The notes under the pieces: model-generated
What the model was told of the DNA's origin: nothing
Seen by the model: the letters and a program-made list of their open reading frames with translations, nothing else
Database searches by the model: none
Program-made: the position numbers and the translations under genes
Shown: piece by piece, positions 1-64,000 of the stretch
Layout of the letters: each line of letters begins with the position of its first letter
Numbering within the stretch: position 1 is the first letter of the stretch
Assembly: GCF_003260195.1 (NCBI RefSeq)
Contig: NZ_QEIH01000006.1
Span: forward strand, 124,001-188,000
Reading direction: 5' to 3'
Source: Lutibacter citreus
Lineage (GTDB): Bacteria > Bacteroidota > Bacteroidia > Flavobacteriales > Flavobacteriaceae
Length of the DNA stretch: 64,000 nucleotides

Positions 1-383
1 TTTTAGATTTAGATAATTTTTTTACTGATATTCATAAATATCTTCGTTTTTTAGAAGAAGTTATTATAAAAACGTTGGACGAGTATGGCTTAAAAGCCAC
101 TAGAAGCGAAGGTGAAACTGGCGTTTGGCTAGGTGTGGGCACTCCATTTGCTCGAAAAATTTGTGCTATGGGAGTTAGAACCAGCAGATGGGTTACAATG
201 CATGGTTTTGCACTTAATGTTAACGTTAACTTAGGTTATTTTGATAATATTATTCCCTGCGGAATTAAAGGAAAAGCAGTTACTTCTTTAGAAGCAGAAT
301 TAAATAGAAAGGTTCCTATGGAAGAAGTTAAAAGTAAAATTTTAAAACACTTTTCTGAAATATTTGAAGTAGAATTTATTTAA
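1..383 (+). CDS. lipB: Lipoyl(octanoyl) transferase LipB, 3' part
   Basis: C-terminal part of LipB, which moves octanoyl from acyl carrier protein to the lipoyl domains of 2-oxoacid dehydrogenases in the cytoplasm. The frame is open from base 3 and the 5' end is outside the window; the TTG at 75 is an internal Leu, not a start. Visible family signatures are the segment FARKICAMGVR, which holds the conserved active-site Lys, then RWVTMHGFALNVN, and IIPCGIKGKAVTSL, where the Cys of PCG is the expected acyl-thioester Cys. The protein stops normally after a short helical tail. It converges on the gene at 524 across a hairpin. Identification is firm; only the N-terminal half cannot be judged. Confidence 0.95.
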   Translation, partial: LDLDNFFTDIHKYLRFLEEVIIKTLDEYGLKATRSEGETGVWLGVGTPFARKICAMGVRTSRWVTMHGFALNVNVNLGYFDNIIPCGIKGKAVTSLEAELNRKVPMEEVKSKILKHFSEIFEVEFI

Positions 384-461
384 AATTTTTACTCTATATA
401 GAATTATAAGTGATATAAATTGTCTTATTTTTTTTTAACTTTTATAATTAAAAAAACAAAA

Positions 462-495
462 GGTGATTATTTAAATTTTAATTAAAGTAATCACC
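462..495. terminator. Hairpin between convergent lipB and nucleoid-protein genes
   Basis: Arms GGTGATTA (462-469) and TAATCACC (488-495), flanked by A-rich sequence on the left and CTTTT on the right. It sits between two convergent stops, so it could end transcription on both strands. The stem is short (8 bp). Confidence 0.5.
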
Positions 496-523
496 CAGCT
501 TTTTAAAACATCTAAATATCTAC

Positions 524-1573
524 TTAATCTTCTTCATTGAAGAAAACTTTGTAGAATTTCATTTTTTTATCTTCATCGTAACCTTTTTCTAAATATTCAC
601 TTGATGCATCTGGAGCATCAATATCAAGTTTTATTTGAATATTTGTATCAAGTTTTATTTCGGTTTTCATTTTTGCTTTCTGCTTTTTCAATACTATATC
701 AGAAATTGCAAACTGATTTCTTACCAAAACATCATTTATCTCTTCAAATTGTTTTTTATAATCGTCAAATAAAGGTTTTAAGTCTTCATTTTCTTCAAAA
801 ACTTCTTCTTTAAAATCTTGAATATTTACATCTTCATTTTCTTTAAAGAAATCAACTGTTTTAGCTAAAAATTTAGATTTTTCTTGAGATCCATAATCTT
901 CCTTAATCTCTTCAGAAAAATCTTTACACATTTCAATGTAATTTTGTGTATGCTGGTTATTATCATCAGCATATTTCACATTTAAAAAGTTTTTAATCCA
1001 GTATTGCGCGTCATAATTATTATTATCAACACTTAATACAACTCTTCCCTCTCCATCTGTAGAGTTAACAATTAAACAACCTTTATCTAGTTTTTTAGTG
1101 CTTATTCCTTGTTGCACAAATACATCTAAACTATCTTTTTCCATGAAAGTTTGAAAAAAGTTAATTTTATTTTCAATTTTAAAAATCCCAAGTGCTTGCG
1201 TTACCACATCTTTATATTCAACATCTTCAAACAAAGCTATAATTACATCTCCTGTTTTTATTTGCGCAGAATTAGATTGTTCATATAAATGATTCACAAT
1301 ATGCTTCGATACTTCAATAAACTCAGTATCATCAGTAAAAATTTCGGTTGAATAGTTATTTATTTCATTCAACTCAATATTAGCATGATGATTAAAACGA
1401 AAACTTTCAGCTACATTGGCAAATGGTTTAAGCAAAAATGGCTTCATTAACTCATAACTTTCTTCATCAAAAGTAATTACGTTTTCAGAAAAAATATTTG
1501 TTGCACTATTAAATTTATTTCCAACTTTATGGATAATAAATTTTGAAATTCCAGCTCTGGTTCTTTTAATCAT
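524..1573 (-). CDS. Nucleoid-associated protein (YejK/NdpA family)
   Basis: A 349-residue cytoplasmic protein resembling the 37-kDa nucleoid-associated protein family (PF04245, YejK/NdpA). The N-terminus (KFIIHKVGNKFNSATN), an acidic middle and a Lys-rich region near residues 300-320 fit that family, and the length is normal. Family members bind the nucleoid, but their molecular role is poorly defined. ATG start at 1573, with a TACATTTG box 22 bases upstream. It stands alone: converging with lipB downstream and about 125 bases from the next gene upstream. The family call rests on overall resemblance rather than a catalytic motif. Confidence 0.8.
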   Translation of the reverse strand: MIKRTRAGISKFIIHKVGNKFNSATNIFSENVITFDEESYELMKPFLLKPFANVAESFRFNHHANIELNEINNYSTEIFTDDTEFIEVSKHIVNHLYEQSNSAQIKTGDVIIALFEDVEYKDVVTQALGIFKIENKINFFQTFMEKDSLDVFVQQGISTKKLDKGCLIVNSTDGEGRVVLSVDNNNYDAQYWIKNFLNVKYADDNNQHTQNYIEMCKDFSEEIKEDYGSQEKSKFLAKTVDFFKENEDVNIQDFKEEVFEENEDLKPLFDDYKKQFEEINDVLVRNQFAISDIVLKKQKAKMKTEIKLDTNIQIKLDIDAPDASSEYLEKGYDEDKKMKFYKVFFNEED

Positions 1574-1594
1574 TGTTTACATTTTATAGGAACG

Positions 1595-1602
1595 CAAATG
1601 TA
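1595..1602 (-). promoter_or_regulatory. Candidate Bacteroidota -7 box
   Basis: On the minus strand the sequence reads TACATTTG, matching the Bacteroidota -7 consensus TAnnTTTG, 22 bases before the ATG at 1573. No clear -33 TTTG partner is seen at the usual distance. Confidence 0.35.
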
Positions 1603-1699
1603 ATTTTAAAATATTAAAAAGTAAATGTTTATAATATAAAAAAACCGAGCTCAAAAGTTCAATTTTAAAAAGTGTATTTAATGTTCTAAAAAAAGATGT

Positions 1700-2377
1700 T
1701 TATTTTTTTAAATTAGTAAGTACAGAATAACCTATTAGTTTCCCTTTTTTATTAAAATTTTCATTTTTCACCATACCAATTCCTACTGAAAGCCATTGCT
1801 TGGATATCATAGTAGATTTAATACCCATTTTCATTTCAGTTTTATTTGTAATAACAACACAATCAAAAGTTCCGGCCGGTGTAGTTATGGTTTCTTTGCC
1901 TTCAACTTTTCTATCTATTATATTAATTGATGATTTCATTTTAATTGGAGTGATTATTATCTCCATATTAACTTTAGCATCAGGTAACTCCTGCCCTGCT
2001 ATAAGTTTATTAGGTATACTTAAATTTGTCCCTGTCATATTAATCTCCATATCTTTATATTGTTTTAATATATCTCCAGAAATTAAAGATTTAAAATCTA
2101 CAGAAACCCCATCATTTACACATTCAACATTGTATTCTATTTCAGAAATATGCTTCCCTTTTTCATCTTTCATATTTGTTACAAACACAGCAACATTATC
2201 TTTTACATCCTTAACAAGATGACTGACTACTCCAGAATTTTTACCTTTTTTATCATAATTAGTTATTTCTACTTCTACTCCCTTTTTAAATGGATAATAT
2301 GTACTACAATTATTTTGGCTTTTGGCGCCAATAAATATAAACACAAACACAACTGTTAAATAAATTTTGACTTTCAT
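1700..2377 (-). CDS. Secreted DUF3108/TapB-like protein
   Basis: A 225-residue exported protein. Residues 1-20 form a signal peptide ending near GAKSQ, followed by NNCSTYYPFKKGVEVE. The rest is predicted beta-rich, with the segment TITTPAGTFDCVVITNKTEMKM and a C-terminal SKQWLSVGIGMVKNE. This 'PAGTFDC... W...G.G.VK' layout is typical of DUF3108/TapB-like periplasmic beta proteins common in Bacteroidota. No catalytic motif is visible and the function is unknown. It lies between the nucleoid-associated protein and rnhB with wide gaps, so it is probably transcribed alone. A TATATTTG box is found 40 bases upstream. Confidence 0.65.
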   Translation of the reverse strand: MKVKIYLTVVFVFIFIGAKSQNNCSTYYPFKKGVEVEITNYDKKGKNSGVVSHLVKDVKDNVAVFVTNMKDEKGKHISEIEYNVECVNDGVSVDFKSLISGDILKQYKDMEINMTGTNLSIPNKLIAGQELPDAKVNMEIIITPIKMKSSINIIDRKVEGKETITTPAGTFDCVVITNKTEMKMGIKSTMISKQWLSVGIGMVKNENFNKKGKLIGYSVLTNLKK

Positions 2378-2417
2378 ACCACTTGATTTTAATTAGTTAA
2401 TATATAGACGATTATAA

Positions 2418-2425
2418 CAAATATA
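2418..2425 (-). promoter_or_regulatory. Candidate Bacteroidota -7 box
   Basis: The minus strand reads TATATTTG, a match to TAnnTTTG, about 40 bases before the ATG at 2377. In such AT-rich DNA a chance match is quite possible, and no -33 element is evident. Confidence 0.3.
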
Positions 2426-2482
2426 ACAATTTATATCTACCTCCTAATTAATTTAAAACTGAGAACAAAACAATTTTCTGTA

Positions 2483-3085
2483 TTACAAATCTAATTTTAA
2501 TTGTTCTGGCAATAATTTAAATGATTTTCTATGGTATTTGTTAGGTCCAAATTCTCTAATAGCAGCTCTATGTTGTTTGGTTGGGTATCCTTTATTTTTT
2601 TTCCAAAAATAGTTAGGAAATTCTTTATCAATCTTCTCCATAAACTCATCTCTATAAGTTTTTGCTAAAACTGATGCTGCGGCAATACTCATATATTTTG
2701 CATCACCTTTTATAATTGTTTCGTGAGGAATATCCCTAAAAGGTTTAAATTTATTACCATCAACAATAATATGTTCTGGCTGTAAAGAGAGTTTTTTTAT
2801 AGATTCATGCATTCCTAATATTGATGCTTGTAATATATTTATTTCATCAATTTTTTCTTCAGAAATAAATGAAACTCCATATGCTAAGGCATTTTTTTCA
2901 ATAAACGGTCTTAAAATATCACGTTGCTTTTCAGTTAACTGCTTTGAATCATTTAAAAGTGGGTGCACAAAATTGGGTGGTAAAATAACTGCTGCAGCTA
3001 CCACTGGCCCTGCTAAACAGCCTCTTCCGGCCTCATCTGTTCCTGCTTCTAATATGTTTTTTTTATAATATTTTTTGAGCCCCAT
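2483..3085 (-). CDS. rnhB: Ribonuclease HII
   Basis: A 200-residue ribonuclease HII that removes RNA from RNA-DNA hybrids and misincorporated ribonucleotides. The N-terminus carries the type 2 RNase H signature [15 protein letters not shown], with metal-binding Asp17 and Glu18. Later motifs are IIVDG, containing another catalytic Asp, and [14 protein letters not shown], containing the last acidic ligand, followed by [26 protein letters not shown] near the C-terminus. Length and motif order are those of a complete bacterial enzyme. It is divergent from the putative porin at 3185 with a 99-base spacer. Confidence 0.97.
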
Positions 3086-3160
3086 TTATATGAAATAAGT
3101 ACGTAAAATTAATAAAAGTTATCATTACAATTTACTATTATTATTTTCGTTCAATTATTT

Positions 3161-3168
3161 TACCTTTG
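3161..3168 (+). promoter_or_regulatory. Candidate -7 promoter box of the porin gene
   Basis: TACCTTTG matches the Bacteroidota -7 consensus TAnnTTTG and lies 17 bases before the ATG at 3185. No convincing -33 TTTG is seen 19-21 bases upstream. Confidence 0.45.
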
Positions 3169-3184
3169 CCACTTAATATTTTAT

Positions 3185-5641
3185 ATGAAAAAAATAGTAT
3201 TATTCGTATTCTTTAGTTTTACCATCACTTCTATTTGTGCCCAATTTGACAATCAAAATGGACAAGGTAGCTCACAAAATAATTCTGGAGGAGGAATGTT
3301 TGGTGGCGGCAATAACAATCAATCTTCTACGGCTAGTGACGATACTACGATAAAACTTAGTGGTGAAACAAAATACACAGATTACAAAATGTTTTCTGTT
3401 AATAATGATACAACCTATATTGACACAACACTAACTTTAAAAAAAGATTTTAAATTTAATTATATTAGAAAAGATAATTTTGAATTATTAGCTTTTCACA
3501 ATCAAGGACAAACATTTAATAAATTAGGATATAATTTTAATAATAAAGGTATTTTTCCTTTAATGGGAATAGATGCAAAACAATTTAATTATAAAACTGT
3601 TGAAGATATACAATACTATTATGTTCCTACGCCAACAACCGAGGTACTTTATAGAACAGGACTTGAACAAGGACAGGTATTGGATGCATTTATAACAATG
3701 AACACTTCTAAGCAATTTAACTTTTCACTTGCATATAAAGGTTTAAGATCGCTTGGTAAATATCGCCAAGCATTATCAAGCCATGGTAATTTTAGATATA
3801 CATTTAATTATCATTCAAAAAATGAACTTTATAATTTGAAAGGACATTTTTCATCTTTTGATTTTTTAAATTATGAAAATGGTGGATTGACTGAAGAATC
3901 TATTAATTATTTTGAAGGTAATGACCCAAATTATATAGAAAGAGGTCGTTTAGACGTAAATTACAGTGATGCAGAAAGTCTTCTTGAAGGAAAACGATAT
4001 TACATAAACCAATCTTATTCTTTATATTCTAAAAAACATTCAGTAAGAAAAGCGTTTTCTTTTAAAGAAAATATTCAAAAAAACAGATTAGACTCAATAA
4101 ACAAATCCATTTTAAAAATACAAAAAGACTCTATAAGTGCAGATTCAATAAAGGAATTAAACATTAATTTAAAGAAATTAAAAGCTTCTAAAGTTGATAC
4201 TTTGTCTATAAAACCTATTGATTCTATAAATATAGATTCAATAAAGCAATTAAATATTGATTTTAAGAAACTAGATACTGCAAAAGTTGATAGCGTATTT
4301 ATTCCAAAAAAACAAATAGACTCTTTAAATATTAAATCAATTAAAAATGACACCTTAACAAAGCCTGTAATTAAAATTGATTCATTAGAAGTTGTTTCTA
4401 AAAAAACTGATTTGTTAGCACCTCTAGAATTCACCCTAGATGAAGTAAAAATATCTGAATTAAGAACATCTTCAAAAATTATAAAAGATTCTTTAAAAAT
4501 TAATAAAAAAGATCTTGATTCCCTACTTCAAATTACGGATATAGTTGAATTAAATTTGGGGCACATATTTACGTATGAAACCAAACATTATAGATTTACT
4601 AAATCCTCTGCAGGGTCCGTTTTTGGAGAAACTTTTGGCTCATCTCTTAGTGATCACACTTCATATCAAAATATGGAAAATCAGCTTTATTTAGAGCTTA
4701 AAACGCCTAAAATTGGGGTGCTGAGAACAAAAATTAATCATTATAAATACAATTATCATTACAATAGTATTTTGTATTATGATGATTTAACAATAGAAGA
4801 CAAATTAAAAGGAAATACTATTGCCGCAGGTGCAAATTGGAAAACATCAATTGGAAAATTCTATTTAGATGCTGATGCTAATTCAATAATATCAGGTGAT
4901 TTTACAGGTTCTTCAATAAAAGCATCGCTTGGTTTTAAGAAAGATAGTGTTTATAATTTTAAAGGTTTTGCTGAAGTAGCTTCAAAATCTCCAAGTTTAA
5001 ATAAAATACTATATCAAAGTTCCTATAAAGATTACAATTGGTCTAATAATTTTAAAAATGAAGACGTTAAATCTTTAGGTGTCGAGTTTAAATTGAACAA
5101 GTGGGGAAGTATTAATGCCTCTTATAATTTAATAGACAACTACACTTATTTCGATACTATATCTAAGCCAACCCAAGCTTCAGAAACGCTAAACTACCTT
5201 AAGGTTAAAGCACACCAATATTTCACTTACAAAAAATTTACCATTGATAATACAGTAATGTATCAAAATGTTTTGGAGGGTGAATCATTTTTTCGTGTAC
5301 CACAGATAGTAACTAGAAATACAATATATTTTTCAGATTACGTTTTTAAAGGGGATCCTTTATATTTACAAACCGGAATTACTTTTAAATATTTTACATC
5401 ATTTAAATCCAATGCCTTTAACCCACTGCTAAATGAATTTGTTTTACAAGATGATACTGAAATTGGAAATTTCCCAATTCTTGATTTCTTCTTTAATATG
5501 CAAGTTAGAAGAACACGTATATATTTAAAAGTTGAGAATTTTGGAGCTAGCTTTTTAGGAAGAAATTATTATTCTGCACCAAATTACCCTTATAGAGATC
5601 TTACTGTTAGATTTGGACTTGTGTGGAATTTCTTTATTTAG
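3185..5641 (+). CDS. Putative outer-membrane porin (Porin_10-like)
   Basis: An 818-residue exported protein with a signal peptide (cleavage near SICAQ), then a Gly/Asn/Ser-rich linker (NNSGGGMFGGGNNN). Residues about 60-270 and 440-818 are rich in alternating aromatic/polar strands, and the chain ends in VWNFFI, the aromatic C-terminus expected of an outer-membrane beta-barrel. This is the layout of the Bacteroidota 'putative porin' family (PF14121). The unusual part is a Lys/Asp/Ser-rich insert at residues about 300-415, annotated separately. The gene converges on nhaC and the two coding regions overlap by 8 bases. Substrate unknown. Confidence 0.75.
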   Translation: MKKIVLFVFFSFTITSICAQFDNQNGQGSSQNNSGGGMFGGGNNNQSSTASDDTTIKLSGETKYTDYKMFSVNNDTTYIDTTLTLKKDFKFNYIRKDNFELLAFHNQGQTFNKLGYNFNNKGIFPLMGIDAKQFNYKTVEDIQYYYVPTPTTEVLYRTGLEQGQVLDAFITMNTSKQFNFSLAYKGLRSLGKYRQALSSHGNFRYTFNYHSKNELYNLKGHFSSFDFLNYENGGLTEESINYFEGNDPNYIERGRLDVNYSDAESLLEGKRYYINQSYSLYSKKHSVRKAFSFKENIQKNRLDSINKSILKIQKDSISADSIKELNINLKKLKASKVDTLSIKPIDSINIDSIKQLNIDFKKLDTAKVDSVFIPKKQIDSLNIKSIKNDTLTKPVIKIDSLEVVSKKTDLLAPLEFTLDEVKISELRTSSKIIKDSLKINKKDLDSLLQITDIVELNLGHIFTYETKHYRFTKSSAGSVFGETFGSSLSDHTSYQNMENQLYLELKTPKIGVLRTKINHYKYNYHYNSILYYDDLTIEDKLKGNTIAAGANWKTSIGKFYLDADANSIISGDFTGSSIKASLGFKKDSVYNFKGFAEVASKSPSLNKILYQSSYKDYNWSNNFKNEDVKSLGVEFKLNKWGSINASYNLIDNYTYFDTISKPTQASETLNYLKVKAHQYFTYKKFTIDNTVMYQNVLEGESFFRVPQIVTRNTIYFSDYVFKGDPLYLQTGITFKYFTSFKSNAFNPLLNEFVLQDDTEIGNFPILDFFFNMQVRRTRIYLKVENFGASFLGRNYYSAPNYPYRDLTVRFGLVWNFFI
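4082..4430 (+). repeat. Degenerate DSI/LKKL repeats inside the porin
   Basis: Within the porin, residues about 300-415 repeat a pattern in which DSI alternates with short Lys/Leu blocks. Compare IKELNINLKKLKASKVDT with IKQLNIDFKKLDTAKVDS, each preceded by ADSIKEL or IDSIKQL. At least five DSI/DSL units follow. The segment is low in aromatics, unlike the surrounding barrel, and looks helical or disordered, so it may form a periplasmic or surface extension. Confidence 0.6.
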
Positions 5642-7118
5642 AAACTAATTCTTTAATTTTAATTCTGAAAGCTGCAAAAATTAATGTCATAATAGGACTT
5701 AACCAGTTGAAAATCGCGAAAGCAAAATAATCTACAACAGGCACACCTAAAACACCACTTTGGTAGGCTCCACAAGTGTTCCAAGGTATTAATACAGATG
5801 TTACAGTTCCCGAATCTTCTAGAGTTCTACTTAAATTTTCGGGAGCTAAACCTTTATCTTTAAATGCTTTTGCATACATTTTACCAGGAACTACAATTGC
5901 TAAATATTGATCTGAAGCAGTTCCATTTAACACAACACATGTAAAAACCGTACTGGCAAATAACCCGAAAATAGAATCAAACATACTTAGTATTGATTTA
6001 CTAATTCTAGCTAATGCACCAATGGCATCCATAACACCTCCAAAAACCATGGCACATAAAATCAACCAAATTGTTCCTAACATCCCTTTCATTCCTCCAG
6101 AACTAAACAAATCATTTAACTCAGCACTTGATGTTTCAACAGAAGTATCAACAGTAATAGCATTCATTACACCTTTATAACCCGCAATAAAATCTAAATT
6201 TTTTGCGCCAGAAACTTCCAAAACAATATCTGGTTGAAATATTAAAGCTGCAATACCGCCCAATAATGTACCTCCTAATAAAGCAATTAATGGAGGCGCT
6301 TTTTTTATAATTAGAAAAATAACTAAAACCGGAACAGTAAATAACCACGGTGTAATATTAAAAGCCTCATCTATAGATATTAATTTATCAGAAACATCAG
6401 TTACTCCAGCAGTATCAATACTAAATCCTATTATTATAAAAACTATTAGTGTAATAATTATTGTTGGTACCGTTGTATAAGACATATACTTTATATGATC
6501 AAATAAATCGCCTCCTGCCATTGCTGGTGCCAAATTTGTAGTATCACTTAAAGGTGACATTTTATCTCCAAAATAGGCGCCCGAAAGTACAGCTCCAGCT
6601 GTCATACCTAATGAAATTCCAAGAGATTCTCCAATACCAATTAAAGCAATACCAACTGTAGCTGAAGTGGTCCATGAGCTTCCTGTTGCAAGAGAAATAA
6701 TAGCACAAATAACAACACAAGCTGCTAAAAATATAGTTGGATTTAAAATTTGAAGTCCATAATAAATCATAGTTGGAATAATTCCACTAATTAGCCAAGT
6801 TCCTGCCAAGGCACCTACCATTAACAAAATTAAAATTGCTCCTGCAGTTGATTTAATATTTTCAGATATTTCTTCAACCATTATCTTATAAGAAACCTTA
6901 TTAAAAAAACCAACAATGGCTGCTACTGAAGCTCCCAATAGTAATATAAACTGATTACTTCCACTTAGTGCGTCATCTCCATAAACATATACATTAAAAA
7001 AAAGCATTGAAACCAATGCTAAAACAGGAATAAGGGCTTCCCAAATATTTAATTCTTTATTTACTATAATTTTTTGATCCTCAATTTTTATTTCTTCAAT
7101 ATTTGAGTCCTCCTGCAT
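5634..7118 (-). CDS. nhaC: Na+/H+ antiporter, NhaC family
   Basis: A 494-residue inner-membrane protein with about eleven or twelve hydrophobic segments and an acidic cytoplasmic N-terminus. Family-like motifs include ATGSSWTTSATVGIALIGIG, AGAVLSGAYFGDKMSPLSDTTNLAPA (polar residues typical of the NhaC transport core) and LNGTASDQYLAIVVPGKMY followed by SRTLEDSGTVTSVLIPWNTCGAY. These match NhaC-type sodium/proton antiporters, which is sensible for a marine cell. It is transcribed towards the porin and overlaps its 3' end by 8 bases. The last residues (FRIKIKELVSK) are cytoplasmic. Ion specificity cannot be proven from sequence. Confidence 0.9.
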   Translation of the reverse strand: MQEDSNIEEIKIEDQKIIVNKELNIWEALIPVLALVSMLFFNVYVYGDDALSGSNQFILLLGASVAAIVGFFNKVSYKIMVEEISENIKSTAGAILILLMVGALAGTWLISGIIPTMIYYGLQILNPTIFLAACVVICAIISLATGSSWTTSATVGIALIGIGESLGISLGMTAGAVLSGAYFGDKMSPLSDTTNLAPAMAGGDLFDHIKYMSYTTVPTIIITLIVFIIIGFSIDTAGVTDVSDKLISIDEAFNITPWLFTVPVLVIFLIIKKAPPLIALLGGTLLGGIAALIFQPDIVLEVSGAKNLDFIAGYKGVMNAITVDTSVETSSAELNDLFSSGGMKGMLGTIWLILCAMVFGGVMDAIGALARISKSILSMFDSIFGLFASTVFTCVVLNGTASDQYLAIVVPGKMYAKAFKDKGLAPENLSRTLEDSGTVTSVLIPWNTCGAYQSGVLGVPVVDYFAFAIFNWLSPIMTLIFAAFRIKIKELVSK

Positions 7119-7173
7119 ATATATTATTTTGATTGGTAATATTACGGAAATTTAAAAATTTACACAAATCAAA

Positions 7174-7203
7174 AAGCCTCACACAATTTAATGAGTGAGG
7201 CTT
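7174..7203 (-). terminator. Rho-independent terminator after the PLP enzyme
   Basis: Arms AAGCCTCAC (7174-7182) and GTGAGGCTT (7195-7203) with a 12-base loop. Read on the minus strand the stem is followed by TTTTTG, as expected for a terminator of the gene ending at 7228. Confidence 0.8.
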
Positions 7204-7227
7204 ATAATTTATAAAATCATTATATTC

Positions 7228-8427
7228 TTAAAGTATTCCTACTTTTTTCATACACATTCTCATTGCTCTATAGGTACGCTCAATATCATTATCCAAACCA
7301 ATGGAAAAACGTACAATTCCATCTGAAAGCCCCATTTTTTGTTGTTCTTCTTCAGGAATTTCAGATGAAGTACTAGTTCCTGGAGCACTAAATAAGGTTT
7401 TATAAAATCCTAAACTTACAGCTAGATAACCCAAATTTTCATTTTGCATTAACTCCATAAGCTCATTTGCTTTTTCTATGTTTCCAACGTCAATTGTTAA
7501 GATTCCTCCAAAACCATATTCTTTATTATAGATTTCTTTAAAAAGATTGTAATCTTTATGACTTTTTAATCCTGGATACACAACCTTTAATCCATCATTT
7601 TCAAAATGCTCAGCTAAATAGAGGGCGTTTTCGCTATGCTTTTTCATTCTTATATGAAGTGTTCTAAGATTTTTTAAAACACTTGCAGATCTTAAACTAT
7701 CCATAACTGGACCCAATAACATAGCTGCACCGTTGTTCACACTTCTTAAACTATCTATAAATTCTTGGCTACCACAAACTACACCTCCTACCGTATCATT
7801 TGTACCATTAATAAATTTAGTTAAACTATGAACCGTAATATCTGCTCCTAATTTTTGAGGTGAAATAATTAAAGGAGTAAATGTATTATCTACAACAAGT
7901 AAAATATTATGAGCTTTTGCAATTTTTGATAATTCTTTAATATTAGCCACCTCTAAAAGTGGATTGCTTATGGCTTCACAATAAATCATTTTTGTGTTTG
8001 GCAAAATTGCGTCTTCAATAGCTTTTAAATCTGTAATATCAATAAATGATGTTGAAATATTAAATTTTGGCACAAAGTTTTTTAAAAATGCATAACTACC
8101 GCCATAAATTGTTCTACTTGAAACTATATGATCACCTGCCCCGCAAACCTGCATAATTACAGATGTAATTGCTCCCATACCAGAAGCTGCAACATTTGCT
8201 GTTTCTGTGAATTCCATTGCAGCCAAAGCTTCACTTAAATATAAATTACTTGGGCTTGTATGCCGTGAATACAAATAGCAACCTTCTGCATGACCTTCAA
8301 AAGTATCAAGCATTGTTTTTGCGTGTAAGAATGTAAAAGTGGCAGAATCTGATATTGAAGGGTTAACCCCTCCATATTCTCCGAAATATTGTAAATCTTG
8401 AATTTTATTTGCTGGTTTATTGCTCAT
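7228..8427 (-). CDS. Methionine gamma-lyase-like PLP enzyme
   Basis: A 399-residue Cys/Met-metabolism PLP enzyme (fold type I). The PLP-binding Lys is expected at residue 204 in HSLTKFINGTND, with the cofactor Asp in LLVVDNTFTPL and the substrate-site Tyr/Arg in CYLYSRHTSPS. ASGMGAITSVIMQ is the usual phosphate-binding segment. The family includes methionine gamma-lyase, cystathionine gamma-lyase/synthase and homocysteine-forming sulfhydrylases; the SLTKFINGTND motif and C-terminal SLGFYKTLFSAPGTSTSSEI fit the methionine gamma-lyase-like branch. It is divergent from an Lrp/AsnC regulator, the classical arrangement for amino-acid-responsive control, which supports amino-acid breakdown. Exact substrate unproven. 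Confidence 0.85.
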   Translation of the reverse strand: MSNKPANKIQDLQYFGEYGGVNPSISDSATFTFLHAKTMLDTFEGHAEGCYLYSRHTSPSNLYLSEALAAMEFTETANVAASGMGAITSVIMQVCGAGDHIVSSRTIYGGSYAFLKNFVPKFNISTSFIDITDLKAIEDAILPNTKMIYCEAISNPLLEVANIKELSKIAKAHNILLVVDNTFTPLIISPQKLGADITVHSLTKFINGTNDTVGGVVCGSQEFIDSLRSVNNGAAMLLGPVMDSLRSASVLKNLRTLHIRMKKHSENALYLAEHFENDGLKVVYPGLKSHKDYNLFKEIYNKEYGFGGILTIDVGNIEKANELMELMQNENLGYLAVSLGFYKTLFSAPGTSTSSEIPEEEQQKMGLSDGIVRFSIGLDNDIERTYRAMRMCMKKVGIL

Positions 8428-8466
8428 GATAATATACTTTATCTTATAAATTTACATAACATATAT

Positions 8467-8504
8467 AATAATATCTACTAATATGCTTATATTTAGATAA
8501 TATT
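8467..8504. promoter_or_regulatory. Dyad in the divergent control region (possible Lrp-type site)
   Basis: Arms AATAATATCTA (8467-8477) and TAGATAATATT (8494-8504) are inverted repeats with 10 of 11 matches and a 16-base spacer. They lie between the divergent PLP-enzyme and Lrp/AsnC genes. Lrp-family dimers bind AT-rich dyads, so this is a reasonable operator candidate, though the region is so AT-rich that chance is possible. Confidence 0.35.
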
Positions 8505-8583
8505 ACTTCTATATTATATTTTAAAAGATTTATTTTCTATATAATTTAAAATAAATGGAAAATTTCAGAAAAAATCACTTTAT

Positions 8584-9045
8584 ATGAATTCATTAGATAC
8601 AACCGATAAAAAAATATTGAATATTCTTCAGCAAAATTCCAAAGTAAATATTAAAGAAATTGCTATAAAAATTGGTTTAACACAAACACCAACATATGAA
8701 AGGATTAAACGGATGGAGAAATCAGGTGTTATAAAAAAATACATAGCCACTTTAAACAAAGAAAAAATTGGTTATACAATTGAAGTATTTTGTCAAGTAT
8801 CTTTATTAGTTCATTCCAAAGAATTGATAAACCGATTTGAGAAAGCTGTTAGTATTATGGAAGAGGTTATTGAATGCTATCACGTAGCTGGAAACTATGA
8901 TTATTTATTAAAAGTAATTGTGAAGGATATGAGTAGCTACCAGAATTTTTTAAAAAACAAATTATCTGTTTTAGATTCTGTAGCCAATGTACAAAGTACT
9001 TTTGTAATGAGTTCTACAAAGGAAAACTCTTATTTTAGGTTATAA
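8584..9045 (+). CDS. Lrp/AsnC family transcriptional regulator
   Basis: A 153-residue regulator. Residues 1-60 form the Lrp-type winged helix: LDTTDKKILNILQQNSKVNIKEIA, then the recognition region LTQTPTYERIKRMEKSGVIKKYIATLN. Residues about 65-150 are the RAM ligand-binding domain with ECYHVAGNYDYLLKVIVKDM, the conserved effector-binding turn. It is divergent from the methionine gamma-lyase-like gene, so it probably senses an amino acid and controls that neighbour and itself. It ends just before a strong bidirectional hairpin. Family identity is certain; the effector is inferred from the neighbour only. Confidence 0.93.
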   Translation: MNSLDTTDKKILNILQQNSKVNIKEIAIKIGLTQTPTYERIKRMEKSGVIKKYIATLNKEKIGYTIEVFCQVSLLVHSKELINRFEKAVSIMEEVIECYHVAGNYDYLLKVIVKDMSSYQNFLKNKLSVLDSVANVQSTFVMSSTKENSYFRL

Positions 9046-9047
9046 AA

Positions 9048-9097
9048 AAAAGGCTATTTAAAAAGTAAAATTTTCATTACTTTTTAAATAGCCTTTT
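9048..9097. terminator. Bidirectional terminator between lrp and yceI
   Basis: A perfect 21-bp stem: left arm 9048-9068 (AAAAGGCTATTT then AAAAAGTAA) and right arm 9077-9097 with an 8-base loop. A-rich and T-rich flanks on either side suit termination of both convergent genes. Confidence 0.9.
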
Positions 9098-9115
9098 ATA
9101 TTTTTAAAATTACTA

Positions 9116-9688
9116 CTAGTTTGAAACTAATGTAACTTGTAATTCAAATTCATCATTAATAAACTTTTCTTTTAAATTATTAAAAAATGATTTAGACTTG
9201 TACTGAATATTAAAATCAGCTCTGTTTATTTTAATAACATCACTTTTAACAGTTACATCATCTCCAGATTTAATTACTTCAGCTAAAAATGAAATCTCTT
9301 TTGTAATTCCTTTAATGGTAATATCCCCCACAATTGTAACTTTATCCGCTTCAGCATTTTTAACATTTGTAATTTCAAATTTTGATGTTGTAAACACTTC
9401 AATTTCAAAAAAATCTTTAGACTTTAAATGACCTTCTAATTTACCACTTCCATCTGCATCTTTTATTGTTGTCATATCTGCTATAAAAGAGCCTCCTTTT
9501 AAATTATCTCCGCTCATTTCAATAGTACCAGATTGCAATTGAACAGTTCCATTATGTGATCCTGTAGGCTTAAAACCTTTCCAAGTTACACTTGATTTTG
9601 CAACATCAACATTTAACGGCTCTACTATGTTTGTAAAAGACATTGCTATAAATGCAGTGACTAATATTAAAATTCCTAATTTTTTCAT
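9116..9688 (-). CDS. YceI family periplasmic protein
   Basis: A 190-residue YceI protein. Residues 1-23 form a signal peptide (MKKLGILILVTAFIAMSFTN). Mature signatures are VDVAKSSVTWKGFKPTGSHNGTVQL at the start of the lipocalin-like barrel, LKSKDFFEIEVFTTSKFEITN in the middle, and GITKEISFLAEV. YceI proteins bind long isoprenoid or amphiphilic ligands in the periplasm, but their physiological role is often unknown. It follows a second YceI gene in the same direction (9779) after about 90 bases, a tandem duplication. No lipobox, so unlike its neighbour it should be soluble. Confidence 0.92.
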   Translation of the reverse strand: MKKLGILILVTAFIAMSFTNIVEPLNVDVAKSSVTWKGFKPTGSHNGTVQLQSGTIEMSGDNLKGGSFIADMTTIKDADGSGKLEGHLKSKDFFEIEVFTTSKFEITNVKNAEADKVTIVGDITIKGITKEISFLAEVIKSGDDVTVKSDVIKINRADFNIQYKSKSFFNNLKEKFINDEFELQVTLVSN

Positions 9689-9778
9689 TTTTATGTTTTT
9701 TTAGTTATGTAGATAATTAGTGTAATTTAAATAATAAAACTTACAAAAACACAAATTTTATTTACTAGCTTGCTTATA

Positions 9779-10429
9779 CTAGTTTTTAGAAACTAAAATG
9801 TTGATAGAAATTTCAAATTCATCATCAATAAATTTATCCTTTAAATTTTCAAAAAACTTTTTAGATTTATACTGAATGTTATATGCTGTTCTATCTATTT
9901 TAAATGTTTCACTTATTAATGCAACTCCATTTTCTTTGTTTTCTAATTTTGCTGAAAATTGAATTGGTTTAGAAATTCCTTTAATAGTTAAATTTCCTTT
10001 TACCATTTCCCCATCAATTTCAGTTATTTCAAAAACTGAAGTTGTATTATTTTTCACATCAAAGAAATCTGCAGCCAATAAATGATCTACTAATTTTTTA
10101 TTATACTCATCATCCGCAGGAATATCTAATACTGTAATTGATGACATATCAATATTAAATTTCCCATCTTTTATTTTTCCTTCAGAAATTGTTAAACTTC
10201 CGTCTTTAACTTTCACAGTTCCGTTATGGCTTCCTGTTGGTTTAAATCCTTTCCAATTTAAGGTTGAAGCTGCTGCATTTACTGAATAAACTCCATCACT
10301 TATTTTTACTGCTGATTTTTCAGATTTGTTAACTTCTTGTTTAACTTCTGGCTTATCATTCTTTTTTTCTGGTTTACAGGCTACAAATAACACACCTAAT
10401 ACAAGTGTAAATAAGAATACTTTTTTCAT
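9779..10429 (-). CDS. YceI family lipoprotein
   Basis: A 216-residue YceI protein with a lipoprotein signal: LVLGVLFVACKPEKKNDKPE, with Cys18 as the lipidated residue. A Lys/Glu-rich linker follows to about residue 45. The barrel starts with AASTLNWKGFKPTGSHNGTVKV, nearly the same as in the neighbouring YceI protein, then LLAADFFDVKNNTTSVFEITE, GISKPIQFSAKL and YKSKKFFENLKDKFIDDEFEI. The two genes are tandem paralogues: this one membrane-anchored, the other soluble. Ligand unknown. Confidence 0.92.
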   Translation of the reverse strand: MKKVFLFTLVLGVLFVACKPEKKNDKPEVKQEVNKSEKSAVKISDGVYSVNAAASTLNWKGFKPTGSHNGTVKVKDGSLTISEGKIKDGKFNIDMSSITVLDIPADDEYNKKLVDHLLAADFFDVKNNTTSVFEITEIDGEMVKGNLTIKGISKPIQFSAKLENKENGVALISETFKIDRTAYNIQYKSKKFFENLKDKFIDDEFEISINILVSKN

Positions 10430-10528
10430 TTTCGATTATTTTTTGTTAATTCTTACAATTATACAATTTTAATATAAAACTATTTATTTCAACTTCTGTT
10501 TTTAATAATACATTAACAAACCTTAAAA

Positions 10529-12544
10529 CTAGTTAGCTAATATTTTTCTTAATACAATTTGTTCTGCATTTTTTTTAACAATTTCCTTATAAAAATCTTT
10601 TAATTGCTGATAATATGTGGCTGGATAAATTACAGTATCAATGGATAATTCCGTTAACACATTAATTGATTTTCCGCTTTGAGTAATTTTAAACCTGTAA
10701 ACTCCAAACTCATTCGGTAACCCAATCGCAATATCTTCTGGTACAGATTCTATTTCATACCCTTCAGGAATTTCTATACTTGATATATACTTTTTAGAAA
10801 ATTTAGTATTGAAATTTACAGGATATTCTCTATTCTTTAACTTAAAGCTATTTTCATTAATACTGTTAAAAAATAATGGTTTAATGTAGTATCTATCACC
10901 TGCGGAAGTTATTGCATCTTCAGCCTCAAAAGTAAATAATTCATCTATTGGCTTATAAATATCCTTCTTGGCTCCAATTCTAATATTCCCTATTTCAATC
11001 CCTCCTTTTTCTTCTTCTAACTTGGAAATTTGCTCTTCTTCTTTCAAATGGTTATATGTATTTCTATAACGCATCGCATAATAATTTAAGTACTTAGTTC
11101 TACTCATCCCACTTATTGCTCCTTCTTCTCCAATCTTTATGGATAATGTTGAAGATATTTCTGACTTTTGTGAGTTTGTTAAAGAAATTTTATTAAAATA
11201 ACCTTGTTCTCCAACAACAATACCTTCCCAATTCATGGCTCTTTTGGGTAAAATATTTGGCACTGCATTTTTCTCCGTCGCATCAAACAACAATAATTTT
11301 CCATCAATTTCTACAGAAGACAACACATAATTTAACCCGTTTAGAGTTGGAAAAATTGGAATCCCATTACTTCTAGTACTTGATAAGACTGGGTTAGAAC
11401 TTAAACCCGCTTTTTTGAACATTGCCGTTAATACTAGATTTATATCTGCAACATTCCCCACACCAGTAGTATATGCTTTTCGAACTCCTTCATCTGTGGT
11501 AATTCCATTGTATTCATTCCATTTTATTTTACTCTTTACAAATTCGAAAATTGCAATTGCTTTTTCAGAATCAGATGAAACTTTTGAAAGAATAATTTCT
11601 AAATCATCCTTAAAGTAACTGCTTCTATTCAGTTCTAGCTCAAAATGACCCTCTTGGTAAATAGCTTTAGCAACATCCTCCCATGTTTTTGAATAATGTT
11701 TAATAACAGCACCAGGCATGTCTACAGAAGCTAATTCAAAAGATAAACTAGATTTATAATTATTAATATTATCTACATAATCCTCTTCAACTATTGCTGG
11801 TACATCTTCATTATCAATTAGAGTAATATTCTCTAAAAATTCAATTACCTCATTCGAATACTCAGTCTTAATTACTTTATCACCAGTTCTATTTTTAGAA
11901 TTTAAGTTTATTCTACCATTCTTAGTCTCATTAGTTATATCAATTGAGCTATAACCGAGTTGCTTTCTATTATACTTATAGTATTCTGGGATCGTTATTT
12001 TACTTTGAATTTTTTTTATTGGAATTTCATATTGCAGTTCAACTTTATCAATACTTCTATAAGGTGAAGAAATTTTATATTTCCATTCAACAATACAGCC
12101 ATCAGTTATATTTGGCATTGTAAACTTTTTAACTGATCTAAACTTATTTAGTTTTTCTTTAAATATTTCATTTTTTTTAAGCTTATAAACTTTTATTTTA
12201 TCATTATTAAGCTCATAAGTTCTTGCATCGATTGAATGGACATCTTCATCCTCTCCCGTTTCGGGAGCATAATACCTAATTCTTTTAGTAGCCCAATCAT
12301 ATCCTTCTTTATTGTAAATTTTAATACGTTCATGTATATCAGTATAAACATAAAAACCTTCGTTTTGTTTATACCTAAAATAGGTTTTACGGTCTTTAAA
12401 TAAAATTGCCGCATTCGCAGAAGAATCTAGTGGGTACACTTTTTCTTCTAATTCTATTTTTGAAATTTTTCCAAATTTATAATTTTGTCCTTTCACTGAA
12501 ACTAAGGTAAGAACAGTAATCAATGTTAATAAAATCTTTTTCAT
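10529..12544 (-). CDS. DUF3857/transglutaminase-like exported protein, copy 1
   Basis: A 671-residue exported protein with signal peptide MKKILLTLITVLTLVSVKGQ. The N-terminal half is a DUF3857 beta domain (HERIKIYNKEGYDWATKRIR, then PNITDGCIVEWKYKI). Residues about 320-400 are a transglutaminase-like core and the C-terminus resembles DUF3858 (FKLKNREYPVNFNTKFSKKY). The core position that is Cys330 in the gene at 14632 (GYGDC) is Ile368 here (GNVADINLVL), so peptidase or transglutaminase activity is doubtful. It is the downstream member of a tandem trio; copy 2 starts 44 bases upstream and is similar throughout, even in the signal peptide. Function unknown. Confidence 0.82.
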   Translation of the reverse strand: MKKILLTLITVLTLVSVKGQNYKFGKISKIELEEKVYPLDSSANAAILFKDRKTYFRYKQNEGFYVYTDIHERIKIYNKEGYDWATKRIRYYAPETGEDEDVHSIDARTYELNNDKIKVYKLKKNEIFKEKLNKFRSVKKFTMPNITDGCIVEWKYKISSPYRSIDKVELQYEIPIKKIQSKITIPEYYKYNRKQLGYSSIDITNETKNGRINLNSKNRTGDKVIKTEYSNEVIEFLENITLIDNEDVPAIVEEDYVDNINNYKSSLSFELASVDMPGAVIKHYSKTWEDVAKAIYQEGHFELELNRSSYFKDDLEIILSKVSSDSEKAIAIFEFVKSKIKWNEYNGITTDEGVRKAYTTGVGNVADINLVLTAMFKKAGLSSNPVLSSTRSNGIPIFPTLNGLNYVLSSVEIDGKLLLFDATEKNAVPNILPKRAMNWEGIVVGEQGYFNKISLTNSQKSEISSTLSIKIGEEGAISGMSRTKYLNYYAMRYRNTYNHLKEEEQISKLEEEKGGIEIGNIRIGAKKDIYKPIDELFTFEAEDAITSAGDRYYIKPLFFNSINENSFKLKNREYPVNFNTKFSKKYISSIEIPEGYEIESVPEDIAIGLPNEFGVYRFKITQSGKSINVLTELSIDTVIYPATYYQQLKDFYKEIVKKNAEQIVLRKILAN

Positions 12545-12587
12545 AGTATAAAGTAATTGTTGATTTTTTGAAAGTTTGGTATTTTAT

Positions 12588-14609
12588 TTATAATTCTGAA
12601 CTTTTCTTTAATACAATCTGTTCCGAATTTTTTTTAACTATCTCTTTGTAAAATTCTTTTAATTCTTGATAATAACTTGCAGGGTATATAACAGTATTAA
12701 TTGTCAACTCTGATAATGTAGTTATTCTGTTTCCTGCTTGCGAAATTTGGAACCTATAAACTCCAAAACTTTCTGGCAACCCAAAAGCGATACTTTCAGG
12801 TAATGATTCTACCTCATAACCTTCTGGAATTTCAATAATTGAAGTATTTTTTTTTGAAAATGTAGTTGTAAAATCAACAGGGTAGTCCCGATTTTCAAGT
12901 TTAAACTTATTTTCTTTTATACTATTAAACAATAAGGGTTTTACAAACATTTTATTATTAGAAGTGATTACCAGGTCTACACTACTAAAGGTAAACATCT
13001 CTGAAAGCGGCTTGTAAAGTTCTTTTTTGTTAGTTACTCTAACATTCTCAATTTCAATATTATCATTTGCTTCTTCTAATTTCGACATTAATTCTTCTTC
13101 ATTTAAATCTCCGTAAGCATCTCGATAAAGCATTTCATAATAATTTGAATATTTTGTTTTACATAAACCTTTAATTCCTCCTTCACCATTCAATTTTGTA
13201 GATATAGTTGAACTAATTCCCGCTTTTTGAGAATTTAACAATGAAATTTGCTTAAAGTTACCTTTTGCTCCAACAAGAAGTCCTTTCCAATTTACAGCTC
13301 TTTGAGGAAGAATATTAGGTTTCGAATTCTTTTTACTGGCGTCAAATAAAATTATTTCTCCATGCATATTAACCGAAGCTAAAACATAATTAAGACCACT
13401 TAAGGTTGGAAAAATTGGAACCCCATGATTTCTTGTACTTAAAACAACAGGATAAGCACTTAAACCTGCTTCTTGAAGCATTGCTGTTAATAATAAATTT
13501 ACATCCGCAATATTACCTACACCTTTATTATATGCGCTTTTAACTCCTTCATCTGTGGTAATACCATAATATTTATTCCATTTTACTTTTCTTTTTACAA
13601 ACTCAAAAATTAAATAAGCCTTTTTTGTTTCATCTGTTACTCCCTTTATAAGTTCCGTTAATTCATCTTTAAAATAATTACGTTTTTCTAACTCCCCTCC
13701 AAAATCACTATCTTTATAAAGAGTTTCTACTACATCTCCCCAAGTAGTTGAAAAAGATTCGACAGGTTCATTTGGCCATTGAACACTAGACAATTCATAA
13801 TAAACTGAGGATTTATAATTATTAATATTATCCACATAATCTTCCTCTAATATAGCAGGTACTTTCTCCATATTTATCGTTGCTATATTACTTGTATACC
13901 TTACAATTTCTGTAGAATAATTAGTTTTAACAGCTCCTCCTCCTTGACCAGTTCTTGATTTAAAAATTAACGAAATTTCATCATTTCTATCACTAATAGT
14001 CTTGTTTATGGATAGATACCCCAACTCTTTTATACTATACTTAAAGTATTCTGGAATCGTAATTTCACAAACTACTTTTTTAATTGGTATAGTATATTGT
14101 AATTCAACTTTACTAATTCCTTTATAAGGCGAATAAATATTATATTTCCATTCAATAACACAACCTTCAGATAAATTTGGCATTGTTATTTTTTTTTGAG
14201 ACCAAAATTTATTCTTCTTTTCATCAAAAATTTGACTTTTTTGTATTTTATAGCCCTTTACTTTACCTCCTTCTAATACATACGTTTTTGCAGAAATTTT
14301 TGATACACTTTCATCATCACCAATATCTGGCTTATAGTATTCAATATTTTTAGAAGCCCATTTATACCCCTCTTTATTATATATTTTTATTCGTTCATGA
14401 ATTTCAGTTCTTTGTTGAAACCCTTCTCCTTGGGTATAATTAAATGATGTTTTTCTACTCTTATATAAAACAACCGCATTTGCTGAAGAGTCTAACGGAT
14501 ACACTTTTTCTTCTAATTCAGCCTTTGAAACCTTTCCAAATCTATAATCTTGTCCTTTTGCTGAAATTAAGGTGAGAAAAGTAATCAGTGTTAATAAAAT
14601 CTTTTTCAT
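12588..14609 (-). CDS. DUF3857/transglutaminase-like exported protein, copy 2
   Basis: A 673-residue tandem paralogue of the protein at 10529, with almost the same signal peptide (MKKILLTLITFLTLISAKGQ) and the start KFGKVSKAELEEKVYPLDSS conserved with small changes. Domains in order: DUF3857, transglutaminase-like core around residues 320-400, DUF3858-like C-terminus. The core motif reads GNIADVNLLLTAMLQEAG, so the catalytic Cys of true transglutaminase-like enzymes is Val. It lies 22 bases downstream of the gene at 14632, suggesting one transcript for all three. Probably a non-catalytic periplasmic or surface binding protein, but this is inference. Confidence 0.82.
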   Translation of the reverse strand: MKKILLTLITFLTLISAKGQDYRFGKVSKAELEEKVYPLDSSANAVVLYKSRKTSFNYTQGEGFQQRTEIHERIKIYNKEGYKWASKNIEYYKPDIGDDESVSKISAKTYVLEGGKVKGYKIQKSQIFDEKKNKFWSQKKITMPNLSEGCVIEWKYNIYSPYKGISKVELQYTIPIKKVVCEITIPEYFKYSIKELGYLSINKTISDRNDEISLIFKSRTGQGGGAVKTNYSTEIVRYTSNIATINMEKVPAILEEDYVDNINNYKSSVYYELSSVQWPNEPVESFSTTWGDVVETLYKDSDFGGELEKRNYFKDELTELIKGVTDETKKAYLIFEFVKRKVKWNKYYGITTDEGVKSAYNKGVGNIADVNLLLTAMLQEAGLSAYPVVLSTRNHGVPIFPTLSGLNYVLASVNMHGEIILFDASKKNSKPNILPQRAVNWKGLLVGAKGNFKQISLLNSQKAGISSTISTKLNGEGGIKGLCKTKYSNYYEMLYRDAYGDLNEEELMSKLEEANDNIEIENVRVTNKKELYKPLSEMFTFSSVDLVITSNNKMFVKPLLFNSIKENKFKLENRDYPVDFTTTFSKKNTSIIEIPEGYEVESLPESIAFGLPESFGVYRFQISQAGNRITTLSELTINTVIYPASYYQELKEFYKEIVKKNSEQIVLKKSSEL

Positions 14610-14631
14610 ATTAAATAATTTTAATTTTAGA

Positions 14632-16542
14632 TTATATTGATAGAATCATTTTTGAATTATCATACCTCTTAATTTTTTTCAAAAAAGCTCTATATAACTC
14701 ATAATCTTCTTTGGGGTAGTTACCTGCATCTATTTGTAATTTCCTTTTAAAAAGAATATTACTTTCATCTACTTTTTCTATGGTTAATGAATAAGAACCA
14801 TATTTAGAAGCTAACTCTGTACTTTTAGGTAAATAATCAAGCTTTAAATTATTAGGTAATTTTATAGTAACCTCATCAACATCTAAATAACCTCTTGAAA
14901 TAACAAATGGCAACTTTCTATTTCTAATTTTTTTTGGAACAGAATTTAACATGTTAAAAGCGTTGATAGGAACTAATAATTGACTATTAGTTTTAGAACC
15001 ATAATTTGTTGCTGTAAAATCTAGCTTCTCTATGAATTTACCTTCTTTTTTGTTGTTTAAAACTTCAATATTTGAGAACTCAATATTATTTATGTGCGAC
15101 AAATATTTTTTAAACAGTACATCCAATTCTTTTGGACTCTCTCCATCATTTCTCATTAAATTATCATCATATTGAGTACCTGATGATTCAATAATTAAAC
15201 TTGCTTCAATACTTCCGCCTTCTTTTAGAGAATAACTTCCTTTTGTAAATTGATAATTCTCTTCTGATTTGTATATTTTAGTATGCTTTATCTTCCCCCC
15301 TTCTGGCGTTACAACCAAAACATCTCTATCATCAGTAAAACTCCCCAAATGTCCAAAAGGATTTTTTTGACTTGTACATTCTAACCATATATCACCATTA
15401 TCCGTTGGAAGGTTTAAAATAATATGATTACCCTGAACAGATAAAAATTCATTAGAAATATCTCTTTTTGTTCTGCCTCCGTAAATTATAGTATAATTTG
15501 ATTTTACTCCGGCAGCATCCATTAACGCTTTTGTGTAATTACTTAAAGCCTTACAGTCTCCATAACCCAATCTATCAACATCTGCTGCCAACATTGGCTT
15601 AAAACCTCCTATCCCAACTTGTACGCTTATATACCTTACTTTATTTTGAACAAATTCGTAAACTATTTTTGCCTTTTCAACTGGATCGACAACTTTAGCA
15701 GTTAAACTTCGTATTTTTTGTTTTGTTCCTTCATCTAATTCTTGAGTGTTTTTCAATAAATTATCATAGTACCATATTCCAAAATCTTTCCAATTTGTGG
15801 CCTCGCCATCTACTCCTTCTAAACTAAATTTATTTATTCCAAATTGTACAGTTGGTAACACTTTTCTTAATGACGGTGTATAACCTTCACTTTTTAAGGC
15901 AAGTATTTCTTTAATTTCATATGATAAAACACCTGGTTTTTCAACTTTTAAAACATCTGAACCTTCAAAGTTTTTTTCTACTTTATTTAAAGTAATTCCA
16001 GAAGGATACTTAATCTCAAATTTTGCATTTTGAATACTTTGATAGTAGCTTCCATTTAAAATCCAATCAGGTATAAAGGCAGTATTTGAAGTTTTTATTT
16101 CGTACCTATAATAAATAGTATAGGGATACGATATAGGAGTATAGCTATAATATATTAACCTACCATCATTAAAAAGTGAAAAGCCATCTTGAGCGCTGAA
16201 ATCTTTAAACTCGCTTTTTTTTATTTTTTTTATTTCTTTCCCTGTAGCATTATAAATATAGGCTTTTACATTACTATAAGACCTTCTCTTATCATAATCA
16301 ATTCTGATATTTGCATATTTATCAGCTAACTTATTATAAATTGTCACAGCCGTTTCAACCTTTATTGTCATTTGATCTTGAGATTCTACCTCAATGAAAA
16401 AATTATCTAACCTTACAATACTATTAGCATCTTTTTTTAAAGTTTCTGGAATTAAGTTTACGTTAAAATCGTAATCTTGAGTATAAGAAATAGTGGAATA
16501 CAGCAGCAAAGCTACCATAGCAATCTTTATGGAGAATTTCAT
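14632..16542 (-). CDS. DUF3857 protein with intact transglutaminase-like triad
   Basis: A 636-residue exported protein (signal peptide to about residue 20, TISYTQ). The first half is a DUF3857 beta domain with KKIKKSEFKDFSAQDGFSLF and YYRYEIKTSNTAFIPDWIL. The transglutaminase-like core spans about 285-390 and retains a plausible triad: Cys330 (GYGDCKALS), His373 (QGNHIIL) and Asp384 (NGDIWLECT). A DUF3858-like region follows. It is the first gene of a three-gene set whose two downstream members lack the Cys. Domain order is typical of Bacteroidota DUF3857 proteins; the substrate is unknown. ATG start at 16542, just before an A-rich leader. Confidence 0.85.
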   Translation of the reverse strand: MKFSIKIAMVALLLYSTISYTQDYDFNVNLIPETLKKDANSIVRLDNFFIEVESQDQMTIKVETAVTIYNKLADKYANIRIDYDKRRSYSNVKAYIYNATGKEIKKIKKSEFKDFSAQDGFSLFNDGRLIYYSYTPISYPYTIYYRYEIKTSNTAFIPDWILNGSYYQSIQNAKFEIKYPSGITLNKVEKNFEGSDVLKVEKPGVLSYEIKEILALKSEGYTPSLRKVLPTVQFGINKFSLEGVDGEATNWKDFGIWYYDNLLKNTQELDEGTKQKIRSLTAKVVDPVEKAKIVYEFVQNKVRYISVQVGIGGFKPMLAADVDRLGYGDCKALSNYTKALMDAAGVKSNYTIIYGGRTKRDISNEFLSVQGNHIILNLPTDNGDIWLECTSQKNPFGHLGSFTDDRDVLVVTPEGGKIKHTKIYKSEENYQFTKGSYSLKEGGSIEASLIIESSGTQYDDNLMRNDGESPKELDVLFKKYLSHINNIEFSNIEVLNNKKEGKFIEKLDFTATNYGSKTNSQLLVPINAFNMLNSVPKKIRNRKLPFVISRGYLDVDEVTIKLPNNLKLDYLPKSTELASKYGSYSLTIEKVDESNILFKRKLQIDAGNYPKEDYELYRAFLKKIKRYDNSKMILSI

Positions 16543-16610
16543 AGAATTATTTTCCTACAAAAAAACAAAAAAAAACAAAATTCCTCTATGATTTAAGTCA
16601 TATTACAAAT

Positions 16611-17063
16611 CTAAACCCTATGTTTAGTATCTATAATAATAGTTACAGGCCCATCATTAATTAAAGAAACCTTCATATCTGCACCAAATTCACCGGTTCC
16701 AACTTTCTTCCCAAATTCTATTTCGAACTGGTTTACTAATTGATTATATAAAGGAATGGCAACATCAGGTTTTGCTGCGTTTATATAGGAAGGTCTATTA
16801 CCTTTTTTTGTGCTTGCTTGCAAAGTAAACTGACTCACAATAATTGCTTCTCCATCAACATCTCTTAATGACTTATTCATTACTTCATTTTCATCATTAA
16901 AAACACGAAGATTAGCTACTTTTTTAGCCAACCAATCAATATCTGTTTTGGTATCATCAGATACAATACCAACTAAAATTAAGAGTCCGTCATTAATTTT
17001 ACTTACAACTATATTATCTATTGTTACTGAAGCTTCAGAAACTCTTTGAATAACAACTTTCAT
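16611..17063 (-). CDS. dtd: D-aminoacyl-tRNA deacylase
   Basis: A 150-residue DTD that hydrolyses D-aminoacyl-tRNA (and glycyl-tRNA-Ala), a cytoplasmic proofreading step. Signature motifs are IVSQFTLQASTKKGNRPSY (the SQxT motif) and SLINDGPVTIIID (the GPVT motif with cis-Pro), in the proper order and spacing. The N-terminus MKVVIQRVSEASVTID is typical. Full length for the family. It follows rsgA with only 3 bases between, so the two are co-transcribed. Confidence 0.97.
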   Translation of the reverse strand: MKVVIQRVSEASVTIDNIVVSKINDGLLILVGIVSDDTKTDIDWLAKKVANLRVFNDENEVMNKSLRDVDGEAIIVSQFTLQASTKKGNRPSYINAAKPDVAIPLYNQLVNQFEIEFGKKVGTGEFGADMKVSLINDGPVTIIIDTKHRV

Positions 17064-17066
17064 TTT

Positions 17067-18005
17067 TTAACTATAAATATCTGTTCTATAATGTTCTTCA
17101 TCTCCTTCAACCATTTGTATATAACTGGCATACCTAGAGTAAGCAATTTCACCATTTTCAACAGCATCTTTTACAGCACACTTTGGTTCATTTATATGCA
17201 TACAATTATTAAATTTACAAGCTGATTTTATTTTAAAAAACTCTGGAAAATAATCTGTAATCTGATTTGGCTCAAAATCTACAACTCCAAATCCCTTTAT
17301 ACCAGGTGTATCAATTATATATCCTCCAAAACTCAACTTAAACATTTCGGCAAAAGTAGTTGTGTGCATACCTTGTTTATGTTGTTTTGAAACCTCTTTG
17401 GTTTTTAAATTAAGAGAAGGTTCAATAGCATTTATCAATGTTGATTTTCCAACACCAGAATGACCAGAAAACATTGTAGTTTTGTTTTCCATAAGTTCTT
17501 TTACTTCATCTAAACCAATTCCTTTAGTAGCAGAAATGGCAATGCACTTATAACCAATATCTGAATATGTTTCATCAAGCATTGCTAATTTATCTAATTC
17601 CTCATCAGAGTAAGAATCTAATTTATTAAAGAGAATAACCGATTTTATATTATATGCTTCAGCAGTTGCCAAAAACCGGTCTATAAACCCCGTAAATGTT
17701 GGCGGATTATCAATGGTAACAATTAAAAAAGCAATATCTATATTTGCTGCAATTATATGTGTTTGTTTTGATAGGTTTACAGATTTACGAATAATGTAAT
17801 TTTTTCTATCATTAATTTTATTAATAACTCCTGTTTCTTTCCCTTCTTCATATTCAAATTTTACAAAATCACCAACTGCAACAGGGTTTGTACTTTTAAT
17901 TCCTTTAATTCTGAATTTACCCTTTAACCTACAATCTATCGAATTATTATCATCATCAATAACTGTATACCAGCTTCCTGTAGATTTTGTTACAACTCCT
18001 TTCAT
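17067..18005 (-). CDS. rsgA: Ribosome small-subunit GTPase RsgA
   Basis: A 312-residue circularly permuted GTPase that checks maturation of the 30S subunit. An OB fold occupies residues about 1-70. The GTPase motifs then come in permuted order: G4 LFNKLDS, G5 ISATKGIG, G1 SGHSGVGKSTLIN, G2/G3 around HTTTFAEM and IDTPGIKGFG. The C-terminus holds the zinc-binding cluster ACKFNNCMHINEPKC. All hallmarks are present and length is normal. It precedes dtd on the same strand and lies just downstream of the terminator that closes the polysaccharide locus, so it marks the border between core chromosome and accessory region. Confidence 0.97.
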   Translation of the reverse strand: MKGVVTKSTGSWYTVIDDDNNSIDCRLKGKFRIKGIKSTNPVAVGDFVKFEYEEGKETGVINKINDRKNYIIRKSVNLSKQTHIIAANIDIAFLIVTIDNPPTFTGFIDRFLATAEAYNIKSVILFNKLDSYSDEELDKLAMLDETYSDIGYKCIAISATKGIGLDEVKELMENKTTMFSGHSGVGKSTLINAIEPSLNLKTKEVSKQHKQGMHTTTFAEMFKLSFGGYIIDTPGIKGFGVVDFEPNQITDYFPEFFKIKSACKFNNCMHINEPKCAVKDAVENGEIAYSRYASYIQMVEGDEEHYRTDIYS

Positions 18006-18025
18006 AAATTCCCTTTAAATTTCAA

Positions 18026-18033
18026 CAAATATA
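18026..18033 (-). promoter_or_regulatory. Candidate -7 box of rsgA-dtd
   Basis: The minus strand reads TATATTTG, matching TAnnTTTG, 20 bases before the rsgA ATG and downstream of the PUL terminator. No -33 box is obvious. Confidence 0.4.
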
Positions 18034-18105
18034 AACCAAACTATTAAACTTAATAATAGTTACATCCCAAATAAACTAACTTTCTAAGTTAATGATTTAT
18101 AAAAT

Positions 18106-18138
18106 AAAAAATGACTTTTATATAAAAGTCATTTTTTT
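18106..18138 (-). terminator. Terminator closing the polysaccharide utilization locus
   Basis: Perfect 15-bp arms at 18106-18120 (AAAAAATGACTTTTA) and 18123-18137 with a 2-base loop, 25 bases after the GH42 stop. Both flanks give a U-run, so it is strong in the direction of the locus and may also block the opposite strand. Confidence 0.9.
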
Positions 18139-18162
18139 AAGTTCCTTATTTTGAAAAATTAT

Positions 18163-21147
18163 TTATTCCTTCAAAATTTTTACAGTTATTAACGGTTCGT
18201 TTTTAAGTTTAATTTTCGCAATATATACACCTGTTGGATAGTGCTCTAAATTTAATTGAATTTTACCATTTTGAATTTTAATTACTTTTGTTGAAAGTTT
18301 TTGAGATTGAAAATTAAACAATTCTACTTCAACTAATTTTTCTTCTACATTTAATGGTATTTCCACATAACTCTTTGTTGGGTTTGGAAATGCCTTAATC
18401 ATATATTCATTTAATGAACCTTCACAAGTTACATTTGATTTTACAGAAATTTTATCACCCGTTTTAATATCAATTAAGAAATTATTCATAGAGGTATTCA
18501 ATACATTCTCACCATTAACTTGAACATTAAACGGTGCTGTTCCTTTTATAATTTCCACTGAAGCTTTATGGTTTAAAAAACTGATTTTCCCTGAAATTTC
18601 TGAAGCCTTTTCCACTTTTACCTTATAACATTGCTCTAAACTATTTAAAGATTTTATACATAAAATATAAGAACCAGGTGCTATATCTTCAAATTCAACT
18701 TCATTTGTAAAAACCTTTTTCACACCATTTAAATCTGCTGTAAATTCTTCATCTCCATCAATTGAAATTTTTACATTTCCATTTTTTTCATTTGGACAAG
18801 TTTCTCCAATAACTTCAATATTAAAATTTTTAACCGCAAGTTTTTTTTCTGAAACAGCCAATAAAAGAACACCCTCGGGCTTCATAATAAATGGAGATTT
18901 TATTTTTTCTCCAGTAATTAAATTAGTTATTTCCGAATTTGATATTCCTTTTAAAACCAACTTAACAGAGGCGCTTTCTTTCCCTACATTAACTATTGAA
19001 ACAACATTTTCACCTGCATTATTTTTATAAGACCTCCATGTACACCCTTTTAAGTTTAAACTGTTAGATTCTGTTAAAATCACATTTGGCAATCTGTTTT
19101 TAGCTTCCATTAAATCTAATGCTTTTGAAGAAATATCCCCAAAACTTGATCCTGAAATTAAAACACCTCCATTATCTGTATTTAAACTTTTCGTATGAGG
19201 TTCACCATATTCATTTTTCTTTAAACTTTCTGAATCTAAAATAATAGTTCCTCCATTATTTAAATATTCTTGTAGTCCATCTAATTCACTTTCTGTAACA
19301 AACTCTGTATTATAAACCAACACTACATCCCATAAAGAGTTATTTTGTTTTTTTATAATGTTTTCAGTTGCAAAACCAAGGGATAAACCTTCAAAGTATA
19401 GCGATTCATAAAGCTCAAAAATACCATCCATATGATTGGTTTTATTTAAAGCTGATGCCTCGGAATAAAAAATACGAATTGGTTTTCTTAAATTTTGTAA
19501 AACTGTAATATCTTCTGAAAATGTATTTAAATCCATTAAAGTTGATGCCACTTCATTCACTACTCTTGGTTGCTGATTGTTGGAACCTGCATATCCTTTA
19601 TCTGAACTATTTCTTACAGAACCATCTTCTCTTCTTGACCAATACCACGTTTGAACAACATTTAAACCTTGAACATATGCCAACCAATAAGTCATACGCG
19701 CATATGATTTTTTTTGATATAAATCTCTTGATTTAGTTGTTGATAAGAAATGTCCTTCTGAATTATAATTTATTTTATTTAGACTTATTGATTTGAAAAA
19801 ATCATAAGACATTGCCAATTCTCTCCATTCAAAATTATAACGACTTTCCCATTCTTCAGTTGGTCCCCACATATAATTATTATGCGAGCCTGCATCGTTT
19901 CCTAAAATTTCACTCTGGCTCATTAACGCTTCAAAATCCAATCCATAATCTCTTGCGTTTCCACTCCACATTTTAGGAATTAACTTAATATGGGTTTTAG
20001 CTTTGGAGTCATGTTTTTGAATTTCACTTCTTAAAAATGAAAACCATTCTGTTACCCGATCCATATTAAATCGTTGCCAATCGTACCACATTGGTGTTCC
20101 TCTTAAAGATATTTCAATAGGAATATCAATTGTAATGTCATTAAATGATGAAAAACTCTTACCCCATAAAGCATTTAAATCTGAAATTGAAGTATGCTTT
20201 GTTTTCAGCCAAATTCTAAACTTAGCTTTTGTAAATTCTGAAACAGGTCCGCTAGCCCAAACTTTTTTACTTCCATCTTTTGTGGTAATAAAATGAGGTT
20301 CATTGGCTAACATATAACCCAATTCTGTATATTTTTTATTAGCCATTTGAGGTACAGTTCCACCAAGTAGCAATCCTTGCATTTCTAGAGCTCCGGGATT
20401 ATCAATATCATAAGCCGTATAAGTATCTTCTCGCATTTTAAAGCCAGGACCGTATTTAGTTTCTGCCCAATTAGGAACATTTTTATGATTTAAAAACACA
20501 CTTCCAAATCTCCCTCCATCCGTTTTGCTTTGAATATCGTTGAGTAAATTATCTTTTATAGTACCATTGGCATTTGTTACAGAAGTTGGAGTCATAAAAA
20601 CCCCATCTTTATCACCAAAATACTCGGTTAATTCAGGTATACTCGGTTTCCAAGTATAATCATCTAAAAATACTGGTTTCCCATTTTGAACAACTTTATT
20701 ACCCTCTATTGAAACCTTTGCCCAATCAATTTTAGGAATTGGTTTTCTCTTTAATTCACCATTAATTAGTTTAGTTAAATATGTTGTTGCGTCATCTAAC
20801 ATTAAAACAATTTCATTTCTTTCAAAATCTGGTAAATCTGCCGCCATTTTAGCTGCATTATCTCTATAAATTTGAACTTCGTTAAAATAACTAGTGTTTT
20901 CAGTTAAATGGTTTTCATCCCAATTTGCATATTTAAGAAACACTTCAGCAGTTCTAATTGTCATTTTTTCTTTGGAAGCATCAATCCCTGCTTCTTCTGC
21001 TTTTTCAATAAGAACCTCTAAATCTGTTATTTTAGATTTTGCAGTTTGCTCTAGTTGAGCATATAAACTATTAGTCACTATTAAAAATAAAAGCAACACA
21101 ACTAAAGTAGTATTGCTTTTATATAAACATTTATTTAATATTTTCAT
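18163..21147 (-). CDS. GH42-like (clan GH-A) glycosidase with type IX secretion domain
   Basis: The ATG at 21147 gives 994 residues; an in-frame TTG two codons earlier is less likely. Signal peptide to about residue 30, then a helical region (about 33-130). The clan GH-A TIM barrel covers about 145-530, with candidate acid/base Glu283 in LANEPHF and nucleophile Glu464 in NSEGHFL. Residues about 550-650 (RIFYSEASAL, NNGGTIILDSE) resemble the GATase-like trimerisation domain of GH42. Beta domains follow, and the last ~75 residues (AFPNPTKSYVEIPL then GVYIAKIKLKN) are a type IX secretion C-terminal domain. Beta-galactosidase-type activity on a galactan is likely; GH167 or another GH42 relative cannot be excluded. 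It follows a sulfatase by 8 bases. Confidence 0.75.
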   Translation of the reverse strand: MKILNKCLYKSNTTLVVLLLFLIVTNSLYAQLEQTAKSKITDLEVLIEKAEEAGIDASKEKMTIRTAEVFLKYANWDENHLTENTSYFNEVQIYRDNAAKMAADLPDFERNEIVLMLDDATTYLTKLINGELKRKPIPKIDWAKVSIEGNKVVQNGKPVFLDDYTWKPSIPELTEYFGDKDGVFMTPTSVTNANGTIKDNLLNDIQSKTDGGRFGSVFLNHKNVPNWAETKYGPGFKMREDTYTAYDIDNPGALEMQGLLLGGTVPQMANKKYTELGYMLANEPHFITTKDGSKKVWASGPVSEFTKAKFRIWLKTKHTSISDLNALWGKSFSSFNDITIDIPIEISLRGTPMWYDWQRFNMDRVTEWFSFLRSEIQKHDSKAKTHIKLIPKMWSGNARDYGLDFEALMSQSEILGNDAGSHNNYMWGPTEEWESRYNFEWRELAMSYDFFKSISLNKINYNSEGHFLSTTKSRDLYQKKSYARMTYWLAYVQGLNVVQTWYWSRREDGSVRNSSDKGYAGSNNQQPRVVNEVASTLMDLNTFSEDITVLQNLRKPIRIFYSEASALNKTNHMDGIFELYESLYFEGLSLGFATENIIKKQNNSLWDVVLVYNTEFVTESELDGLQEYLNNGGTIILDSESLKKNEYGEPHTKSLNTDNGGVLISGSSFGDISSKALDLMEAKNRLPNVILTESNSLNLKGCTWRSYKNNAGENVVSIVNVGKESASVKLVLKGISNSEITNLITGEKIKSPFIMKPEGVLLLAVSEKKLAVKNFNIEVIGETCPNEKNGNVKISIDGDEEFTADLNGVKKVFTNEVEFEDIAPGSYILCIKSLNSLEQCYKVKVEKASEISGKISFLNHKASVEIIKGTAPFNVQVNGENVLNTSMNNFLIDIKTGDKISVKSNVTCEGSLNEYMIKAFPNPTKSYVEIPLNVEEKLVEVELFNFQSQKLSTKVIKIQNGKIQLNLEHYPTGVYIAKIKLKNEPLITVKILKE

Positions 21148-21155
21148 GTTCAATC

Positions 21156-22598
21156 TTAAAATGGAAATAATTCTGATGGTTCACTTGCATCAACCATTAA
21201 TTGCTTTAATTCTTTTACTATTTCTGGATGATTTTTAGCTAAGTTATTGTTTTCACTAATATCTTTCGATAAATCATACAATTCAAATTCCCCTGGTTTT
21301 TTTGCTTTTATATTGTACCAAACACCTTTCCAGTTATCTTTTCTTATGGCTTTTCTACCATTTTGAATACTAAATTCCCAATACAAATAATCGTGTTGTT
21401 TTTGTGTGTTTTCACCTAATAAAGTAGGTAATAATGAAATTCCATCAATATCTTTTGCTCCTTCAACTTTAGTAATATCAGCTATTGTTGGCATAATATC
21501 CCAAAATGCAGAAACAAAGTTAGATGTGCTACCTTCTTTAACTTTTCCCGGCCAAACAACTACAAAAGGAGTACGAATTCCTCCTTCATATAAATCCCTT
21601 TTTATTCCTTTTAATCCTCCTGCTGAGTTGAAAAATTCTGGATCTGCACCTCCCTCAGCATGAGGCCCATTGTCACTTGCAAACATAATTATAGTATTAT
21701 CTGCAATCCCCAATTCATTTACTTTATCAACTATTTGACCAACATAAACATCTAACCTATCTATCATTGATGCAAAAGCTGCATGAGGCATTTCTTGAGA
21801 ACAATATTCTTTAGGAATAATATCTGGTCCATAATCTGATGTATAACTAGCATCACTTGTTAATGGTGTTTCTTCAAATTTCCCTTTATATTTATTGAAA
21901 ATAGAATCATTTGGTGAAATAAGTTCTGCATGTGGTAACACAAGTGGTACATAAGCAAAAAATGGTGTTGCTTTATTTTCTTCAATGAATTTTAAAGTTG
22001 CCTCTTGAATTTTATCCGGAGCATAGGTAACCGTATTTATCCAATCATTACCTTCTAATAATACTTTATTCTGATTTTCCCAAAGGTGTGGAGGATAATA
22101 ACGGTGTGCCATACGCTGACAATTATACCCATAAAAAACATCAAACCCTTGATTGTTTGGATCACCTTCATTAAAACCCAATCCCCATTTTCCAAAAGCA
22201 CCTGTTTTATAACCTGCTGTTTTTAATACTTCTGCAATTGTAACAGATTCAGCTGGTAAAGGAATTTGCCCCTCTTCATTTAATTCTTTATTTCCTCTAA
22301 TTGGTGTATGTCCTGTATGTTCACCAGTCATTAATGAAGATCTAGAAGGTGCACAAACAGCAGAACCAGTATAATGTTGTGTAAATTTCATCCCTCTGGT
22401 TGCTAAAGCATCAATATTTGGAGTTTTAATTTTTTGTTGACCATAACAACTTAAATCACCATAACCTAAATCATCCGCTAAAATATAAATGATATTTGGT
22501 TGTTTAACTTCTTGTTTTATTGCTTCTTCTTGTTTTTTTGCTTTACCGCATGAAACGGCCAAAAGCAGACCTAAAAGCATTAATAGAAACTTATTCAT
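21156..22598 (-). CDS. S1 family sulfatase lipoprotein
   Basis: The start chosen is ATG 22598 (480 residues), because it gives a lipoprotein signal, LLAVSCGKAKK with Cys17; the longer frame starts in non-signal sequence. Formylglycine-type S1 sulfatase: metal ligands Asp42-Asp43 (YILADDLGYGD), modification motif CAPSR with Cys82, then GEHTGHTPIRGN, and the second metal site around MFASDNGPHAEGG. C-terminal KAIRKDNWKGVWYNI is the usual subdomain. It resembles the sulfatase at 40305 (same TGHTxIRGNK segment), so the two probably belong to one subfamily. It leads a two-gene unit with the GH42-like enzyme. Likely desulfates galactan oligosaccharides in the periplasm or at the surface. Confidence 0.9.
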   Translation of the reverse strand: MNKFLLMLLGLLLAVSCGKAKKQEEAIKQEVKQPNIIYILADDLGYGDLSCYGQQKIKTPNIDALATRGMKFTQHYTGSAVCAPSRSSLMTGEHTGHTPIRGNKELNEEGQIPLPAESVTIAEVLKTAGYKTGAFGKWGLGFNEGDPNNQGFDVFYGYNCQRMAHRYYPPHLWENQNKVLLEGNDWINTVTYAPDKIQEATLKFIEENKATPFFAYVPLVLPHAELISPNDSIFNKYKGKFEETPLTSDASYTSDYGPDIIPKEYCSQEMPHAAFASMIDRLDVYVGQIVDKVNELGIADNTIIMFASDNGPHAEGGADPEFFNSAGGLKGIKRDLYEGGIRTPFVVVWPGKVKEGSTSNFVSAFWDIMPTIADITKVEGAKDIDGISLLPTLLGENTQKQHDYLYWEFSIQNGRKAIRKDNWKGVWYNIKAKKPGEFELYDLSKDISENNNLAKNHPEIVKELKQLMVDASEPSELFPF

Positions 22599-22651
22599 AA
22601 TTTTTATTTTTGGTTCTCCATTTTTTGTTATTACATTTCCTTGTACTTCGA

Positions 22652-22697
22652 ATGTGCTCAGCAATCGGTCACTGATTGCCTTTCAAACTAAGCACAT
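22652..22697. other. Nested stem-loop in the 276-base spacer
   Basis: Outer arms ATGTGCT (22652-22658) and AGCACAT (22691-22697) enclose inner arms GCAATC (22661-22666) and GATTGC (22674-22679). It is GC-richer than the surrounding spacer. It lies in the leader of the sulfatase gene (start 22598), so it could be a terminator of the DUF1080 gene, an mRNA-leader structure or an operator. No known riboswitch was recognised. Confidence 0.4.
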
Positions 22698-22874
22698 AAT
22701 AAACTTTTGCCCAAGTGTTATTATTCATCCTTTGTTTTTTTAAAATAAGGTATTTGTGATTCTTTAATTTTAAAGCCTTTTTAAATATTTTTAATTTTAA
22801 CAGTGTGAGATTCTTTACTACTGTTCAGAATAACATAAATAACGACTTTATTAAATTTAATAGGCATACATTTT

Positions 22875-23690
22875 CTAATCTAAAAATTCTCCAATTGGAA
22901 GTTCTTTATCAAATTCTTTAATTTCTATATTTCTGTAAAAAATTTCAGCAGTTTCAGATTGAAAACCAATTATCCCTTCACTAACTTTAAGATTTACTCC
23001 CATGTTTACTATTTCACCATTTAATTTATGGATACAATATTTATCTCCCATTACAATAACTTCGCACTTATTCCACTTATCATTTAATCCGTTAAATTTA
23101 GATGGTTTAGAGGCTAAATGCTCTCCGTTTTTCATTGGTTGAAGAATACCTCCTTTATCTGGATTTAAAAAAGTATTTCCGCCTTCTGCTGTATACCATT
23201 GCAATAAATTTCCAGCCCAAAAGTCTCCTGTATGGTTTTCATTTTTAATATGATTGTACCTTACTTGATATTCAATTCCTTTAGGCCAAATTTTATCATC
23301 TGTAACATGGTAATAACAACCCGCATCATATTGAAATTTATCGAAATTATTGGCTATTTTAGTCCCCCATTTGTATTCGAATCTCAAAATAAATTTACTG
23401 TATTTTTTTTTGGTATAAAACAGCCCATGTGTATCATTCTTGCCTGTATTTAAATTTATTGAATCTGGAAATTGATCATTAAATACATGAATCATATCAT
23501 CTTCTATGGAATACACTTTGTTCGCCATTTCCATATCTCCACTTCTAATTTTCAGATACCAACCAGTCCAGTTTTTACTATTGTGCAATTTTACAAAACC
23601 ATTGTTTTGATTCTTGTTTTTACAAGAGATAATAAGAACTCCAAATACTGCAATTGCTATAACACTATTTACTAAATACCTTAATTTCAT
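22875..23690 (-). CDS. DUF1080 lipoprotein
   Basis: A 271-residue lipoprotein (VFGVLIISCKNKNQ, Cys23) whose mature part is a DUF1080 domain (PF06439): FVKLHNSKNWTGWYLKI, FILRFEYKWGT, YDAGCYYHV, GIEYQVRYN, WNKCEVIVMGDKYCIHKLNGEIVNMG and GIIGFQSETAEIFYRNIEIKEF. The fold is a concanavalin-like beta-sandwich; some family members are reported as 3-keto-glycoside hydrolases and many are uncharacterised. It stands alone between the SusCD terminator and the sulfatase-GH42 unit, so it is probably its own transcript. Carbohydrate binding or hydrolysis is likely; the exact reaction is unknown. Confidence 0.8.
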   Translation of the reverse strand: MKLRYLVNSVIAIAVFGVLIISCKNKNQNNGFVKLHNSKNWTGWYLKIRSGDMEMANKVYSIEDDMIHVFNDQFPDSINLNTGKNDTHGLFYTKKKYSKFILRFEYKWGTKIANNFDKFQYDAGCYYHVTDDKIWPKGIEYQVRYNHIKNENHTGDFWAGNLLQWYTAEGGNTFLNPDKGGILQPMKNGEHLASKPSKFNGLNDKWNKCEVIVMGDKYCIHKLNGEIVNMGVNLKVSEGIIGFQSETAEIFYRNIEIKEFDKELPIGEFLD

Positions 23691-23778
23691 TTTATAATTT
23701 TATTAAAGTTAAAAAATCTGAAGTTAGAAAAACATTTTTCAAAACTACAGACTTTTCATAATAACATTTGCCTTAAAT

Positions 23779-23813
23779 AATGAGTTTGATTGCAAATTAC
23801 AATCAAACTCATT
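23779..23813 (-). terminator. Terminator after the SusC-SusD-SGBP operon
   Basis: Perfect 14-bp arms AATGAGTTTGATTG (23779-23792) and its complement (23800-23813) with a 7-base loop, directly after the stop at 23820. The U-run is short (AUUUAAGG), so it may be partly leaky. Confidence 0.8.
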
Positions 23814-23819
23814 TACTTA

Positions 23820-25538
23820 TTAAGTTCTAGGAACCAATGGTATCCATTTTACAGCATCAAAATACATTTTTTGAGCACCAGAAACTCCTGGATTATTAGA
23901 TATATCAACCTTCAAATCAAAACGTTTCCCTGATGGTATTGCACCAGTTGTAACAACTTGACTTATTTCTACCCATTCACCTCTTGGTAAATTTTCAATG
24001 TCCCATTCTAATAATTGAAAAGGTACTTGAATTGCTGTTGTAAACATTTTCATTGTATTTCCAGGTTCCAAATATATCATGTAAGATATTCTATAAGTTC
24101 CTTCAGGAATTCCGTTAGGTTTAGAAAAATCTGAACCTTGTAATGTCATATTTTTAGATAAATCAAATTGATATACAACGCTAAAATTACCTTCAAATAC
24201 TTTCTCATCTGTTTGTTGCCAAATTGGAGCTGAAGTTGATCCATTATCATCATTAGAATTACCTACCCAATATCCAAATAGCATAGCCGATTTCCAAAAA
24301 TCTGCTCTGTTCTTCTCATAACTACTCCAATCATTATCAAGTACATTTTCACCTAAATCAAATTTAACCGGAACTGCATCAAAATCTACCAATACTCTTT
24401 CATCAACAGAAACAATATTACCTCCATTAAATGAAACTTCTATTTCATCTGTATTAAATACAGCATCAACTAACTTTATTTCAATTAAAGTTGCATCTTC
24501 TTTATTTATTGAAACAGATTCAATTGCTACATTTTGATCAAATCCTGCTGCTTCATTTGTAACATGAACAGTAAAGAAATCTTTCTGATTTACAGCTTCA
24601 GCAGCCTCACCTGTTACAGCGAATGAAATAACACGATCTTCCAATTGAGCATTACCACCTATTACAAATGGTTTTGTTGAAGGCAATACTTCAATATTTA
24701 ATGGAATTAATTTATTTCTAGTATATTTTGGTATTGAATCTCCAGCTCTCGAAGACTCCATGTTTGCAGTAAACACACCTAATTTATTATATTTAATAAC
24801 AGCTGTATCTTTAGAACTTACATCTGGTTTTCCTCCATTTAAATAAAACTTTCTAGAAGAAGGTCTCCCAATTGTACTTTTATCTACATATACTAATTCC
24901 TCACCCGCTTCAATAGAAACCGTTGGCCAGCTACTTGCTGATTCTTCAGTTGGATCTTGAGAAGCATCTAAAGTTATTACTTCAACTAATGTTGGGTTCT
25001 CAGGGTCTACACTATAATCATATTTAAACACTTTACACTCAGGATTTGTGTTTTTAAAAACATCAATAGTAAATACTTTTTCAACTTGCCAATAGTCTCC
25101 TACCAAAACAGCATCAGTTACTGAATCTTTAAATGTATCAAAAAGTATAACTTCTTTAACTCCTGCCTCCGTAAAAAGCACATTAATTAAATCATCATTT
25201 GAAACTAATGAAGTAGAAGGAACAATAAATTTATCATAAATAGAATCTGTTTCTGTAAACTCTTTATTCAAAAACTTCCCAGATTCTGGAATAGTCCATT
25301 GGTGACTTAATGCATTCTCAGACACATCGAAAAAACCAACGTAAGTATCTAAATTTATTACTTTTTCACTTTCACGAGAGGTTGTTTTAGTTCCACTTGT
25401 GTACCATTTAAAACTTGAAAAGTCATCACTAACTCCAATAAAATCTTCCGCCAGTGAAATATCATCATCTGTACAACTTGTTGTGAAAGTAATAACGCTC
25501 AACAACAAAATTGCCCATGTTTTTATTTTTGTATTCAT
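23820..25538 (-). CDS. Surface glycan-binding lipoprotein (SGBP-type)
   Basis: A 572-residue lipoprotein: signal MNTKIKTWAILLLSVITFTTSC with Cys22, followed by TDDDIS, an acidic run typical of surface-exported Bacteroidota lipoproteins. The mature part is a series of beta-sandwich domains, including a PKD-like region (residues about 200-270), an Ig-like region (about 290-385) and a C-terminal jelly-roll segment (TYRISYMIYLEPGNTMKMFTT, then KMYFDAVKWIPL). It is third in an operon after SusC and SusD with 11 bases between genes, the usual place of SusE/F-like binding proteins. Sequence does not match a named family by eye; role from position and architecture. Confidence 0.75.
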   Translation of the reverse strand: MNTKIKTWAILLLSVITFTTSCTDDDISLAEDFIGVSDDFSSFKWYTSGTKTTSRESEKVINLDTYVGFFDVSENALSHQWTIPESGKFLNKEFTETDSIYDKFIVPSTSLVSNDDLINVLFTEAGVKEVILFDTFKDSVTDAVLVGDYWQVEKVFTIDVFKNTNPECKVFKYDYSVDPENPTLVEVITLDASQDPTEESASSWPTVSIEAGEELVYVDKSTIGRPSSRKFYLNGGKPDVSSKDTAVIKYNKLGVFTANMESSRAGDSIPKYTRNKLIPLNIEVLPSTKPFVIGGNAQLEDRVISFAVTGEAAEAVNQKDFFTVHVTNEAAGFDQNVAIESVSINKEDATLIEIKLVDAVFNTDEIEVSFNGGNIVSVDERVLVDFDAVPVKFDLGENVLDNDWSSYEKNRADFWKSAMLFGYWVGNSNDDNGSTSAPIWQQTDEKVFEGNFSVVYQFDLSKNMTLQGSDFSKPNGIPEGTYRISYMIYLEPGNTMKMFTTAIQVPFQLLEWDIENLPRGEWVEISQVVTTGAIPSGKRFDLKVDISNNPGVSGAQKMYFDAVKWIPLVPRT

Positions 25539-25549
25539 AATTCTCGTTT

Positions 25550-27295
25550 TTAATTTACTTCTTGGTTATACAATAATTCATCCGTTGGAAGCGGTAAATA
25601 AGCGTGTAAAGATTCAATAAAATTTACAGCAGCTTCATCAAACTCTTTATTTACATCTAAATTATCAGTTACAGTAGGTCCTTTTTGAATTAAACTTCCT
25701 TTACCCGTTGTTCCATCTGCTTTTGTGAAAGCATAATTTACTAAATTATATTCACTAGCCGCTAACTCTTCAAAACGCTGTTTTGTAACTCCCCATCTTC
25801 TTAAATCGATAGCTCTTTCAGCATAACCTTCTAAAGCTAATTCCAATGGTCTTTCTGTATACATTAATTCATTCATTAATGTTTCTTTTGTGTATGTAAC
25901 ACCATCATAAGATCCAGTTCCATCATCTTGCCCTAGCAATAATAATCCCCATCTATTTCTAATAGCGTTGATATATTTTAATCCTCCATCAATATCATTT
26001 TGTTGAATTAAACACTCGGCAAGCATTAAATAAACATCAGCCAAACGATATACAATTACATTTTTACCTGACACCCAAGATGATGATAAAACTTCATCTT
26101 CATTCGCAGCTATATCATGATTTGTTAATTTTTTAAAATATGAAAAAACAGTTCCTCCAAAAGATGCCACCTCATAACCTGGCGTACTATTATAATATTT
26201 AGATTCTTCGTCATTAACAACCGCAATCATTTGAGCACAGCGTAAAGGCACACTTTTTTGTTTATTTGTACCTGTAACATAATTACGAATATCATTTGTA
26301 TTTATTGGTTCGTTAGAATATGCATATGTTAGCCAAGATGTTGGAACAAATTGACCTGACCCTCCACCTAAGGAGTTAGGAGCCGTATATCTTGCCCATC
26401 TTGTTGTATAAGCTTCTTCATCCCAAGCATCAGAAGATAAAATAAGTCTTTGATGTTGGTCTGTATAATTAATCTCTAAAATAGATTCTTTATTATAATC
26501 TCCGGCATGTGTAAATAATAAACTAACATCATCACCTGTTAATAAATCATATCCATAAGGACCATCAATGGCATCTCTTAATAGTGGGATGGCTAAATCA
26601 TACTCTTCCGTATATAAATAACTTTTTCCTAAAACAGTAGCTGCTGTACCCTTAGAAACTCTTGTTTTTTTATCCTGAATATCTGGTAAATTATCATATG
26701 CATATTTAAAATCTTCTCTGAAAAATGCAATTGCTTCTTCTGAAGTAGAAAGTGGTTTTGAATATTCAGCTAAACTTGTAGGTATTTTATCTCTGATAAT
26801 AATTTTCCCTTGGTTATAATTAGAATGTGCATAAAAATGCATTAACCCTCTCATAAACCTTGCCTCAGCCATTTGAGTAGTCCAACGTTCTTGACCTTTA
26901 AATAGTTCTTCCATTCCATTTAAACCTTCAATAACTTGGTTGGCTCTCCAGATTACTCTGTACATCGCATTCCAATTTTTAAAATAGTGTGTAGAAACAG
27001 TGTTTGTAAATTGTTGTGAATGCCACTCATAACCCGTAGCCAAAGGTCTTATTCTGTCTTTTGGAAAACCAATATCACTTCTTAAAGCTTCGTTGTCAAT
27101 ATTCCATAGATATTGATTTAATAACCCACCATAAACTGATGTTAAATTATTTTCTGACTCTGTTAAATCAGACCAATAAGTATCTGAAGAAACTTGGTTC
27201 GGATTTATCTCCTCTAAATAAGTTTCTGTATCGCAAGATTGTAAAGACCCTAAAAGTGCAATCAATCCGACTATATATATTTTATAATTTTTCAT
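25550..27295 (-). CDS. SusD/RagB-like nutrient-binding lipoprotein
   Basis: A 581-residue SusD-like lipoprotein (IALLGSLQSCDTETYLEE, Cys21). N-terminal signatures are INPNQVSSDTYWSDLTESENNLTSVYGGL and AMYRVIWRANQVIEGL, followed by TPR-like helices (RFMRGLMHFYAHSNYNQGKI). The C-terminus has KYINAIRNRWGL, MNELMYTERPLELALEGYAERAIDLRRWG and ESLHAYLPLPTDELLYN, all diagnostic. It would form the lid on the SusC channel and bind the oligosaccharide at the cell surface. It is 12 bases downstream of susC, the normal pair. Full length. Sugar specificity is not readable from sequence. Confidence 0.95.
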   Translation of the reverse strand: MKNYKIYIVGLIALLGSLQSCDTETYLEEINPNQVSSDTYWSDLTESENNLTSVYGGLLNQYLWNIDNEALRSDIGFPKDRIRPLATGYEWHSQQFTNTVSTHYFKNWNAMYRVIWRANQVIEGLNGMEELFKGQERWTTQMAEARFMRGLMHFYAHSNYNQGKIIIRDKIPTSLAEYSKPLSTSEEAIAFFREDFKYAYDNLPDIQDKKTRVSKGTAATVLGKSYLYTEEYDLAIPLLRDAIDGPYGYDLLTGDDVSLLFTHAGDYNKESILEINYTDQHQRLILSSDAWDEEAYTTRWARYTAPNSLGGGSGQFVPTSWLTYAYSNEPINTNDIRNYVTGTNKQKSVPLRCAQMIAVVNDEESKYYNSTPGYEVASFGGTVFSYFKKLTNHDIAANEDEVLSSSWVSGKNVIVYRLADVYLMLAECLIQQNDIDGGLKYINAIRNRWGLLLLGQDDGTGSYDGVTYTKETLMNELMYTERPLELALEGYAERAIDLRRWGVTKQRFEELAASEYNLVNYAFTKADGTTGKGSLIQKGPTVTDNLDVNKEFDEAAVNFIESLHAYLPLPTDELLYNQEVN

Positions 27296-27307
27296 TTTTT
27301 GTACTTT

Positions 27308-30300
27308 TTAAAATTTAAGATTAACACCTAAAGTATATAAAGCTGTCAATGGATATCTTGATGTATCCAATCCTCTTCTAATTACACTTCCTCCAATTTC
27401 AGGATCATAACCTGAATAATTTGAAACTGTTAATGGGTTTTGAGCAGTTAAAAACACTCTTAATTTAGAAATACCCATTTTCTCTGTCACGTTTTTTGAA
27501 ATTGTATACCCTAAGGTAGCTAATTTTAAACGTAAATAATCACCGTTTTCTACCCAGAAATTAGTATTAGACTCAAAATTATTTGTTCCAAAATCTCTAT
27601 GGATTGGAATATCTGAATTAGGATTATCAGCAGACCACATGTTTAAAAGATCTCTATGTCTTCCTTTATTGTATGCTTCTAATTTATTACCATTAATAAT
27701 TTCAGCACCTACAGACCCAAACCAGTTCATACTTACATCAAATCCTTTGTAATACCATTGAATATTTAAACCACCTTCAAAATCTGCCATACCACTACCA
27801 GAATATTTTTTGTCGTTTATGTCAATTTCTCCATTATTATTAATATCAAGAATTTCCATATCTCCCATTTTAGCTGTTGGGTCAATTAATTGATACGCTG
27901 CTAAACGCTCTTCGGTGTTTAAAGCTCCGTTTGTTTGATATAACCAGAATGCACCGGCTTCATAACCTTCTGCAAATACCGTCATATCCTGAGAATTAAT
28001 TCTAGACCCAGTATTAAATATAATATTTTGGCCTGCAGTACTTGTTACTTCATTTTCATTTTTAGAGAATGTAACGTTTGTAGTTAATTTACTTGCACCA
28101 ATGTTAGTACGGTATTTAACTGCTATTTCAAATCCCTTATTGGTCATATTACCAACATTTAAAATTGTGTTTACATTACTAGCACCATCATAGGCTCCTG
28201 CAGACCCAGGAACTCTCACTGGGAATAACATATCTTTATTAGTTGCGTTATAATAATCTGCACTTATGCTAAACTTATTTTTGAAAAACGCCATATCAAA
28301 ACCAATATTATTCTCTGTCTTCGTTTCCCATTGTACTTTAGGATTAGCATAACTATAAATTGCAGCACCATTTGTTAATACTGCATCTGTTGGATCAAAT
28401 ATATAATTTGAGTTACTCTGTATGGTACTTTGGTATTCGTAATTATCAAAACGATTGTTACCTACAGTACCTCTACCTCCTCTAATTTTAAAATTGTTAA
28501 TTGTTCCTTTTAAAGAACTCCAGAAGTTTTCATCTGAAACATTCCATCCAAAAGTAACTGAGGGAAACGTTGCCCATTGATTTTCTGGGCTAAATTTAGA
28601 AGAACCATCTCTACGCATTAAAGCAGATAACAAATACTTCCCTTTAAAATCATAAGTTACCCTACCTAAAACACCTATTTGTGTACTTTTGTAGTTATTT
28701 TGTGAATCTGCAACTGGATTGATACTTGTACCATCTAATACAGAAACATTGTTATCTAAAACTCCTTGTTTACTAGCTGTAAAGCCTTCAAAAGATTCTT
28801 CTTTAAGTGCATAAGTAACTTGGGCTCCTACATTATGATTTCCAAATTTCTTTTTAAATTTTAAAGAAGTATCCAATGATAAGTTAGTTCTTCTAGAAGT
28901 TATAGCTGTAACCGAACTTTTAATTGGGTCCGTTTCTGAAGGGTCTCCATTTAAAAATACAATTGTGTATTTTGGTGAAAACTGATTTCTAAGATCATCA
29001 GTAATTGCTGTACCAACTGTTGTAGTTAAACTTAAAGCATCTGTAAAATCTCTAGTTACACTTAAACTTGCATTAATTTTATCTCTTGAACTATTATCTT
29101 GTTTTTTTAATGCTTGAGCTAAAAGTTCTAATGGAGTTCTTACACCTCCATCTCCTGTGTTACCAGTTGAATATATTACATCCGAAGCTGTATCAACAAA
29201 TGGATAAGAAGGAGAATAACGCTGCGCAACTGCAATTAAATTATTCCCTACTCGCTGTCTTTTTTCTGTTGTAAAAGCAACACTTGTATTAATTCTCCAA
29301 TTATTAGATTTATACGCAGTTGTTGCACGTGCATTAATTCTTGTAAAACCTGAATTAATAATTGTCCCTTCTTGATCAAAATACCCCCCAACAGCATTGT
29401 AAGAAAAACCTTTAGTTCCTCCCGAAACATTTAAAGTATGCTGATTAGTCTGAGCTCCACTATTTAACACAAAATCATCAAATGTATTATCATTGTTTAA
29501 CCATTCTGGATACTTTGTTGGTCCCGGATCGTAGGTAGATGCATCATTGTCAAATTGAGTAATATTATAAAACAACTCTTCTTTAGTATTCATTAATCGA
29601 ATCCCATCTCCTAAAGTTTGAACACCATAGGTAGAATTTACCGTTACACTCATTTTACCTTCTTTACCTTGCTTGGTAGTAATTAAAATTACACCACCAG
29701 CACCTTCAGTACCATAAACTGCAGCAGATGCGGCATCTTTTAATACATCAATAGATTCAATTTCATTTGGACTCAAACCAGGATTACCTGTTTGCGCAAC
29801 ACCATCAACAACAAACAAAGGTTCGTTTGATCCAATTAAGGATGAAACCCCCCTAATTTGAATACTTGCCGCTTCACCTGGTTCTCCACTTGAAGCTGCA
29901 ATATTTACCCCTGAAATTTGGCCTTGTAAAGCCGAAGCCAAATCGGGAGTTACAAACTCTTCAATTTGATCAGATTTTACTTGTGCAACGGCGCCTGTTA
30001 ATTCTTTCTTTTTTACAGTACCATAACCAATTACAACTACTTCTTCTAATCCTTCTACATCAGGTGTCATAGAAACATTTAAAACAGCACTTGTAACTTT
30101 TCTTGACTCTTCGGTCATTCCTAAAAAACTAAATAAAAGCACATCTCCTTTATTCGCATCAATAGAATATTTTCCATCAAAATCAGTAGATACACCTTTT
30201 GAAGTTCCTTTTATTAAAACTGTTACACCAGGAATTGGCATAGCATCATCTATACCTATCACAGTACCCTGCACAGTAATTTTTTGCGCTTGCGCATCTA

Positions 30301-30385
30301 TATTGCAAAATAGCAACGCAAATAAAGTTATGAGAAAATAACGACTCATAATTTTATTGTAATTTGTAAAATTTTTAATTTTCAT
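27308..30385 (-). CDS. SusC/RagA TonB-linked outer-membrane transporter
   Basis: A 1025-residue SusC-like TonB-dependent transporter. The signal segment is MSRYFLITLFALLFCNIDAQA, with ATG 30385 giving 12 extra residues before a second ATG at 30349; either could be used. Residues about 33-115 are a carboxypeptidase-like regulatory domain (VTVLIKGTSKGVSTDFDGKYSI), then the signature LEEVVVIGYGTVKKKELTGAV and plug domain (QGQISGVNI, IRGVSSLIGSNEPLFVVDG), then the barrel ending in YPLTALYTLGVNLKF. It imports oligosaccharides together with the SusD at 25550. It follows the GH110 gene by 157 bases, so either read-through or its own promoter is possible. Only one SusCD pair is visible in the locus. 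Confidence 0.97.
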   Translation of the reverse strand: MKIKNFTNYNKIMSRYFLITLFALLFCNIDAQAQKITVQGTVIGIDDAMPIPGVTVLIKGTSKGVSTDFDGKYSIDANKGDVLLFSFLGMTEESRKVTSAVLNVSMTPDVEGLEEVVVIGYGTVKKKELTGAVAQVKSDQIEEFVTPDLASALQGQISGVNIAASSGEPGEAASIQIRGVSSLIGSNEPLFVVDGVAQTGNPGLSPNEIESIDVLKDAASAAVYGTEGAGGVILITTKQGKEGKMSVTVNSTYGVQTLGDGIRLMNTKEELFYNITQFDNDASTYDPGPTKYPEWLNNDNTFDDFVLNSGAQTNQHTLNVSGGTKGFSYNAVGGYFDQEGTIINSGFTRINARATTAYKSNNWRINTSVAFTTEKRQRVGNNLIAVAQRYSPSYPFVDTASDVIYSTGNTGDGGVRTPLELLAQALKKQDNSSRDKINASLSVTRDFTDALSLTTTVGTAITDDLRNQFSPKYTIVFLNGDPSETDPIKSSVTAITSRRTNLSLDTSLKFKKKFGNHNVGAQVTYALKEESFEGFTASKQGVLDNNVSVLDGTSINPVADSQNNYKSTQIGVLGRVTYDFKGKYLLSALMRRDGSSKFSPENQWATFPSVTFGWNVSDENFWSSLKGTINNFKIRGGRGTVGNNRFDNYEYQSTIQSNSNYIFDPTDAVLTNGAAIYSYANPKVQWETKTENNIGFDMAFFKNKFSISADYYNATNKDMLFPVRVPGSAGAYDGASNVNTILNVGNMTNKGFEIAVKYRTNIGASKLTTNVTFSKNENEVTSTAGQNIIFNTGSRINSQDMTVFAEGYEAGAFWLYQTNGALNTEERLAAYQLIDPTAKMGDMEILDINNNGEIDINDKKYSGSGMADFEGGLNIQWYYKGFDVSMNWFGSVGAEIINGNKLEAYNKGRHRDLLNMWSADNPNSDIPIHRDFGTNNFESNTNFWVENGDYLRLKLATLGYTISKNVTEKMGISKLRVFLTAQNPLTVSNYSGYDPEIGGSVIRRGLDTSRYPLTALYTLGVNLKF

Positions 30386-30541
30386 TTGGTTAAATTTAGT
30401 TTGAATTTTTTTTTACTTTTTAAAGTTGAGTATCCTAAAAATTTTATTGTATTAAAAAAATAATTTGCTCCTTTATCCTAAATCCAGGACCTTTCTTAGT
30501 AGTAGAAAATTTTTATTCATTGTTTATTGTTTAAGTTTAGA

Positions 30542-32452
30542 TTATTCAAATTTCAATACCGAATTGGTTAGGTCGGTTTTTAATATTTCTTTAGCTTTCC
30601 CAGAGTATTTATTCCCTTTAAAAATAATGTTCTTTGAAGATTTAATTGTAATTGCAGGATTTTCAGGATTTAGTTGATTAAAAGTACCTGAATTTGTAAT
30701 CGTATTTCCTGCGAATTTTAATCCATCAGTATTTGCCAATTCTAATATTAGGTTATCAAATTGATTAAATTTATTATTGCTAATAGTAATATTATTAAAA
30801 GCTATGTTTTCATTATCATCATCCGTTACAAAACGAATTACACCGCGATTAAATCCACTATGTTGACAATCTTGAAATGTGTTATTTTCAATTACAATGT
30901 TTGCTCCATTTCCAGATTCGTACCAATGTCCACTTTCAACAGGAATTAAAATTGCTTCCATTTCTGTATGAAAATAATTGTTTCTTATTATTGTGTTTTT
31001 TGGTGAAGAAAGCAACAAACCTCTTGCTCTGTTTCTACTTATAGTGCAGTTCTCAACTAATAAATCAGGATATCCATCCAAGTTTTCAATTAAATCTCCA
31101 ACTTTTAAATCCGTTGGTAGATCTTTATTAAAAGTTATTAGCATATATCTGCTATTTATTTTTTGTACACTTTTTATTGTATTCTGATCATAAGAGAAAA
31201 ATGATTTACTTAATCGTACAAATCCAATATTATCATTAGGCTGTCCAATTACAAATCCTTGTTGTTGATAATGTCCCATTCTAACTCCAATAGTTTTAGA
31301 GTTTAAAATTTCAACAACTTCTTGATAGGTTCCATGAACGTTTGTAGCATCATCTAATTGATTGTTAAATGTGCAGTTTTTTAACTCTACCTTACCTCTA
31401 CAACCTACAAAATGAGTGGCATCAGCAGTTGTTGAAACCATTCTTCCATGTGAAGGTGTAATGTTGAAATTATCTAAAATTAGGTCTCCCGAATTTTCAG
31501 CAATAATTCCCATTCCACCTGCGTGATGTATATTTACATTTGTACCGTTAAAACCATAAGTATGCGTAACTCTAAACGCCGGAGCCAACCTGTTTTTATC
31601 TTGTTCTCCTTTACAAACCAAAATCATCCCAATTGGTGGTAATTTCTTTTTATGGTTATAAATTCTAACCAATCCTGGTTTTAACTCTTCAACTTTTAAA
31701 TTGTTTTCTTTTCTTAGTTTTGAATTTTCAGGATCTCTAATATCTATTTTATATTTGTATGAAATTTTATCTAAATTTCTACTCACTTTATTTTTCCCTG
31801 TTAGAGATAACCCTGTATAAGACTCAGTATCAAAAGCTATTGCTTTGGTTTTAGGATCAAACAAAATTGCCTGCCCTAAAGTGTGCTCATAATATTCTTT
31901 AACAAAAATTAATTGGTCATTTCTAATTTCATATGGATATTCATCTGAAATTTCCATATCAAAAGTATGATTAGCCACATCATGTGCAACTATTTTCCCT
32001 TCACTATGAAAAGACTCAGCCCAATCTACTGTTAGATTTTTAACAGTAATATTTTTTGAATCATTAATAAAAAATGGAATCATTACTCCATGAAATATAA
32101 AAGTAGAACCCTGCCCGTCAATAGTTAAATTTTCAAAACCATTTATAGGAAAAGAAGTTCTAATAACTTCATCATTATGATTTGAAATATGTACATAAAA
32201 TTCTAATCCTCTGTCTGGATAAAAATGATATGTTCCTTTTTCAAACTTAATTTCTGAAATAGGTTTTTCTGAAGCTTCTAAAACTCTTGCCAACACTGCT
32301 GGAGTTGCATCTGCTGCTATTTTTAAATTAAAATATACTGATGCTTCTTTTTTAGTTTTTGTTTGACTATTACAACTTGTAAATGACAGAAGTAATAATG
32401 CGAATGTAAAAACGATTAATTGAAAGAATTTTATGTTTTTTCTTTTGTGCAC
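30542..32452 (-). CDS. GH110-type alpha-1,3-galactosidase lipoprotein
   Basis: A 636-residue right-handed beta-helix lipoprotein (LLLLSFTSCNSQ, Cys27) resembling family GH110, inverting exo-alpha-1,3-galactosidases. Three Asp match the family's catalytic pattern: Asp344 (TTADATHFVGC), Asp367 and Asp368 (QLDDATNVHG), separated by 23 and 1 residues exactly as in the second GH110 here. Parallel beta-helix turns (NSKNITVKNLTVDWA, NIVIENNTFQDCQHSGF) support the fold. The start codon is GTG at 32452; no upstream ATG is available. The gene leads the unit containing SusC/SusD and has the shared AATGTAT-N6-GTAAAT element 79 bases upstream. Substrate probably an alpha-1,3-linked galactose in a galactan. 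Confidence 0.85.
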   Translation of the reverse strand: MHKRKNIKFFQLIVFTFALLLLSFTSCNSQTKTKKEASVYFNLKIAADATPAVLARVLEASEKPISEIKFEKGTYHFYPDRGLEFYVHISNHNDEVIRTSFPINGFENLTIDGQGSTFIFHGVMIPFFINDSKNITVKNLTVDWAESFHSEGKIVAHDVANHTFDMEISDEYPYEIRNDQLIFVKEYYEHTLGQAILFDPKTKAIAFDTESYTGLSLTGKNKVSRNLDKISYKYKIDIRDPENSKLRKENNLKVEELKPGLVRIYNHKKKLPPIGMILVCKGEQDKNRLAPAFRVTHTYGFNGTNVNIHHAGGMGIIAENSGDLILDNFNITPSHGRMVSTTADATHFVGCRGKVELKNCTFNNQLDDATNVHGTYQEVVEILNSKTIGVRMGHYQQQGFVIGQPNDNIGFVRLSKSFFSYDQNTIKSVQKINSRYMLITFNKDLPTDLKVGDLIENLDGYPDLLVENCTISRNRARGLLLSSPKNTIIRNNYFHTEMEAILIPVESGHWYESGNGANIVIENNTFQDCQHSGFNRGVIRFVTDDDNENIAFNNITISNNKFNQFDNLILELANTDGLKFAGNTITNSGTFNQLNPENPAITIKSSKNIIFKGNKYSGKAKEILKTDLTNSVLKFE

Positions 32453-32530
32453 AATAAATTAAATTTAATTAAATATTAGATTATAAAATTGATGATTTAA
32501 CCTCCTAACATTGTATATACACGTAAATAA

Positions 32531-32553
32531 AATGTATTTACTGGTAAATACAT
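32531..32553 (-). promoter_or_regulatory. Shared control element A with perfect dyad
   Basis: Holds AATGTAT-N6-GTAAAT at 32531-32549, found also at 43263 and 53684 in the same orientation. Here 32532-32553 is a perfect 10-bp inverted repeat (ATGTATTTAC, 2-base centre, GTAAATACAT). It lies 79 bases before the GTG of the GH110 gene. Candidate operator for a PUL regulator. Confidence 0.55.
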
Positions 32554-32577
32554 CGCTAAACCTACCTCTGCTTAACA

Positions 32578-32621
32578 AAGAATGGTGTAATAGTTCCTAT
32601 TAGACCTATTACACCATTCTT
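32578..32621 (-). terminator. Hairpin after the sulfatase/GH2 unit
   Basis: Perfect 16-bp arms AAGAATGGTGTAATAG (32578-32593) and complement (32606-32621), 12-base loop, 46 bases after the GH2 stop at 32667. The following U-run is weak (UUUGUU), so termination may be partial. Confidence 0.7.
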
Positions 32622-32666
32622 ATAACCTTAATTTCTTTGAATTCCTCTAAAACTATACGAAAATCA

Positions 32667-35102
32667 CTACTTTTTCACCTTTATATTCACTGCTGCAGGT
32701 TTTACCCCCACAGAATTAACAGTTATTTTTGATACATTTAACATAGAATTAACCTTGGCAATCACTAATAATCTTCCTTTTACTGTTTTTCGAGATGTTT
32801 TATTAGAAAAACTAGTAGTATCTTTCATATCTCCATTAGACAAACCTAAAATTTCGCCACCCTCAACACTCAAATTCAACAATAATGAAGAATCAGCTAC
32901 TGTAGTTCCTTTTCTATCTTTCACAAAAACTTCTATCAATACAACTTCTTCCGGTGAGGCTTCTGTTTTATCTATTTTTAAATCGAAATGATGTGGTTTA
33001 CCAGCCGTTTTCAATTCAAATTCACAAACTTCTTTTCCAGCTATAACTCCTTTTGCTTTTAAAGTTCCTGGTTGAAATTTAATTTTTCGCCATTTCATTA
33101 TAAAATTTGAAAAATCTGTTAGTTTTTTATTACCTATTTTCTTTCCATTTAAATATAAATTAACCGACTCACAATTTGTATAAGTAACTAAATCATAGGG
33201 TTTTCCTCTCTCCAAATTCCAATTTTCATTTGTTGGAGGCGTTCCCCAGCGTCCTGAAGTTGAAAAATCATCCGCACCTCCTTCATATACTGCAATTCTA
33301 ACCATAGGTTTATCTCTCCAAAAGGCTTCATATAAATAAGAACGCTCCTTTCTAAACCCTGCCATATCCATTAAAGCACAATCAGTTCCTAATCTAGGGA
33401 AATTATTAGATTCACCTAAATAATCAATTCCTGCCCATAAGAATAAACCCATATTATGCTCATTATCTAGCACATCTAACCAAGGAGAACGCTCAATATT
33501 TGGGAACCTTTTTTCAGGTGAACTATTAAAATACACATAACTTTCTGTGCTCACATAAGGTTTTCCAGGTTTACGTTCTCCAATTGCCTTACACCATTGT
33601 TCTCCATAGTTCATAGCTACTAAATCCATATATGAACAAGATTCTATAATGTTTGAAACTTTTTCATTTGGATTTGCATCTTTACCACGTTCCATTCCAG
33701 AAATTACTGGACGCGTTGGGTCCAATGAACGTACAAACGATGTATATTTTTTTAAACCAACAATTTGCTGAACAGTACCCGGACTATGATTTTCGTTTCC
33801 AACACTCCAAATAACAACACTTGGGTGGTTTCTATCACGTTTAACTGTTTCACTATAATTATTCTTCCATTCCATTTCAAAATAAGGATCTGCAAAACCT
33901 TGTGGATTAAAAAAATTGTTTGGGTCTTTCTTTTTCATATAGGAATCACCATGATTGGTCCATTTATCAACAAACTCATCCATTACTAAAAATCCCATTT
34001 CATCACATAAATCCATAAATTCTGGCGCAGTTGGATTGTGCGCCGTTCTTATAGCATTACAACCCATTTCTTTCAACGTTTTTAAACGACGTTGCCATAC
34101 TTCAATTGGTACAGCAGCGCCTAAAACACCAGCATCGTGATGCAAACAGACACCTTTCATTTTCATATTTTCTCCATTTAAGAAGAATCCTTTTTCAGCA
34201 TCAAACTTAATAGTTCTTATTCCAAATGTACTTTTGTAATCGTCCACAACCTTTCCATTAACAACTACCTTAGTAATTGCTGTATACAAAGTTGGGGTAG
34301 CAACACTCCATAGCTTTGGAAAACTAATTTCTAACACTTGATTTATTTCATAATCCTTTAATAAATCAGCTTTAATTTCTGTTGAATTCGATGTAATCTT
34401 TTTTCCTTCAGAATTAAATATTTCAGTATTTATTGTTGCATTACTTGGCAACTTTCTAAAGTTTTCTATAGTTGATTTAATATTTACAACTGCTTTTTCT
34501 TTTAAAACTTGAGGTGTTGTAATATACGTTCCCCAATTTTTTACGTGAAGAGGATTAGTAACAGTTAACCACACATTTCTGTAAATTCCAGAACCTGAAT
34601 ACCAACGGCAATTTGGCTGCACTGAGTTATCTACTTTTACAGCAATTACATTCTCTTTATCAAAATGCACAAACGGTGTAATATCAAAATAAAAACTTGT
34701 GTAACCATCATACTGAATTCCAACATGCTCCCCATTTACCCATATTTGAGAATGCCTGTAAACGCCATCAAACTGAATTTCAATATGCTTATTTTTATCA
34801 ATTTCTGCTAATGAAAAACTCTTTCTATACCATCCAATTCCTCCAGGAAGCCAAGCATTTCTACCTGAATTATTCTCGCTAAATTCAGCTTCAACACTCC
34901 AATCATGCGGTAAGCTTAATTCTCTCCAATTAGTATCATCAAATTCAAAAGCACTATACGTACCTTTATCATCTAATTTAAACTTCCAATTTTTATTGAA
35001 ATTTTCTTTTTTTCTAATTTGAATTTCATTTGAGTTTTGCCCAATTAAATTCCAGCTAAAGAAAGCGATTACTACAATTTGAATAAGTGTTTTGTTTTTC
35101 AT
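32667..35102 (-). CDS. GH2 beta-galactosidase-like enzyme (811 aa)
   Basis: An 811-residue exported GH2 enzyme (signal peptide ending near NLIGQ). Order: sugar-binding jelly-roll (about 35-185, with GGIGWYRKSF and RWYSGSGIYRNVW), Ig-like domain (about 187-297), TIM barrel (about 298-610), then C-terminal beta domains (DUF4982-like, KKIGNKKLTDFSNF). Catalytic residues are acid/base Glu437 (VGNENHSPG) and nucleophile Glu520 (VSTESYVY). It is last in the run sulfatase-sulfatase-sulfatase-GH2-hydrolase-GH2, 25 bases after the hydrolase. Likely an exo-beta-galactosidase acting on desulfated galactan oligosaccharides, but GH2 includes glucuronidases and mannosidases too. Confidence 0.88.
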   Translation of the reverse strand: MKNKTLIQIVVIAFFSWNLIGQNSNEIQIRKKENFNKNWKFKLDDKGTYSAFEFDDTNWRELSLPHDWSVEAEFSENNSGRNAWLPGGIGWYRKSFSLAEIDKNKHIEIQFDGVYRHSQIWVNGEHVGIQYDGYTSFYFDITPFVHFDKENVIAVKVDNSVQPNCRWYSGSGIYRNVWLTVTNPLHVKNWGTYITTPQVLKEKAVVNIKSTIENFRKLPSNATINTEIFNSEGKKITSNSTEIKADLLKDYEINQVLEISFPKLWSVATPTLYTAITKVVVNGKVVDDYKSTFGIRTIKFDAEKGFFLNGENMKMKGVCLHHDAGVLGAAVPIEVWQRRLKTLKEMGCNAIRTAHNPTAPEFMDLCDEMGFLVMDEFVDKWTNHGDSYMKKKDPNNFFNPQGFADPYFEMEWKNNYSETVKRDRNHPSVVIWSVGNENHSPGTVQQIVGLKKYTSFVRSLDPTRPVISGMERGKDANPNEKVSNIIESCSYMDLVAMNYGEQWCKAIGERKPGKPYVSTESYVYFNSSPEKRFPNIERSPWLDVLDNEHNMGLFLWAGIDYLGESNNFPRLGTDCALMDMAGFRKERSYLYEAFWRDKPMVRIAVYEGGADDFSTSGRWGTPPTNENWNLERGKPYDLVTYTNCESVNLYLNGKKIGNKKLTDFSNFIMKWRKIKFQPGTLKAKGVIAGKEVCEFELKTAGKPHHFDLKIDKTEASPEEVVLIEVFVKDRKGTTVADSSLLLNLSVEGGEILGLSNGDMKDTTSFSNKTSRKTVKGRLLVIAKVNSMLNVSKITVNSVGVKPAAVNIKVKK

Positions 35103-35127
35103 TATTTAATCTATTAATGAGAATATT

Positions 35128-36411
35128 TTATTTGGAAACTAAATTCTTAAACCATTTTCTAAGATCTAAAGTTGAAGGTCTATTGTCTAAAAACATATCG
35201 CAAGCGTGAGCACTTAAACCAGAATTAACAAATGTAGTTTTAACAGTTGCATTTGAAAGCATATTTTTAGGCTCATCACCTTTTGCATTGTCTGTTTCAA
35301 AAAACGACTCTCCTTTAAACCTTTTCAAACGCTCAATAGCATCATCCATTTCTGAACCTCCCCAACCGTCACCATCATAATGTTGACAAGCGTGAATTCC
35401 TTTCCATAAACCGGCAATTGTGTCATTTCTTAATCCAATATACCCGCAAGCAATTGCACCTCTAGAAAATCCAGTTAAAATCAAATTATTTTTATCTCCT
35501 CCAAATTTTTCTGCAATTTCATTTACAATTTTTACTGTATAATCAGCAGTATCATCGGGATTACCCCATCCGCTTACAGCTATTTCATCTTTTTTATAAT
35601 CAACAAAAGGCATACTTACCCATATTGCGTTTTCTCCTTTGGCCATTCCATAACCAATTACACATTGCTCTGGTCTCCCAGTTGAATACACCGTATTTGT
35701 ATAATATATATTCCCAGGAAATTCCACAATTACTGGATATTTCTTATTGTGTTTGAAATTTTTAGGTAAATACAAAACAGCATATAAGTTTGAATTCTTA
35801 TCTAACTTATAAGCAACTCTTTTGCCTGGTTTTGGGTTACATAATTCCATATTTGGAACTACTAGTCTTTGTTTATTTCGTTTGAATTTAGAAACAGTTC
35901 CATTTGCAATTAATTTTTGAAGTTTAAAAGTTGAACCTTCTTTTGCTTTCATCAACATTAATTGAACTTGTTGAATATTAGAAGGATTCAATCTCGGTGT
36001 ACCATCAGGAAAAGTAGCTCTTATTGCACAAGAAACTATTTTTGTTTCATTGGGTTTAATTTCAACAGTATTTCCAACGGCATTCCAACCTTTATCAGCA
36101 ACAACCCAAAGCATTATACTTAAGGAATGTTTGCTTGTGTTTTTAATAGTTGCCTCAATATTTTTTGAAGTTTCTAATTGTTTAACTAAAGATGAAACGG
36201 GAATAGCAAACCAAGAATATTTCCGTTTTTCTAAATCTTTCTCTTTTAAAACTGCTACACTATTTTTCTTACTAACCTCAACATTTAATCCATTTACATT
36301 TTCTAAGTTTGAATTAGAATGAATTGATTGTAACAAATTAATCTCATTAGATTGTGAGTAAATAGTGTTCAAACAAACTAATGAGATTATTATTAAAATA
36401 TATGTTTTCAA
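35128..36411 (-). CDS. Exported alpha/beta hydrolase with N-terminal beta domain
   Basis: A 427-residue exported protein starting at TTG 36411; a TAA lies just upstream in frame and no ATG precedes the signal peptide (MKTYILIIISLVCLNTIYSQ). Residues about 25-175 look like a beta-sandwich. The C-terminal part is an alpha/beta hydrolase with nucleophile Ser316 in LTGFSRGAIACG and a candidate His402 in LSAHACDMF; the acid may be Asp346 or Asp348 (HYDGDGW). It sits between two GH2 genes (14 and 25 bases), so it likely removes an ester or acyl group from the glycan, or is a peptidase-like enzyme. I do not recognise a named family. Confidence 0.6.
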   Translation of the reverse strand: MKTYILIIISLVCLNTIYSQSNEINLLQSIHSNSNLENVNGLNVEVSKKNSVAVLKEKDLEKRKYSWFAIPVSSLVKQLETSKNIEATIKNTSKHSLSIMLWVVADKGWNAVGNTVEIKPNETKIVSCAIRATFPDGTPRLNPSNIQQVQLMLMKAKEGSTFKLQKLIANGTVSKFKRNKQRLVVPNMELCNPKPGKRVAYKLDKNSNLYAVLYLPKNFKHNKKYPVIVEFPGNIYYTNTVYSTGRPEQCVIGYGMAKGENAIWVSMPFVDYKKDEIAVSGWGNPDDTADYTVKIVNEIAEKFGGDKNNLILTGFSRGAIACGYIGLRNDTIAGLWKGIHACQHYDGDGWGGSEMDDAIERLKRFKGESFFETDNAKGDEPKNMLSNATVKTTFVNSGLSAHACDMFLDNRPSTLDLRKWFKNLVSK

Positions 36412-36425
36412 ATTTTAAAAATTAT

Positions 36426-38777
36426 TTATTGAGCGTTAATGTTAATATTTCCTTTTAACTCTTTTGATGTAGCGGAAACACCTATTTGTCCTTTTGATTT
36501 TCCAACTCTAATTAATGCCGTTGCAATTCCAGCTTCAGCCTTTATTTTTTCAACATTCATTATTTCAACATCTCCATTTAAATCTAACTCAATTTCATCA
36601 GAAAAATCAGGAATTATAGTTCCATTCTCATCAACTGCTGCAATGTATAAAAACAATACATCTTTAACACCTGCTTTTGGAGCTTTACCACTTTCATCTA
36701 ACCAAACCTTTAAACTTGTTGCTTTTTTAGGAGTTTTTACAATCGCCTCAGAAACTTCTTTCCCGTTAATTATTCCAACTGCTTTTAAAGTACCTGCTTC
36801 AAAAGAAGCTAATTTAAATGTAAATGGCGGATGATTTAAATTTGTTGAAATTTCATTTGAATCTGGTTTTTGTGTTGCAATTAACTTATCATTCAAAAAT
36901 AATGTTACTTCATCACAATTTGAAAACACTTTTATGTCTGTTGGTGATTTTTCATTCCAATATGTTGCTAATTTTAACACAACTCCATCTTCAACATCTT
37001 TCTGACTCTGATAAAAGTAATAACCAAACTTTGGTATTCTAAAAATATCCATCACTCCAGATCGCTCAATATCATCATGATAACCTCTATTATAATCATA
37101 CATTACCCAATAACTATCCGAATAAGCGGCTGTATTTAAATTATCATTATGAGATTCTTGCAAATTATAAACTTGCTGTAATAAACGAGATTCTCCAAAC
37201 TCTCTAGCTTGCCTACTACTCATTTCATCTCTTAAATCATTTGGTAATTTATCTTGATTTAATCCAGCATTTTTAGAATAATATTCCCAATCTCCATATT
37301 CAGAAACCGAATAAGGTTTGTCTTTTAATTCATGCGGGTGCATTATTCTATGTTGGCGAGCTTGTAAATAAATATCGTAAACATCATCCATCCATCCACA
37401 AGAAAATGTGTTTTTTCCAGGATATTCAGCGTGTACTATTTTATCTAATTCTTCCATAAAAAATACAGGCATTTGAGTTTCATTTAAAGAAACTTCCCAA
37501 GCTAAAACACATGGGTGATTACGGTCTCGTCTAATTAATTCTGTAGCAGAACGGTAACAATACTCTCTAAATGAATCTGTATCCGCATAAAATTGCCATC
37601 CCATTATTGCATCAATTACAACAAGTCCCAATTCGTCACAAGCATCTATAAATGCAGGTGATTGTGGGTAATGTGATAATCTTATATAATTAAACCCTCC
37701 ATCTTTTATCTTTTTTGCATCACGGTATTGTGCATTATCAGAAAGAGCATATCCAACAAAAGGATATTCTTGATGTCTGTTTACTCCTCTTAAAAATGTT
37801 TTTTCTCCGTTAATATATAATTCGTTATTTTTAAATGAAAATTTTCTGATTCCAAAACGAGTTGTTTCTTTATCAATTTGCTTTCCGTCTTCAAAAACTA
37901 CAGTTTCTAAATGATATAAATTTGGATCTTTTGGCGACCATAAATTTGCTGCCTGAAGTGATATTTTTTCGTTTAATGTTAAATCACTGCCTGCTTTAAT
38001 TGTTACTTTTGAAGATATATTTTCTTTAATAAGTTGGTCTTTATAAAATATTGATTGACTTACCTCTATAAGTTTATCTTCCTTTTCTTCATTAACAATA
38101 TGAGTTTTAACCTGAACAACTGATTTTTCTTTAGTTACACTTGGATACGTTATAAAAACTCCCCCTCCTGCAACTTTATTTGCTAAAACCGGATGAGATA
38201 TATAAACTTTTTCTTTAACCGTTACTGAAGCATTTCTATACAAACCACCGTACATATTAAAATCTAATCTTTCTAGTGGTTTTGGGCCAGTTACCAAATT
38301 ATTTGTGTTGTCTAGCCTAATGGCTACAACATTTTCTCTTCCAACTTCAATATAATTAGTAATATCAACCACAACTGGTAAATAACCCCCTTGATGTGCA
38401 GTAACTTCCATACCATTAATCCACATTTTTGAAAAATTCATAGCCGCTTCTAATTCTAAAAATACTTTTTTGTTTGAAGTATTACTTGGAACTTTAAAAC
38501 TTTTACGATACCAACATATTCCTTGCCATTGATTGTTTACAACAAGAGGTTCAATATTTGCTGTATGTGGTAAACTTACTGTTTTCCATTTTGAATCATC
38601 AAAATCTACATCCTGAAATTTACTATCTTGAATTGAAGTTTCGTTTAACAATTTAAACTTCCAATCCGATTGTATTTTTATATTCCCTACTTCTCCTTCT
38701 GCACAAGAATTTACAAGAACTAAAAAACAAATTAAGACTATTATTTTAAACGTATCTTTCAGGTTAGATATTTTCAT
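36426..38777 (-). CDS. GH2 lipoprotein, beta-galactosidase-like (783 aa)
   Basis: A 783-residue lipoprotein GH2 enzyme (CFLVLVNSCAEGEVG, Cys25). Jelly-roll domain (GICWYRKSFKV, MWINGMEVTAHQGGYLPVVVDIT, FNMYGGLYRNA), Ig-like domain, then a TIM barrel beginning NGEKTFLRGVNRHQEYPFVGYAL. Acid/base Glu433 lies in EVSLNETQMP rather than the usual GNE, and nucleophile Glu493 in SVSEYGDWEYY. The C-terminus is two beta domains. It differs clearly from the other GH2 proteins of the window except the one at 46056, which has the similar WEPILNESRYP motif; these two form one GH2 subgroup. It follows a sulfatase by 5 bases. Likely an exo-beta-galactosidase. Confidence 0.85.
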   Translation of the reverse strand: MKISNLKDTFKIIVLICFLVLVNSCAEGEVGNIKIQSDWKFKLLNETSIQDSKFQDVDFDDSKWKTVSLPHTANIEPLVVNNQWQGICWYRKSFKVPSNTSNKKVFLELEAAMNFSKMWINGMEVTAHQGGYLPVVVDITNYIEVGRENVVAIRLDNTNNLVTGPKPLERLDFNMYGGLYRNASVTVKEKVYISHPVLANKVAGGGVFITYPSVTKEKSVVQVKTHIVNEEKEDKLIEVSQSIFYKDQLIKENISSKVTIKAGSDLTLNEKISLQAANLWSPKDPNLYHLETVVFEDGKQIDKETTRFGIRKFSFKNNELYINGEKTFLRGVNRHQEYPFVGYALSDNAQYRDAKKIKDGGFNYIRLSHYPQSPAFIDACDELGLVVIDAIMGWQFYADTDSFREYCYRSATELIRRDRNHPCVLAWEVSLNETQMPVFFMEELDKIVHAEYPGKNTFSCGWMDDVYDIYLQARQHRIMHPHELKDKPYSVSEYGDWEYYSKNAGLNQDKLPNDLRDEMSSRQAREFGESRLLQQVYNLQESHNDNLNTAAYSDSYWVMYDYNRGYHDDIERSGVMDIFRIPKFGYYFYQSQKDVEDGVVLKLATYWNEKSPTDIKVFSNCDEVTLFLNDKLIATQKPDSNEISTNLNHPPFTFKLASFEAGTLKAVGIINGKEVSEAIVKTPKKATSLKVWLDESGKAPKAGVKDVLFLYIAAVDENGTIIPDFSDEIELDLNGDVEIMNVEKIKAEAGIATALIRVGKSKGQIGVSATSKELKGNININAQ

Positions 38778-38782
38778 AATTT

Positions 38783-40300
38783 CTATTTTTTCTTGTTTTG
38801 AGCTTTCTTAAATTCTTTTCCCCATTTCTTAAATCCAACTTCAACTCCTTCTTCCATTTGTTTACGGATTTCAGGTTTTTCATCTTTAATCCATTGTACC
38901 AAATCAACTGTTTTTTGAACAGAAACTGGTTCATAAACATTTGATACAGGTTTAAATTCTTCATCAAAACTTTTTGTTTTAGCTCTTAAATCTTCTAAAA
39001 TTGAAGCATATTTTGGATTATTAGCTAAATTTATCAACTCTTGAGGGTCATTTTTTAAATTATATAATTCTTCAACAGGTTTAGTATCTTCAAAAAAGAA
39101 ACTTTGATTTTTATTTAATTTACCCTGTTTTTTTAAGCCTCTCATAATATGAACTGCAGGACGGTAAAACTCTAAATAAGCTTGATGCGCATCAAAAGGA
39201 ATTTCAGGTTTATCATTTCTAATATATTTCCATTCTTTTGAAGTAATTGCTCTCATTTTCTCTGGAATTTCATCCCATAAATCACGTGCAGAATATACAT
39301 ACTCACGTTTAAAATTATCAGCAAACATTGGTCTACCTGTCATATAACTAGGAGTTTCAACTCCTGCAAAATCTAAAATTGTAGCTGTAATATCTGTTGA
39401 ACTCACAACATCATCTCTAACCTGACCTCCTTTTAAACCTTTTGGATAATGAATAATATAAGGGATTCTTAACCCCGGATCTTGTAAATATCCTTTCCCT
39501 CTAATGTTACAACGTCCATTATCTCCTATAAAAATAACAACGGTATTATCTGCAACACCTTTATCTTCTAATTCTTTAAAAATCATTCCAACTTCATTGT
39601 CCATATATTCCACTTGGTCTAAATATTTAGCCCAATCTAAACGAATAGCAGGATGATCTGAATAATACTCTGGTAATTCAACATCATTTGGGTTTACTTG
39701 ATGTTTCGATTGTTCTCTCACTTCGTTCCACCAATCACCTCTATGTGTAACAACTAATTGAATTTGAGCAAAAAATGGTTCGTCTGATTTTTTTATAGTG
39801 TCATATCTATCAAACAATCCAAACTTGGTTTTTCCGTCCCACTCACCTAAAGGTTCGTGTTTAAAATTCACATCAATTTTTCTACCATTTCTCATTACAG
39901 ATTGATTCCCTAAAATAGTAGTGTAACCAGCTTCTCTTAATTTTTGAGTAAATGGCGTAAATTGAAGATCCAGTGGCACGTTTCTATTACTTCTGTGGTT
40001 GTGCGAATTTGTTTTTACTTGATGTGTACCAATCATCATAGCCGATCTACTAGGCGAACAAATAGAATTCGTAACAAAACAATTGTTAAACAGAATCCCT
40101 TCTTTTGCCATTTTATTTAAATAAGGAGTTTTTACAGCTTTCATACCATAACACTCCAAATCTATACTCATATCTTCAGCCATAATCCAAACAATGTTTG
40201 GTTTTTTAGCTTTAACCTCTTCCTTTATTTGTTCTTTACAACTTGTAAAGTTTATTCCTAAAATTAACAATAACGAATACGCTAATACATTTTTTTTCAT
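38783..40300 (-). CDS. S1 sulfatase lipoprotein (WxxAEDxSxDLECYG type)
   Basis: ATG 40300 is preferred (505 residues): it gives a lipoprotein signal (INFTSCKEQ, Cys21) and leaves 4 bases to the upstream sulfatase, whereas 40321 would overlap it. S1 sulfatase with metal ligands in VWIMAEDMSIDLECYG, formylglycine Cys81 in CSPSRSAMMIG, and IGDNGRCNIRG as the second metal region. It resembles the sulfatase at 48776 (both have xWIxxEDxSxDLxCYG), a heparan-N-sulfatase-like branch. Third of three consecutive sulfatases, followed after 5 bases by GH2. Which sulfate position it removes is not readable. Confidence 0.9.
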   Translation of the reverse strand: MKKNVLAYSLLLILGINFTSCKEQIKEEVKAKKPNIVWIMAEDMSIDLECYGMKAVKTPYLNKMAKEGILFNNCFVTNSICSPSRSAMMIGTHQVKTNSHNHRSNRNVPLDLQFTPFTQKLREAGYTTILGNQSVMRNGRKIDVNFKHEPLGEWDGKTKFGLFDRYDTIKKSDEPFFAQIQLVVTHRGDWWNEVREQSKHQVNPNDVELPEYYSDHPAIRLDWAKYLDQVEYMDNEVGMIFKELEDKGVADNTVVIFIGDNGRCNIRGKGYLQDPGLRIPYIIHYPKGLKGGQVRDDVVSSTDITATILDFAGVETPSYMTGRPMFADNFKREYVYSARDLWDEIPEKMRAITSKEWKYIRNDKPEIPFDAHQAYLEFYRPAVHIMRGLKKQGKLNKNQSFFFEDTKPVEELYNLKNDPQELINLANNPKYASILEDLRAKTKSFDEEFKPVSNVYEPVSVQKTVDLVQWIKDEKPEIRKQMEEGVEVGFKKWGKEFKKAQNKKK

Positions 40301-40304
40301 AAAA

Positions 40305-41732
40305 TTAGTCTTTGAATACACCTCCTGAATAAGGCCAATGTATATCTATAATACTTTCTTTTTTTAAAATTTCATTTGCTTTTTTAACGAGTTCTGGATG
40401 AGCTGCTGAAATATCATTTTGCTCATACAGATCCTTTTCTAAATCGTAAATTTCAGTATGATAATTATTTCCGTATCTAACAGCTTTCCAGTTTCCAAAA
40501 CGTGTTGCTTGATGAAAACCTTTTACACTTGCACCTTCTTGAATTTCCCAATATAAATGGTCATGTTTTTTTTGTGGTTTCCCTAACAACTCTGGTAATA
40601 TTGAAATTCCATCTGTTTGTTCTGGAGCTTCAATTCCAGCAACCTCAGCAAGGGTTGGCATAATATCATAAAAAGTTGAAGGATGATTAGATTCACCAGG
40701 TTTAATTTTATTTTTCCAATAAGCAATCATTGGAACTCTTACACCACCTTCATATACATCTCTTTTAAAACCTTTTAAACTTCCTGAACTATTGAAAAAT
40801 TTATAACTATGATGATTTTCATTCGTTGGTCCGTTATCACTAGAATATATAATTAATGTATTTTCTAATTCTCCTTTTTCCTCTAGCTTATCAAACAACC
40901 TTTTAATCTGGGTATCTAACATTGTAATTCTAGCCGCGTGACGTCTTTCAATTTCTGGCCATTCTTCAATTTTATCTGCATACAAATTATTTTTACTTAA
41001 AAAGAATTCGTGTGCGTGTGGCGTTCTATAAGACATATATAAAAAGAAAGGTTTGTCTTCATCTTTTTGATCTAAATAGTCCAATGCAAAATTGGTTCTA
41101 AACTCATCTAAACACTTGTAATTATTATAGTTATAGAAAATAGAATCTTGATTGTTATTAACCCAATGAACACGTTCATCTATTTCATTTCCATTTTTGT
41201 CTTCTCCCCATTGCTCTTGAACCGCATAATCAAAACCACGGCCTTTAGCCCAAGTACTTATATCTTCAGGAACACCTAAATGCCATTTACCAATCATTGC
41301 AGATTGATAACCTGCTTTTTTCAACATTTCAGGAATAATTATTTCAGATTTCTTTAAAGCTACTCTATCCCATTTATTTTGAAGTTTCCCTTTATTTCCG
41401 CGAATACTTGTATGTCCTGTATGCATTCCTGTCATTAAAACAGCTCTTGAAGGTGAACACACCGAAGTACCTGCATAAAAATCCGTAAAACGTAAACCTT
41501 TACTCGCTAAATCATCTAAAAACGGCGTTTTAATTATTTCTTGTCCGTATGAACCTAACTCACCATATCCCATATCATCTGCTAATAAAAAGACAATGTT
41601 TGGCTTAGATAATTTTTTCGCTTTTTTTACAACTTTTGAGATCTCCGTTTCTTTACCGTCTTTCTTAACTTCTCTACATGAGTTTAAAGTAAAAAATCCT
41701 ATAGCTATAATTATAAACTTAAATATTTTCAT
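40305..41732 (-). CDS. S1 sulfatase lipoprotein
   Basis: A 475-residue S1 sulfatase lipoprotein (GFFTLNSCREVKK, Cys19). Motifs: FLLADDMGYGELGSYG metal ligands, formylglycine Cys92 in CSPSRAVLMTG, MHTGHTSIRGNKG, MIGKWHLG and IYSSDNGPTNENHH. C-terminal segment NWKAVRYGNNYHTEIYDLEKD. It resembles the sulfatase at 21156 (shared TGHTxIRGNK). It lies 9 bases downstream of one sulfatase and 4 bases upstream of the next, so the three are translated from one message. The Arg/Lys-rich pocket segment after the FGly motif suits a sulfated sugar substrate. Confidence 0.92.
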   Translation of the reverse strand: MKIFKFIIIAIGFFTLNSCREVKKDGKETEISKVVKKAKKLSKPNIVFLLADDMGYGELGSYGQEIIKTPFLDDLASKGLRFTDFYAGTSVCSPSRAVLMTGMHTGHTSIRGNKGKLQNKWDRVALKKSEIIIPEMLKKAGYQSAMIGKWHLGVPEDISTWAKGRGFDYAVQEQWGEDKNGNEIDERVHWVNNNQDSIFYNYNNYKCLDEFRTNFALDYLDQKDEDKPFFLYMSYRTPHAHEFFLSKNNLYADKIEEWPEIERRHAARITMLDTQIKRLFDKLEEKGELENTLIIYSSDNGPTNENHHSYKFFNSSGSLKGFKRDVYEGGVRVPMIAYWKNKIKPGESNHPSTFYDIMPTLAEVAGIEAPEQTDGISILPELLGKPQKKHDHLYWEIQEGASVKGFHQATRFGNWKAVRYGNNYHTEIYDLEKDLYEQNDISAAHPELVKKANEILKKESIIDIHWPYSGGVFKD

Positions 41733-41741
41733 AATTTTCTT

Positions 41742-43133
41742 CTATTTTTTATAAACAGGAACAGCTTCTTTTTCCCAAGCAGCTATTGCTTCTTTTAGGG
41801 TTTTCTCAATTTCAAGATTTGTACCTATTAAATCGTTTTTTTCACTAATATCTTTAGTAACATTAAATAACTGAAATTTTCCACTATGGTATTTCACCAA
41901 TTTCCAATCACCTTCAATTACCGCTGCATATTGATCTTCGTAACTTCTAAAGAAAAATAACTTACGTTTTGCAATAGTTCCACCTTTTAAAAGAGGCATT
42001 AAACTTACCCCATTTATTTGTTTCTCTTCACATTTTTCTCCTGAAGCAATTTCCATTAAGGTAGGATATAAATCTATTGATTGAACAGGAACAGCAGTTT
42101 CTGTATTAGCTTTTGTAACACCAGGATAGTATACCATAAAAGGAACTCTTGCTCCTCCTTCTCCTAAAGTATTCCCTCCTTTTTTACCTCCTGATAAAGG
42201 TGCGTTTGTAAATGCTCCACCTTGATCTGATAACACAATTACAATTGTATTATCTGCAATTCCTTTTTCTTCTAAAGCTTTTCTAACTCTACCAACAGAT
42301 TCGTCCATAGCTTCAACCATTGCATGATGATGTGCATATTTATCTTCGAAACCTGCGTCCTGATATTTTTTCAATAAATCTGTTCTTCCTACAGAAGGCC
42401 CATGTACTGAATAATACCAAAACGACAACATAAATGGTTGTTTCTTGTTATAGTTCTTTATAAAGTCAACTGCCCCATTGGTTAATTCATCAGTTAAATA
42501 ATCTCCTTTTTTGTAATTTTTCAAAAAGCCTTTTGGATCTTCATTATTTTTAAAGAATGGGAAATAATAATTTTTAGGATGACCAGAATTTGTAGTTCCA
42601 AACATTTCATCAAAACCTTGACGATCTGGATAATGAGATTCATGACCTAAATGCCATTTCCCTATAAAATAATTGTAATAACCATATTCTTTCAACCTTT
42701 CAGCATAGGTAATTTCTTCAAGTGGTAAATAATTTCTAGAAGGCATTTGAACAGGATCTGTAGGCCATAAATTATATTCAGCATCTGGGTGATTTTCATC
42801 AATTGAAATATGTCTTGGCATTCCCAATCTAATTGCTTCTTTTCCGGTTAATAATGAAAGTCTACTTGGACTACATGTAGGTGTTGGAATATAAGCTCTT
42901 GTAAAATCTAAACTTTCTTTCTTTAACTGATTTAAATTTGGTGTTTTAAAAGAAGAATTCCTATATCCAATATCTGCCCAACCATAATCATCAACAAACA
43001 ATAAAACAATGTTTGGTTTTTCATTTTGTTTAACTTCTTCTTTTTCCTTTTCTTCAACTTGTCCCTTACAAGCAAAAATGGTTAGCATCATTAAAACTGA
43101 AAATGCTTTTAATAAATTTTCTTTTGAAATCAT
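41742..43133 (-). CDS. S1 sulfatase lipoprotein, first gene of a six-gene unit
   Basis: A 463-residue S1 sulfatase with lipobox MLTIFACKGQ (Cys22) followed by an acidic stretch (VEEKEKEE), consistent with surface export. Motifs: LLFVDDYGWADIGYR, formylglycine Cys87 in TPTCSPSRLSLLTG, FIGKWHLGHES and VLSDQGGAFTNAPLSGGKKGG. It belongs to a different branch from the other five sulfatases (GWADIGYRN type). It leads the unit of three sulfatases, GH2, hydrolase and GH2. A 295-base upstream spacer holds the shared AATGTAT-N6-GTAAAT element and a terminator for the GH2 upstream. Confidence 0.92.
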   Translation of the reverse strand: MISKENLLKAFSVLMMLTIFACKGQVEEKEKEEVKQNEKPNIVLLFVDDYGWADIGYRNSSFKTPNLNQLKKESLDFTRAYIPTPTCSPSRLSLLTGKEAIRLGMPRHISIDENHPDAEYNLWPTDPVQMPSRNYLPLEEITYAERLKEYGYYNYFIGKWHLGHESHYPDRQGFDEMFGTTNSGHPKNYYFPFFKNNEDPKGFLKNYKKGDYLTDELTNGAVDFIKNYNKKQPFMLSFWYYSVHGPSVGRTDLLKKYQDAGFEDKYAHHHAMVEAMDESVGRVRKALEEKGIADNTIVIVLSDQGGAFTNAPLSGGKKGGNTLGEGGARVPFMVYYPGVTKANTETAVPVQSIDLYPTLMEIASGEKCEEKQINGVSLMPLLKGGTIAKRKLFFFRSYEDQYAAVIEGDWKLVKYHSGKFQLFNVTKDISEKNDLIGTNLEIEKTLKEAIAAWEKEAVPVYKK

Positions 43134-43262
43134 TAGTACTTTAGTTTAATATTAGAGTAATTGTATTTTGTTCTAGCCATAAAAGATTTTAATTTTCAAA
43201 TACAGAATTACAATGTAAAAATGCTCTTTTATTCAGGAAAATTTGTTCTTTTAAGTTTAGAA

Positions 43263-43281
43263 AATGTATGTAGCCGTAAAT
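43263..43281 (-). promoter_or_regulatory. Shared control element B
   Basis: AATGTAT-GTAGCC-GTAAAT, 130 bases before the sulfatase ATG at 43133. Same spacing and orientation as elements at 32531 and 53684; flanks (TAGAA before, TTATT after) match the one at 53684. Confidence 0.55.
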
Positions 43282-43314
43282 TTATTAGAAAACACATTAA
43301 AATAGTTACAAAAA

Positions 43315-43355
43315 AATACCTAATTACAAATAGAAATTATCTGTAATTAGGTATT
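43315..43355 (-). terminator. Terminator after the GH2 gene at 43429
   Basis: Perfect 14-bp arms AATACCTAATTACA (43315-43328) and complement (43342-43355), followed on the minus strand by UUUU. The same stem core ACCTAATTA is reused at 53739. Confidence 0.85.
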
Positions 43356-43428
43356 CATTAAAAATATAGACTTTCAAATAAACTCTATTAAAACTTAAAT
43401 TTCAATAAGTTAATTAAAATATCGTTCA

Positions 43429-45888
43429 TTATTTTGTAGTTATTTTAATTTCAGTAGCTTTTAAACCTTCTGATGTTGCTTTTAAAATAATTTCTCCTGG
43501 CTTATTTTTAATTGAACGAACAACTACTAAAGCCAAACCATTAAAAACTTTTCTATTTGTAGCCTGAAAAGATTCGTGACTTGTAGCATCTCCATTTCCT
43601 ACTGCTACAATTTCTCCCGGACCTTCAATATTATAATTTACACTATTATGAGTTCTTGGAACTACATTCCCTTTTCTATCTTTAATACTTACAGTTATGA
43701 AAGTTAAATCTTGTCCATCTGAATTTATTTCATTCCTATCAGCCATTAAACTAATATTTTTAGCTTTCCCTGTTGTTTTAACTATTTGTTGTGCCCATTT
43801 TTTTCCATTTTTATAGGTTACAACTTTTAGCGTCCCTGGCTTATAAATAACATTATCCCAACGAAGCCTATATTCATATTGTCCTTTTTTTCTTTTACCT
43901 AATGATTTTCCATTTAAAAACAACTCAGCCTCGTCACCTGATGTATAAACAAAAACTGGTATTTCTTTCCCTATACGCTCAGGCCAATTCCAATGTGGTA
44001 AAATGTGAGCCATAGGAAGTTCTGGCATCCATTTAGATTGATATAAGTAATATCTATCTTTTGGAAATCCACATAAATCTACAATTCCAAAATAAGAACT
44101 ACGAGGAGGGATATTTCCTCCCATTTTAGCCAATTCCGCTTTCATTCGTGCCTTTTCAGCTGGATCTGTAAAATTTAATAAATTGGTTTTATCTTTATTA
44201 TAAGGTGTTGGTTCTCCTAAATAATCAAATCCTGTCCAAACAAACTCACCAAAAACCCAAGGATACTTATCCTGAGCTTCAAACTCAATATCTGGTCTGT
44301 AAGCCCAATTTGGTGCGGAATAATCGTAACTACTTACTTGAAAATTTCCTCCGGAACCTTCTTTTTTATTTTCAGAGAATGGAAAGAAATATTCTCCACG
44401 ACTACTAATTGTTGATGCCGTTTCACTTCCATATAAAGGCATATTTGGGTTTGCTTTTCTAAATTCTTCATATAAATGTGGCTTATAATTAAAACCAAAA
44501 ACATCTGCAGTTTTTTGAAATCCGTTTGTTGAACCTTCTGGTCTACTATTTCCAAAAGTTGTTGGGCGCGTTGTATCAACTGAACGAATAATATCTGCTA
44601 ATTTTGCTGCCATTGGTGCATCATTACTTTCTCTTAATTCAATCATTTCGTTACCTGTACTCCACATAACTACACTTGGGTGATTTCTGTCTCGTGTAAC
44701 CATTGCAATAATATCCCTTTCATGCCAAGCGCCATAAAGCGTTGAATAATCATTCTCTACCTTTTTCTTTTCCCAAACATCAAAAGCTTCAACTTGCACT
44801 AACACTCCCATTTTATCACATAATTCTAAAAATTCTGGTGCTGGTGGGTTATGAGAGGTTCTAATTGCATTTACGCCAAATGATTTTAAAATTTCAATTT
44901 GACGCTCTATTGCTCTAACATTTATTGCCGTGCCTAAAGGACCTAAATCATGATGCTGACAGACACCATTCATCCTAACTTTTTTACCATTTAGAAAAAA
45001 TCCTTCAGCAGTATATTCAATAGATCTTATTCCAAAAGTAGAAGTATAAACATCTATTTTTTCCTGATTTCTTATCAAGGTGGTTTTTACTTTATATAGG
45101 TTTGGATTATCTAAACTCCATAAACGTGGATTTGAAATTTTCACTTTACAAGGAGCATAATAAGGAATTTTAATTTCAGTAATTTTTTTTCCTCCTAATT
45201 CATCAACAAATATTTCATGAATAATTTCAACACCTTCAGTATCACCAATAATGTCAGTTTTAATAGTTACTTCTGCCTCTTCTGGAGAAACTTCTGGTGT
45301 AGTTATAAATGTACCCCATTGTGCAATATGTGTTGGATTTACTTTTACCAAACGAACATTTCTATAAATCCCACCACCTGGATACCAACGTGACGATTCC
45401 GCTTTGTTATTTAATCGAACAGCTATAGTATTTTCACCTGTTTTAAGATATCTAGATATTTCAAAACTAAAAGAAGAATACCCATATGGCCATTCACCAA
45501 CAAAACCTCCATTTACCCATAGTTTTGTTCCAGACATAGCACCATCAAATTCAATAAATATTTTTTTATTTCTATCGGACTCAGAAGATTCAACCGTTTT
45601 TCTATACCACCCAATTCCTGCCCAAGGTAATTTACCTGTTTGATTTGGTAGATCAGCTCTAAAAGGTCCTTTAATGCCCCAATCATGCGGAACATTTAAA
45701 ACTCTCCAATCAGAATCATTAAAATTTACTTCATCCATGTTTTTTGGCTCTTCTAATGTAGAACCATCAGGCATTGACCCAAAACGAGCAAACTTCCAAT
45801 TTTCATTAAATGATTCTATATCCCTTTGAGCAAAACTAGTTGCTACACATAAAAAGCATACTAATATAAAAAGTTGTTTTTTTATCAT
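43429..45888 (-). CDS. GH2 beta-galactosidase-like enzyme (819 aa)
   Basis: An 819-residue exported GH2 enzyme (signal peptide ending at TSFAQ). Jelly-roll (about 25-185: PHDWGIKGPF, GIGWYRKTVES, RWYPGGGIYRNV), Ig-like (about 188-285), TIM barrel with RTSHNPPAPEFLELCDKMG, acid/base Glu414 (WSTGNEMIEL) and nucleophile Glu489 (YGSETAST), then DUF4982-like and Ig-like C-terminal domains. It is most like the 811-residue GH2 and the partial GH2 at 61928. Flanked by hairpins on both sides, it is probably monocistronic. A beta-galactosidase role is inferred from the locus. Confidence 0.88.
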   Translation of the reverse strand: MIKKQLFILVCFLCVATSFAQRDIESFNENWKFARFGSMPDGSTLEEPKNMDEVNFNDSDWRVLNVPHDWGIKGPFRADLPNQTGKLPWAGIGWYRKTVESSESDRNKKIFIEFDGAMSGTKLWVNGGFVGEWPYGYSSFSFEISRYLKTGENTIAVRLNNKAESSRWYPGGGIYRNVRLVKVNPTHIAQWGTFITTPEVSPEEAEVTIKTDIIGDTEGVEIIHEIFVDELGGKKITEIKIPYYAPCKVKISNPRLWSLDNPNLYKVKTTLIRNQEKIDVYTSTFGIRSIEYTAEGFFLNGKKVRMNGVCQHHDLGPLGTAINVRAIERQIEILKSFGVNAIRTSHNPPAPEFLELCDKMGVLVQVEAFDVWEKKKVENDYSTLYGAWHERDIIAMVTRDRNHPSVVMWSTGNEMIELRESNDAPMAAKLADIIRSVDTTRPTTFGNSRPEGSTNGFQKTADVFGFNYKPHLYEEFRKANPNMPLYGSETASTISSRGEYFFPFSENKKEGSGGNFQVSSYDYSAPNWAYRPDIEFEAQDKYPWVFGEFVWTGFDYLGEPTPYNKDKTNLLNFTDPAEKARMKAELAKMGGNIPPRSSYFGIVDLCGFPKDRYYLYQSKWMPELPMAHILPHWNWPERIGKEIPVFVYTSGDEAELFLNGKSLGKRKKGQYEYRLRWDNVIYKPGTLKVVTYKNGKKWAQQIVKTTGKAKNISLMADRNEINSDGQDLTFITVSIKDRKGNVVPRTHNSVNYNIEGPGEIVAVGNGDATSHESFQATNRKVFNGLALVVVRSIKNKPGEIILKATSEGLKATEIKITTK

Positions 45889-45943
45889 GTTTTATTTTTT
45901 TTAATATTTACAAATAACTACCAATTTAATAAGCCGGCATAAA

Positions 45944-45964
45944 TACTTTTCTTTTGTAAAAGTA
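45944..45964 (-). terminator. Hairpin after the GH29/sulfatase/GH2 unit
   Basis: Arms TACTTTT (45944-45950) and AAAAGTA (45958-45964), 7-base loop, about 90 bases after the GH2 stop at 46056. Short and AT-only, so weak; the spacer 45889-46055 also carries the start region of the next unit. Confidence 0.4.
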
Positions 45965-46055
45965 ATTAAAGAATTAAATATTATTAATCAAAATTTACCT
46001 ATCTAAAAAAATTAATTACCCAATTTAAGCACTTAAGATAATGATAGTTGTAACC

Positions 46056-48761
46056 TTAATGATTCTCATCAAATTCAATCTGTTCCTTTTCTTCTTGCTT
46101 TAATTTTAAATCAATCAATTTTTTCTGAAGTTCTTTATTCTGTTTCATTAAACTTTCAACAGAAAGCTGCGTATTGGTTTTAATTGAAGTTGTTTTTGTT
46201 TTTTCTGAACCAACATCTGAATATAAAAACTTGTTTTTTGAAGGGTTACTTTTAATAATCAACTCACCTGCTAATGGTGTACTTTTACCCTCGTTAAGAA
46301 GTGATACTTTTATTTTAATTTCACCTGATTTATTTGTTGCTCTAACTAATAATGGAGCAGTTCCCCAATCCAATCTTTTTGGATTTGCTGAAATTGATTC
46401 ATCACCAATTATTGCACCTTCTCCTTCAACTTCAAACTTTACAGTATTTTCATTCAAATGTTTTACAACACCATCTTGATCTACCATAGAAGCTACAACT
46501 AACACAAAATCCGATCCATTTGCCGTTAAAGGTAAACCGCTATTCTCAATACTCAATTGAAGTCTTGTAGGTTTTTTAGCGGCTACTTTTCGTTCAGAAA
46601 CTACTACTTTTCCATCAACTAAACCTTCAACCAACATACTTGATTTACTTTTACCTCCACCTCTATGCAAGTATTTTGTATCCATAAAATCAAACACGTT
46701 TTCAAATGTTACAATTGGATGTGGAATTTTCTTAATAGGTTTTATAATTCTTAATTTAGGTTGACCTCTTCTTATCAACTTTAATTCTGTTTCTGTTTTG
46801 TGAGTCTTTTTTTGATACACAGCCAATCCTTCGTGTAAAGTCAATCGTACTTCATCACAATTTGTATACACATTTACATCTGCTCCAGAAAACGGAGTCA
46901 TTTCGTGCGCAACAAAAATAAATGGCTTATTTTTTTCTGAAATATCACGTTGACTTTTAAATAACTGATATGAATATTTTGGCTGACGAAATACATCTGC
47001 TAATCCTCCATAAAACGGATCACAATGATACCCTCTTTGATGATCAAAACCAGCCCAAAGCGTACCACCAACATGTTGTGGAGGCATTGCGTGTAACGAT
47101 TCTAACGTAGTATGAACATAATCTACATCTGCATAAAACTGTGCTTGTATAATTTGAGGTTGTTCTCCCCAAGCTCTTGCAACTCTACTTGGTGAATTTT
47201 GAGAATTAAAATCATCTACATTATCACCAAATTCACGCGTAAACGTACAACGTTTTTCTGTTAAAAAATCTATATTATAATCGTGTGCATATACAATATC
47301 AAAATATTCTTGTCCATCAGCTTTTTTATCACAAACCGTAAAAGCTCCTTGCATTGGATATTCTTCGTGAACTACATTGTGCGCTTTTTCAGCAAAATAA
47401 GATGGGTAACGAGACTCATTTAAAATTGGCTCCCACATAATTACAGACGCATAATTTCGATCTCTACGAACCATATTCCGAATATCTTCGTACACTCGTT
47501 TTTCAAAAATTGGATTTTCTTCATTCCAAAATTGCCAACCTGGAGTTGCTTCAATATAAAACAACCCTAATTCATCACAAGCATCCATAAAAGCAGGATC
47601 TGCCGGATAATGAGCAGCACGAATTACATCACTACCACCTTCTTTAAATATTTTAGCGTCTCGCCATTGTCCGTTATTTGGAATAGCATTTCCTACATAA
47701 CCGTGATCTTGATGACGATTAACACCAATTAATTTCCCCGGATATGGTTTATTATTTAAGTAAAAGCCATCTTTTCCCTTAAACTCTATTTTTCTAATTC
47801 CAATTCTAGATGCAACTGCATCAAACCTAGTTCCTTTTTCATCTTTCAAAATAACTTCTAATCGATATAAATTTGGTGACCAAGGCGACCATAATTTAGG
47901 ATTTTCAACAGAAAAAATATGCTTAATTTTTGTTGATTTACCAGCTTTCATTGTTATTTTTTTTACGCTCTTTAAAACTTCTTTCCCTTCAGTATTAATT
48001 AAAACCAAAGAAGCCAATACACGTTTACTTTTCAATGCATCGTTTTGTATATCTATACTTGCAGAAACTATTGCTTCTTGTTCTGAAATAGATTCAATGT
48101 GTGTAAAAATTCCACCTCCAGAAATTTTATTCACAGCATTTGGATTTGTTACATATACATTTCCTGTTTCAACCATCCAAACATCACGATAAATCCCTCC
48201 AAAATAAGAGAAATCTAACCGTGTTTGTGGTTTTCCTGGCGGATATAATGGATCATCACTATTATCAGCCATAACAACCACAACATTGTCTTTCTCGAAA
48301 TTTAACTTGTTTGTTAAATCTATTTCAAAAGGTAAATAACCTCCGTAATGGTCACCTAGTAATTCTCCATTTAACCAAACTTTACATTTTCCCATTACAG
48401 CTTCAAAATGGAGCTTAACCACTTTATTTTTTGAATTAGCGGTAGGTTTAAAATGTTTTCTATACCAAGCAACACCTTGATAATTTCCACTCCCGCTAAC
48501 TTCACTTGAATTGTATTCTAATCCGTTTGGACAGTTAACAACATCCCAAGATGAATCATCAAAATTTTGTTGAAAAGCTTCTTCATTTTCACCTAAATAA
48601 AAGCGCCAACCTATATTAAAATTATAAACAGTTCTTCCGCTATTTTCTACTTCCCAAAAACCAGCTTTTGAAAACTCTGGAGTTTCTTGAGAGCAAATTG
48701 TTTGAAATGAAAACAAAATTACTACTATGCAATAAAAATATTTAGATAGATTATAGTTCAT
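46056..48761 (-). CDS. GH2 enzyme with helical C-terminal tail (901 aa)
   Basis: ATG 48761 gives 901 residues with a signal peptide (VVILFSFQTICSQ); an in-frame TTG six codons upstream touches the sulfatase stop and is unlikely. Jelly-roll domain (GVAWYRKHFKPT, LDFSYFGGIYRDVW), Ig-like domain, TIM barrel from about 335 with GVNRHQDHGYVGNAI. Acid/base Glu449 lies in WEPILNESRYP and nucleophile Glu510 in FTREFGDNVDD. Beta domains fill about 620-850. The last ~35 residues (SVESLMKQNKELQKKLIDLK...) are a Leu/Lys/Glu-rich helix that may be a coiled coil, not usual in GH2. It ends the GH29-GH29-sulfatase-GH2 unit. Likely exo-beta-galactosidase. Confidence 0.85.
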   Translation of the reverse strand: MNYNLSKYFYCIVVILFSFQTICSQETPEFSKAGFWEVENSGRTVYNFNIGWRFYLGENEEAFQQNFDDSSWDVVNCPNGLEYNSSEVSGSGNYQGVAWYRKHFKPTANSKNKVVKLHFEAVMGKCKVWLNGELLGDHYGGYLPFEIDLTNKLNFEKDNVVVVMADNSDDPLYPPGKPQTRLDFSYFGGIYRDVWMVETGNVYVTNPNAVNKISGGGIFTHIESISEQEAIVSASIDIQNDALKSKRVLASLVLINTEGKEVLKSVKKITMKAGKSTKIKHIFSVENPKLWSPWSPNLYRLEVILKDEKGTRFDAVASRIGIRKIEFKGKDGFYLNNKPYPGKLIGVNRHQDHGYVGNAIPNNGQWRDAKIFKEGGSDVIRAAHYPADPAFMDACDELGLFYIEATPGWQFWNEENPIFEKRVYEDIRNMVRRDRNYASVIMWEPILNESRYPSYFAEKAHNVVHEEYPMQGAFTVCDKKADGQEYFDIVYAHDYNIDFLTEKRCTFTREFGDNVDDFNSQNSPSRVARAWGEQPQIIQAQFYADVDYVHTTLESLHAMPPQHVGGTLWAGFDHQRGYHCDPFYGGLADVFRQPKYSYQLFKSQRDISEKNKPFIFVAHEMTPFSGADVNVYTNCDEVRLTLHEGLAVYQKKTHKTETELKLIRRGQPKLRIIKPIKKIPHPIVTFENVFDFMDTKYLHRGGGKSKSSMLVEGLVDGKVVVSERKVAAKKPTRLQLSIENSGLPLTANGSDFVLVVASMVDQDGVVKHLNENTVKFEVEGEGAIIGDESISANPKRLDWGTAPLLVRATNKSGEIKIKVSLLNEGKSTPLAGELIIKSNPSKNKFLYSDVGSEKTKTTSIKTNTQLSVESLMKQNKELQKKLIDLKLKQEEKEQIEFDENH

Positions 48762-48775
48762 TTTACTGGGTTTTA

Positions 48776-50365
48776 TCAATGTTTTTTAGATGCTCTTTTT
48801 CTTAATTGATTTTCTGTTGGAATTGTAATAAATGGTCTTAACACTTTTTCATCTGCCTCACGCATTACATAAGGCTCCCATTTTTTTCGTGCTATTTCCC
48901 AAGCTTCCAAGTTTCTTGTAGGAAACCATTTTGGCCAACCGGTAACATTAAAATCGTAATTTTTCTCATTTGCTTTTACCCACTCATCTACAGTTGAAGT
49001 AGGACAATTTTCTGGAAAAACAGTTGCCGCTCTAAACTCTTTAGAAACACCTTTATCTTTAATTACATTTGTACGCCAATTTTCTAATTCAGCAAGTAAT
49101 TCTTTTTTAATTGAAGCATATTCTGGATTATCAGCAACATTGTTAATTTCAAAAGGGTCTTTCTGCAAATCAAACAATTCAATTTCTGGTTTTGTTGAAG
49201 CAAATAAAGCCGCTTGTGCAGGAGTTAACTTTCCTTTCATATTTAAAATATTCATTTCAGCCAACATTGGGTAAGCTCCTTCTTTGTAATTATTGTATTG
49301 TAAATAAGGACGCTCGGGCATTAAATTCAAAATTAACTTATATTCTTTTGATCTAATTGCACGCATTGCATCGTGGGTTTCATCCATTTTATCACGTGCC
49401 GCAAATACATATTTTCTATTCTTAACAGCATTGCTAAATAAACTTTTACCGTGCAATGCAACAGGTTCTTCAATTCCTGCAGCTTCTAAGATTGTTGCAC
49501 AAATATCAATAGACATTACCATTTTATCACTTACTGTATTTGGTTTTACTTTTCCTGGCCAACGCATAACCATTGGAATTTGGATTCCTCCATCATATAA
49601 AAATTGTTTTCCACGTATGTGACAACGTCCGTGATCACCAATAAAAAATACAATAGTATTTTCCGCTAAACCTTCATCTTCCAAACGCTTTAATAAGGCA
49701 CCAACTTCACGATCTACCAATTGCATTTGCTCTAAACCATTTGCCCAATCTCTTCTATTAAATTCCGTATCGGCATAATATGGAGGTAACTCAACATCTT
49801 TTGTAGCAATAGGATTTTGAGGATCACGATTCCAAGAACGATGTGTTCCTCCAAAAGTAATTCTAGCAAAAAATGGCTGTCCAGGTTTACGGTTAGACCA
49901 ACCTGCTTTTCCCTCTTTTACCCAATCAGTTGTATCCATAAATAATTCACTACTTTTATTCGGAGTGAAATTACAGTCCGTTTTCCAACTCATTAAACTA
50001 GTATAATAACCTGCTTCTTCAAATATTTTTGGAATGGGTTTAATACCGTATGGTAATGGTTTTTTATTGTGTTCTCTATGTTGATTTGCACCAATGTAAT
50101 TTTGATAAAACCCGGTCATCATTGCTGAACGAGATGTTGAGCAAACCGGTGAAGTTGTAAATGCTTTTTTATATAAAACACCTTCAGAAGCTAATTTATC
50201 AACATTTGGAGTTGAAATCCCTTTGGTTCCATAACAAGATAAATCTGGCGACCAGTCTTCTATTGTTATCCATAAAATATTTGGTCTTTTATCTTGTGCT
50301 TTTGAGGTTACAAAAGCAAATAAACACGCAATTATAATCAGTTTTGAAAACTTATTTTGCAGCAT
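48776..50365 (-). CDS. S1 sulfatase with CSTSR motif
   Basis: A 529-residue exported S1 sulfatase (signal peptide, FAFVTSKAQDK). Metal ligands in LWITIEDWSPDLSCYG. The formylglycine site is Cys75 in CSTSRSAMMTG: the position that is usually Pro (or Ala) is Thr, which I confirmed in the DNA (codons tgc tca aca tct cgt). FIGDHGRCHIRG forms the second metal site. It resembles the sulfatase at 38783. The C-terminus ends in a basic region. Third in its unit, 24 bases after a GH29 and 14 before a GH2. Whether the Cys is converted to formylglycine is uncertain; Cys75 itself is present. Confidence 0.88.
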   Translation of the reverse strand: MLQNKFSKLIIIACLFAFVTSKAQDKRPNILWITIEDWSPDLSCYGTKGISTPNVDKLASEGVLYKKAFTTSPVCSTSRSAMMTGFYQNYIGANQHREHNKKPLPYGIKPIPKIFEEAGYYTSLMSWKTDCNFTPNKSSELFMDTTDWVKEGKAGWSNRKPGQPFFARITFGGTHRSWNRDPQNPIATKDVELPPYYADTEFNRRDWANGLEQMQLVDREVGALLKRLEDEGLAENTIVFFIGDHGRCHIRGKQFLYDGGIQIPMVMRWPGKVKPNTVSDKMVMSIDICATILEAAGIEEPVALHGKSLFSNAVKNRKYVFAARDKMDETHDAMRAIRSKEYKLILNLMPERPYLQYNNYKEGAYPMLAEMNILNMKGKLTPAQAALFASTKPEIELFDLQKDPFEINNVADNPEYASIKKELLAELENWRTNVIKDKGVSKEFRAATVFPENCPTSTVDEWVKANEKNYDFNVTGWPKWFPTRNLEAWEIARKKWEPYVMREADEKVLRPFITIPTENQLRKRASKKH

Positions 50366-50383
50366 AATTTTAATAATTTAAAG

Positions 50384-50815
50384 GAAATACTATTTTTTAA
50401 ATTCAATTTTAAAAGAAAAAGCAGCCTCACAAGGCTTTTTCCCTTCAACATTTATTTGAAGACCTTTTTCAGTTTGTTTCCAATCAATTTTATTGGCTCC
50501 ACTAATAAATTGAATTGATGCTATTTCTCTAGACTCATATTCATTTCCTTTAGCTAAAGATTTAATGTTAAAAACACCATTATCAGCCCAACCTAAAGAG
50601 GTAGCATATAAAATATCATCTTTTGTAGTGAATCTAATATCTTCAAATCCAGATTCTTTATTGTTTTTTTCTGAATGATGACCTTTACTTACTTTTGTTG
50701 GCCCTTCTCCAAATATTTTCCAAGGTCGTGTGTTAAAAATGGCTTCATCATTAACAGTTAACCAACTTCCCATTTCTTCTAAAATAGTTTTAGCTTCATC
50801 AGGAATTGTTCCATC
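50384..50815. repeat. Near-identical 3' segment of the GH29 pair, copy 1
   Basis: Matches 51980-52411 at an offset of 1596 bases with about a dozen mismatches by eye, reaching past the stop codon (shared GAAATACTATTTTTT). Further into the genes similarity drops clearly. Direct repeat from gene duplication with probable gene conversion. Confidence 0.8.
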
Positions 50816-51922
50816 AGCTTTTGGACCTACATTCAATAATAAACATCCATTCTTACTTACAATATCTATAAGTTCGTCAATAAGATAATCAGATGTTTTA
50901 TATTTTTCGTTATTTATATACCCCCAGGAAATAACACCTACTGAAGTATCTGTTTGCCAAGGGTATTTGTAAATATCATCCATTCTACCACGCTCAATAT
51001 CCAACGTAATCAAATCTTCAGGAAAAGAATGATTTTTCATGTTTTTATCTTGAAAAACAACACCTTTATCCCAATCCAAACCTTTGTTATAATAATAAGC
51101 CAATATCTTTTTGTGCACAGATTCAAACCCAGGTTTATCGAAACCAAAATCAAACCATAAGAGATCTGGTTCGTATTGATCTATAACATCTATGGTTCTG
51201 TCCCACCAATGGTCTAAAAATTCTTGAGATGGTTTAGATTTCGGATCTTCTGGTTTCCAATACAAATCATAATACTCTGGATTGTTAACATCCCAATCTG
51301 GGTTAGATTTATTGTAAAAAACACGATTTAAAGCATAGTGAGATGACACTCCAAACTTTAAGCCTTCTGCAGTCACAGCATTTTTAACTTCTCGCATCAC
51401 ATCTATTTTAGGCCCCATATTGGCAACATTCCAGCGTGTGTGTTTTGCATTATACATTGCAAACCCATCATGGTAATCTGCAACATGAACAACGTATTTT
51501 GCCTGAGCTTTTTTAAATAATTTAGCCCAAGAAGCAGCATCGAAATTTTCAGCTTTAAAAAGAGGTACTAAATCCTTATAGCCAAACTCTTCTGGTTCTC
51601 CATAATGGATACGGTGATAAATTGATGGATACATTCCGCCTTTTTGCCATTTTTCAGAATAAATTCCTTTTGAGTATTTCTCACTACTAAATGCAGGAAC
51701 GGAATAAGGACCCCAATTAATAAAAATACCAAATTTAGCATCTCTGAACCATTCAGGGATCTCATATTTACTTCGTATTGATTCCCAATTTTCTTGATAA
51801 CGAAATGCTGTTTTTTCTTTCTCTTTTTTTTCTGTTTTTTGTTCCTTTTGTTCTTCTTTCTTCTCTGTACAAGAATTAAAAACTAATGCAACTAAAATTA
51901 GTAATGCTAATAACTTTTTCAT
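50390..51922 (-). CDS. GH29-type enzyme with substituted active-site His
   Basis: A 510-residue lipoprotein (VALVFNSCTEKK, Cys18) with a highly charged Lys/Glu linker to about residue 37. GH29 TIM barrel about 45-400: FRDAKFGIFINWGPYS, VVHVADYHDGFAMY, FGVSSHYALNR and nucleophile Asp258 in DLLWFDFGFDKP; C-terminal beta domain 400-510. Compared with its neighbour and family norm, HWGP is NWGP (Asn69) and HHDGF is YHDGF (Tyr150), so two His that contact the sugar are lost while the nucleophile is kept. This may shift specificity or abolish alpha-L-fucosidase-type activity. Tandem with another GH29; the 3' ends are almost identical. Confidence 0.85.
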   Translation of the reverse strand: MKKLLALLILVALVFNSCTEKKEEQKEQKTEKKEKEKTAFRYQENWESIRSKYEIPEWFRDAKFGIFINWGPYSVPAFSSEKYSKGIYSEKWQKGGMYPSIYHRIHYGEPEEFGYKDLVPLFKAENFDAASWAKLFKKAQAKYVVHVADYHDGFAMYNAKHTRWNVANMGPKIDVMREVKNAVTAEGLKFGVSSHYALNRVFYNKSNPDWDVNNPEYYDLYWKPEDPKSKPSQEFLDHWWDRTIDVIDQYEPDLLWFDFGFDKPGFESVHKKILAYYYNKGLDWDKGVVFQDKNMKNHSFPEDLITLDIERGRMDDIYKYPWQTDTSVGVISWGYINNEKYKTSDYLIDELIDIVSKNGCLLLNVGPKADGTIPDEAKTILEEMGSWLTVNDEAIFNTRPWKIFGEGPTKVSKGHHSEKNNKESGFEDIRFTTKDDILYATSLGWADNGVFNIKSLAKGNEYESREIASIQFISGANKIDWKQTEKGLQINVEGKKPCEAAFSFKIEFKK

Positions 51923-51979
51923 TTTATTCTAAGTATCTATTTTTAAGAAATGCCTTTGTACTTTTTAACTTGTTTAAAT

Positions 51980-52411
51980 GAAATACTATTTTTTGAATTC
52001 AATTTTAAAAGAAAAAGCAGCCTCACAAGGTTTTTTCCCTTCAACATTTATTTGAAGACCTTTTTCAGTTTGTTTCCAATCAATTTTATTGGCTCCACTA
52101 ATAAATTGAATTGATACTATTTCTCTAGACTCATATTCATTTCCTTTAGCTAAAGATTTAATGGTAAAAACACCATTATCAGCCCAACCTAAAGAGGTAG
52201 CATATAAAATATCATCTTTTATAGTGAATCTAATATCTTCAAATCCAGATTCTTTATTATTTTTTTCAGAATGATGACCTTTACTCACTTTTGTTGGTCC
52301 TTCTCCAAATATTTTCCAAGGTCGTGTGTTAAAAATGGCTTCATCATTAACAGTTAACCAACTACCCATTTCTTCTAAAATAGTTTTAGCTTCATCAGGT
52401 ATTGTTCCATC
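51980..52411. repeat. Near-identical 3' segment of the GH29 pair, copy 2
   Basis: Partner of 50384-50815. It codes for the beta-domain C-terminus (from about NDEAIFNTRPWKIFGEGP to the end), where the two proteins differ at only a few residues, while the N-terminal halves differ widely. Confidence 0.8.
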
Positions 52412-53509
52412 CGCTTTTGGGCCAATATTTAATAATAAACATCCGTTTTTACTTACAATATCAATCAATTCATCTAACAAATAATTAGATGTTTTGTATT
52501 CTTCATCTTTAATATATCCCCAAGAGATTTTACCGATAGAAGTATCAGTTTGCCAAGGATATTTATAAATACCATCCATTCTACCACGTTCAATATCCAA
52601 GGTAATTAAATCTTCAGGAAACGATTTTCCTTTCATATTTTTATCTTGAAAAACAACGCCTTTATCCCAATCTAACCCTTTATTGTAATAGTATGAAAGT
52701 ATTTTCTTGTGCATTGGTTCAAAACCTGGCTTATCTAAACCAAAATCGAACCATAATAAATCTGGTTGGTAATTATCAATAATATCAGTTGTTCTGTTCC
52801 ACCATAAATCTAGAAACTCTTTAGATGGTAATGAATTTCTTTCAACTTTTTTCCAATATAAATCTTGATATTGAGGATCATTCACATCATAACTTGGATC
52901 TGCGTGATTGTAATACGCTCTATTTAAAGCAAAATGAGAAGAAACTCCAAATTTCATCCCTTCAGATTTACAAGCTTCAGACAGCATTTGCATAACATCT
53001 TTTTTAGGTCCCATATTTACAACATTCCAACGTGTAAAATTTGATTTATACATTGCAAATCCATCGTGATGTTCAGCAACAGGAACTACATAACGAGCTC
53101 CAGCTTTTTTAAATAAAGAAGCCCATTCTTTAGCGTCAAAATTCTCTGCTTTAAACTTCGGAATTAAATCTTTATAACCAAATACAGAAGGATCTCCGTG
53201 ATGCTCTCTATGATGAGTCCAAGGATTCATCCCTCCTTTGTTCCAACTTTTTTGATAAATTCCTTTTGGATATTTTTCACTACTATAAGCAGGCACAGCA
53301 TATGGACCCCAATGTAAAAATATCCCAAACTTAGCATCTTTAAACCATTCTGGAACCTTATAACCACTTCGAATAGATTCCCAATTTTCTTGATATCTAA
53401 ATGCTGTTTCTTCTACTTTTTTCTGTTTCTTTTTCTCTGTGCAAGAACTAAATCCTACTACAGCAATAATTATCAATGCTAAAAAATATTTCTTATTGAA
53501 ATATGACAT
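51986..53509 (-). CDS. GH29-type alpha-L-fucosidase-like enzyme
   Basis: ATG 53509 is chosen (507 residues): it gives a lipoprotein signal (AVVGFSSCTEKK, Cys23); the longer frame adds 14 residues without signal character. GH29 barrel with FGIFLHWGPYAVPAYS (His66), VVPVAEHHDGFAMY (His147, His148), FGVSSHFALNR and nucleophile Asp255 (LLWFDFGLDKP). All expected active-site His are intact, so it is the canonical copy. GH29 cleaves alpha-L-fucose and sometimes alpha-L-galactose; in a galactan locus the natural substrate is uncertain. It leads the unit GH29-GH29-sulfatase-GH2 and has the shared element 175 bases upstream. Confidence 0.88.
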   Translation of the reverse strand: MSYFNKKYFLALIIIAVVGFSSCTEKKKQKKVEETAFRYQENWESIRSGYKVPEWFKDAKFGIFLHWGPYAVPAYSSEKYPKGIYQKSWNKGGMNPWTHHREHHGDPSVFGYKDLIPKFKAENFDAKEWASLFKKAGARYVVPVAEHHDGFAMYKSNFTRWNVVNMGPKKDVMQMLSEACKSEGMKFGVSSHFALNRAYYNHADPSYDVNDPQYQDLYWKKVERNSLPSKEFLDLWWNRTTDIIDNYQPDLLWFDFGLDKPGFEPMHKKILSYYYNKGLDWDKGVVFQDKNMKGKSFPEDLITLDIERGRMDGIYKYPWQTDTSIGKISWGYIKDEEYKTSNYLLDELIDIVSKNGCLLLNIGPKADGTIPDEAKTILEEMGSWLTVNDEAIFNTRPWKIFGEGPTKVSKGHHSEKNNKESGFEDIRFTIKDDILYATSLGWADNGVFTIKSLAKGNEYESREIVSIQFISGANKIDWKQTEKGLQINVEGKKPCEAAFSFKIEFKK

Positions 53510-53683
53510 ATATATCTTTAAAGCTACTAAAAACGTGTTTTTTGAAATCATCTATAATTATAATTTTGTTGTGGTTATTTCTTTTAATCTCTAGCATATT
53601 ATTTCTATCTGCTGAATAAATACAATTACACCAATGTGAAAATGCTTCAATATTAAAAAACATTTGTTCCCACAAGTATAGAA

Positions 53684-53702
53684 AATGTATTTTGAAGTAA
53701 AT
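53684..53702 (-). promoter_or_regulatory. Shared control element C
   Basis: AATGTAT-TTTGAA-GTAAAT, 175 bases before the GH29 ATG at 53509. It has the same spacing, orientation and flanks as the element at 43263. Confidence 0.55.
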
Positions 53703-53738
53703 TTATTTAAGAATACTTTATACTAGTAGCAAAAAAAC

Positions 53739-53773
53739 ACCTAATTACAAATAGATTTTATCCATAATTAGGT
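53739..53773 (-). terminator. Terminator after GH110 at 53808
   Basis: Arms ACCTAATTA (53739-53747) and TAATTAGGT (53765-53773), followed on the minus strand by GUGUUUUUUU. Related to the stem at 43315. Confidence 0.8.
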
Positions 53774-53807
53774 AACTACAATGAAATAACAGTTTTTTAA
53801 AACTTTT

Positions 53808-55616
53808 TTAAATTCCTTTATTACCCTTAACTTTTATGTTTGTCGAATTATCTGTCTTTTCAATTTTTAAAGGCCATGTATAATTTTCAAATTTATTCTT
53901 CTGAATAGAGACATCTTCACAATAATCTAAAGATATAGTTGGTAAATCGCATCCGATTGGATATTTATCACTTAACTCTACTTCATTCCCTTCAACTTTA
54001 AGACCTTTAACTGAAAAAGCGTGCACTAACAAACCATTAAAACTTTTAATTTTATTGTTTGAAAAAGTAATATTGTGATGGTATTTCTCATCTCCAATAT
54101 GTTGGTTTGGCAAAAATAATGGCGCTGCATATAACGGGTAATGCTCACCAGAACCATAACCAACATTGTCAAAAATATTATTTGTTATTGTAATATTTCT
54201 AACTCCACCAGACTCATACCAAGCCTTGTTATCACCTTCAATTAAAATACCGTGCATTTGAGATGAAAAGTAATTATTTTCAATTAGTACATTTCCTTTT
54301 GTTGTAATTAAAGCTCCTCTTGCTCTATTTTCTCTAATGGTGTTATTTCTCATTATTAAATCTGGGTTCCAAGTAATATTTTCAAAAGAAAGTGGACCAG
54401 TAGGCATTTTTTTAGGCAAATCAGAAACTGTAATTAAAACTCTTTTTTCATTTAAAATTTTAACCTTCGTAACTGAAGTTTCATAAATTGGCAACACTGT
54501 TTCTCTTGAGGTAAGCATTATTTTATCTCCCGGTTCAGCAAAAACCAATCCCCATTGTTGACTATGGCTAATTTCACATAAAAATGTGTTCTCACCCATA
54601 TATTTTTCCACTTTTATATATGCTCCGTGAACATTTACACCATCGTCCATCATATGCTCTAGCAAGCAATTTTCAATTTTTATTAAACCTTTACAACCTA
54701 AAAAATGTGTAGCATCTGCTCTTGTTGCAAAATTACGATCATCTCTTGATGTTACCATCAATTTATTTAAGGTGATATTCTCGCAACGCTCCGCGATTAA
54801 TGCCATTCCTCCTGCCGCATACACGGTTACATTTTCAATGAAATTATCTTTAGATCTATCTAAATGAATTGCTTGCGCAAATCTATTTCCTCCTGGACTT
54901 GGACCGTATGTTGCAAAAATAGTTCCTACAGGTGGTGTTACTTTTGTAATATTTGTGAATTTAGCTCTGCTATTATCTAGTTTTTCAACTTTGGATTTCC
55001 CTTTGTTATTTAATGAGTAATTTCTGGTGTGCCAAATTGGAGCTTTAGTTTTTGAATCAAAAGCTATATTTTGACCAATAACATCTTCCCAGTCATAATG
55101 TTGAAATAATATTTGATTGTCTTCAACTCTAAAATCAAATTTACCTTCATTAATTTCAGCAATAAATGAATTTTCTTTTGTATTATTTTCAAGTACCTTC
55201 ATTTCATTTACAAATGAATGTTCCCAATCTATTGTGAAATTTTTTAATATTGTATTTGTTGAACCTTCAACTGTAATTGGACAAATTTTACCGTGAAACA
55301 TAAATGTTGATCCATTTCCATCCAACGTAAAATTTTCAAATCCAAAAATTGGAATTGCCAATCGTTTTAAACTATTATCATGGTTTGTAACTGCTCTATA
55401 TTGTTCAATCGCATTTTCAGGATAAAATTCATATTGACCCTTTGGAAAAAATAAGGTAACATCTTTTTTCCCTTTCAAAGATTCTATTAATTGATTTACT
55501 TCTAAGGTTACATCTTTTCCCGGTTCAATTCCGTAATCGGCAACATTAATTTTTTGAGCGTTTGTATTTATAGCAAATGCCAAAAGCATTAAAAATAAGA
55601 TTTGTACTCTTTTCAT
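53808..55616 (-). CDS. GH110-type alpha-1,3-galactosidase, second copy
   Basis: ATG 55616 (602 residues) gives a clean signal peptide (LLAFAINTNAQ); an upstream in-frame ATG would add a poor N-terminus. Right-handed beta-helix with the GH110 Asp triad: Asp301 (TRADATHFLGC), Asp324 and Asp325 (HMMDDGVNVHG), the same 23/1 spacing as the first GH110. Other conserved parts are LDGNGSTFMFHG and AGGMALIAERCENITLN. Unlike the first copy it is not a lipoprotein, so they may act in different places. It follows the esterase/DUF1080 fusion by 69 bases and ends a three-gene unit that begins with a sulfatase. Exo-alpha-galactosidase activity is expected. Confidence 0.85.
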   Translation of the reverse strand: MKRVQILFLMLLAFAINTNAQKINVADYGIEPGKDVTLEVNQLIESLKGKKDVTLFFPKGQYEFYPENAIEQYRAVTNHDNSLKRLAIPIFGFENFTLDGNGSTFMFHGKICPITVEGSTNTILKNFTIDWEHSFVNEMKVLENNTKENSFIAEINEGKFDFRVEDNQILFQHYDWEDVIGQNIAFDSKTKAPIWHTRNYSLNNKGKSKVEKLDNSRAKFTNITKVTPPVGTIFATYGPSPGGNRFAQAIHLDRSKDNFIENVTVYAAGGMALIAERCENITLNKLMVTSRDDRNFATRADATHFLGCKGLIKIENCLLEHMMDDGVNVHGAYIKVEKYMGENTFLCEISHSQQWGLVFAEPGDKIMLTSRETVLPIYETSVTKVKILNEKRVLITVSDLPKKMPTGPLSFENITWNPDLIMRNNTIRENRARGALITTKGNVLIENNYFSSQMHGILIEGDNKAWYESGGVRNITITNNIFDNVGYGSGEHYPLYAAPLFLPNQHIGDEKYHHNITFSNNKIKSFNGLLVHAFSVKGLKVEGNEVELSDKYPIGCDLPTISLDYCEDVSIQKNKFENYTWPLKIEKTDNSTNIKVKGNKGI

Positions 55617-55685
55617 TCGATTGTTTTTATAATTTTTTACTAATTGAATAGTTATATTCATTTTTGATTATTTCAAGTGTATAGT

Positions 55686-58298
55686 TTATTTTTTAATAAT
55701 TTCTTTAATAATAATATTTCGATATCTAACTTTGGTATGATCTCCTTGCAAATAGATTGGACCTTTTTTTGTTACATCTGCATGTAAAGCACCATTTGTA
55801 CATCCAAGAATAGGCTCATTATCAATTACTTTTTCACCATTTAAAATAACGGTTACATGACGGTCAATTAATGTGATATTATAATGTTGCCATTCACCAC
55901 CATCTTTCCCAAAATTTCCTTTTGGTATAATTCGATTAAAAATAGATCCTACTCCATGCATTCCTTGCATTCTACTATCATGGTCAACAACCTGCACCTC
56001 ATAAAGTCCTCTTAAATATATTCCACTATTACCTCCTGTAGGAACATTAAATTCTAGATCTAAATTAAAATCAGTAAATTCTCTTTCCGTTCTTAGATTA
56101 CCATAATGAGCAAAAGGGTTGAAGGTTTTTTTAGGTGTATCATTAAACAAAACACCATCAACTGCTTTCCATTTATTTATTTGATTTGGGTTTGTTAGCT
56201 TCCACCCGTTCAAATCTTTTCCATTAAATAACTCTATTGGCTCTCCATATTCAACTTGACTTAAATCTGGTTTAGGAGGTGTTGGTGCAATACGCACACC
56301 GTTAAATTTCACTTTTTTGAAAGTTCCATCATTTTTTGGTACTTCAACTTCTATATTTAATTTATCACCTATAATTGTTGCTGAATGCCTAAGGGCTATT
56401 TTTGGACCAGAGGCAGGACCGTCTTTATATTTCCGCTCACCAATTGAACGGTTATGAGTAAAATACAGTTTATTATTTTCAACTGAAATATTAGATAAAG
56501 GTTTAGGTGCTCCTACCATCCAAAGTTCTCCTTTTAAATTCTCATCTTTCTCGGTAATAGACAGCCATCCAGCAGAACCATATGGCATAGACAAGGCCCA
56601 ATTGCCTATAAAACGATAAGCTTTATTCTTCGGATTTAGTTTTTTCAATTCAATTTTTCGAAATTGAATTGGGTGACTCTCAGATTGTAATGAAATGGTT
56701 CCTTTATTTATTAAAATGTTATTGTTTTCAATAAATGGTAACACTTCAGGTAAACGTTTATCAAACTGTGGTTTAAAATATTCTATAACAGTTTCCCCAT
56801 CAATTTTATACCGTATAACATCATTACCATGTACTTCTATTTCTACCTCAACCCATTGATCTCCATGAAAAGTTTCTGAATTACTTTTAGTTATCGGTTT
56901 TTTAATTAATTCTCCTCCAATTTCAACATTAGTTCCTGGGGTACATAGATTTAAATTTGAACGATCATCTTTACCATTTCCACCGAGTAATTGAGCTTCT
57001 AATGAAATAGGAAATTTTTGCATCTTTTTCATCTGGGATGGATCTTGACCATGAATCATAATACCGCTATTACGAAATGCCCATTCTGGCCCATTTTTTA
57101 TTTGATCACCAATAAAACGGTATTCCACTCGCAGAATATAATGAGATAAAAGTTCTTTATAGAAAAGGTGTCCAAATTTGTCAAAAGTACTCTTCCCTTT
57201 ACCATCCAAATTCTCTAAATCTGCTTCTTTATATTTATCATAAGACACAGTTAGCAAACCTTCTTCAACTCTAAAGGTATCAGCATAATTAACCCCAATA
57301 TTATGACCTCTAATTTTTGGAATCCAACCTGTAAGATCTTTTCCATTAAAAAGTTTAATCCATTCTGATTCATTTTGAATTGTTGCTACTTGATTACTAT
57401 TTATTAAATTCTTTTCGAAAAAATCCACTACATTCTGATGCAATTTTTTTTCTTTGAAAAACCCATGACCTGCATCTGGAACAAGAATCAACTTCGTATC
57501 CACATTTGCCACTTGCAGTCGTTTATGTAAATTTTCACTTTCTGTACAAGGAACATTCGAATCTTGTTCACCATGCATCAATAAAAAAGGCACATCATCT
57601 TCACTAACATAATTAATTGAACTAGCCATTTTAGCCTTAGAAATATTTTTTTGAATTACTCCTCCAATAAGCTGTACAACTGGGTCAACCTCAGGTTTCA
57701 ACTTTTTTATGTTATACGCACCCATTTCAATCATATCTGAAGGCCCAAACCAATTACATGCTGCTTGTACATTACTAGACACATTTGTTATACCAATAGA
57801 TCCTTCTAATTCTTCAACTCCATTTGTTGTCCCCAAAAGAGCTGCTAAATGTCCACCCGCAGAGGAGCCCCAAACTCCAATTTTATCAGGGTCAATTCCA
57901 AAACTTCTTGCATTTTTTCTTAAATAGCGAATTGCAGCTTTACAATCATGAATTTGAGCTGGATAAATATGTTCAGGTACGAGACGATAATTTATAGAAG
58001 CTAATGCAAAACCATGTTTTAAGACAAATGCATTTCTCTCAATCATATTTTTAGACCCTTTTTTCCAACTTCCACCATGTATCCAAACTATTAACGGTAA
58101 AGATTCTTTACTTGAAATTTCAGGTAAATACAAATCAAGTTTTTGAAGAGAATGTCCATCTTTTACATATGGTAGATTTTTAAAAATTTTAGTTCCTAAT
58201 GGTATCAAACTCTCATTATCTACAACATTATTCTTCTGAGCATTGGATGTAAACGCAATACTCAAAAAAATGACCAATACAATTTTTAATAATTTCAT
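55686..58298 (-). CDS. Alpha/beta hydrolase fused to two DUF1080 modules
   Basis: An 870-residue exported fusion (signal peptide ending TSNAQ). Residues about 45-300 are an alpha/beta hydrolase of the esterase type: oxyanion HGG (74-76), Ser146 in GSSAGG, Asp246 (HGEQD) and His278 (DAGHGF). Residues about 313-555 form DUF1080 module 1 (LFNGKDLTGWIPKI, LSLEAQLLGG). A lipocalin-like barrel follows (about 570-670), then DUF1080 module 2 (about 690-870: LFNGKDLNGWKLTN, GNSGIYLRGLYEVQVVD). DUF1080 is a glycan-binding or 3-keto-glycoside hydrolase fold. The esterase might remove acetyl or another acyl from the polymer. It lies between a sulfatase and a GH110. Confidence 0.8.
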   Translation of the reverse strand: MKLLKIVLVIFLSIAFTSNAQKNNVVDNESLIPLGTKIFKNLPYVKDGHSLQKLDLYLPEISSKESLPLIVWIHGGSWKKGSKNMIERNAFVLKHGFALASINYRLVPEHIYPAQIHDCKAAIRYLRKNARSFGIDPDKIGVWGSSAGGHLAALLGTTNGVEELEGSIGITNVSSNVQAACNWFGPSDMIEMGAYNIKKLKPEVDPVVQLIGGVIQKNISKAKMASSINYVSEDDVPFLLMHGEQDSNVPCTESENLHKRLQVANVDTKLILVPDAGHGFFKEKKLHQNVVDFFEKNLINSNQVATIQNESEWIKLFNGKDLTGWIPKIRGHNIGVNYADTFRVEEGLLTVSYDKYKEADLENLDGKGKSTFDKFGHLFYKELLSHYILRVEYRFIGDQIKNGPEWAFRNSGIMIHGQDPSQMKKMQKFPISLEAQLLGGNGKDDRSNLNLCTPGTNVEIGGELIKKPITKSNSETFHGDQWVEVEIEVHGNDVIRYKIDGETVIEYFKPQFDKRLPEVLPFIENNNILINKGTISLQSESHPIQFRKIELKKLNPKNKAYRFIGNWALSMPYGSAGWLSITEKDENLKGELWMVGAPKPLSNISVENNKLYFTHNRSIGERKYKDGPASGPKIALRHSATIIGDKLNIEVEVPKNDGTFKKVKFNGVRIAPTPPKPDLSQVEYGEPIELFNGKDLNGWKLTNPNQINKWKAVDGVLFNDTPKKTFNPFAHYGNLRTEREFTDFNLDLEFNVPTGGNSGIYLRGLYEVQVVDHDSRMQGMHGVGSIFNRIIPKGNFGKDGGEWQHYNITLIDRHVTVILNGEKVIDNEPILGCTNGALHADVTKKGPIYLQGDHTKVRYRNIIIKEIIKK

Positions 58299-58413
58299 TT
58301 AGTTTTTTTAATTACCCTTGCAATTTCGCTAACTTATTTCAACTAAATGTATTCCTTAATTCAAAATACGTATGTATGTGTAAACAATAGTGCTACAATC
58401 AGTTAAAAATTTG

Positions 58414-59976
58414 TTACAAATACTCTTTAACTACTTTTAATTGCGGCCATTTTACATTAGGATCTTTTACGTCTGTAGGTTGATTTTCACCTTCTGTACT
58501 ACGCCCATTTTTAATAACTGCAGCTAGTTTTTTCTTTAATTTCTCAACAACTTCTGGATATTTAGCTGCTAAATTAATATTCTCAACAGCATCATTTTCC
58601 ATATCAAATAACAACAAATCTGCAGTATCTTTAATTGGCTCACTTTCTCTTGGATCTCCCCTTTTAGAGCCTCCAAAATTATCAAACATTAGTTTCCATT
58701 TTCCATAACGTACAGAAAAAACACCCACATCTGAATGATGAACTACAGCTCTATCTTTTAATTCAGGAATACTTTTATTTTTTAAGGCTGGCAAAAAACT
58801 AACACTATCTTCTCCCTCATTATCATTTAAATCAAAATTTAAAACTTCAGCACAAGTAGCCATTAAATCGGTTGTACAAATAAGTTGGTTAGAAACTTGA
58901 TTTTTTTCAACTTCATTTGGCCAACGCACTACAAAAGGAACTCTATGACCACCTTCCCAGTTTGTACCTTTCATTCCTCTATAAATCCAACTTGAATGAT
59001 GTCCTTTTTTTGCCATTACAGGAAAACCTGCTTTTGGCGAAGTACCATTATCTGCCGTAAAAACAAGTATGGTATTATCTGCAATTCCTAATTCATCTAA
59101 TGTTTTCATTACTTCTCCAACAGCCCAGTCAGTTTCCATACAAAAATCACCATGGTCATTTAATTCGCTTTTTCCTGCAAAATCTTTATTAGGAACAATT
59201 GGTGAGTGCGGTGCATTTAAAGGCATATACACAAAAAATGGCTTGTCTGAGTTTTTTCTAATCCAATCGCATGTTTTTTTAGTAAATGTTGGTAAAACCT
59301 GATCTTGCTCAAATTCTTTAGCTGACCAACCTGGTTTTGCTCCAATATAACCACGTTTTTTTAACGCATCTTGATCTTTTAAATACTCAAAAGTACCTTG
59401 AGCTTTATCATTTTCAATAAATACATGAGGATTCATATTCAATGAAGCAGCAATACCAAAATAATAGTCGAAACCATTAACATTTGGACCATTTTTAATT
59501 GGTGCATTCATATCTACATTGTTCGCTTTTTTTCTTACAGATTTTGATGCTTCAAGTTGTTTCCAATCCATTCCTAAATGCCATTTACCAACACAAGCAG
59601 TTGTATAACCTTGCTTTTTTAACAAACTAGCTACAGTTTCTCTTGAATTATTAATTAAATGCTCGCTATGACCACCTAAAACTCCCTTTTTTAATGCTGA
59701 AGTTCTCCAAGAATATCGTCCAGTTAAAATTCCGTAACGGGTAGGTGAACAAACTCCAGAACTTGTATGAGCATCTGAAAATTTAATCCCTTCTTTTGCC
59801 AATTTATCAATATTTGGCGTGGGTATTTTAGAGTCTTTATTATATATCATAACATCTCCAACCCCCATATCATCAGCCAAAATATAAACAATATTAGGTT
59901 TTTTCTGAGCATTGATATTAAACATCGTAAAAACTACAACAGCTAATTTTAATAAAATTTTTAAATTTGTTTTCAT
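58414..59976 (-). CDS. S1 sulfatase (CSPTR type)
   Basis: ATG 59976 gives 520 residues; a TTG one codon earlier is unlikely. Signal peptide (FNINAQKK). Metal ligands in YILADDMGVGDVMIY, formylglycine Cys76 in VCSPTRYGILTGRYSWRTS, later CVGKWHLGMDW and VFTADNGTSPKAG. The CSPTRYGxLTGRYxWRT signature marks a branch distinct from the other sulfatases, common among arylsulfatase A/GALNS-like enzymes of marine Bacteroidota. First gene of the unit that continues with the hydrolase/DUF1080 fusion and GH110. Which sulfate it removes is unknown. Confidence 0.92.
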   Translation of the reverse strand: MKTNLKILLKLAVVVFTMFNINAQKKPNIVYILADDMGVGDVMIYNKDSKIPTPNIDKLAKEGIKFSDAHTSSGVCSPTRYGILTGRYSWRTSALKKGVLGGHSEHLINNSRETVASLLKKQGYTTACVGKWHLGMDWKQLEASKSVRKKANNVDMNAPIKNGPNVNGFDYYFGIAASLNMNPHVFIENDKAQGTFEYLKDQDALKKRGYIGAKPGWSAKEFEQDQVLPTFTKKTCDWIRKNSDKPFFVYMPLNAPHSPIVPNKDFAGKSELNDHGDFCMETDWAVGEVMKTLDELGIADNTILVFTADNGTSPKAGFPVMAKKGHHSSWIYRGMKGTNWEGGHRVPFVVRWPNEVEKNQVSNQLICTTDLMATCAEVLNFDLNDNEGEDSVSFLPALKNKSIPELKDRAVVHHSDVGVFSVRYGKWKLMFDNFGGSKRGDPRESEPIKDTADLLLFDMENDAVENINLAAKYPEVVEKLKKKLAAVIKNGRSTEGENQPTDVKDPNVKWPQLKVVKEYL

Positions 59977-60334
59977 CAATTAATACTTTAAATTATTTTC
60001 TTATTTCTTATTTCTTGTTTCACTAGTCTCTTTATATACTTATCAAAAGATTCTCCCTTAAAGGAGACTACTAAATAACTGCTTTTACAAGAAAAACATG
60101 TCTTTAAGAGTTCTTTAAATGTTGCTCTTGATTTAAGAATGATACCTAAAACCTAACCTATATGATTTTTCTCATGAGTTTAACTAAAAAACACACCTTA
60201 TTAAAAAAGTGTGTTTTTTTTATATATCCTATAAATGAAATACTACCCGTTCTCCATTTAATTAATTAAAATACATCAATATAAATCACTGTATTTTTAA
60301 CAGAACCATAGAAAGTGCTCTAAATTTAAACGTG
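59977..60334. other. 358-base non-coding region between GH82 and the sulfatase
   Basis: No gene is supported. It holds the GH82 terminator (60186-60221), and a small dyad TCTCC-N6-GGAGA (60052-60067), which may be an operator or leader hairpin of the sulfatase unit. The AATGTAT-N6-GTAAAT element seen in three other spacers is absent. No -7/-33 promoter pair could be recognised. Confidence 0.5.
60186..60221 (-). terminator. Terminator after the GH82 gene
   Basis: Arms AAAAAACACAC (60186-60196) and GTGTGTTTTTT (60209-60219) with a 12-base loop and U-runs on both sides. It lies 114 bases after the stop at 60335. Confidence 0.85.
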
Positions 60335-61864
60335 CTATTTTCTTTCCTTTTTATTTTTCTTTTTCTCCTTTTTCACTTTTGTTCCCTTAATTTTCTTTGT
60401 CTTCTTTTTTCCTCCAATCTCTGTTGAAAAATTAGGTGATCCCCCACAACTATAATTAGTATTTATAGAAATTGTCTCAACATTGCTTCCAAAACCTTGT
60501 CCAACAATTGTAGTTTCATCTATGTTAATACGATAACCTCCATCACCAATTTCTCCACTTGCAGCAGTGTAATGAAAAGGAAATAAAGAAGGTCCAACTC
60601 GGGATTCAAAATCTAAACCATTTTTTGTACTTAAACCAACGTTAGCTTGGTTTGTACCTCTGTCAATTCTTAAATTACAAGGAATATATCTAAAGTTCTT
60701 AGATTTAATTTGAGCAAATTGTCCAAATTCAGCAACAACATCTGTAACTGTAGAATTACTTGCAAATGAGCCTTTTTCAATTCCGAATTTAGAAACTTCT
60801 AATCCTGCTTTTTCTTCTCTCTTAAAATTATTGATAAAACCTTTACTTACTTCACCTCCAGCTTCGCAACTTTTGGTTCTTATTTTAGAAAGAAACACAC
60901 TTCCTTGTTTTACTGTGTGAGGAGACATTGTAAAAGCAGCATGACCATTACTACAGCTAATGTTGTTAGCATAAACTTGGTCTATTTTAGGTTGTTTATC
61001 AATAGTTAATGGTAATTCAATCCCATCAATAACATACGTATGTGCAGAACCAACGGGTCTAAAAAGTTGATTTATATTTAAACCAGATTCTAATCTTAAT
61101 GTAACACCACCTTTACCACTTAAATCTCTGTAAACAACATTATTACCAGCTTGCATTTGTATAAGCCCATAACCATAACTTCCGTTTTCGTTGTGCATTT
61201 TTTCAATGATTCCTTTACTTGGTACACCAAATACTTCATTAATTAATTTAGTTCTGTTACTTTTCTTACCCTTTTCATTAAAAATATTTACACTAGTAGC
61301 ATCCGAAGCTAATACTACTGAAGCTATTTTTGTGAAATTATCTAATATAGTAACGTTAGATATCTTAAAGTTGGTAACATAGCCTAGAACAATAAAACTA
61401 TTTTTTTTAGAATCGGTTTCTGAGTTGCCATATTTAAAATGAACTTTAAACGGATCTGAATTTTCTCCTTTTATTCCTACAATACTAAAGTTAGAAACAG
61501 GTTTTCCTTTTGTTGTACTTCTTGCATTAAAGATTACTCCAGTTTTGTTCATATAAAGGTTAACGCCAGATTCTATATGGATATGCACATTACTTTTTAA
61601 TTCTACACCTTCTTTAAAGTTGTAATCTCCTTTTTTAATGGTTATAATTCCTCCTCCTTTTTTGTTAACCTTATCAATAGCCTCAGTTAACTCTTTATCT
61701 ATAAATCCTTTATCGCCTTGCTTTGCTGTAATTGTGATATCATTATTTCCGTAAACTGGATTAAAATAAAAATTATCAGCCTTTTGAGTTTGTCCAAATG
61801 AATTTGAAACAACGCTTATTGTGAATAAAAGAATGAATGTAAATTGTTTTTTTATATTATGCAT
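60335..61864 (-). CDS. GH82 (iota-carrageenase-type) beta-helix protein
   Basis: A 509-residue exported right-handed beta-helix (signal peptide ending near NSFGQ). It aligns by recall with Alteromonas fortis iota-carrageenase across the helix: NSFIVLGYVTNFKISNVTILDN, GIIEKMHNENGSYGYGLIQM, NNISCSNGHAAFTMSPH and KFGIEKGSFASNSTVTDVVAEFG. The acid position is Glu259 (LRLESG), but the base, Asp two residues later in A. fortis, is Gly261. His316 (SPHTVKQG) is kept. A Lys-rich C-terminal tail (residues about 487-509) is unusual. It follows a GH2 gene by 63 bases. Endo-cleavage of iota-carrageenan or a related sulfated galactan is likely, unless activity is altered. Confidence 0.85.
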   Translation of the reverse strand: MHNIKKQFTFILLFTISVVSNSFGQTQKADNFYFNPVYGNNDITITAKQGDKGFIDKELTEAIDKVNKKGGGIITIKKGDYNFKEGVELKSNVHIHIESGVNLYMNKTGVIFNARSTTKGKPVSNFSIVGIKGENSDPFKVHFKYGNSETDSKKNSFIVLGYVTNFKISNVTILDNFTKIASVVLASDATSVNIFNEKGKKSNRTKLINEVFGVPSKGIIEKMHNENGSYGYGLIQMQAGNNVVYRDLSGKGGVTLRLESGLNINQLFRPVGSAHTYVIDGIELPLTIDKQPKIDQVYANNISCSNGHAAFTMSPHTVKQGSVFLSKIRTKSCEAGGEVSKGFINNFKREEKAGLEVSKFGIEKGSFASNSTVTDVVAEFGQFAQIKSKNFRYIPCNLRIDRGTNQANVGLSTKNGLDFESRVGPSLFPFHYTAASGEIGDGGYRINIDETTIVGQGFGSNVETISINTNYSCGGSPNFSTEIGGKKKTKKIKGTKVKKEKKKNKKERK

Positions 61865-61927
61865 AGGTGTATTTTTATGATTAAATAGTATTTTTTAAAT
61901 ATGTATGTAAATATTAAAAACTGTATC

Positions 61928-64000
61928 TTAATTTATTAATATTTCATCAATAAACACTCCAGTATCTTCAACAGAAATAAGCTTTATCGTATTTGCTCCT
62001 CTATTTAATTTAATTGGTACTTTTACTTTATTCCATCTACCTCCTTGGCTTCTTGTATTTCGTAAAAACAGTTTATCTTTTACTATTTCTCCATTAACAG
62101 AAACTTTAATATAAGTTCCTCCTTCACCATCAATTTTACTACTATAACGAATATATAAATCTGCTTCTCCAGCGCCACCATCATTCTCTTGATACCATTC
62201 AATTGAAGCTCCTATCTTTTTATCAAATTTCACATAACCTTTTCCATTATATTTTGATCCTCTTTTAGAAATTTCAGCATCTATTAATTTTGCGTCTTCG
62301 GCTTGCTCACCTGCTATTACATATTCATTCTGAATTTCATTCCAAACAAAACCTTCATTTTTAGCAAATCTCTCTTCTAATTGCTGAACTTCTTTTCCGT
62401 TTAAAACAACCAATGCTTTTACAGTAGTTCCTAATTCAACAGAAAATGATTCTGTATATTTTTTTGAATTCTTAGTTGGAATTGAACCATCAACCGTATA
62501 AAACACTTCAATTTCAGCCTTCGGAAGATTTCCTCTTAAAGCTAATAATTGAGTATCAATACTTACCTTGTTTGATGTTATTTGTTTCTTTTCTCCAAGA
62601 ATACAGCTTGCTAATAATGTAATAGGTTCACTACCTTCAAAAGACTCAACATAAGCACGTGTTAAACCATAAAACGCAATTCTGTTTTCAGCTTCAAAAT
62701 GTTGCTCTACATCAATTGGACTTCCATTATCTAACGCTTTAATTTTTCCTGCACCAAGCACTTTAAAATAAGTTCTATTTTCTCCATAAGGATACATTTC
62801 CCCATTTTCATCTGTACTTGTAACACGAACTTGAACAATGTCTTTTCCCTTTGAAGTTAATACATCACCATCAACAGATAATTTAATTTTTGAAGGTGCA
62901 TTCGCAGTTCTAATTATTTTTTCTGAAACAGCTTTTCCATTATTGTAACCAATTGCTTTTAATTCTCCCGGTTTCCAAGGCACCATCCATTGGCATTGCA
63001 TTTTATCCCATTTTGCACCTGGCTTTATTTTACCTAAAGATTTTCCATTGAAAAATAATTCAATCTCATCACAATTTGAATACACCCAAACCGGTATTTC
63101 AATTCCTAGTTCAACTTTTGGATGTGTCCAATGCGGTAATATATGCACCATTGGTTTTGATGTCCACTGACTTTGGTATAAATAGAATAAATCTTTTTCA
63201 AAATTTGCCATATCTATTGCTCCTCCCATAAACGATTTAAATGGCCAACCACCGTGAACATAACTTGCTTCTCCAATATAATCATAACCAGTCCAACGAA
63301 ACGAACCAGCATATTTTGGAATATCTCTTAATTGCTCAATATTTAATCTAGATGAAACACGAACCATCGCATTATCATAACTAGAATTGAAAATTTGCTT
63401 AGGATTTAATCGCTCTAAATTAGAAGTCCAATCGTGAGAAAACACCTCTTTTTCAGTTAAATCTGGAAGCGGATATGGTTTTTGCTTTTTACTTGGGAAT
63501 CCATCTCTAAACCAAGTTTTGGTTCGATAAAAACCTCTCACTTGCCAAGTATGCGTATTTTCTGTACCAATAAAAAATTGGTCATCTTCTAATTCATCAA
63601 AGAATCCCATTTTTTCACTGTGGCCGTTAACTCCATACACATCCATATATTCTGAACTTGAATGTCCAGAAGTTACCAAACGTGTATTATCTAATTTGTG
63701 ACAAGTTTCAACTAAGTCTTTTCCAATTTCACCGTGAGTTTCATTCCCAACACTATAAATTACAATTGATGGATGATTTCTATCTCTTTTAATCCAATCT
63801 GTAACATCACGCTTCCACCATTCATTAAAACTATGTGCTCCATAATCATTGGCTGCTTTTTTTAACCAACCATCAAAAATTTCATCCATAACCATCATAC
63901 CAAGCTCATCACATAAATCGTAAAAAATTGGAGTTTGTGGGTTATGAGAAGTTCTAATTGTATTCACACCCATATCCTTCAATTGCTTAATTCTAAAACG
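61928..64000 (-). CDS. GH2 beta-galactosidase-like enzyme, 5' part outside window
   Basis: The frame is open to the window edge (in-frame codons read RFRIKQLKDMGVN), so the N-terminal jelly-roll is not seen; the codon at 63982 is an internal Leu. The visible part holds the TIM barrel with RTSHNPQTPIFYDLCDELG, acid/base Glu in YSVGNETHG and nucleophile Glu in IGTENTHTW, then DUF4982-like and Ig-like domains (FFNGKSLGKIKPG). A chitobiase C-terminal-like module (VFYTVDGSIPTKNSKKYTE) and a CBM6/35-like domain (IEWYQENDGGAGEADLYIRY to FIDEILIN) follow. This extra C-terminus is not in the other GH2 proteins here. Upstream of GH82 by 63 bases. Probably a galactan beta-galactosidase. Confidence 0.88.
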   Translation of the reverse strand, partial: RFRIKQLKDMGVNTIRTSHNPQTPIFYDLCDELGMMVMDEIFDGWLKKAANDYGAHSFNEWWKRDVTDWIKRDRNHPSIVIYSVGNETHGEIGKDLVETCHKLDNTRLVTSGHSSSEYMDVYGVNGHSEKMGFFDELEDDQFFIGTENTHTWQVRGFYRTKTWFRDGFPSKKQKPYPLPDLTEKEVFSHDWTSNLERLNPKQIFNSSYDNAMVRVSSRLNIEQLRDIPKYAGSFRWTGYDYIGEASYVHGGWPFKSFMGGAIDMANFEKDLFYLYQSQWTSKPMVHILPHWTHPKVELGIEIPVWVYSNCDEIELFFNGKSLGKIKPGAKWDKMQCQWMVPWKPGELKAIGYNNGKAVSEKIIRTANAPSKIKLSVDGDVLTSKGKDIVQVRVTSTDENGEMYPYGENRTYFKVLGAGKIKALDNGSPIDVEQHFEAENRIAFYGLTRAYVESFEGSEPITLLASCILGEKKQITSNKVSIDTQLLALRGNLPKAEIEVFYTVDGSIPTKNSKKYTESFSVELGTTVKALVVLNGKEVQQLEERFAKNEGFVWNEIQNEYVIAGEQAEDAKLIDAEISKRGSKYNGKGYVKFDKKIGASIEWYQENDGGAGEADLYIRYSSKIDGEGGTYIKVSVNGEIVKDKLFLRNTRSQGGRWNKVKVPIKLNRGANTIKLISVEDTGVFIDEILIN

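Follow-up and report, generated by a model that had tools for sequence, protein, structure and literature searches.

A predicted lambda/iota-carrageenan utilization locus in Lutibacter citreus with an unusual pair of GH29 genes

The window analysed here is a stretch of 64,000 nucleotides from Lutibacter citreus (contig NZ_QEIH01000006.1, here C32, positions 124,001 to 188,000), and positions below are those of the window unless prefixed by a contig. Its part 18163..64000 is the downstream 46 kb, a little over one-third, of a predicted carrageenan-type polysaccharide utilization locus (PUL) of ~121 kb on the minus strand (C32:142163-263191), in which all open reading frames of at least 150 amino acids lie on one strand. 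The PUL runs ~75 kb past the window edge and ends at a hybrid two-component sensor at C32:263191. Its left flank holds genes for RsgA and a D-Tyr-tRNA deacylase, its right flank those for a TMEM260-like protein, a deacetylase and DNA polymerase I.

Read from the left, the minus-strand genes begin with the last gene of the locus, GH167a (18163..21153), a predicted GH167-type exo-beta-carrageenase with a T9SS sorting tail (Pfam GH42 and Por_Secre_tail; PDB 9whd, labelled 'GH167', E 6e-245; 6ptm, E 3e-222). It is followed by the S1-type sulfatase S_1 (21156..22664; PF00884, E 6e-56; CAPSR motif) and a lipoprotein-like 3-keto-disaccharide hydrolase (DUF1080; 22875..23690; PF06439, E 5e-24). A SusD-like protein (25550..27295; PF07980, E 6e-29) and a SusC-like TonB-dependent transporter (27308..30385; TIGR04056, E 4e-233) are accompanied by a protein with no Pfam match (23820..25538), which may be SusE-like or surface-glycan-binding, a guess from its position beside SusD; its homologues trail SusC/SusD homologues in two other loci (L059 and L048). 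GH110a (30542..32452), of alpha-1,3-galactosidase type, has GLAA-B domains, matches PDB 9beh (GH110A, E 1.5e-92) and 7jw4 (E 1.1e-91), and is 64% identical to a Flammeovirga gene of a GH150-bearing locus. GH110b (53808..55661) also has GLAA-B domains and is 87% identical to its counterpart in Lutibacter oricola, where a GH29 gene likewise adjoins it.

Pfam identified the beta-galactosidase-like GH2a (32667..35102) together with GH2b (36426..38777), GH2c (43429..45888) and GH2d (46056..48779; 90% identical to L. oricola), and a fifth gene, GH2e, is cut by the window edge (61928..64000; complete at C32:185928-188960, 1010 aa; 88% to L. oricola). Between GH2a and GH2b lies a putative esterase-like alpha/beta-hydrolase (35128..36411) with no Pfam match, classed from a GFSRGA serine-hydrolase motif seen in five of five aligned homologues; homologues, mostly weak and partial, occur in 35 of 397 genomes of the family, its own included. 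Sulfatases S_2 (38783..40321), S_3 (40305..41732), S_4 (41742..43133) and S_6 (58414..59979; E 3e-55) match PF00884, and all six window sulfatases, S_1 to S_6, have a Cys-containing C-x-x-x-R motif at the formylglycine position. A BD-FAE esterase fused to two DUF1080 stretches (55686..58298, Pfam) separates GH110b from S_6. At these E-values, chance is excluded for the predicted families in the window. The original prediction, whose gene calls were correct and whose interpretation was half right, had counted one GH82, two GH110, two GH29, five GH2 and six sulfatase genes on the minus strand of 18163..64000, and every count holds. GH167a, the SusC/SusD pair, the two DUF1080 genes (one esterase-fused) and the gene at 35128..36411 had escaped it.

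The 75 kb beyond the edge encode five GH150 proteins (middle-domain E 4e-62 to 5e-204), a third GH110, two more GH82, a second GH167 (53% identical to GH167a) and eleven more sulfatases, which brings the whole locus to 5 GH150, 3 GH82, 3 GH110, 2 GH167, 7 GH2 and 17 sulfatases. It also encodes a five-bladed propeller protein (C32:223272-224426), whose fold matches lie near GH117/GH43 and are tied among families. Two FAD oxidoreductases, CstA, DUF1080/ThuA, GH98-like, GH5-like and Melibiase-like genes do not fit into the scheme proposed below. The GH98-like protein (C32:226237) had no PDB sequence match, and this protein, the GH5-like one and those at C32:202100 and window 35128..36411 had no match in the loci of the other genomes first compared.

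GH82a (60335..61864), a predicted iota-carrageenase-type enzyme, has no Pfam match, and its best PDB sequence matches are two iota-carrageenases, 1h80 (E 6e-26) and 3lmw (E 7e-26). Its G231, Y232, G233, Q236, R257, E259 and H316, in the pattern GYG..Q, R.E, H, are fully conserved across the 14 aligned homologues, of which 11 come from its own genome. The position two after the Glu is Gly in GH82a and Asp in the A. fortis GH82, where we take this Asp to have a functional role. A loss of function through this exchange was considered and dropped, since GH82a retains all of the Q, E and H listed as highly conserved in PMC3669377, which describes a conserved active-site G-Y, Q, R, E and H. Residues were equated with that description by motif, and the R by motif only, as the R-E spacing is three there and two here.

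The published lambda-carrageenan cascade comprises GH150, GH110, GH2 and S1_8 sulfatases (PMC12549532, in part). By sequence, the locus has the corresponding features: five GH150, GH110 and GH2 enzymes matching the cascade, and an S1_8-type sulfatase. The latter, S_5 (48776..50365), is a galactose-2-sulfatase candidate whose nearest relatives in a PDB search, run for this one of the 17 sulfatases, are S1_8A (9bb9, E 2e-99), S1_8B (E 4e-81) and S1_8C (E 4e-59) of that cascade. A reciprocal-best comparison covering 99.8 of 144 kb of the Pseudoalteromonas carrageenovora plasmid and 49.9 kb of a Flammeovirga plasmid paired GH150a (54%), GH110c (55%), GH2c (42%), GH150d (49%) and sulfatase S_13 (44%) with genes of the P. 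carrageenovora lambda locus; through this match to a sulfatase of that locus, S_13 is a further S1_8 candidate. The locus also joins three GH82 with two GH167, the combination of a Pseudoalteromonas-type kappa/iota CarPUL. Together, these features suggest, with a probability of about 0.8, a locus by which this marine flavobacterium could feed on lambda- and iota-type carrageenan of red seaweeds, which bears out the earlier description of a carrageenan-like PUL for a hybrid or non-standard sulfated galactan. The main logic of the locus is already known, and the GH29 pair is its unusual part.

The anhydrogalactosidases GH127/GH129 of a Zobellia-type kappa/iota CarPUL were not found in the locus. 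In searches across the contigs of the genome, GH16, GH127 and GH129 were absent from C32, while three GH127 and a weak GH129 are on contig C1, and the genome has several GH16 outside C32. The original prediction, which had reported none of the three families, is therefore right for the window and C32 and wrong for the genome; it had proposed rightward extension as a check, and none appeared just past the edge. Lambda-carrageenan contains no anhydrogalactose (PMC12549532, in part), which explains why GH127/GH129 are missing from the locus. With five GH150 past the edge, a lambda cascade in the locus and GH127/GH129 elsewhere in the genome, the new exo-pathway for anhydrogalactose that had been suggested is not required.

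The earlier view of GH29 as an odd addition was confirmed and sharpened. GH29a (50390..51922; Pfam E 4e-94; PDB 7ljj, E 7e-122) and GH29b (51986..53551; Pfam E 5e-103; 7snk, E 6e-130; 7ljj, E 1e-129; 94% to L. oricola) have as their nearest solved relative the porphyran exo-alpha-L-galactosidase BpGH29 (7ljj/7snk), and both are classed as alpha-L-galactosidase type. For GH29b, alpha-L-galactosidases rank first in the PDB at E ~1e-129 and fucosidases next at 7e-78. GH29b equals 7ljj at all 11 positions examined, including the nucleophile Asp and the -1 site motifs, and shares the BpGH29 motif set (FxHWG, AEHHDG, SSH, WFD, ERG, PWQTD). GH29a keeps the nucleophile, whereas the His of FxHWG has become Asn (FINWG) and the first His of HHDG has become Tyr (ADYHDG). 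These two positions were equated by motif with -1 site residues of PMC7872956, in part of which His61, His114 and His115 of a GH29 are described as bonding fucose. The double change occurs in two of the 95 GH29 sequences tabulated, GH29a and one Flavivirga gene. Another gene of the same genome (L056_13040) carries Ile/Phe there, while in five other GH29s the second His of HHDG is replaced by Cys or Ala.

In a tree of 27 of these sequences, GH29a groups with the Flavivirga gene (100/99) and GH29b with L. oricola (100/99), and the fork uniting both is weak (83/59). The end of GH29a (50390..50815) is 97% identical to GH29b versus 76% before this stretch, with a breakpoint 426 bp before the stop codon (log-likelihood gain 57); the last ~430 bp thus look overwritten by GH29b through gene conversion. 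Our best guess for the pair, a tentative one held at somewhat less than even odds, is the removal of L-galactose from D/L-hybrid carrageenans. Red algae are described as containing such hybrid galactans, as well as stubs of 4-O-methyl-alpha-L-galactose (PMC7511586, in part). No agarase-type Pfam match was found among the locus proteins scanned, so a source of L-galactose within the locus is not apparent.

It is rather unlikely, though the most probable of the rival readings, that the locus is a plain carrageenan PUL with the GH29s as passengers, either ordinary alpha-L-fucosidases or side-chain enzymes of a mixed algal diet. A survey recovered 133 GH29 relatives, with neighbours examined in 29 of 80 kept loci and GH150/GH82 searched in ten of these. 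GH29 had no match in the compared stretches of three other GH150-bearing genomes (P. carrageenovora, Flammeovirga and G154) and is hence not needed for lambda-carrageenan; its clade also occurs without GH150, as in Arenibacter aquaticus and Flavobacterium sp. UMI-01, which are among the five genomes with the closest GH29s and in which neither GH150 nor GH82 was found. In F. rizhaonensis, the GH29 pair is on a different contig from the GH150s. Against mere passengers speak the ranking of the solved structures and a neighbourhood conserved by direct observation: the pair sits between GH110b and S_5, as does the single GH29 of L. oricola, within a GH110b-GH29-S_5-GH2d block common to both at 87–94% identity, and a GH29 gene adjoins an S_5 homologue in Arenibacter. 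GH150 was present in three of the five other genomes whose GH29 reaches 74% identity or more over the query, versus 1 of 394 genomes sampled from the phylum (Fisher 4e-6, only indicative, as the genomes are related and 4 of 13 GH150 candidates of the own genome were scored in the first survey).

To our knowledge, GH29 enzymes act on L-sugars of fucose or galactose shape, and a D-anhydro sugar would demand an unprecedented change. It is very unlikely that GH29a, or both, act as 3,6-anhydro-galactosidases on GH82 products in place of GH127/GH129, as the suggested new exo-pathway would have it, even though GH29a has lost two sugar-site histidines, GH29 and GH82 genes adjoin on C31 and lie near each other on C2 of this genome, and a passage of PMC12549532 says that the iota/kappa pathway of Pseudoalteromonas includes a beta-neocarrabiosidase yet to be identified. 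A replacement of GH127 by GH29 was rejected on the three GH127 genes of the genome (the weak GH129 points the same way), and a tie of GH29 to GH82 was not upheld, as no GH82 neighbours the L. oricola GH29 block and GH82 had no match in two genomes among the five with the closest GH29s. That the propeller protein performs the iota-branch anhydrogalactose step, as a new family near GH117/GH43, is improbable: a common fold with tied matches shows no function, GH127 is available, and the L. oricola homologue is only 30% identical. Fucoidan loci also carry GH29 and many sulfatases, and a locus for another sulfated glycan (fucoidan or sulfated agaran), with a misleading GH82/GH150 resemblance, would fit that pattern. 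The Zobellia GH29 locus ZGAL_3629-3638 was likewise assigned to another sulfated galactan though carrageenan-induced (PMC5698469, in part). We consider this the least probable reading, given five GH150, three GH82, two GH167 and three GH110 together with the lambda-cascade match, and given that GH150 and GH82 are described as active only on lambda- and iota-carrageenan (PMC12549532, in part); a fucoidan locus was rejected on the five GH150 and three GH82.

For the preferred lambda/iota-carrageenan reading, we infer the following substrates, order of steps and localisation. The sensor at the upstream end would switch the PUL on, the five GH150 and three GH82 would cut the chain, and SusC/SusD would take up the fragments. 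On those from lambda-carrageenan, S1_8-type sulfatases would strip the 2-sulfate of the terminal sugar, GH110 would then take the alpha-1,3-galactose, and a sulfatase and GH2 would remove the next beta-1,4-galactose before another round begins. On iota/beta fragments, a different set of sulfatases would expose beta-neocarrabiose for release by GH167, its anhydrogalactose bond being left to GH127/GH129 of contig C1 or possibly to the propeller-fold enzyme. The GH29 pair might take alpha-L-linked galactose off D/L-hybrid galactans that would otherwise halt the exo-cascade, and GH29a could accept a modified residue such as O-methylated or sulfated L-galactose. A complete new exo-module, with GH29b acting after 2-desulfation by S_5 and GH29a on modified L-galactose in one locus for mixed carrageenan/agaran galactans, is a doubtful extension of this idea.

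These results account for the anhydrogalactose enzymes missing from the window and indicate that a locus of lambda type, with iota-type and GH29 genes integrated, can be as large as 121 kb. GH29a is a natural example of conserved remodelling of the sugar site in a GH29, and the pair may extend the diet to mixed D/L seaweed galactans. If their proposed role is true, these would be, as far as we know, the first enzymes for D/L-hybrid carrageenans, and tools to test whether such a hybrid is a single molecule or a mixture of several, which is unclear according to a review (PMC7511586, in part). The exo-module, if true, and a propeller glycosidase would be functions unassigned in any carrageenan pathway we found.

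The co-occurrence of GH82, GH150 and GH167 in one locus is already published for ruminant Bacteroides (BxMAGBOV), whose CarPULs likewise include sulfatases, GH110 and GH2 but carry GH16_17, absent here; 'GH29' does not appear in the text of PMC13168452. The lambda-CarPUL of Pseudoalteromonas distincta U2A and P. carrageenovora 9T also has GH150 endo-enzymes, a GH110 pair, GH2 and S1_8 sulfatases (PMC12549532 and PMC6262041, in part), whereas the Lutibacter locus is far larger, has the SusC/D system typical of Bacteroidota together with a hybrid sensor, and adds GH82, GH167 and GH29. The term 'GH29' occurs zero times in PMC6262041 and once in PMC12549532, and we found GH29 together with GH150 nowhere in print. 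A largely syntenic locus of ~74 kb lies in L. oricola DSM 24956 (C51:470718-544250; L066, L182-L186), running from the sensor to CstA with most genes 67–95% identical. It keeps GH110b-GH29-S_5, but with one GH29 instead of two, and GH82a, the esterase-DUF1080 fusion and the GH2c...GH167a arm with SusC/SusD have no match at this place. The kappa/iota regulon of Zobellia galactanivorans, a genome without GH150 according to part of PMC6262041, likewise has GH82 and a GH29, GH2 and SusC/D cluster induced by kappa-/iota-carrageenan; it relies on GH127/GH129-like, GH16, S1_19 and S1_7 enzymes, and its GH29 cluster adds GH28 and S1_28/S1_30 (PMC5698469, in part). In the porphyran PUL, the partners of BpGH29 are GH16/GH86 porphyranases and an S1_11 6-sulfatase (PMC12316285 and PMC11189522, in part), whereas the Lutibacter pair sits beside GH110 and an S1_8-type sulfatase, with two histidines of BpGH29 replaced in GH29a.

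The original prediction had placed a carrageenan-like locus with a GH82, two GH110, two GH29, five GH2 and six sulfatase genes on the minus strand, and all these families were found at the predicted place and in the predicted number. The window also holds, as additional genes, a T9SS-tailed GH167-type gene that forms the left end of the locus, a SusC/SusD pair, two DUF1080 genes and a serine-hydrolase-like protein with a GFSRGA motif. In the 5.1-Mb, 35-contig genome of L. citreus, the window corresponds to C32:124001-188000, and the locus outgrows it: rightward up to C32:260995, all listed ORFs of at least 150 aa lie on the minus strand. A hybrid two-component sensor (C32:259061-263191) forms the right end, followed by a TMEM260-like gene and then deacetylase and DNA polymerase I genes. 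With the sensor at the right end and RsgA and D-Tyr-tRNA deacylase genes bounding the left side, we delimited the locus as C32:142163-263191 (~121 kb).

The 61 named proteins of the locus include 5 GH150, 3 GH110, 3 GH82, 2 GH167, 7 GH2 and 2 GH29 enzymes, 17 sulfatases, one SusC/D pair, two FAD oxidoreductases, three DUF1080 proteins, ThuA, two SASA esterases, CstA and proteins resembling Melibiase, GH98 and GH5; several others had no family assignment. Genome-wide, the sulfatase family gave 136 matches (~132 genes, as four genes were counted as two pieces each), many of them clustered on contigs C2, C30, C31, C32, C34 and C35.

Lambda-carrageenan is built from sulfated galactose and lacks anhydro units, and its published cascade, as described in the source consulted, comprises GH150, S1_8 and S1_15 sulfatases, GH110 and GH2 (PMC12549532), which explains why the locus carries no GH127 or GH129. 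Neither these two families nor GH16 were found on contig C32; matches occurred only elsewhere in the genome, with three strong and two weaker for GH127, one weak and partial for GH129 (26.5 bits, cut-off 25.6) and 14 for GH16. Contig C1 carries the three GH127, the GH129 match, three GH16 matches and one GH29, with no GH82 match. Plasmid sequence from P. carrageenovora (99.8 of 144 kb) and Flammeovirga (49.9 kb) served for comparison with the 61 proteins; within these stretches, reciprocal best matches were obtained for GH150a (54%), GH150d (49%), GH110c (55%), GH2c (window 43429..45888; 42%) and the sulfatase S_13 (44%). For the sulfatase adjoining GH29 (S_5, window 48776..50365), the closest matches are the lambda-cascade sulfatases S1_8A, B and C (E 2e-99, 4e-81 and 4e-59). 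Homology and the published pathway point to a lambda core of the locus.

The nearest solved structures to both GH29a (window 50390..51922) and GH29b (51986..53551) are the exo-alpha-L-galactosidases 7snk/7ljj (E about 1e-129 and 1e-122), described as a porphyran locus enzyme (PMC12316285); fucosidases rank after them (E 1e-78 to 1e-68). GH29b is identical to 7ljj at 11/11 inspected positions. In GH29a, the FxHWG histidine is replaced by Asn and the first histidine of HHDG by Tyr; the corresponding histidines, equated by motif, bond fucose in a solved GH29 (PMC7872956). Among 95 sequences, only L070_9908 of Flavivirga amylovorans shares these changes, and it forms a firm clade with GH29a in the tree, so the change is old enough for two genera to have it in common. 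Decay of the two genes is spoken against by their open frames and retained nucleophile. At C31:334920-339640 (L056) in the L. citreus genome, a GH82-like gene precedes a tandem pair of GH29 genes; one of the pair, L056_13040, has lost the same two histidines, here to Ile and Phe, and is a parallel case to GH29a.

The GH29 tails are nearly identical (window 50390-50815 and 51986-52411): over its final 426 bp, GH29a matches GH29b at 97% identity, compared with 76% over the preceding 674 bp, and third codon positions agree at 94% in the tail and 57% before it (log-likelihood gain of a breakpoint, 57). The protein tails share 98% identity with each other, 90-91% with the L. oricola tail and 66% with the Flavivirga gene. 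The GH29a tail is best read as gene-converted by GH29b.

D/L-hybrids and 4-O-methyl-L-galactose stubs have been reported in red algal galactans (PMC7511586), and an exo-cascade reaching an L-unit would stall without a GH29-type enzyme. That the GH29 pair acts on L-galactose units of such hybrids is a step we infer, at a probability of roughly 40%. Among the matches listed, GH150 occurs in at least 2 of 395 Bacteroidota genomes, L. citreus and G154. It is also present in 4 of the 10 genomes, L. citreus excluded, that match the GH29 best (L. oricola, Flavivirga rizhaonensis, F. amylovorans and a Puniceicoccaceae MAG), and in 3/5 genomes with the closest GH29 versus 1/394 of the other Bacteroidota genomes among the matches listed (Fisher 4e-6, relatedness ignored). 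By contrast, Arenibacter aquaticus and Flavobacterium sp. UMI-01 carry GH29, with neither GH150 nor GH82 found; conversely, GH29 had no match within the stretches compared of GH150-bearing G154, P. carrageenovora and Flammeovirga. We therefore regard GH29 as accessory to the lambda core rather than part of it.

On the iota side, GH82a (window 60335..61864) shows distant similarity to solved iota-carrageenases (E 6e-26) but retains the motif residues listed in PMC3669377, as do all 14 aligned homologues (one homologue from the L. citreus genome was left out). The genome holds about 12 GH82-like genes (14 matches), three of them in the locus. The two GH167 genes of the locus are 53% identical to each other; in Pseudoalteromonas, GH167 is described as releasing beta-neocarrabiose (PMC6923384). 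A second large carrageenan-type cluster on C2 (about 31.6-127 kb, L052-L055) contains about seven GH82-like genes, a GH150a-like gene (56%), a GH2e-like gene (62%), one GH29, many sulfatases and three relatives of a protein encoded at C32:223272-224426. The latter gave no Pfam match and no significant PDB sequence match, its AlphaFold2 model (11 sequences, mean pLDDT 80.8) is a five-bladed propeller with tied structural matches to GH117, GH43, GH159 and GH62, and relatives of it adjoin the GH29a counterpart in F. amylovorans. We consider it a possible glycosidase, perhaps from a family yet to be described.

The DUF1080 (3-keto-disaccharide hydrolase) genes lie at window 22875-23690, window 55686-58298 and C32:237338-239215, one being an esterase fusion and one adjoining ThuA; an oxidative 3-keto side route is possible. 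The FAD oxidoreductases (C32:198466-200397 and within C32:218483-223001) are 60% identical mutually, and one adjoins CstA and a 377-aa protein. This trio is kept in L. oricola, with similar genes in F. amylovorans and, without the 377-aa protein, in G154. Two T9SS-tailed proteins without other families (C32:253252-255801), flanked by GH150 genes, are possibly secreted carrageenan-binding proteins.

A largely syntenic locus is present in Lutibacter oricola (C51:470718-544250), with GH110b (window 53808..55661), GH29b, S_5 and GH2d (46056..48779) in the same order and 82-95% identity for most of the block. It differs in having one GH29 only; at that place, GH82a, the esterase fusion and the SusC/D arm are without a match. 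In the openly licensed PMC literature, as far as consulted, we found no described locus joining GH29 with GH150. We claim no record size for the 121-kb locus, since a Paraglaciecola locus has been termed "sizeable" (PMC5943477). Lambda-type loci with GH150, GH110 and GH2 are already known, including one in a Flavobacteriaceae strain (PMC6262041), as is the combination of GH82, GH150 and GH167 within one locus (PMC13168452).
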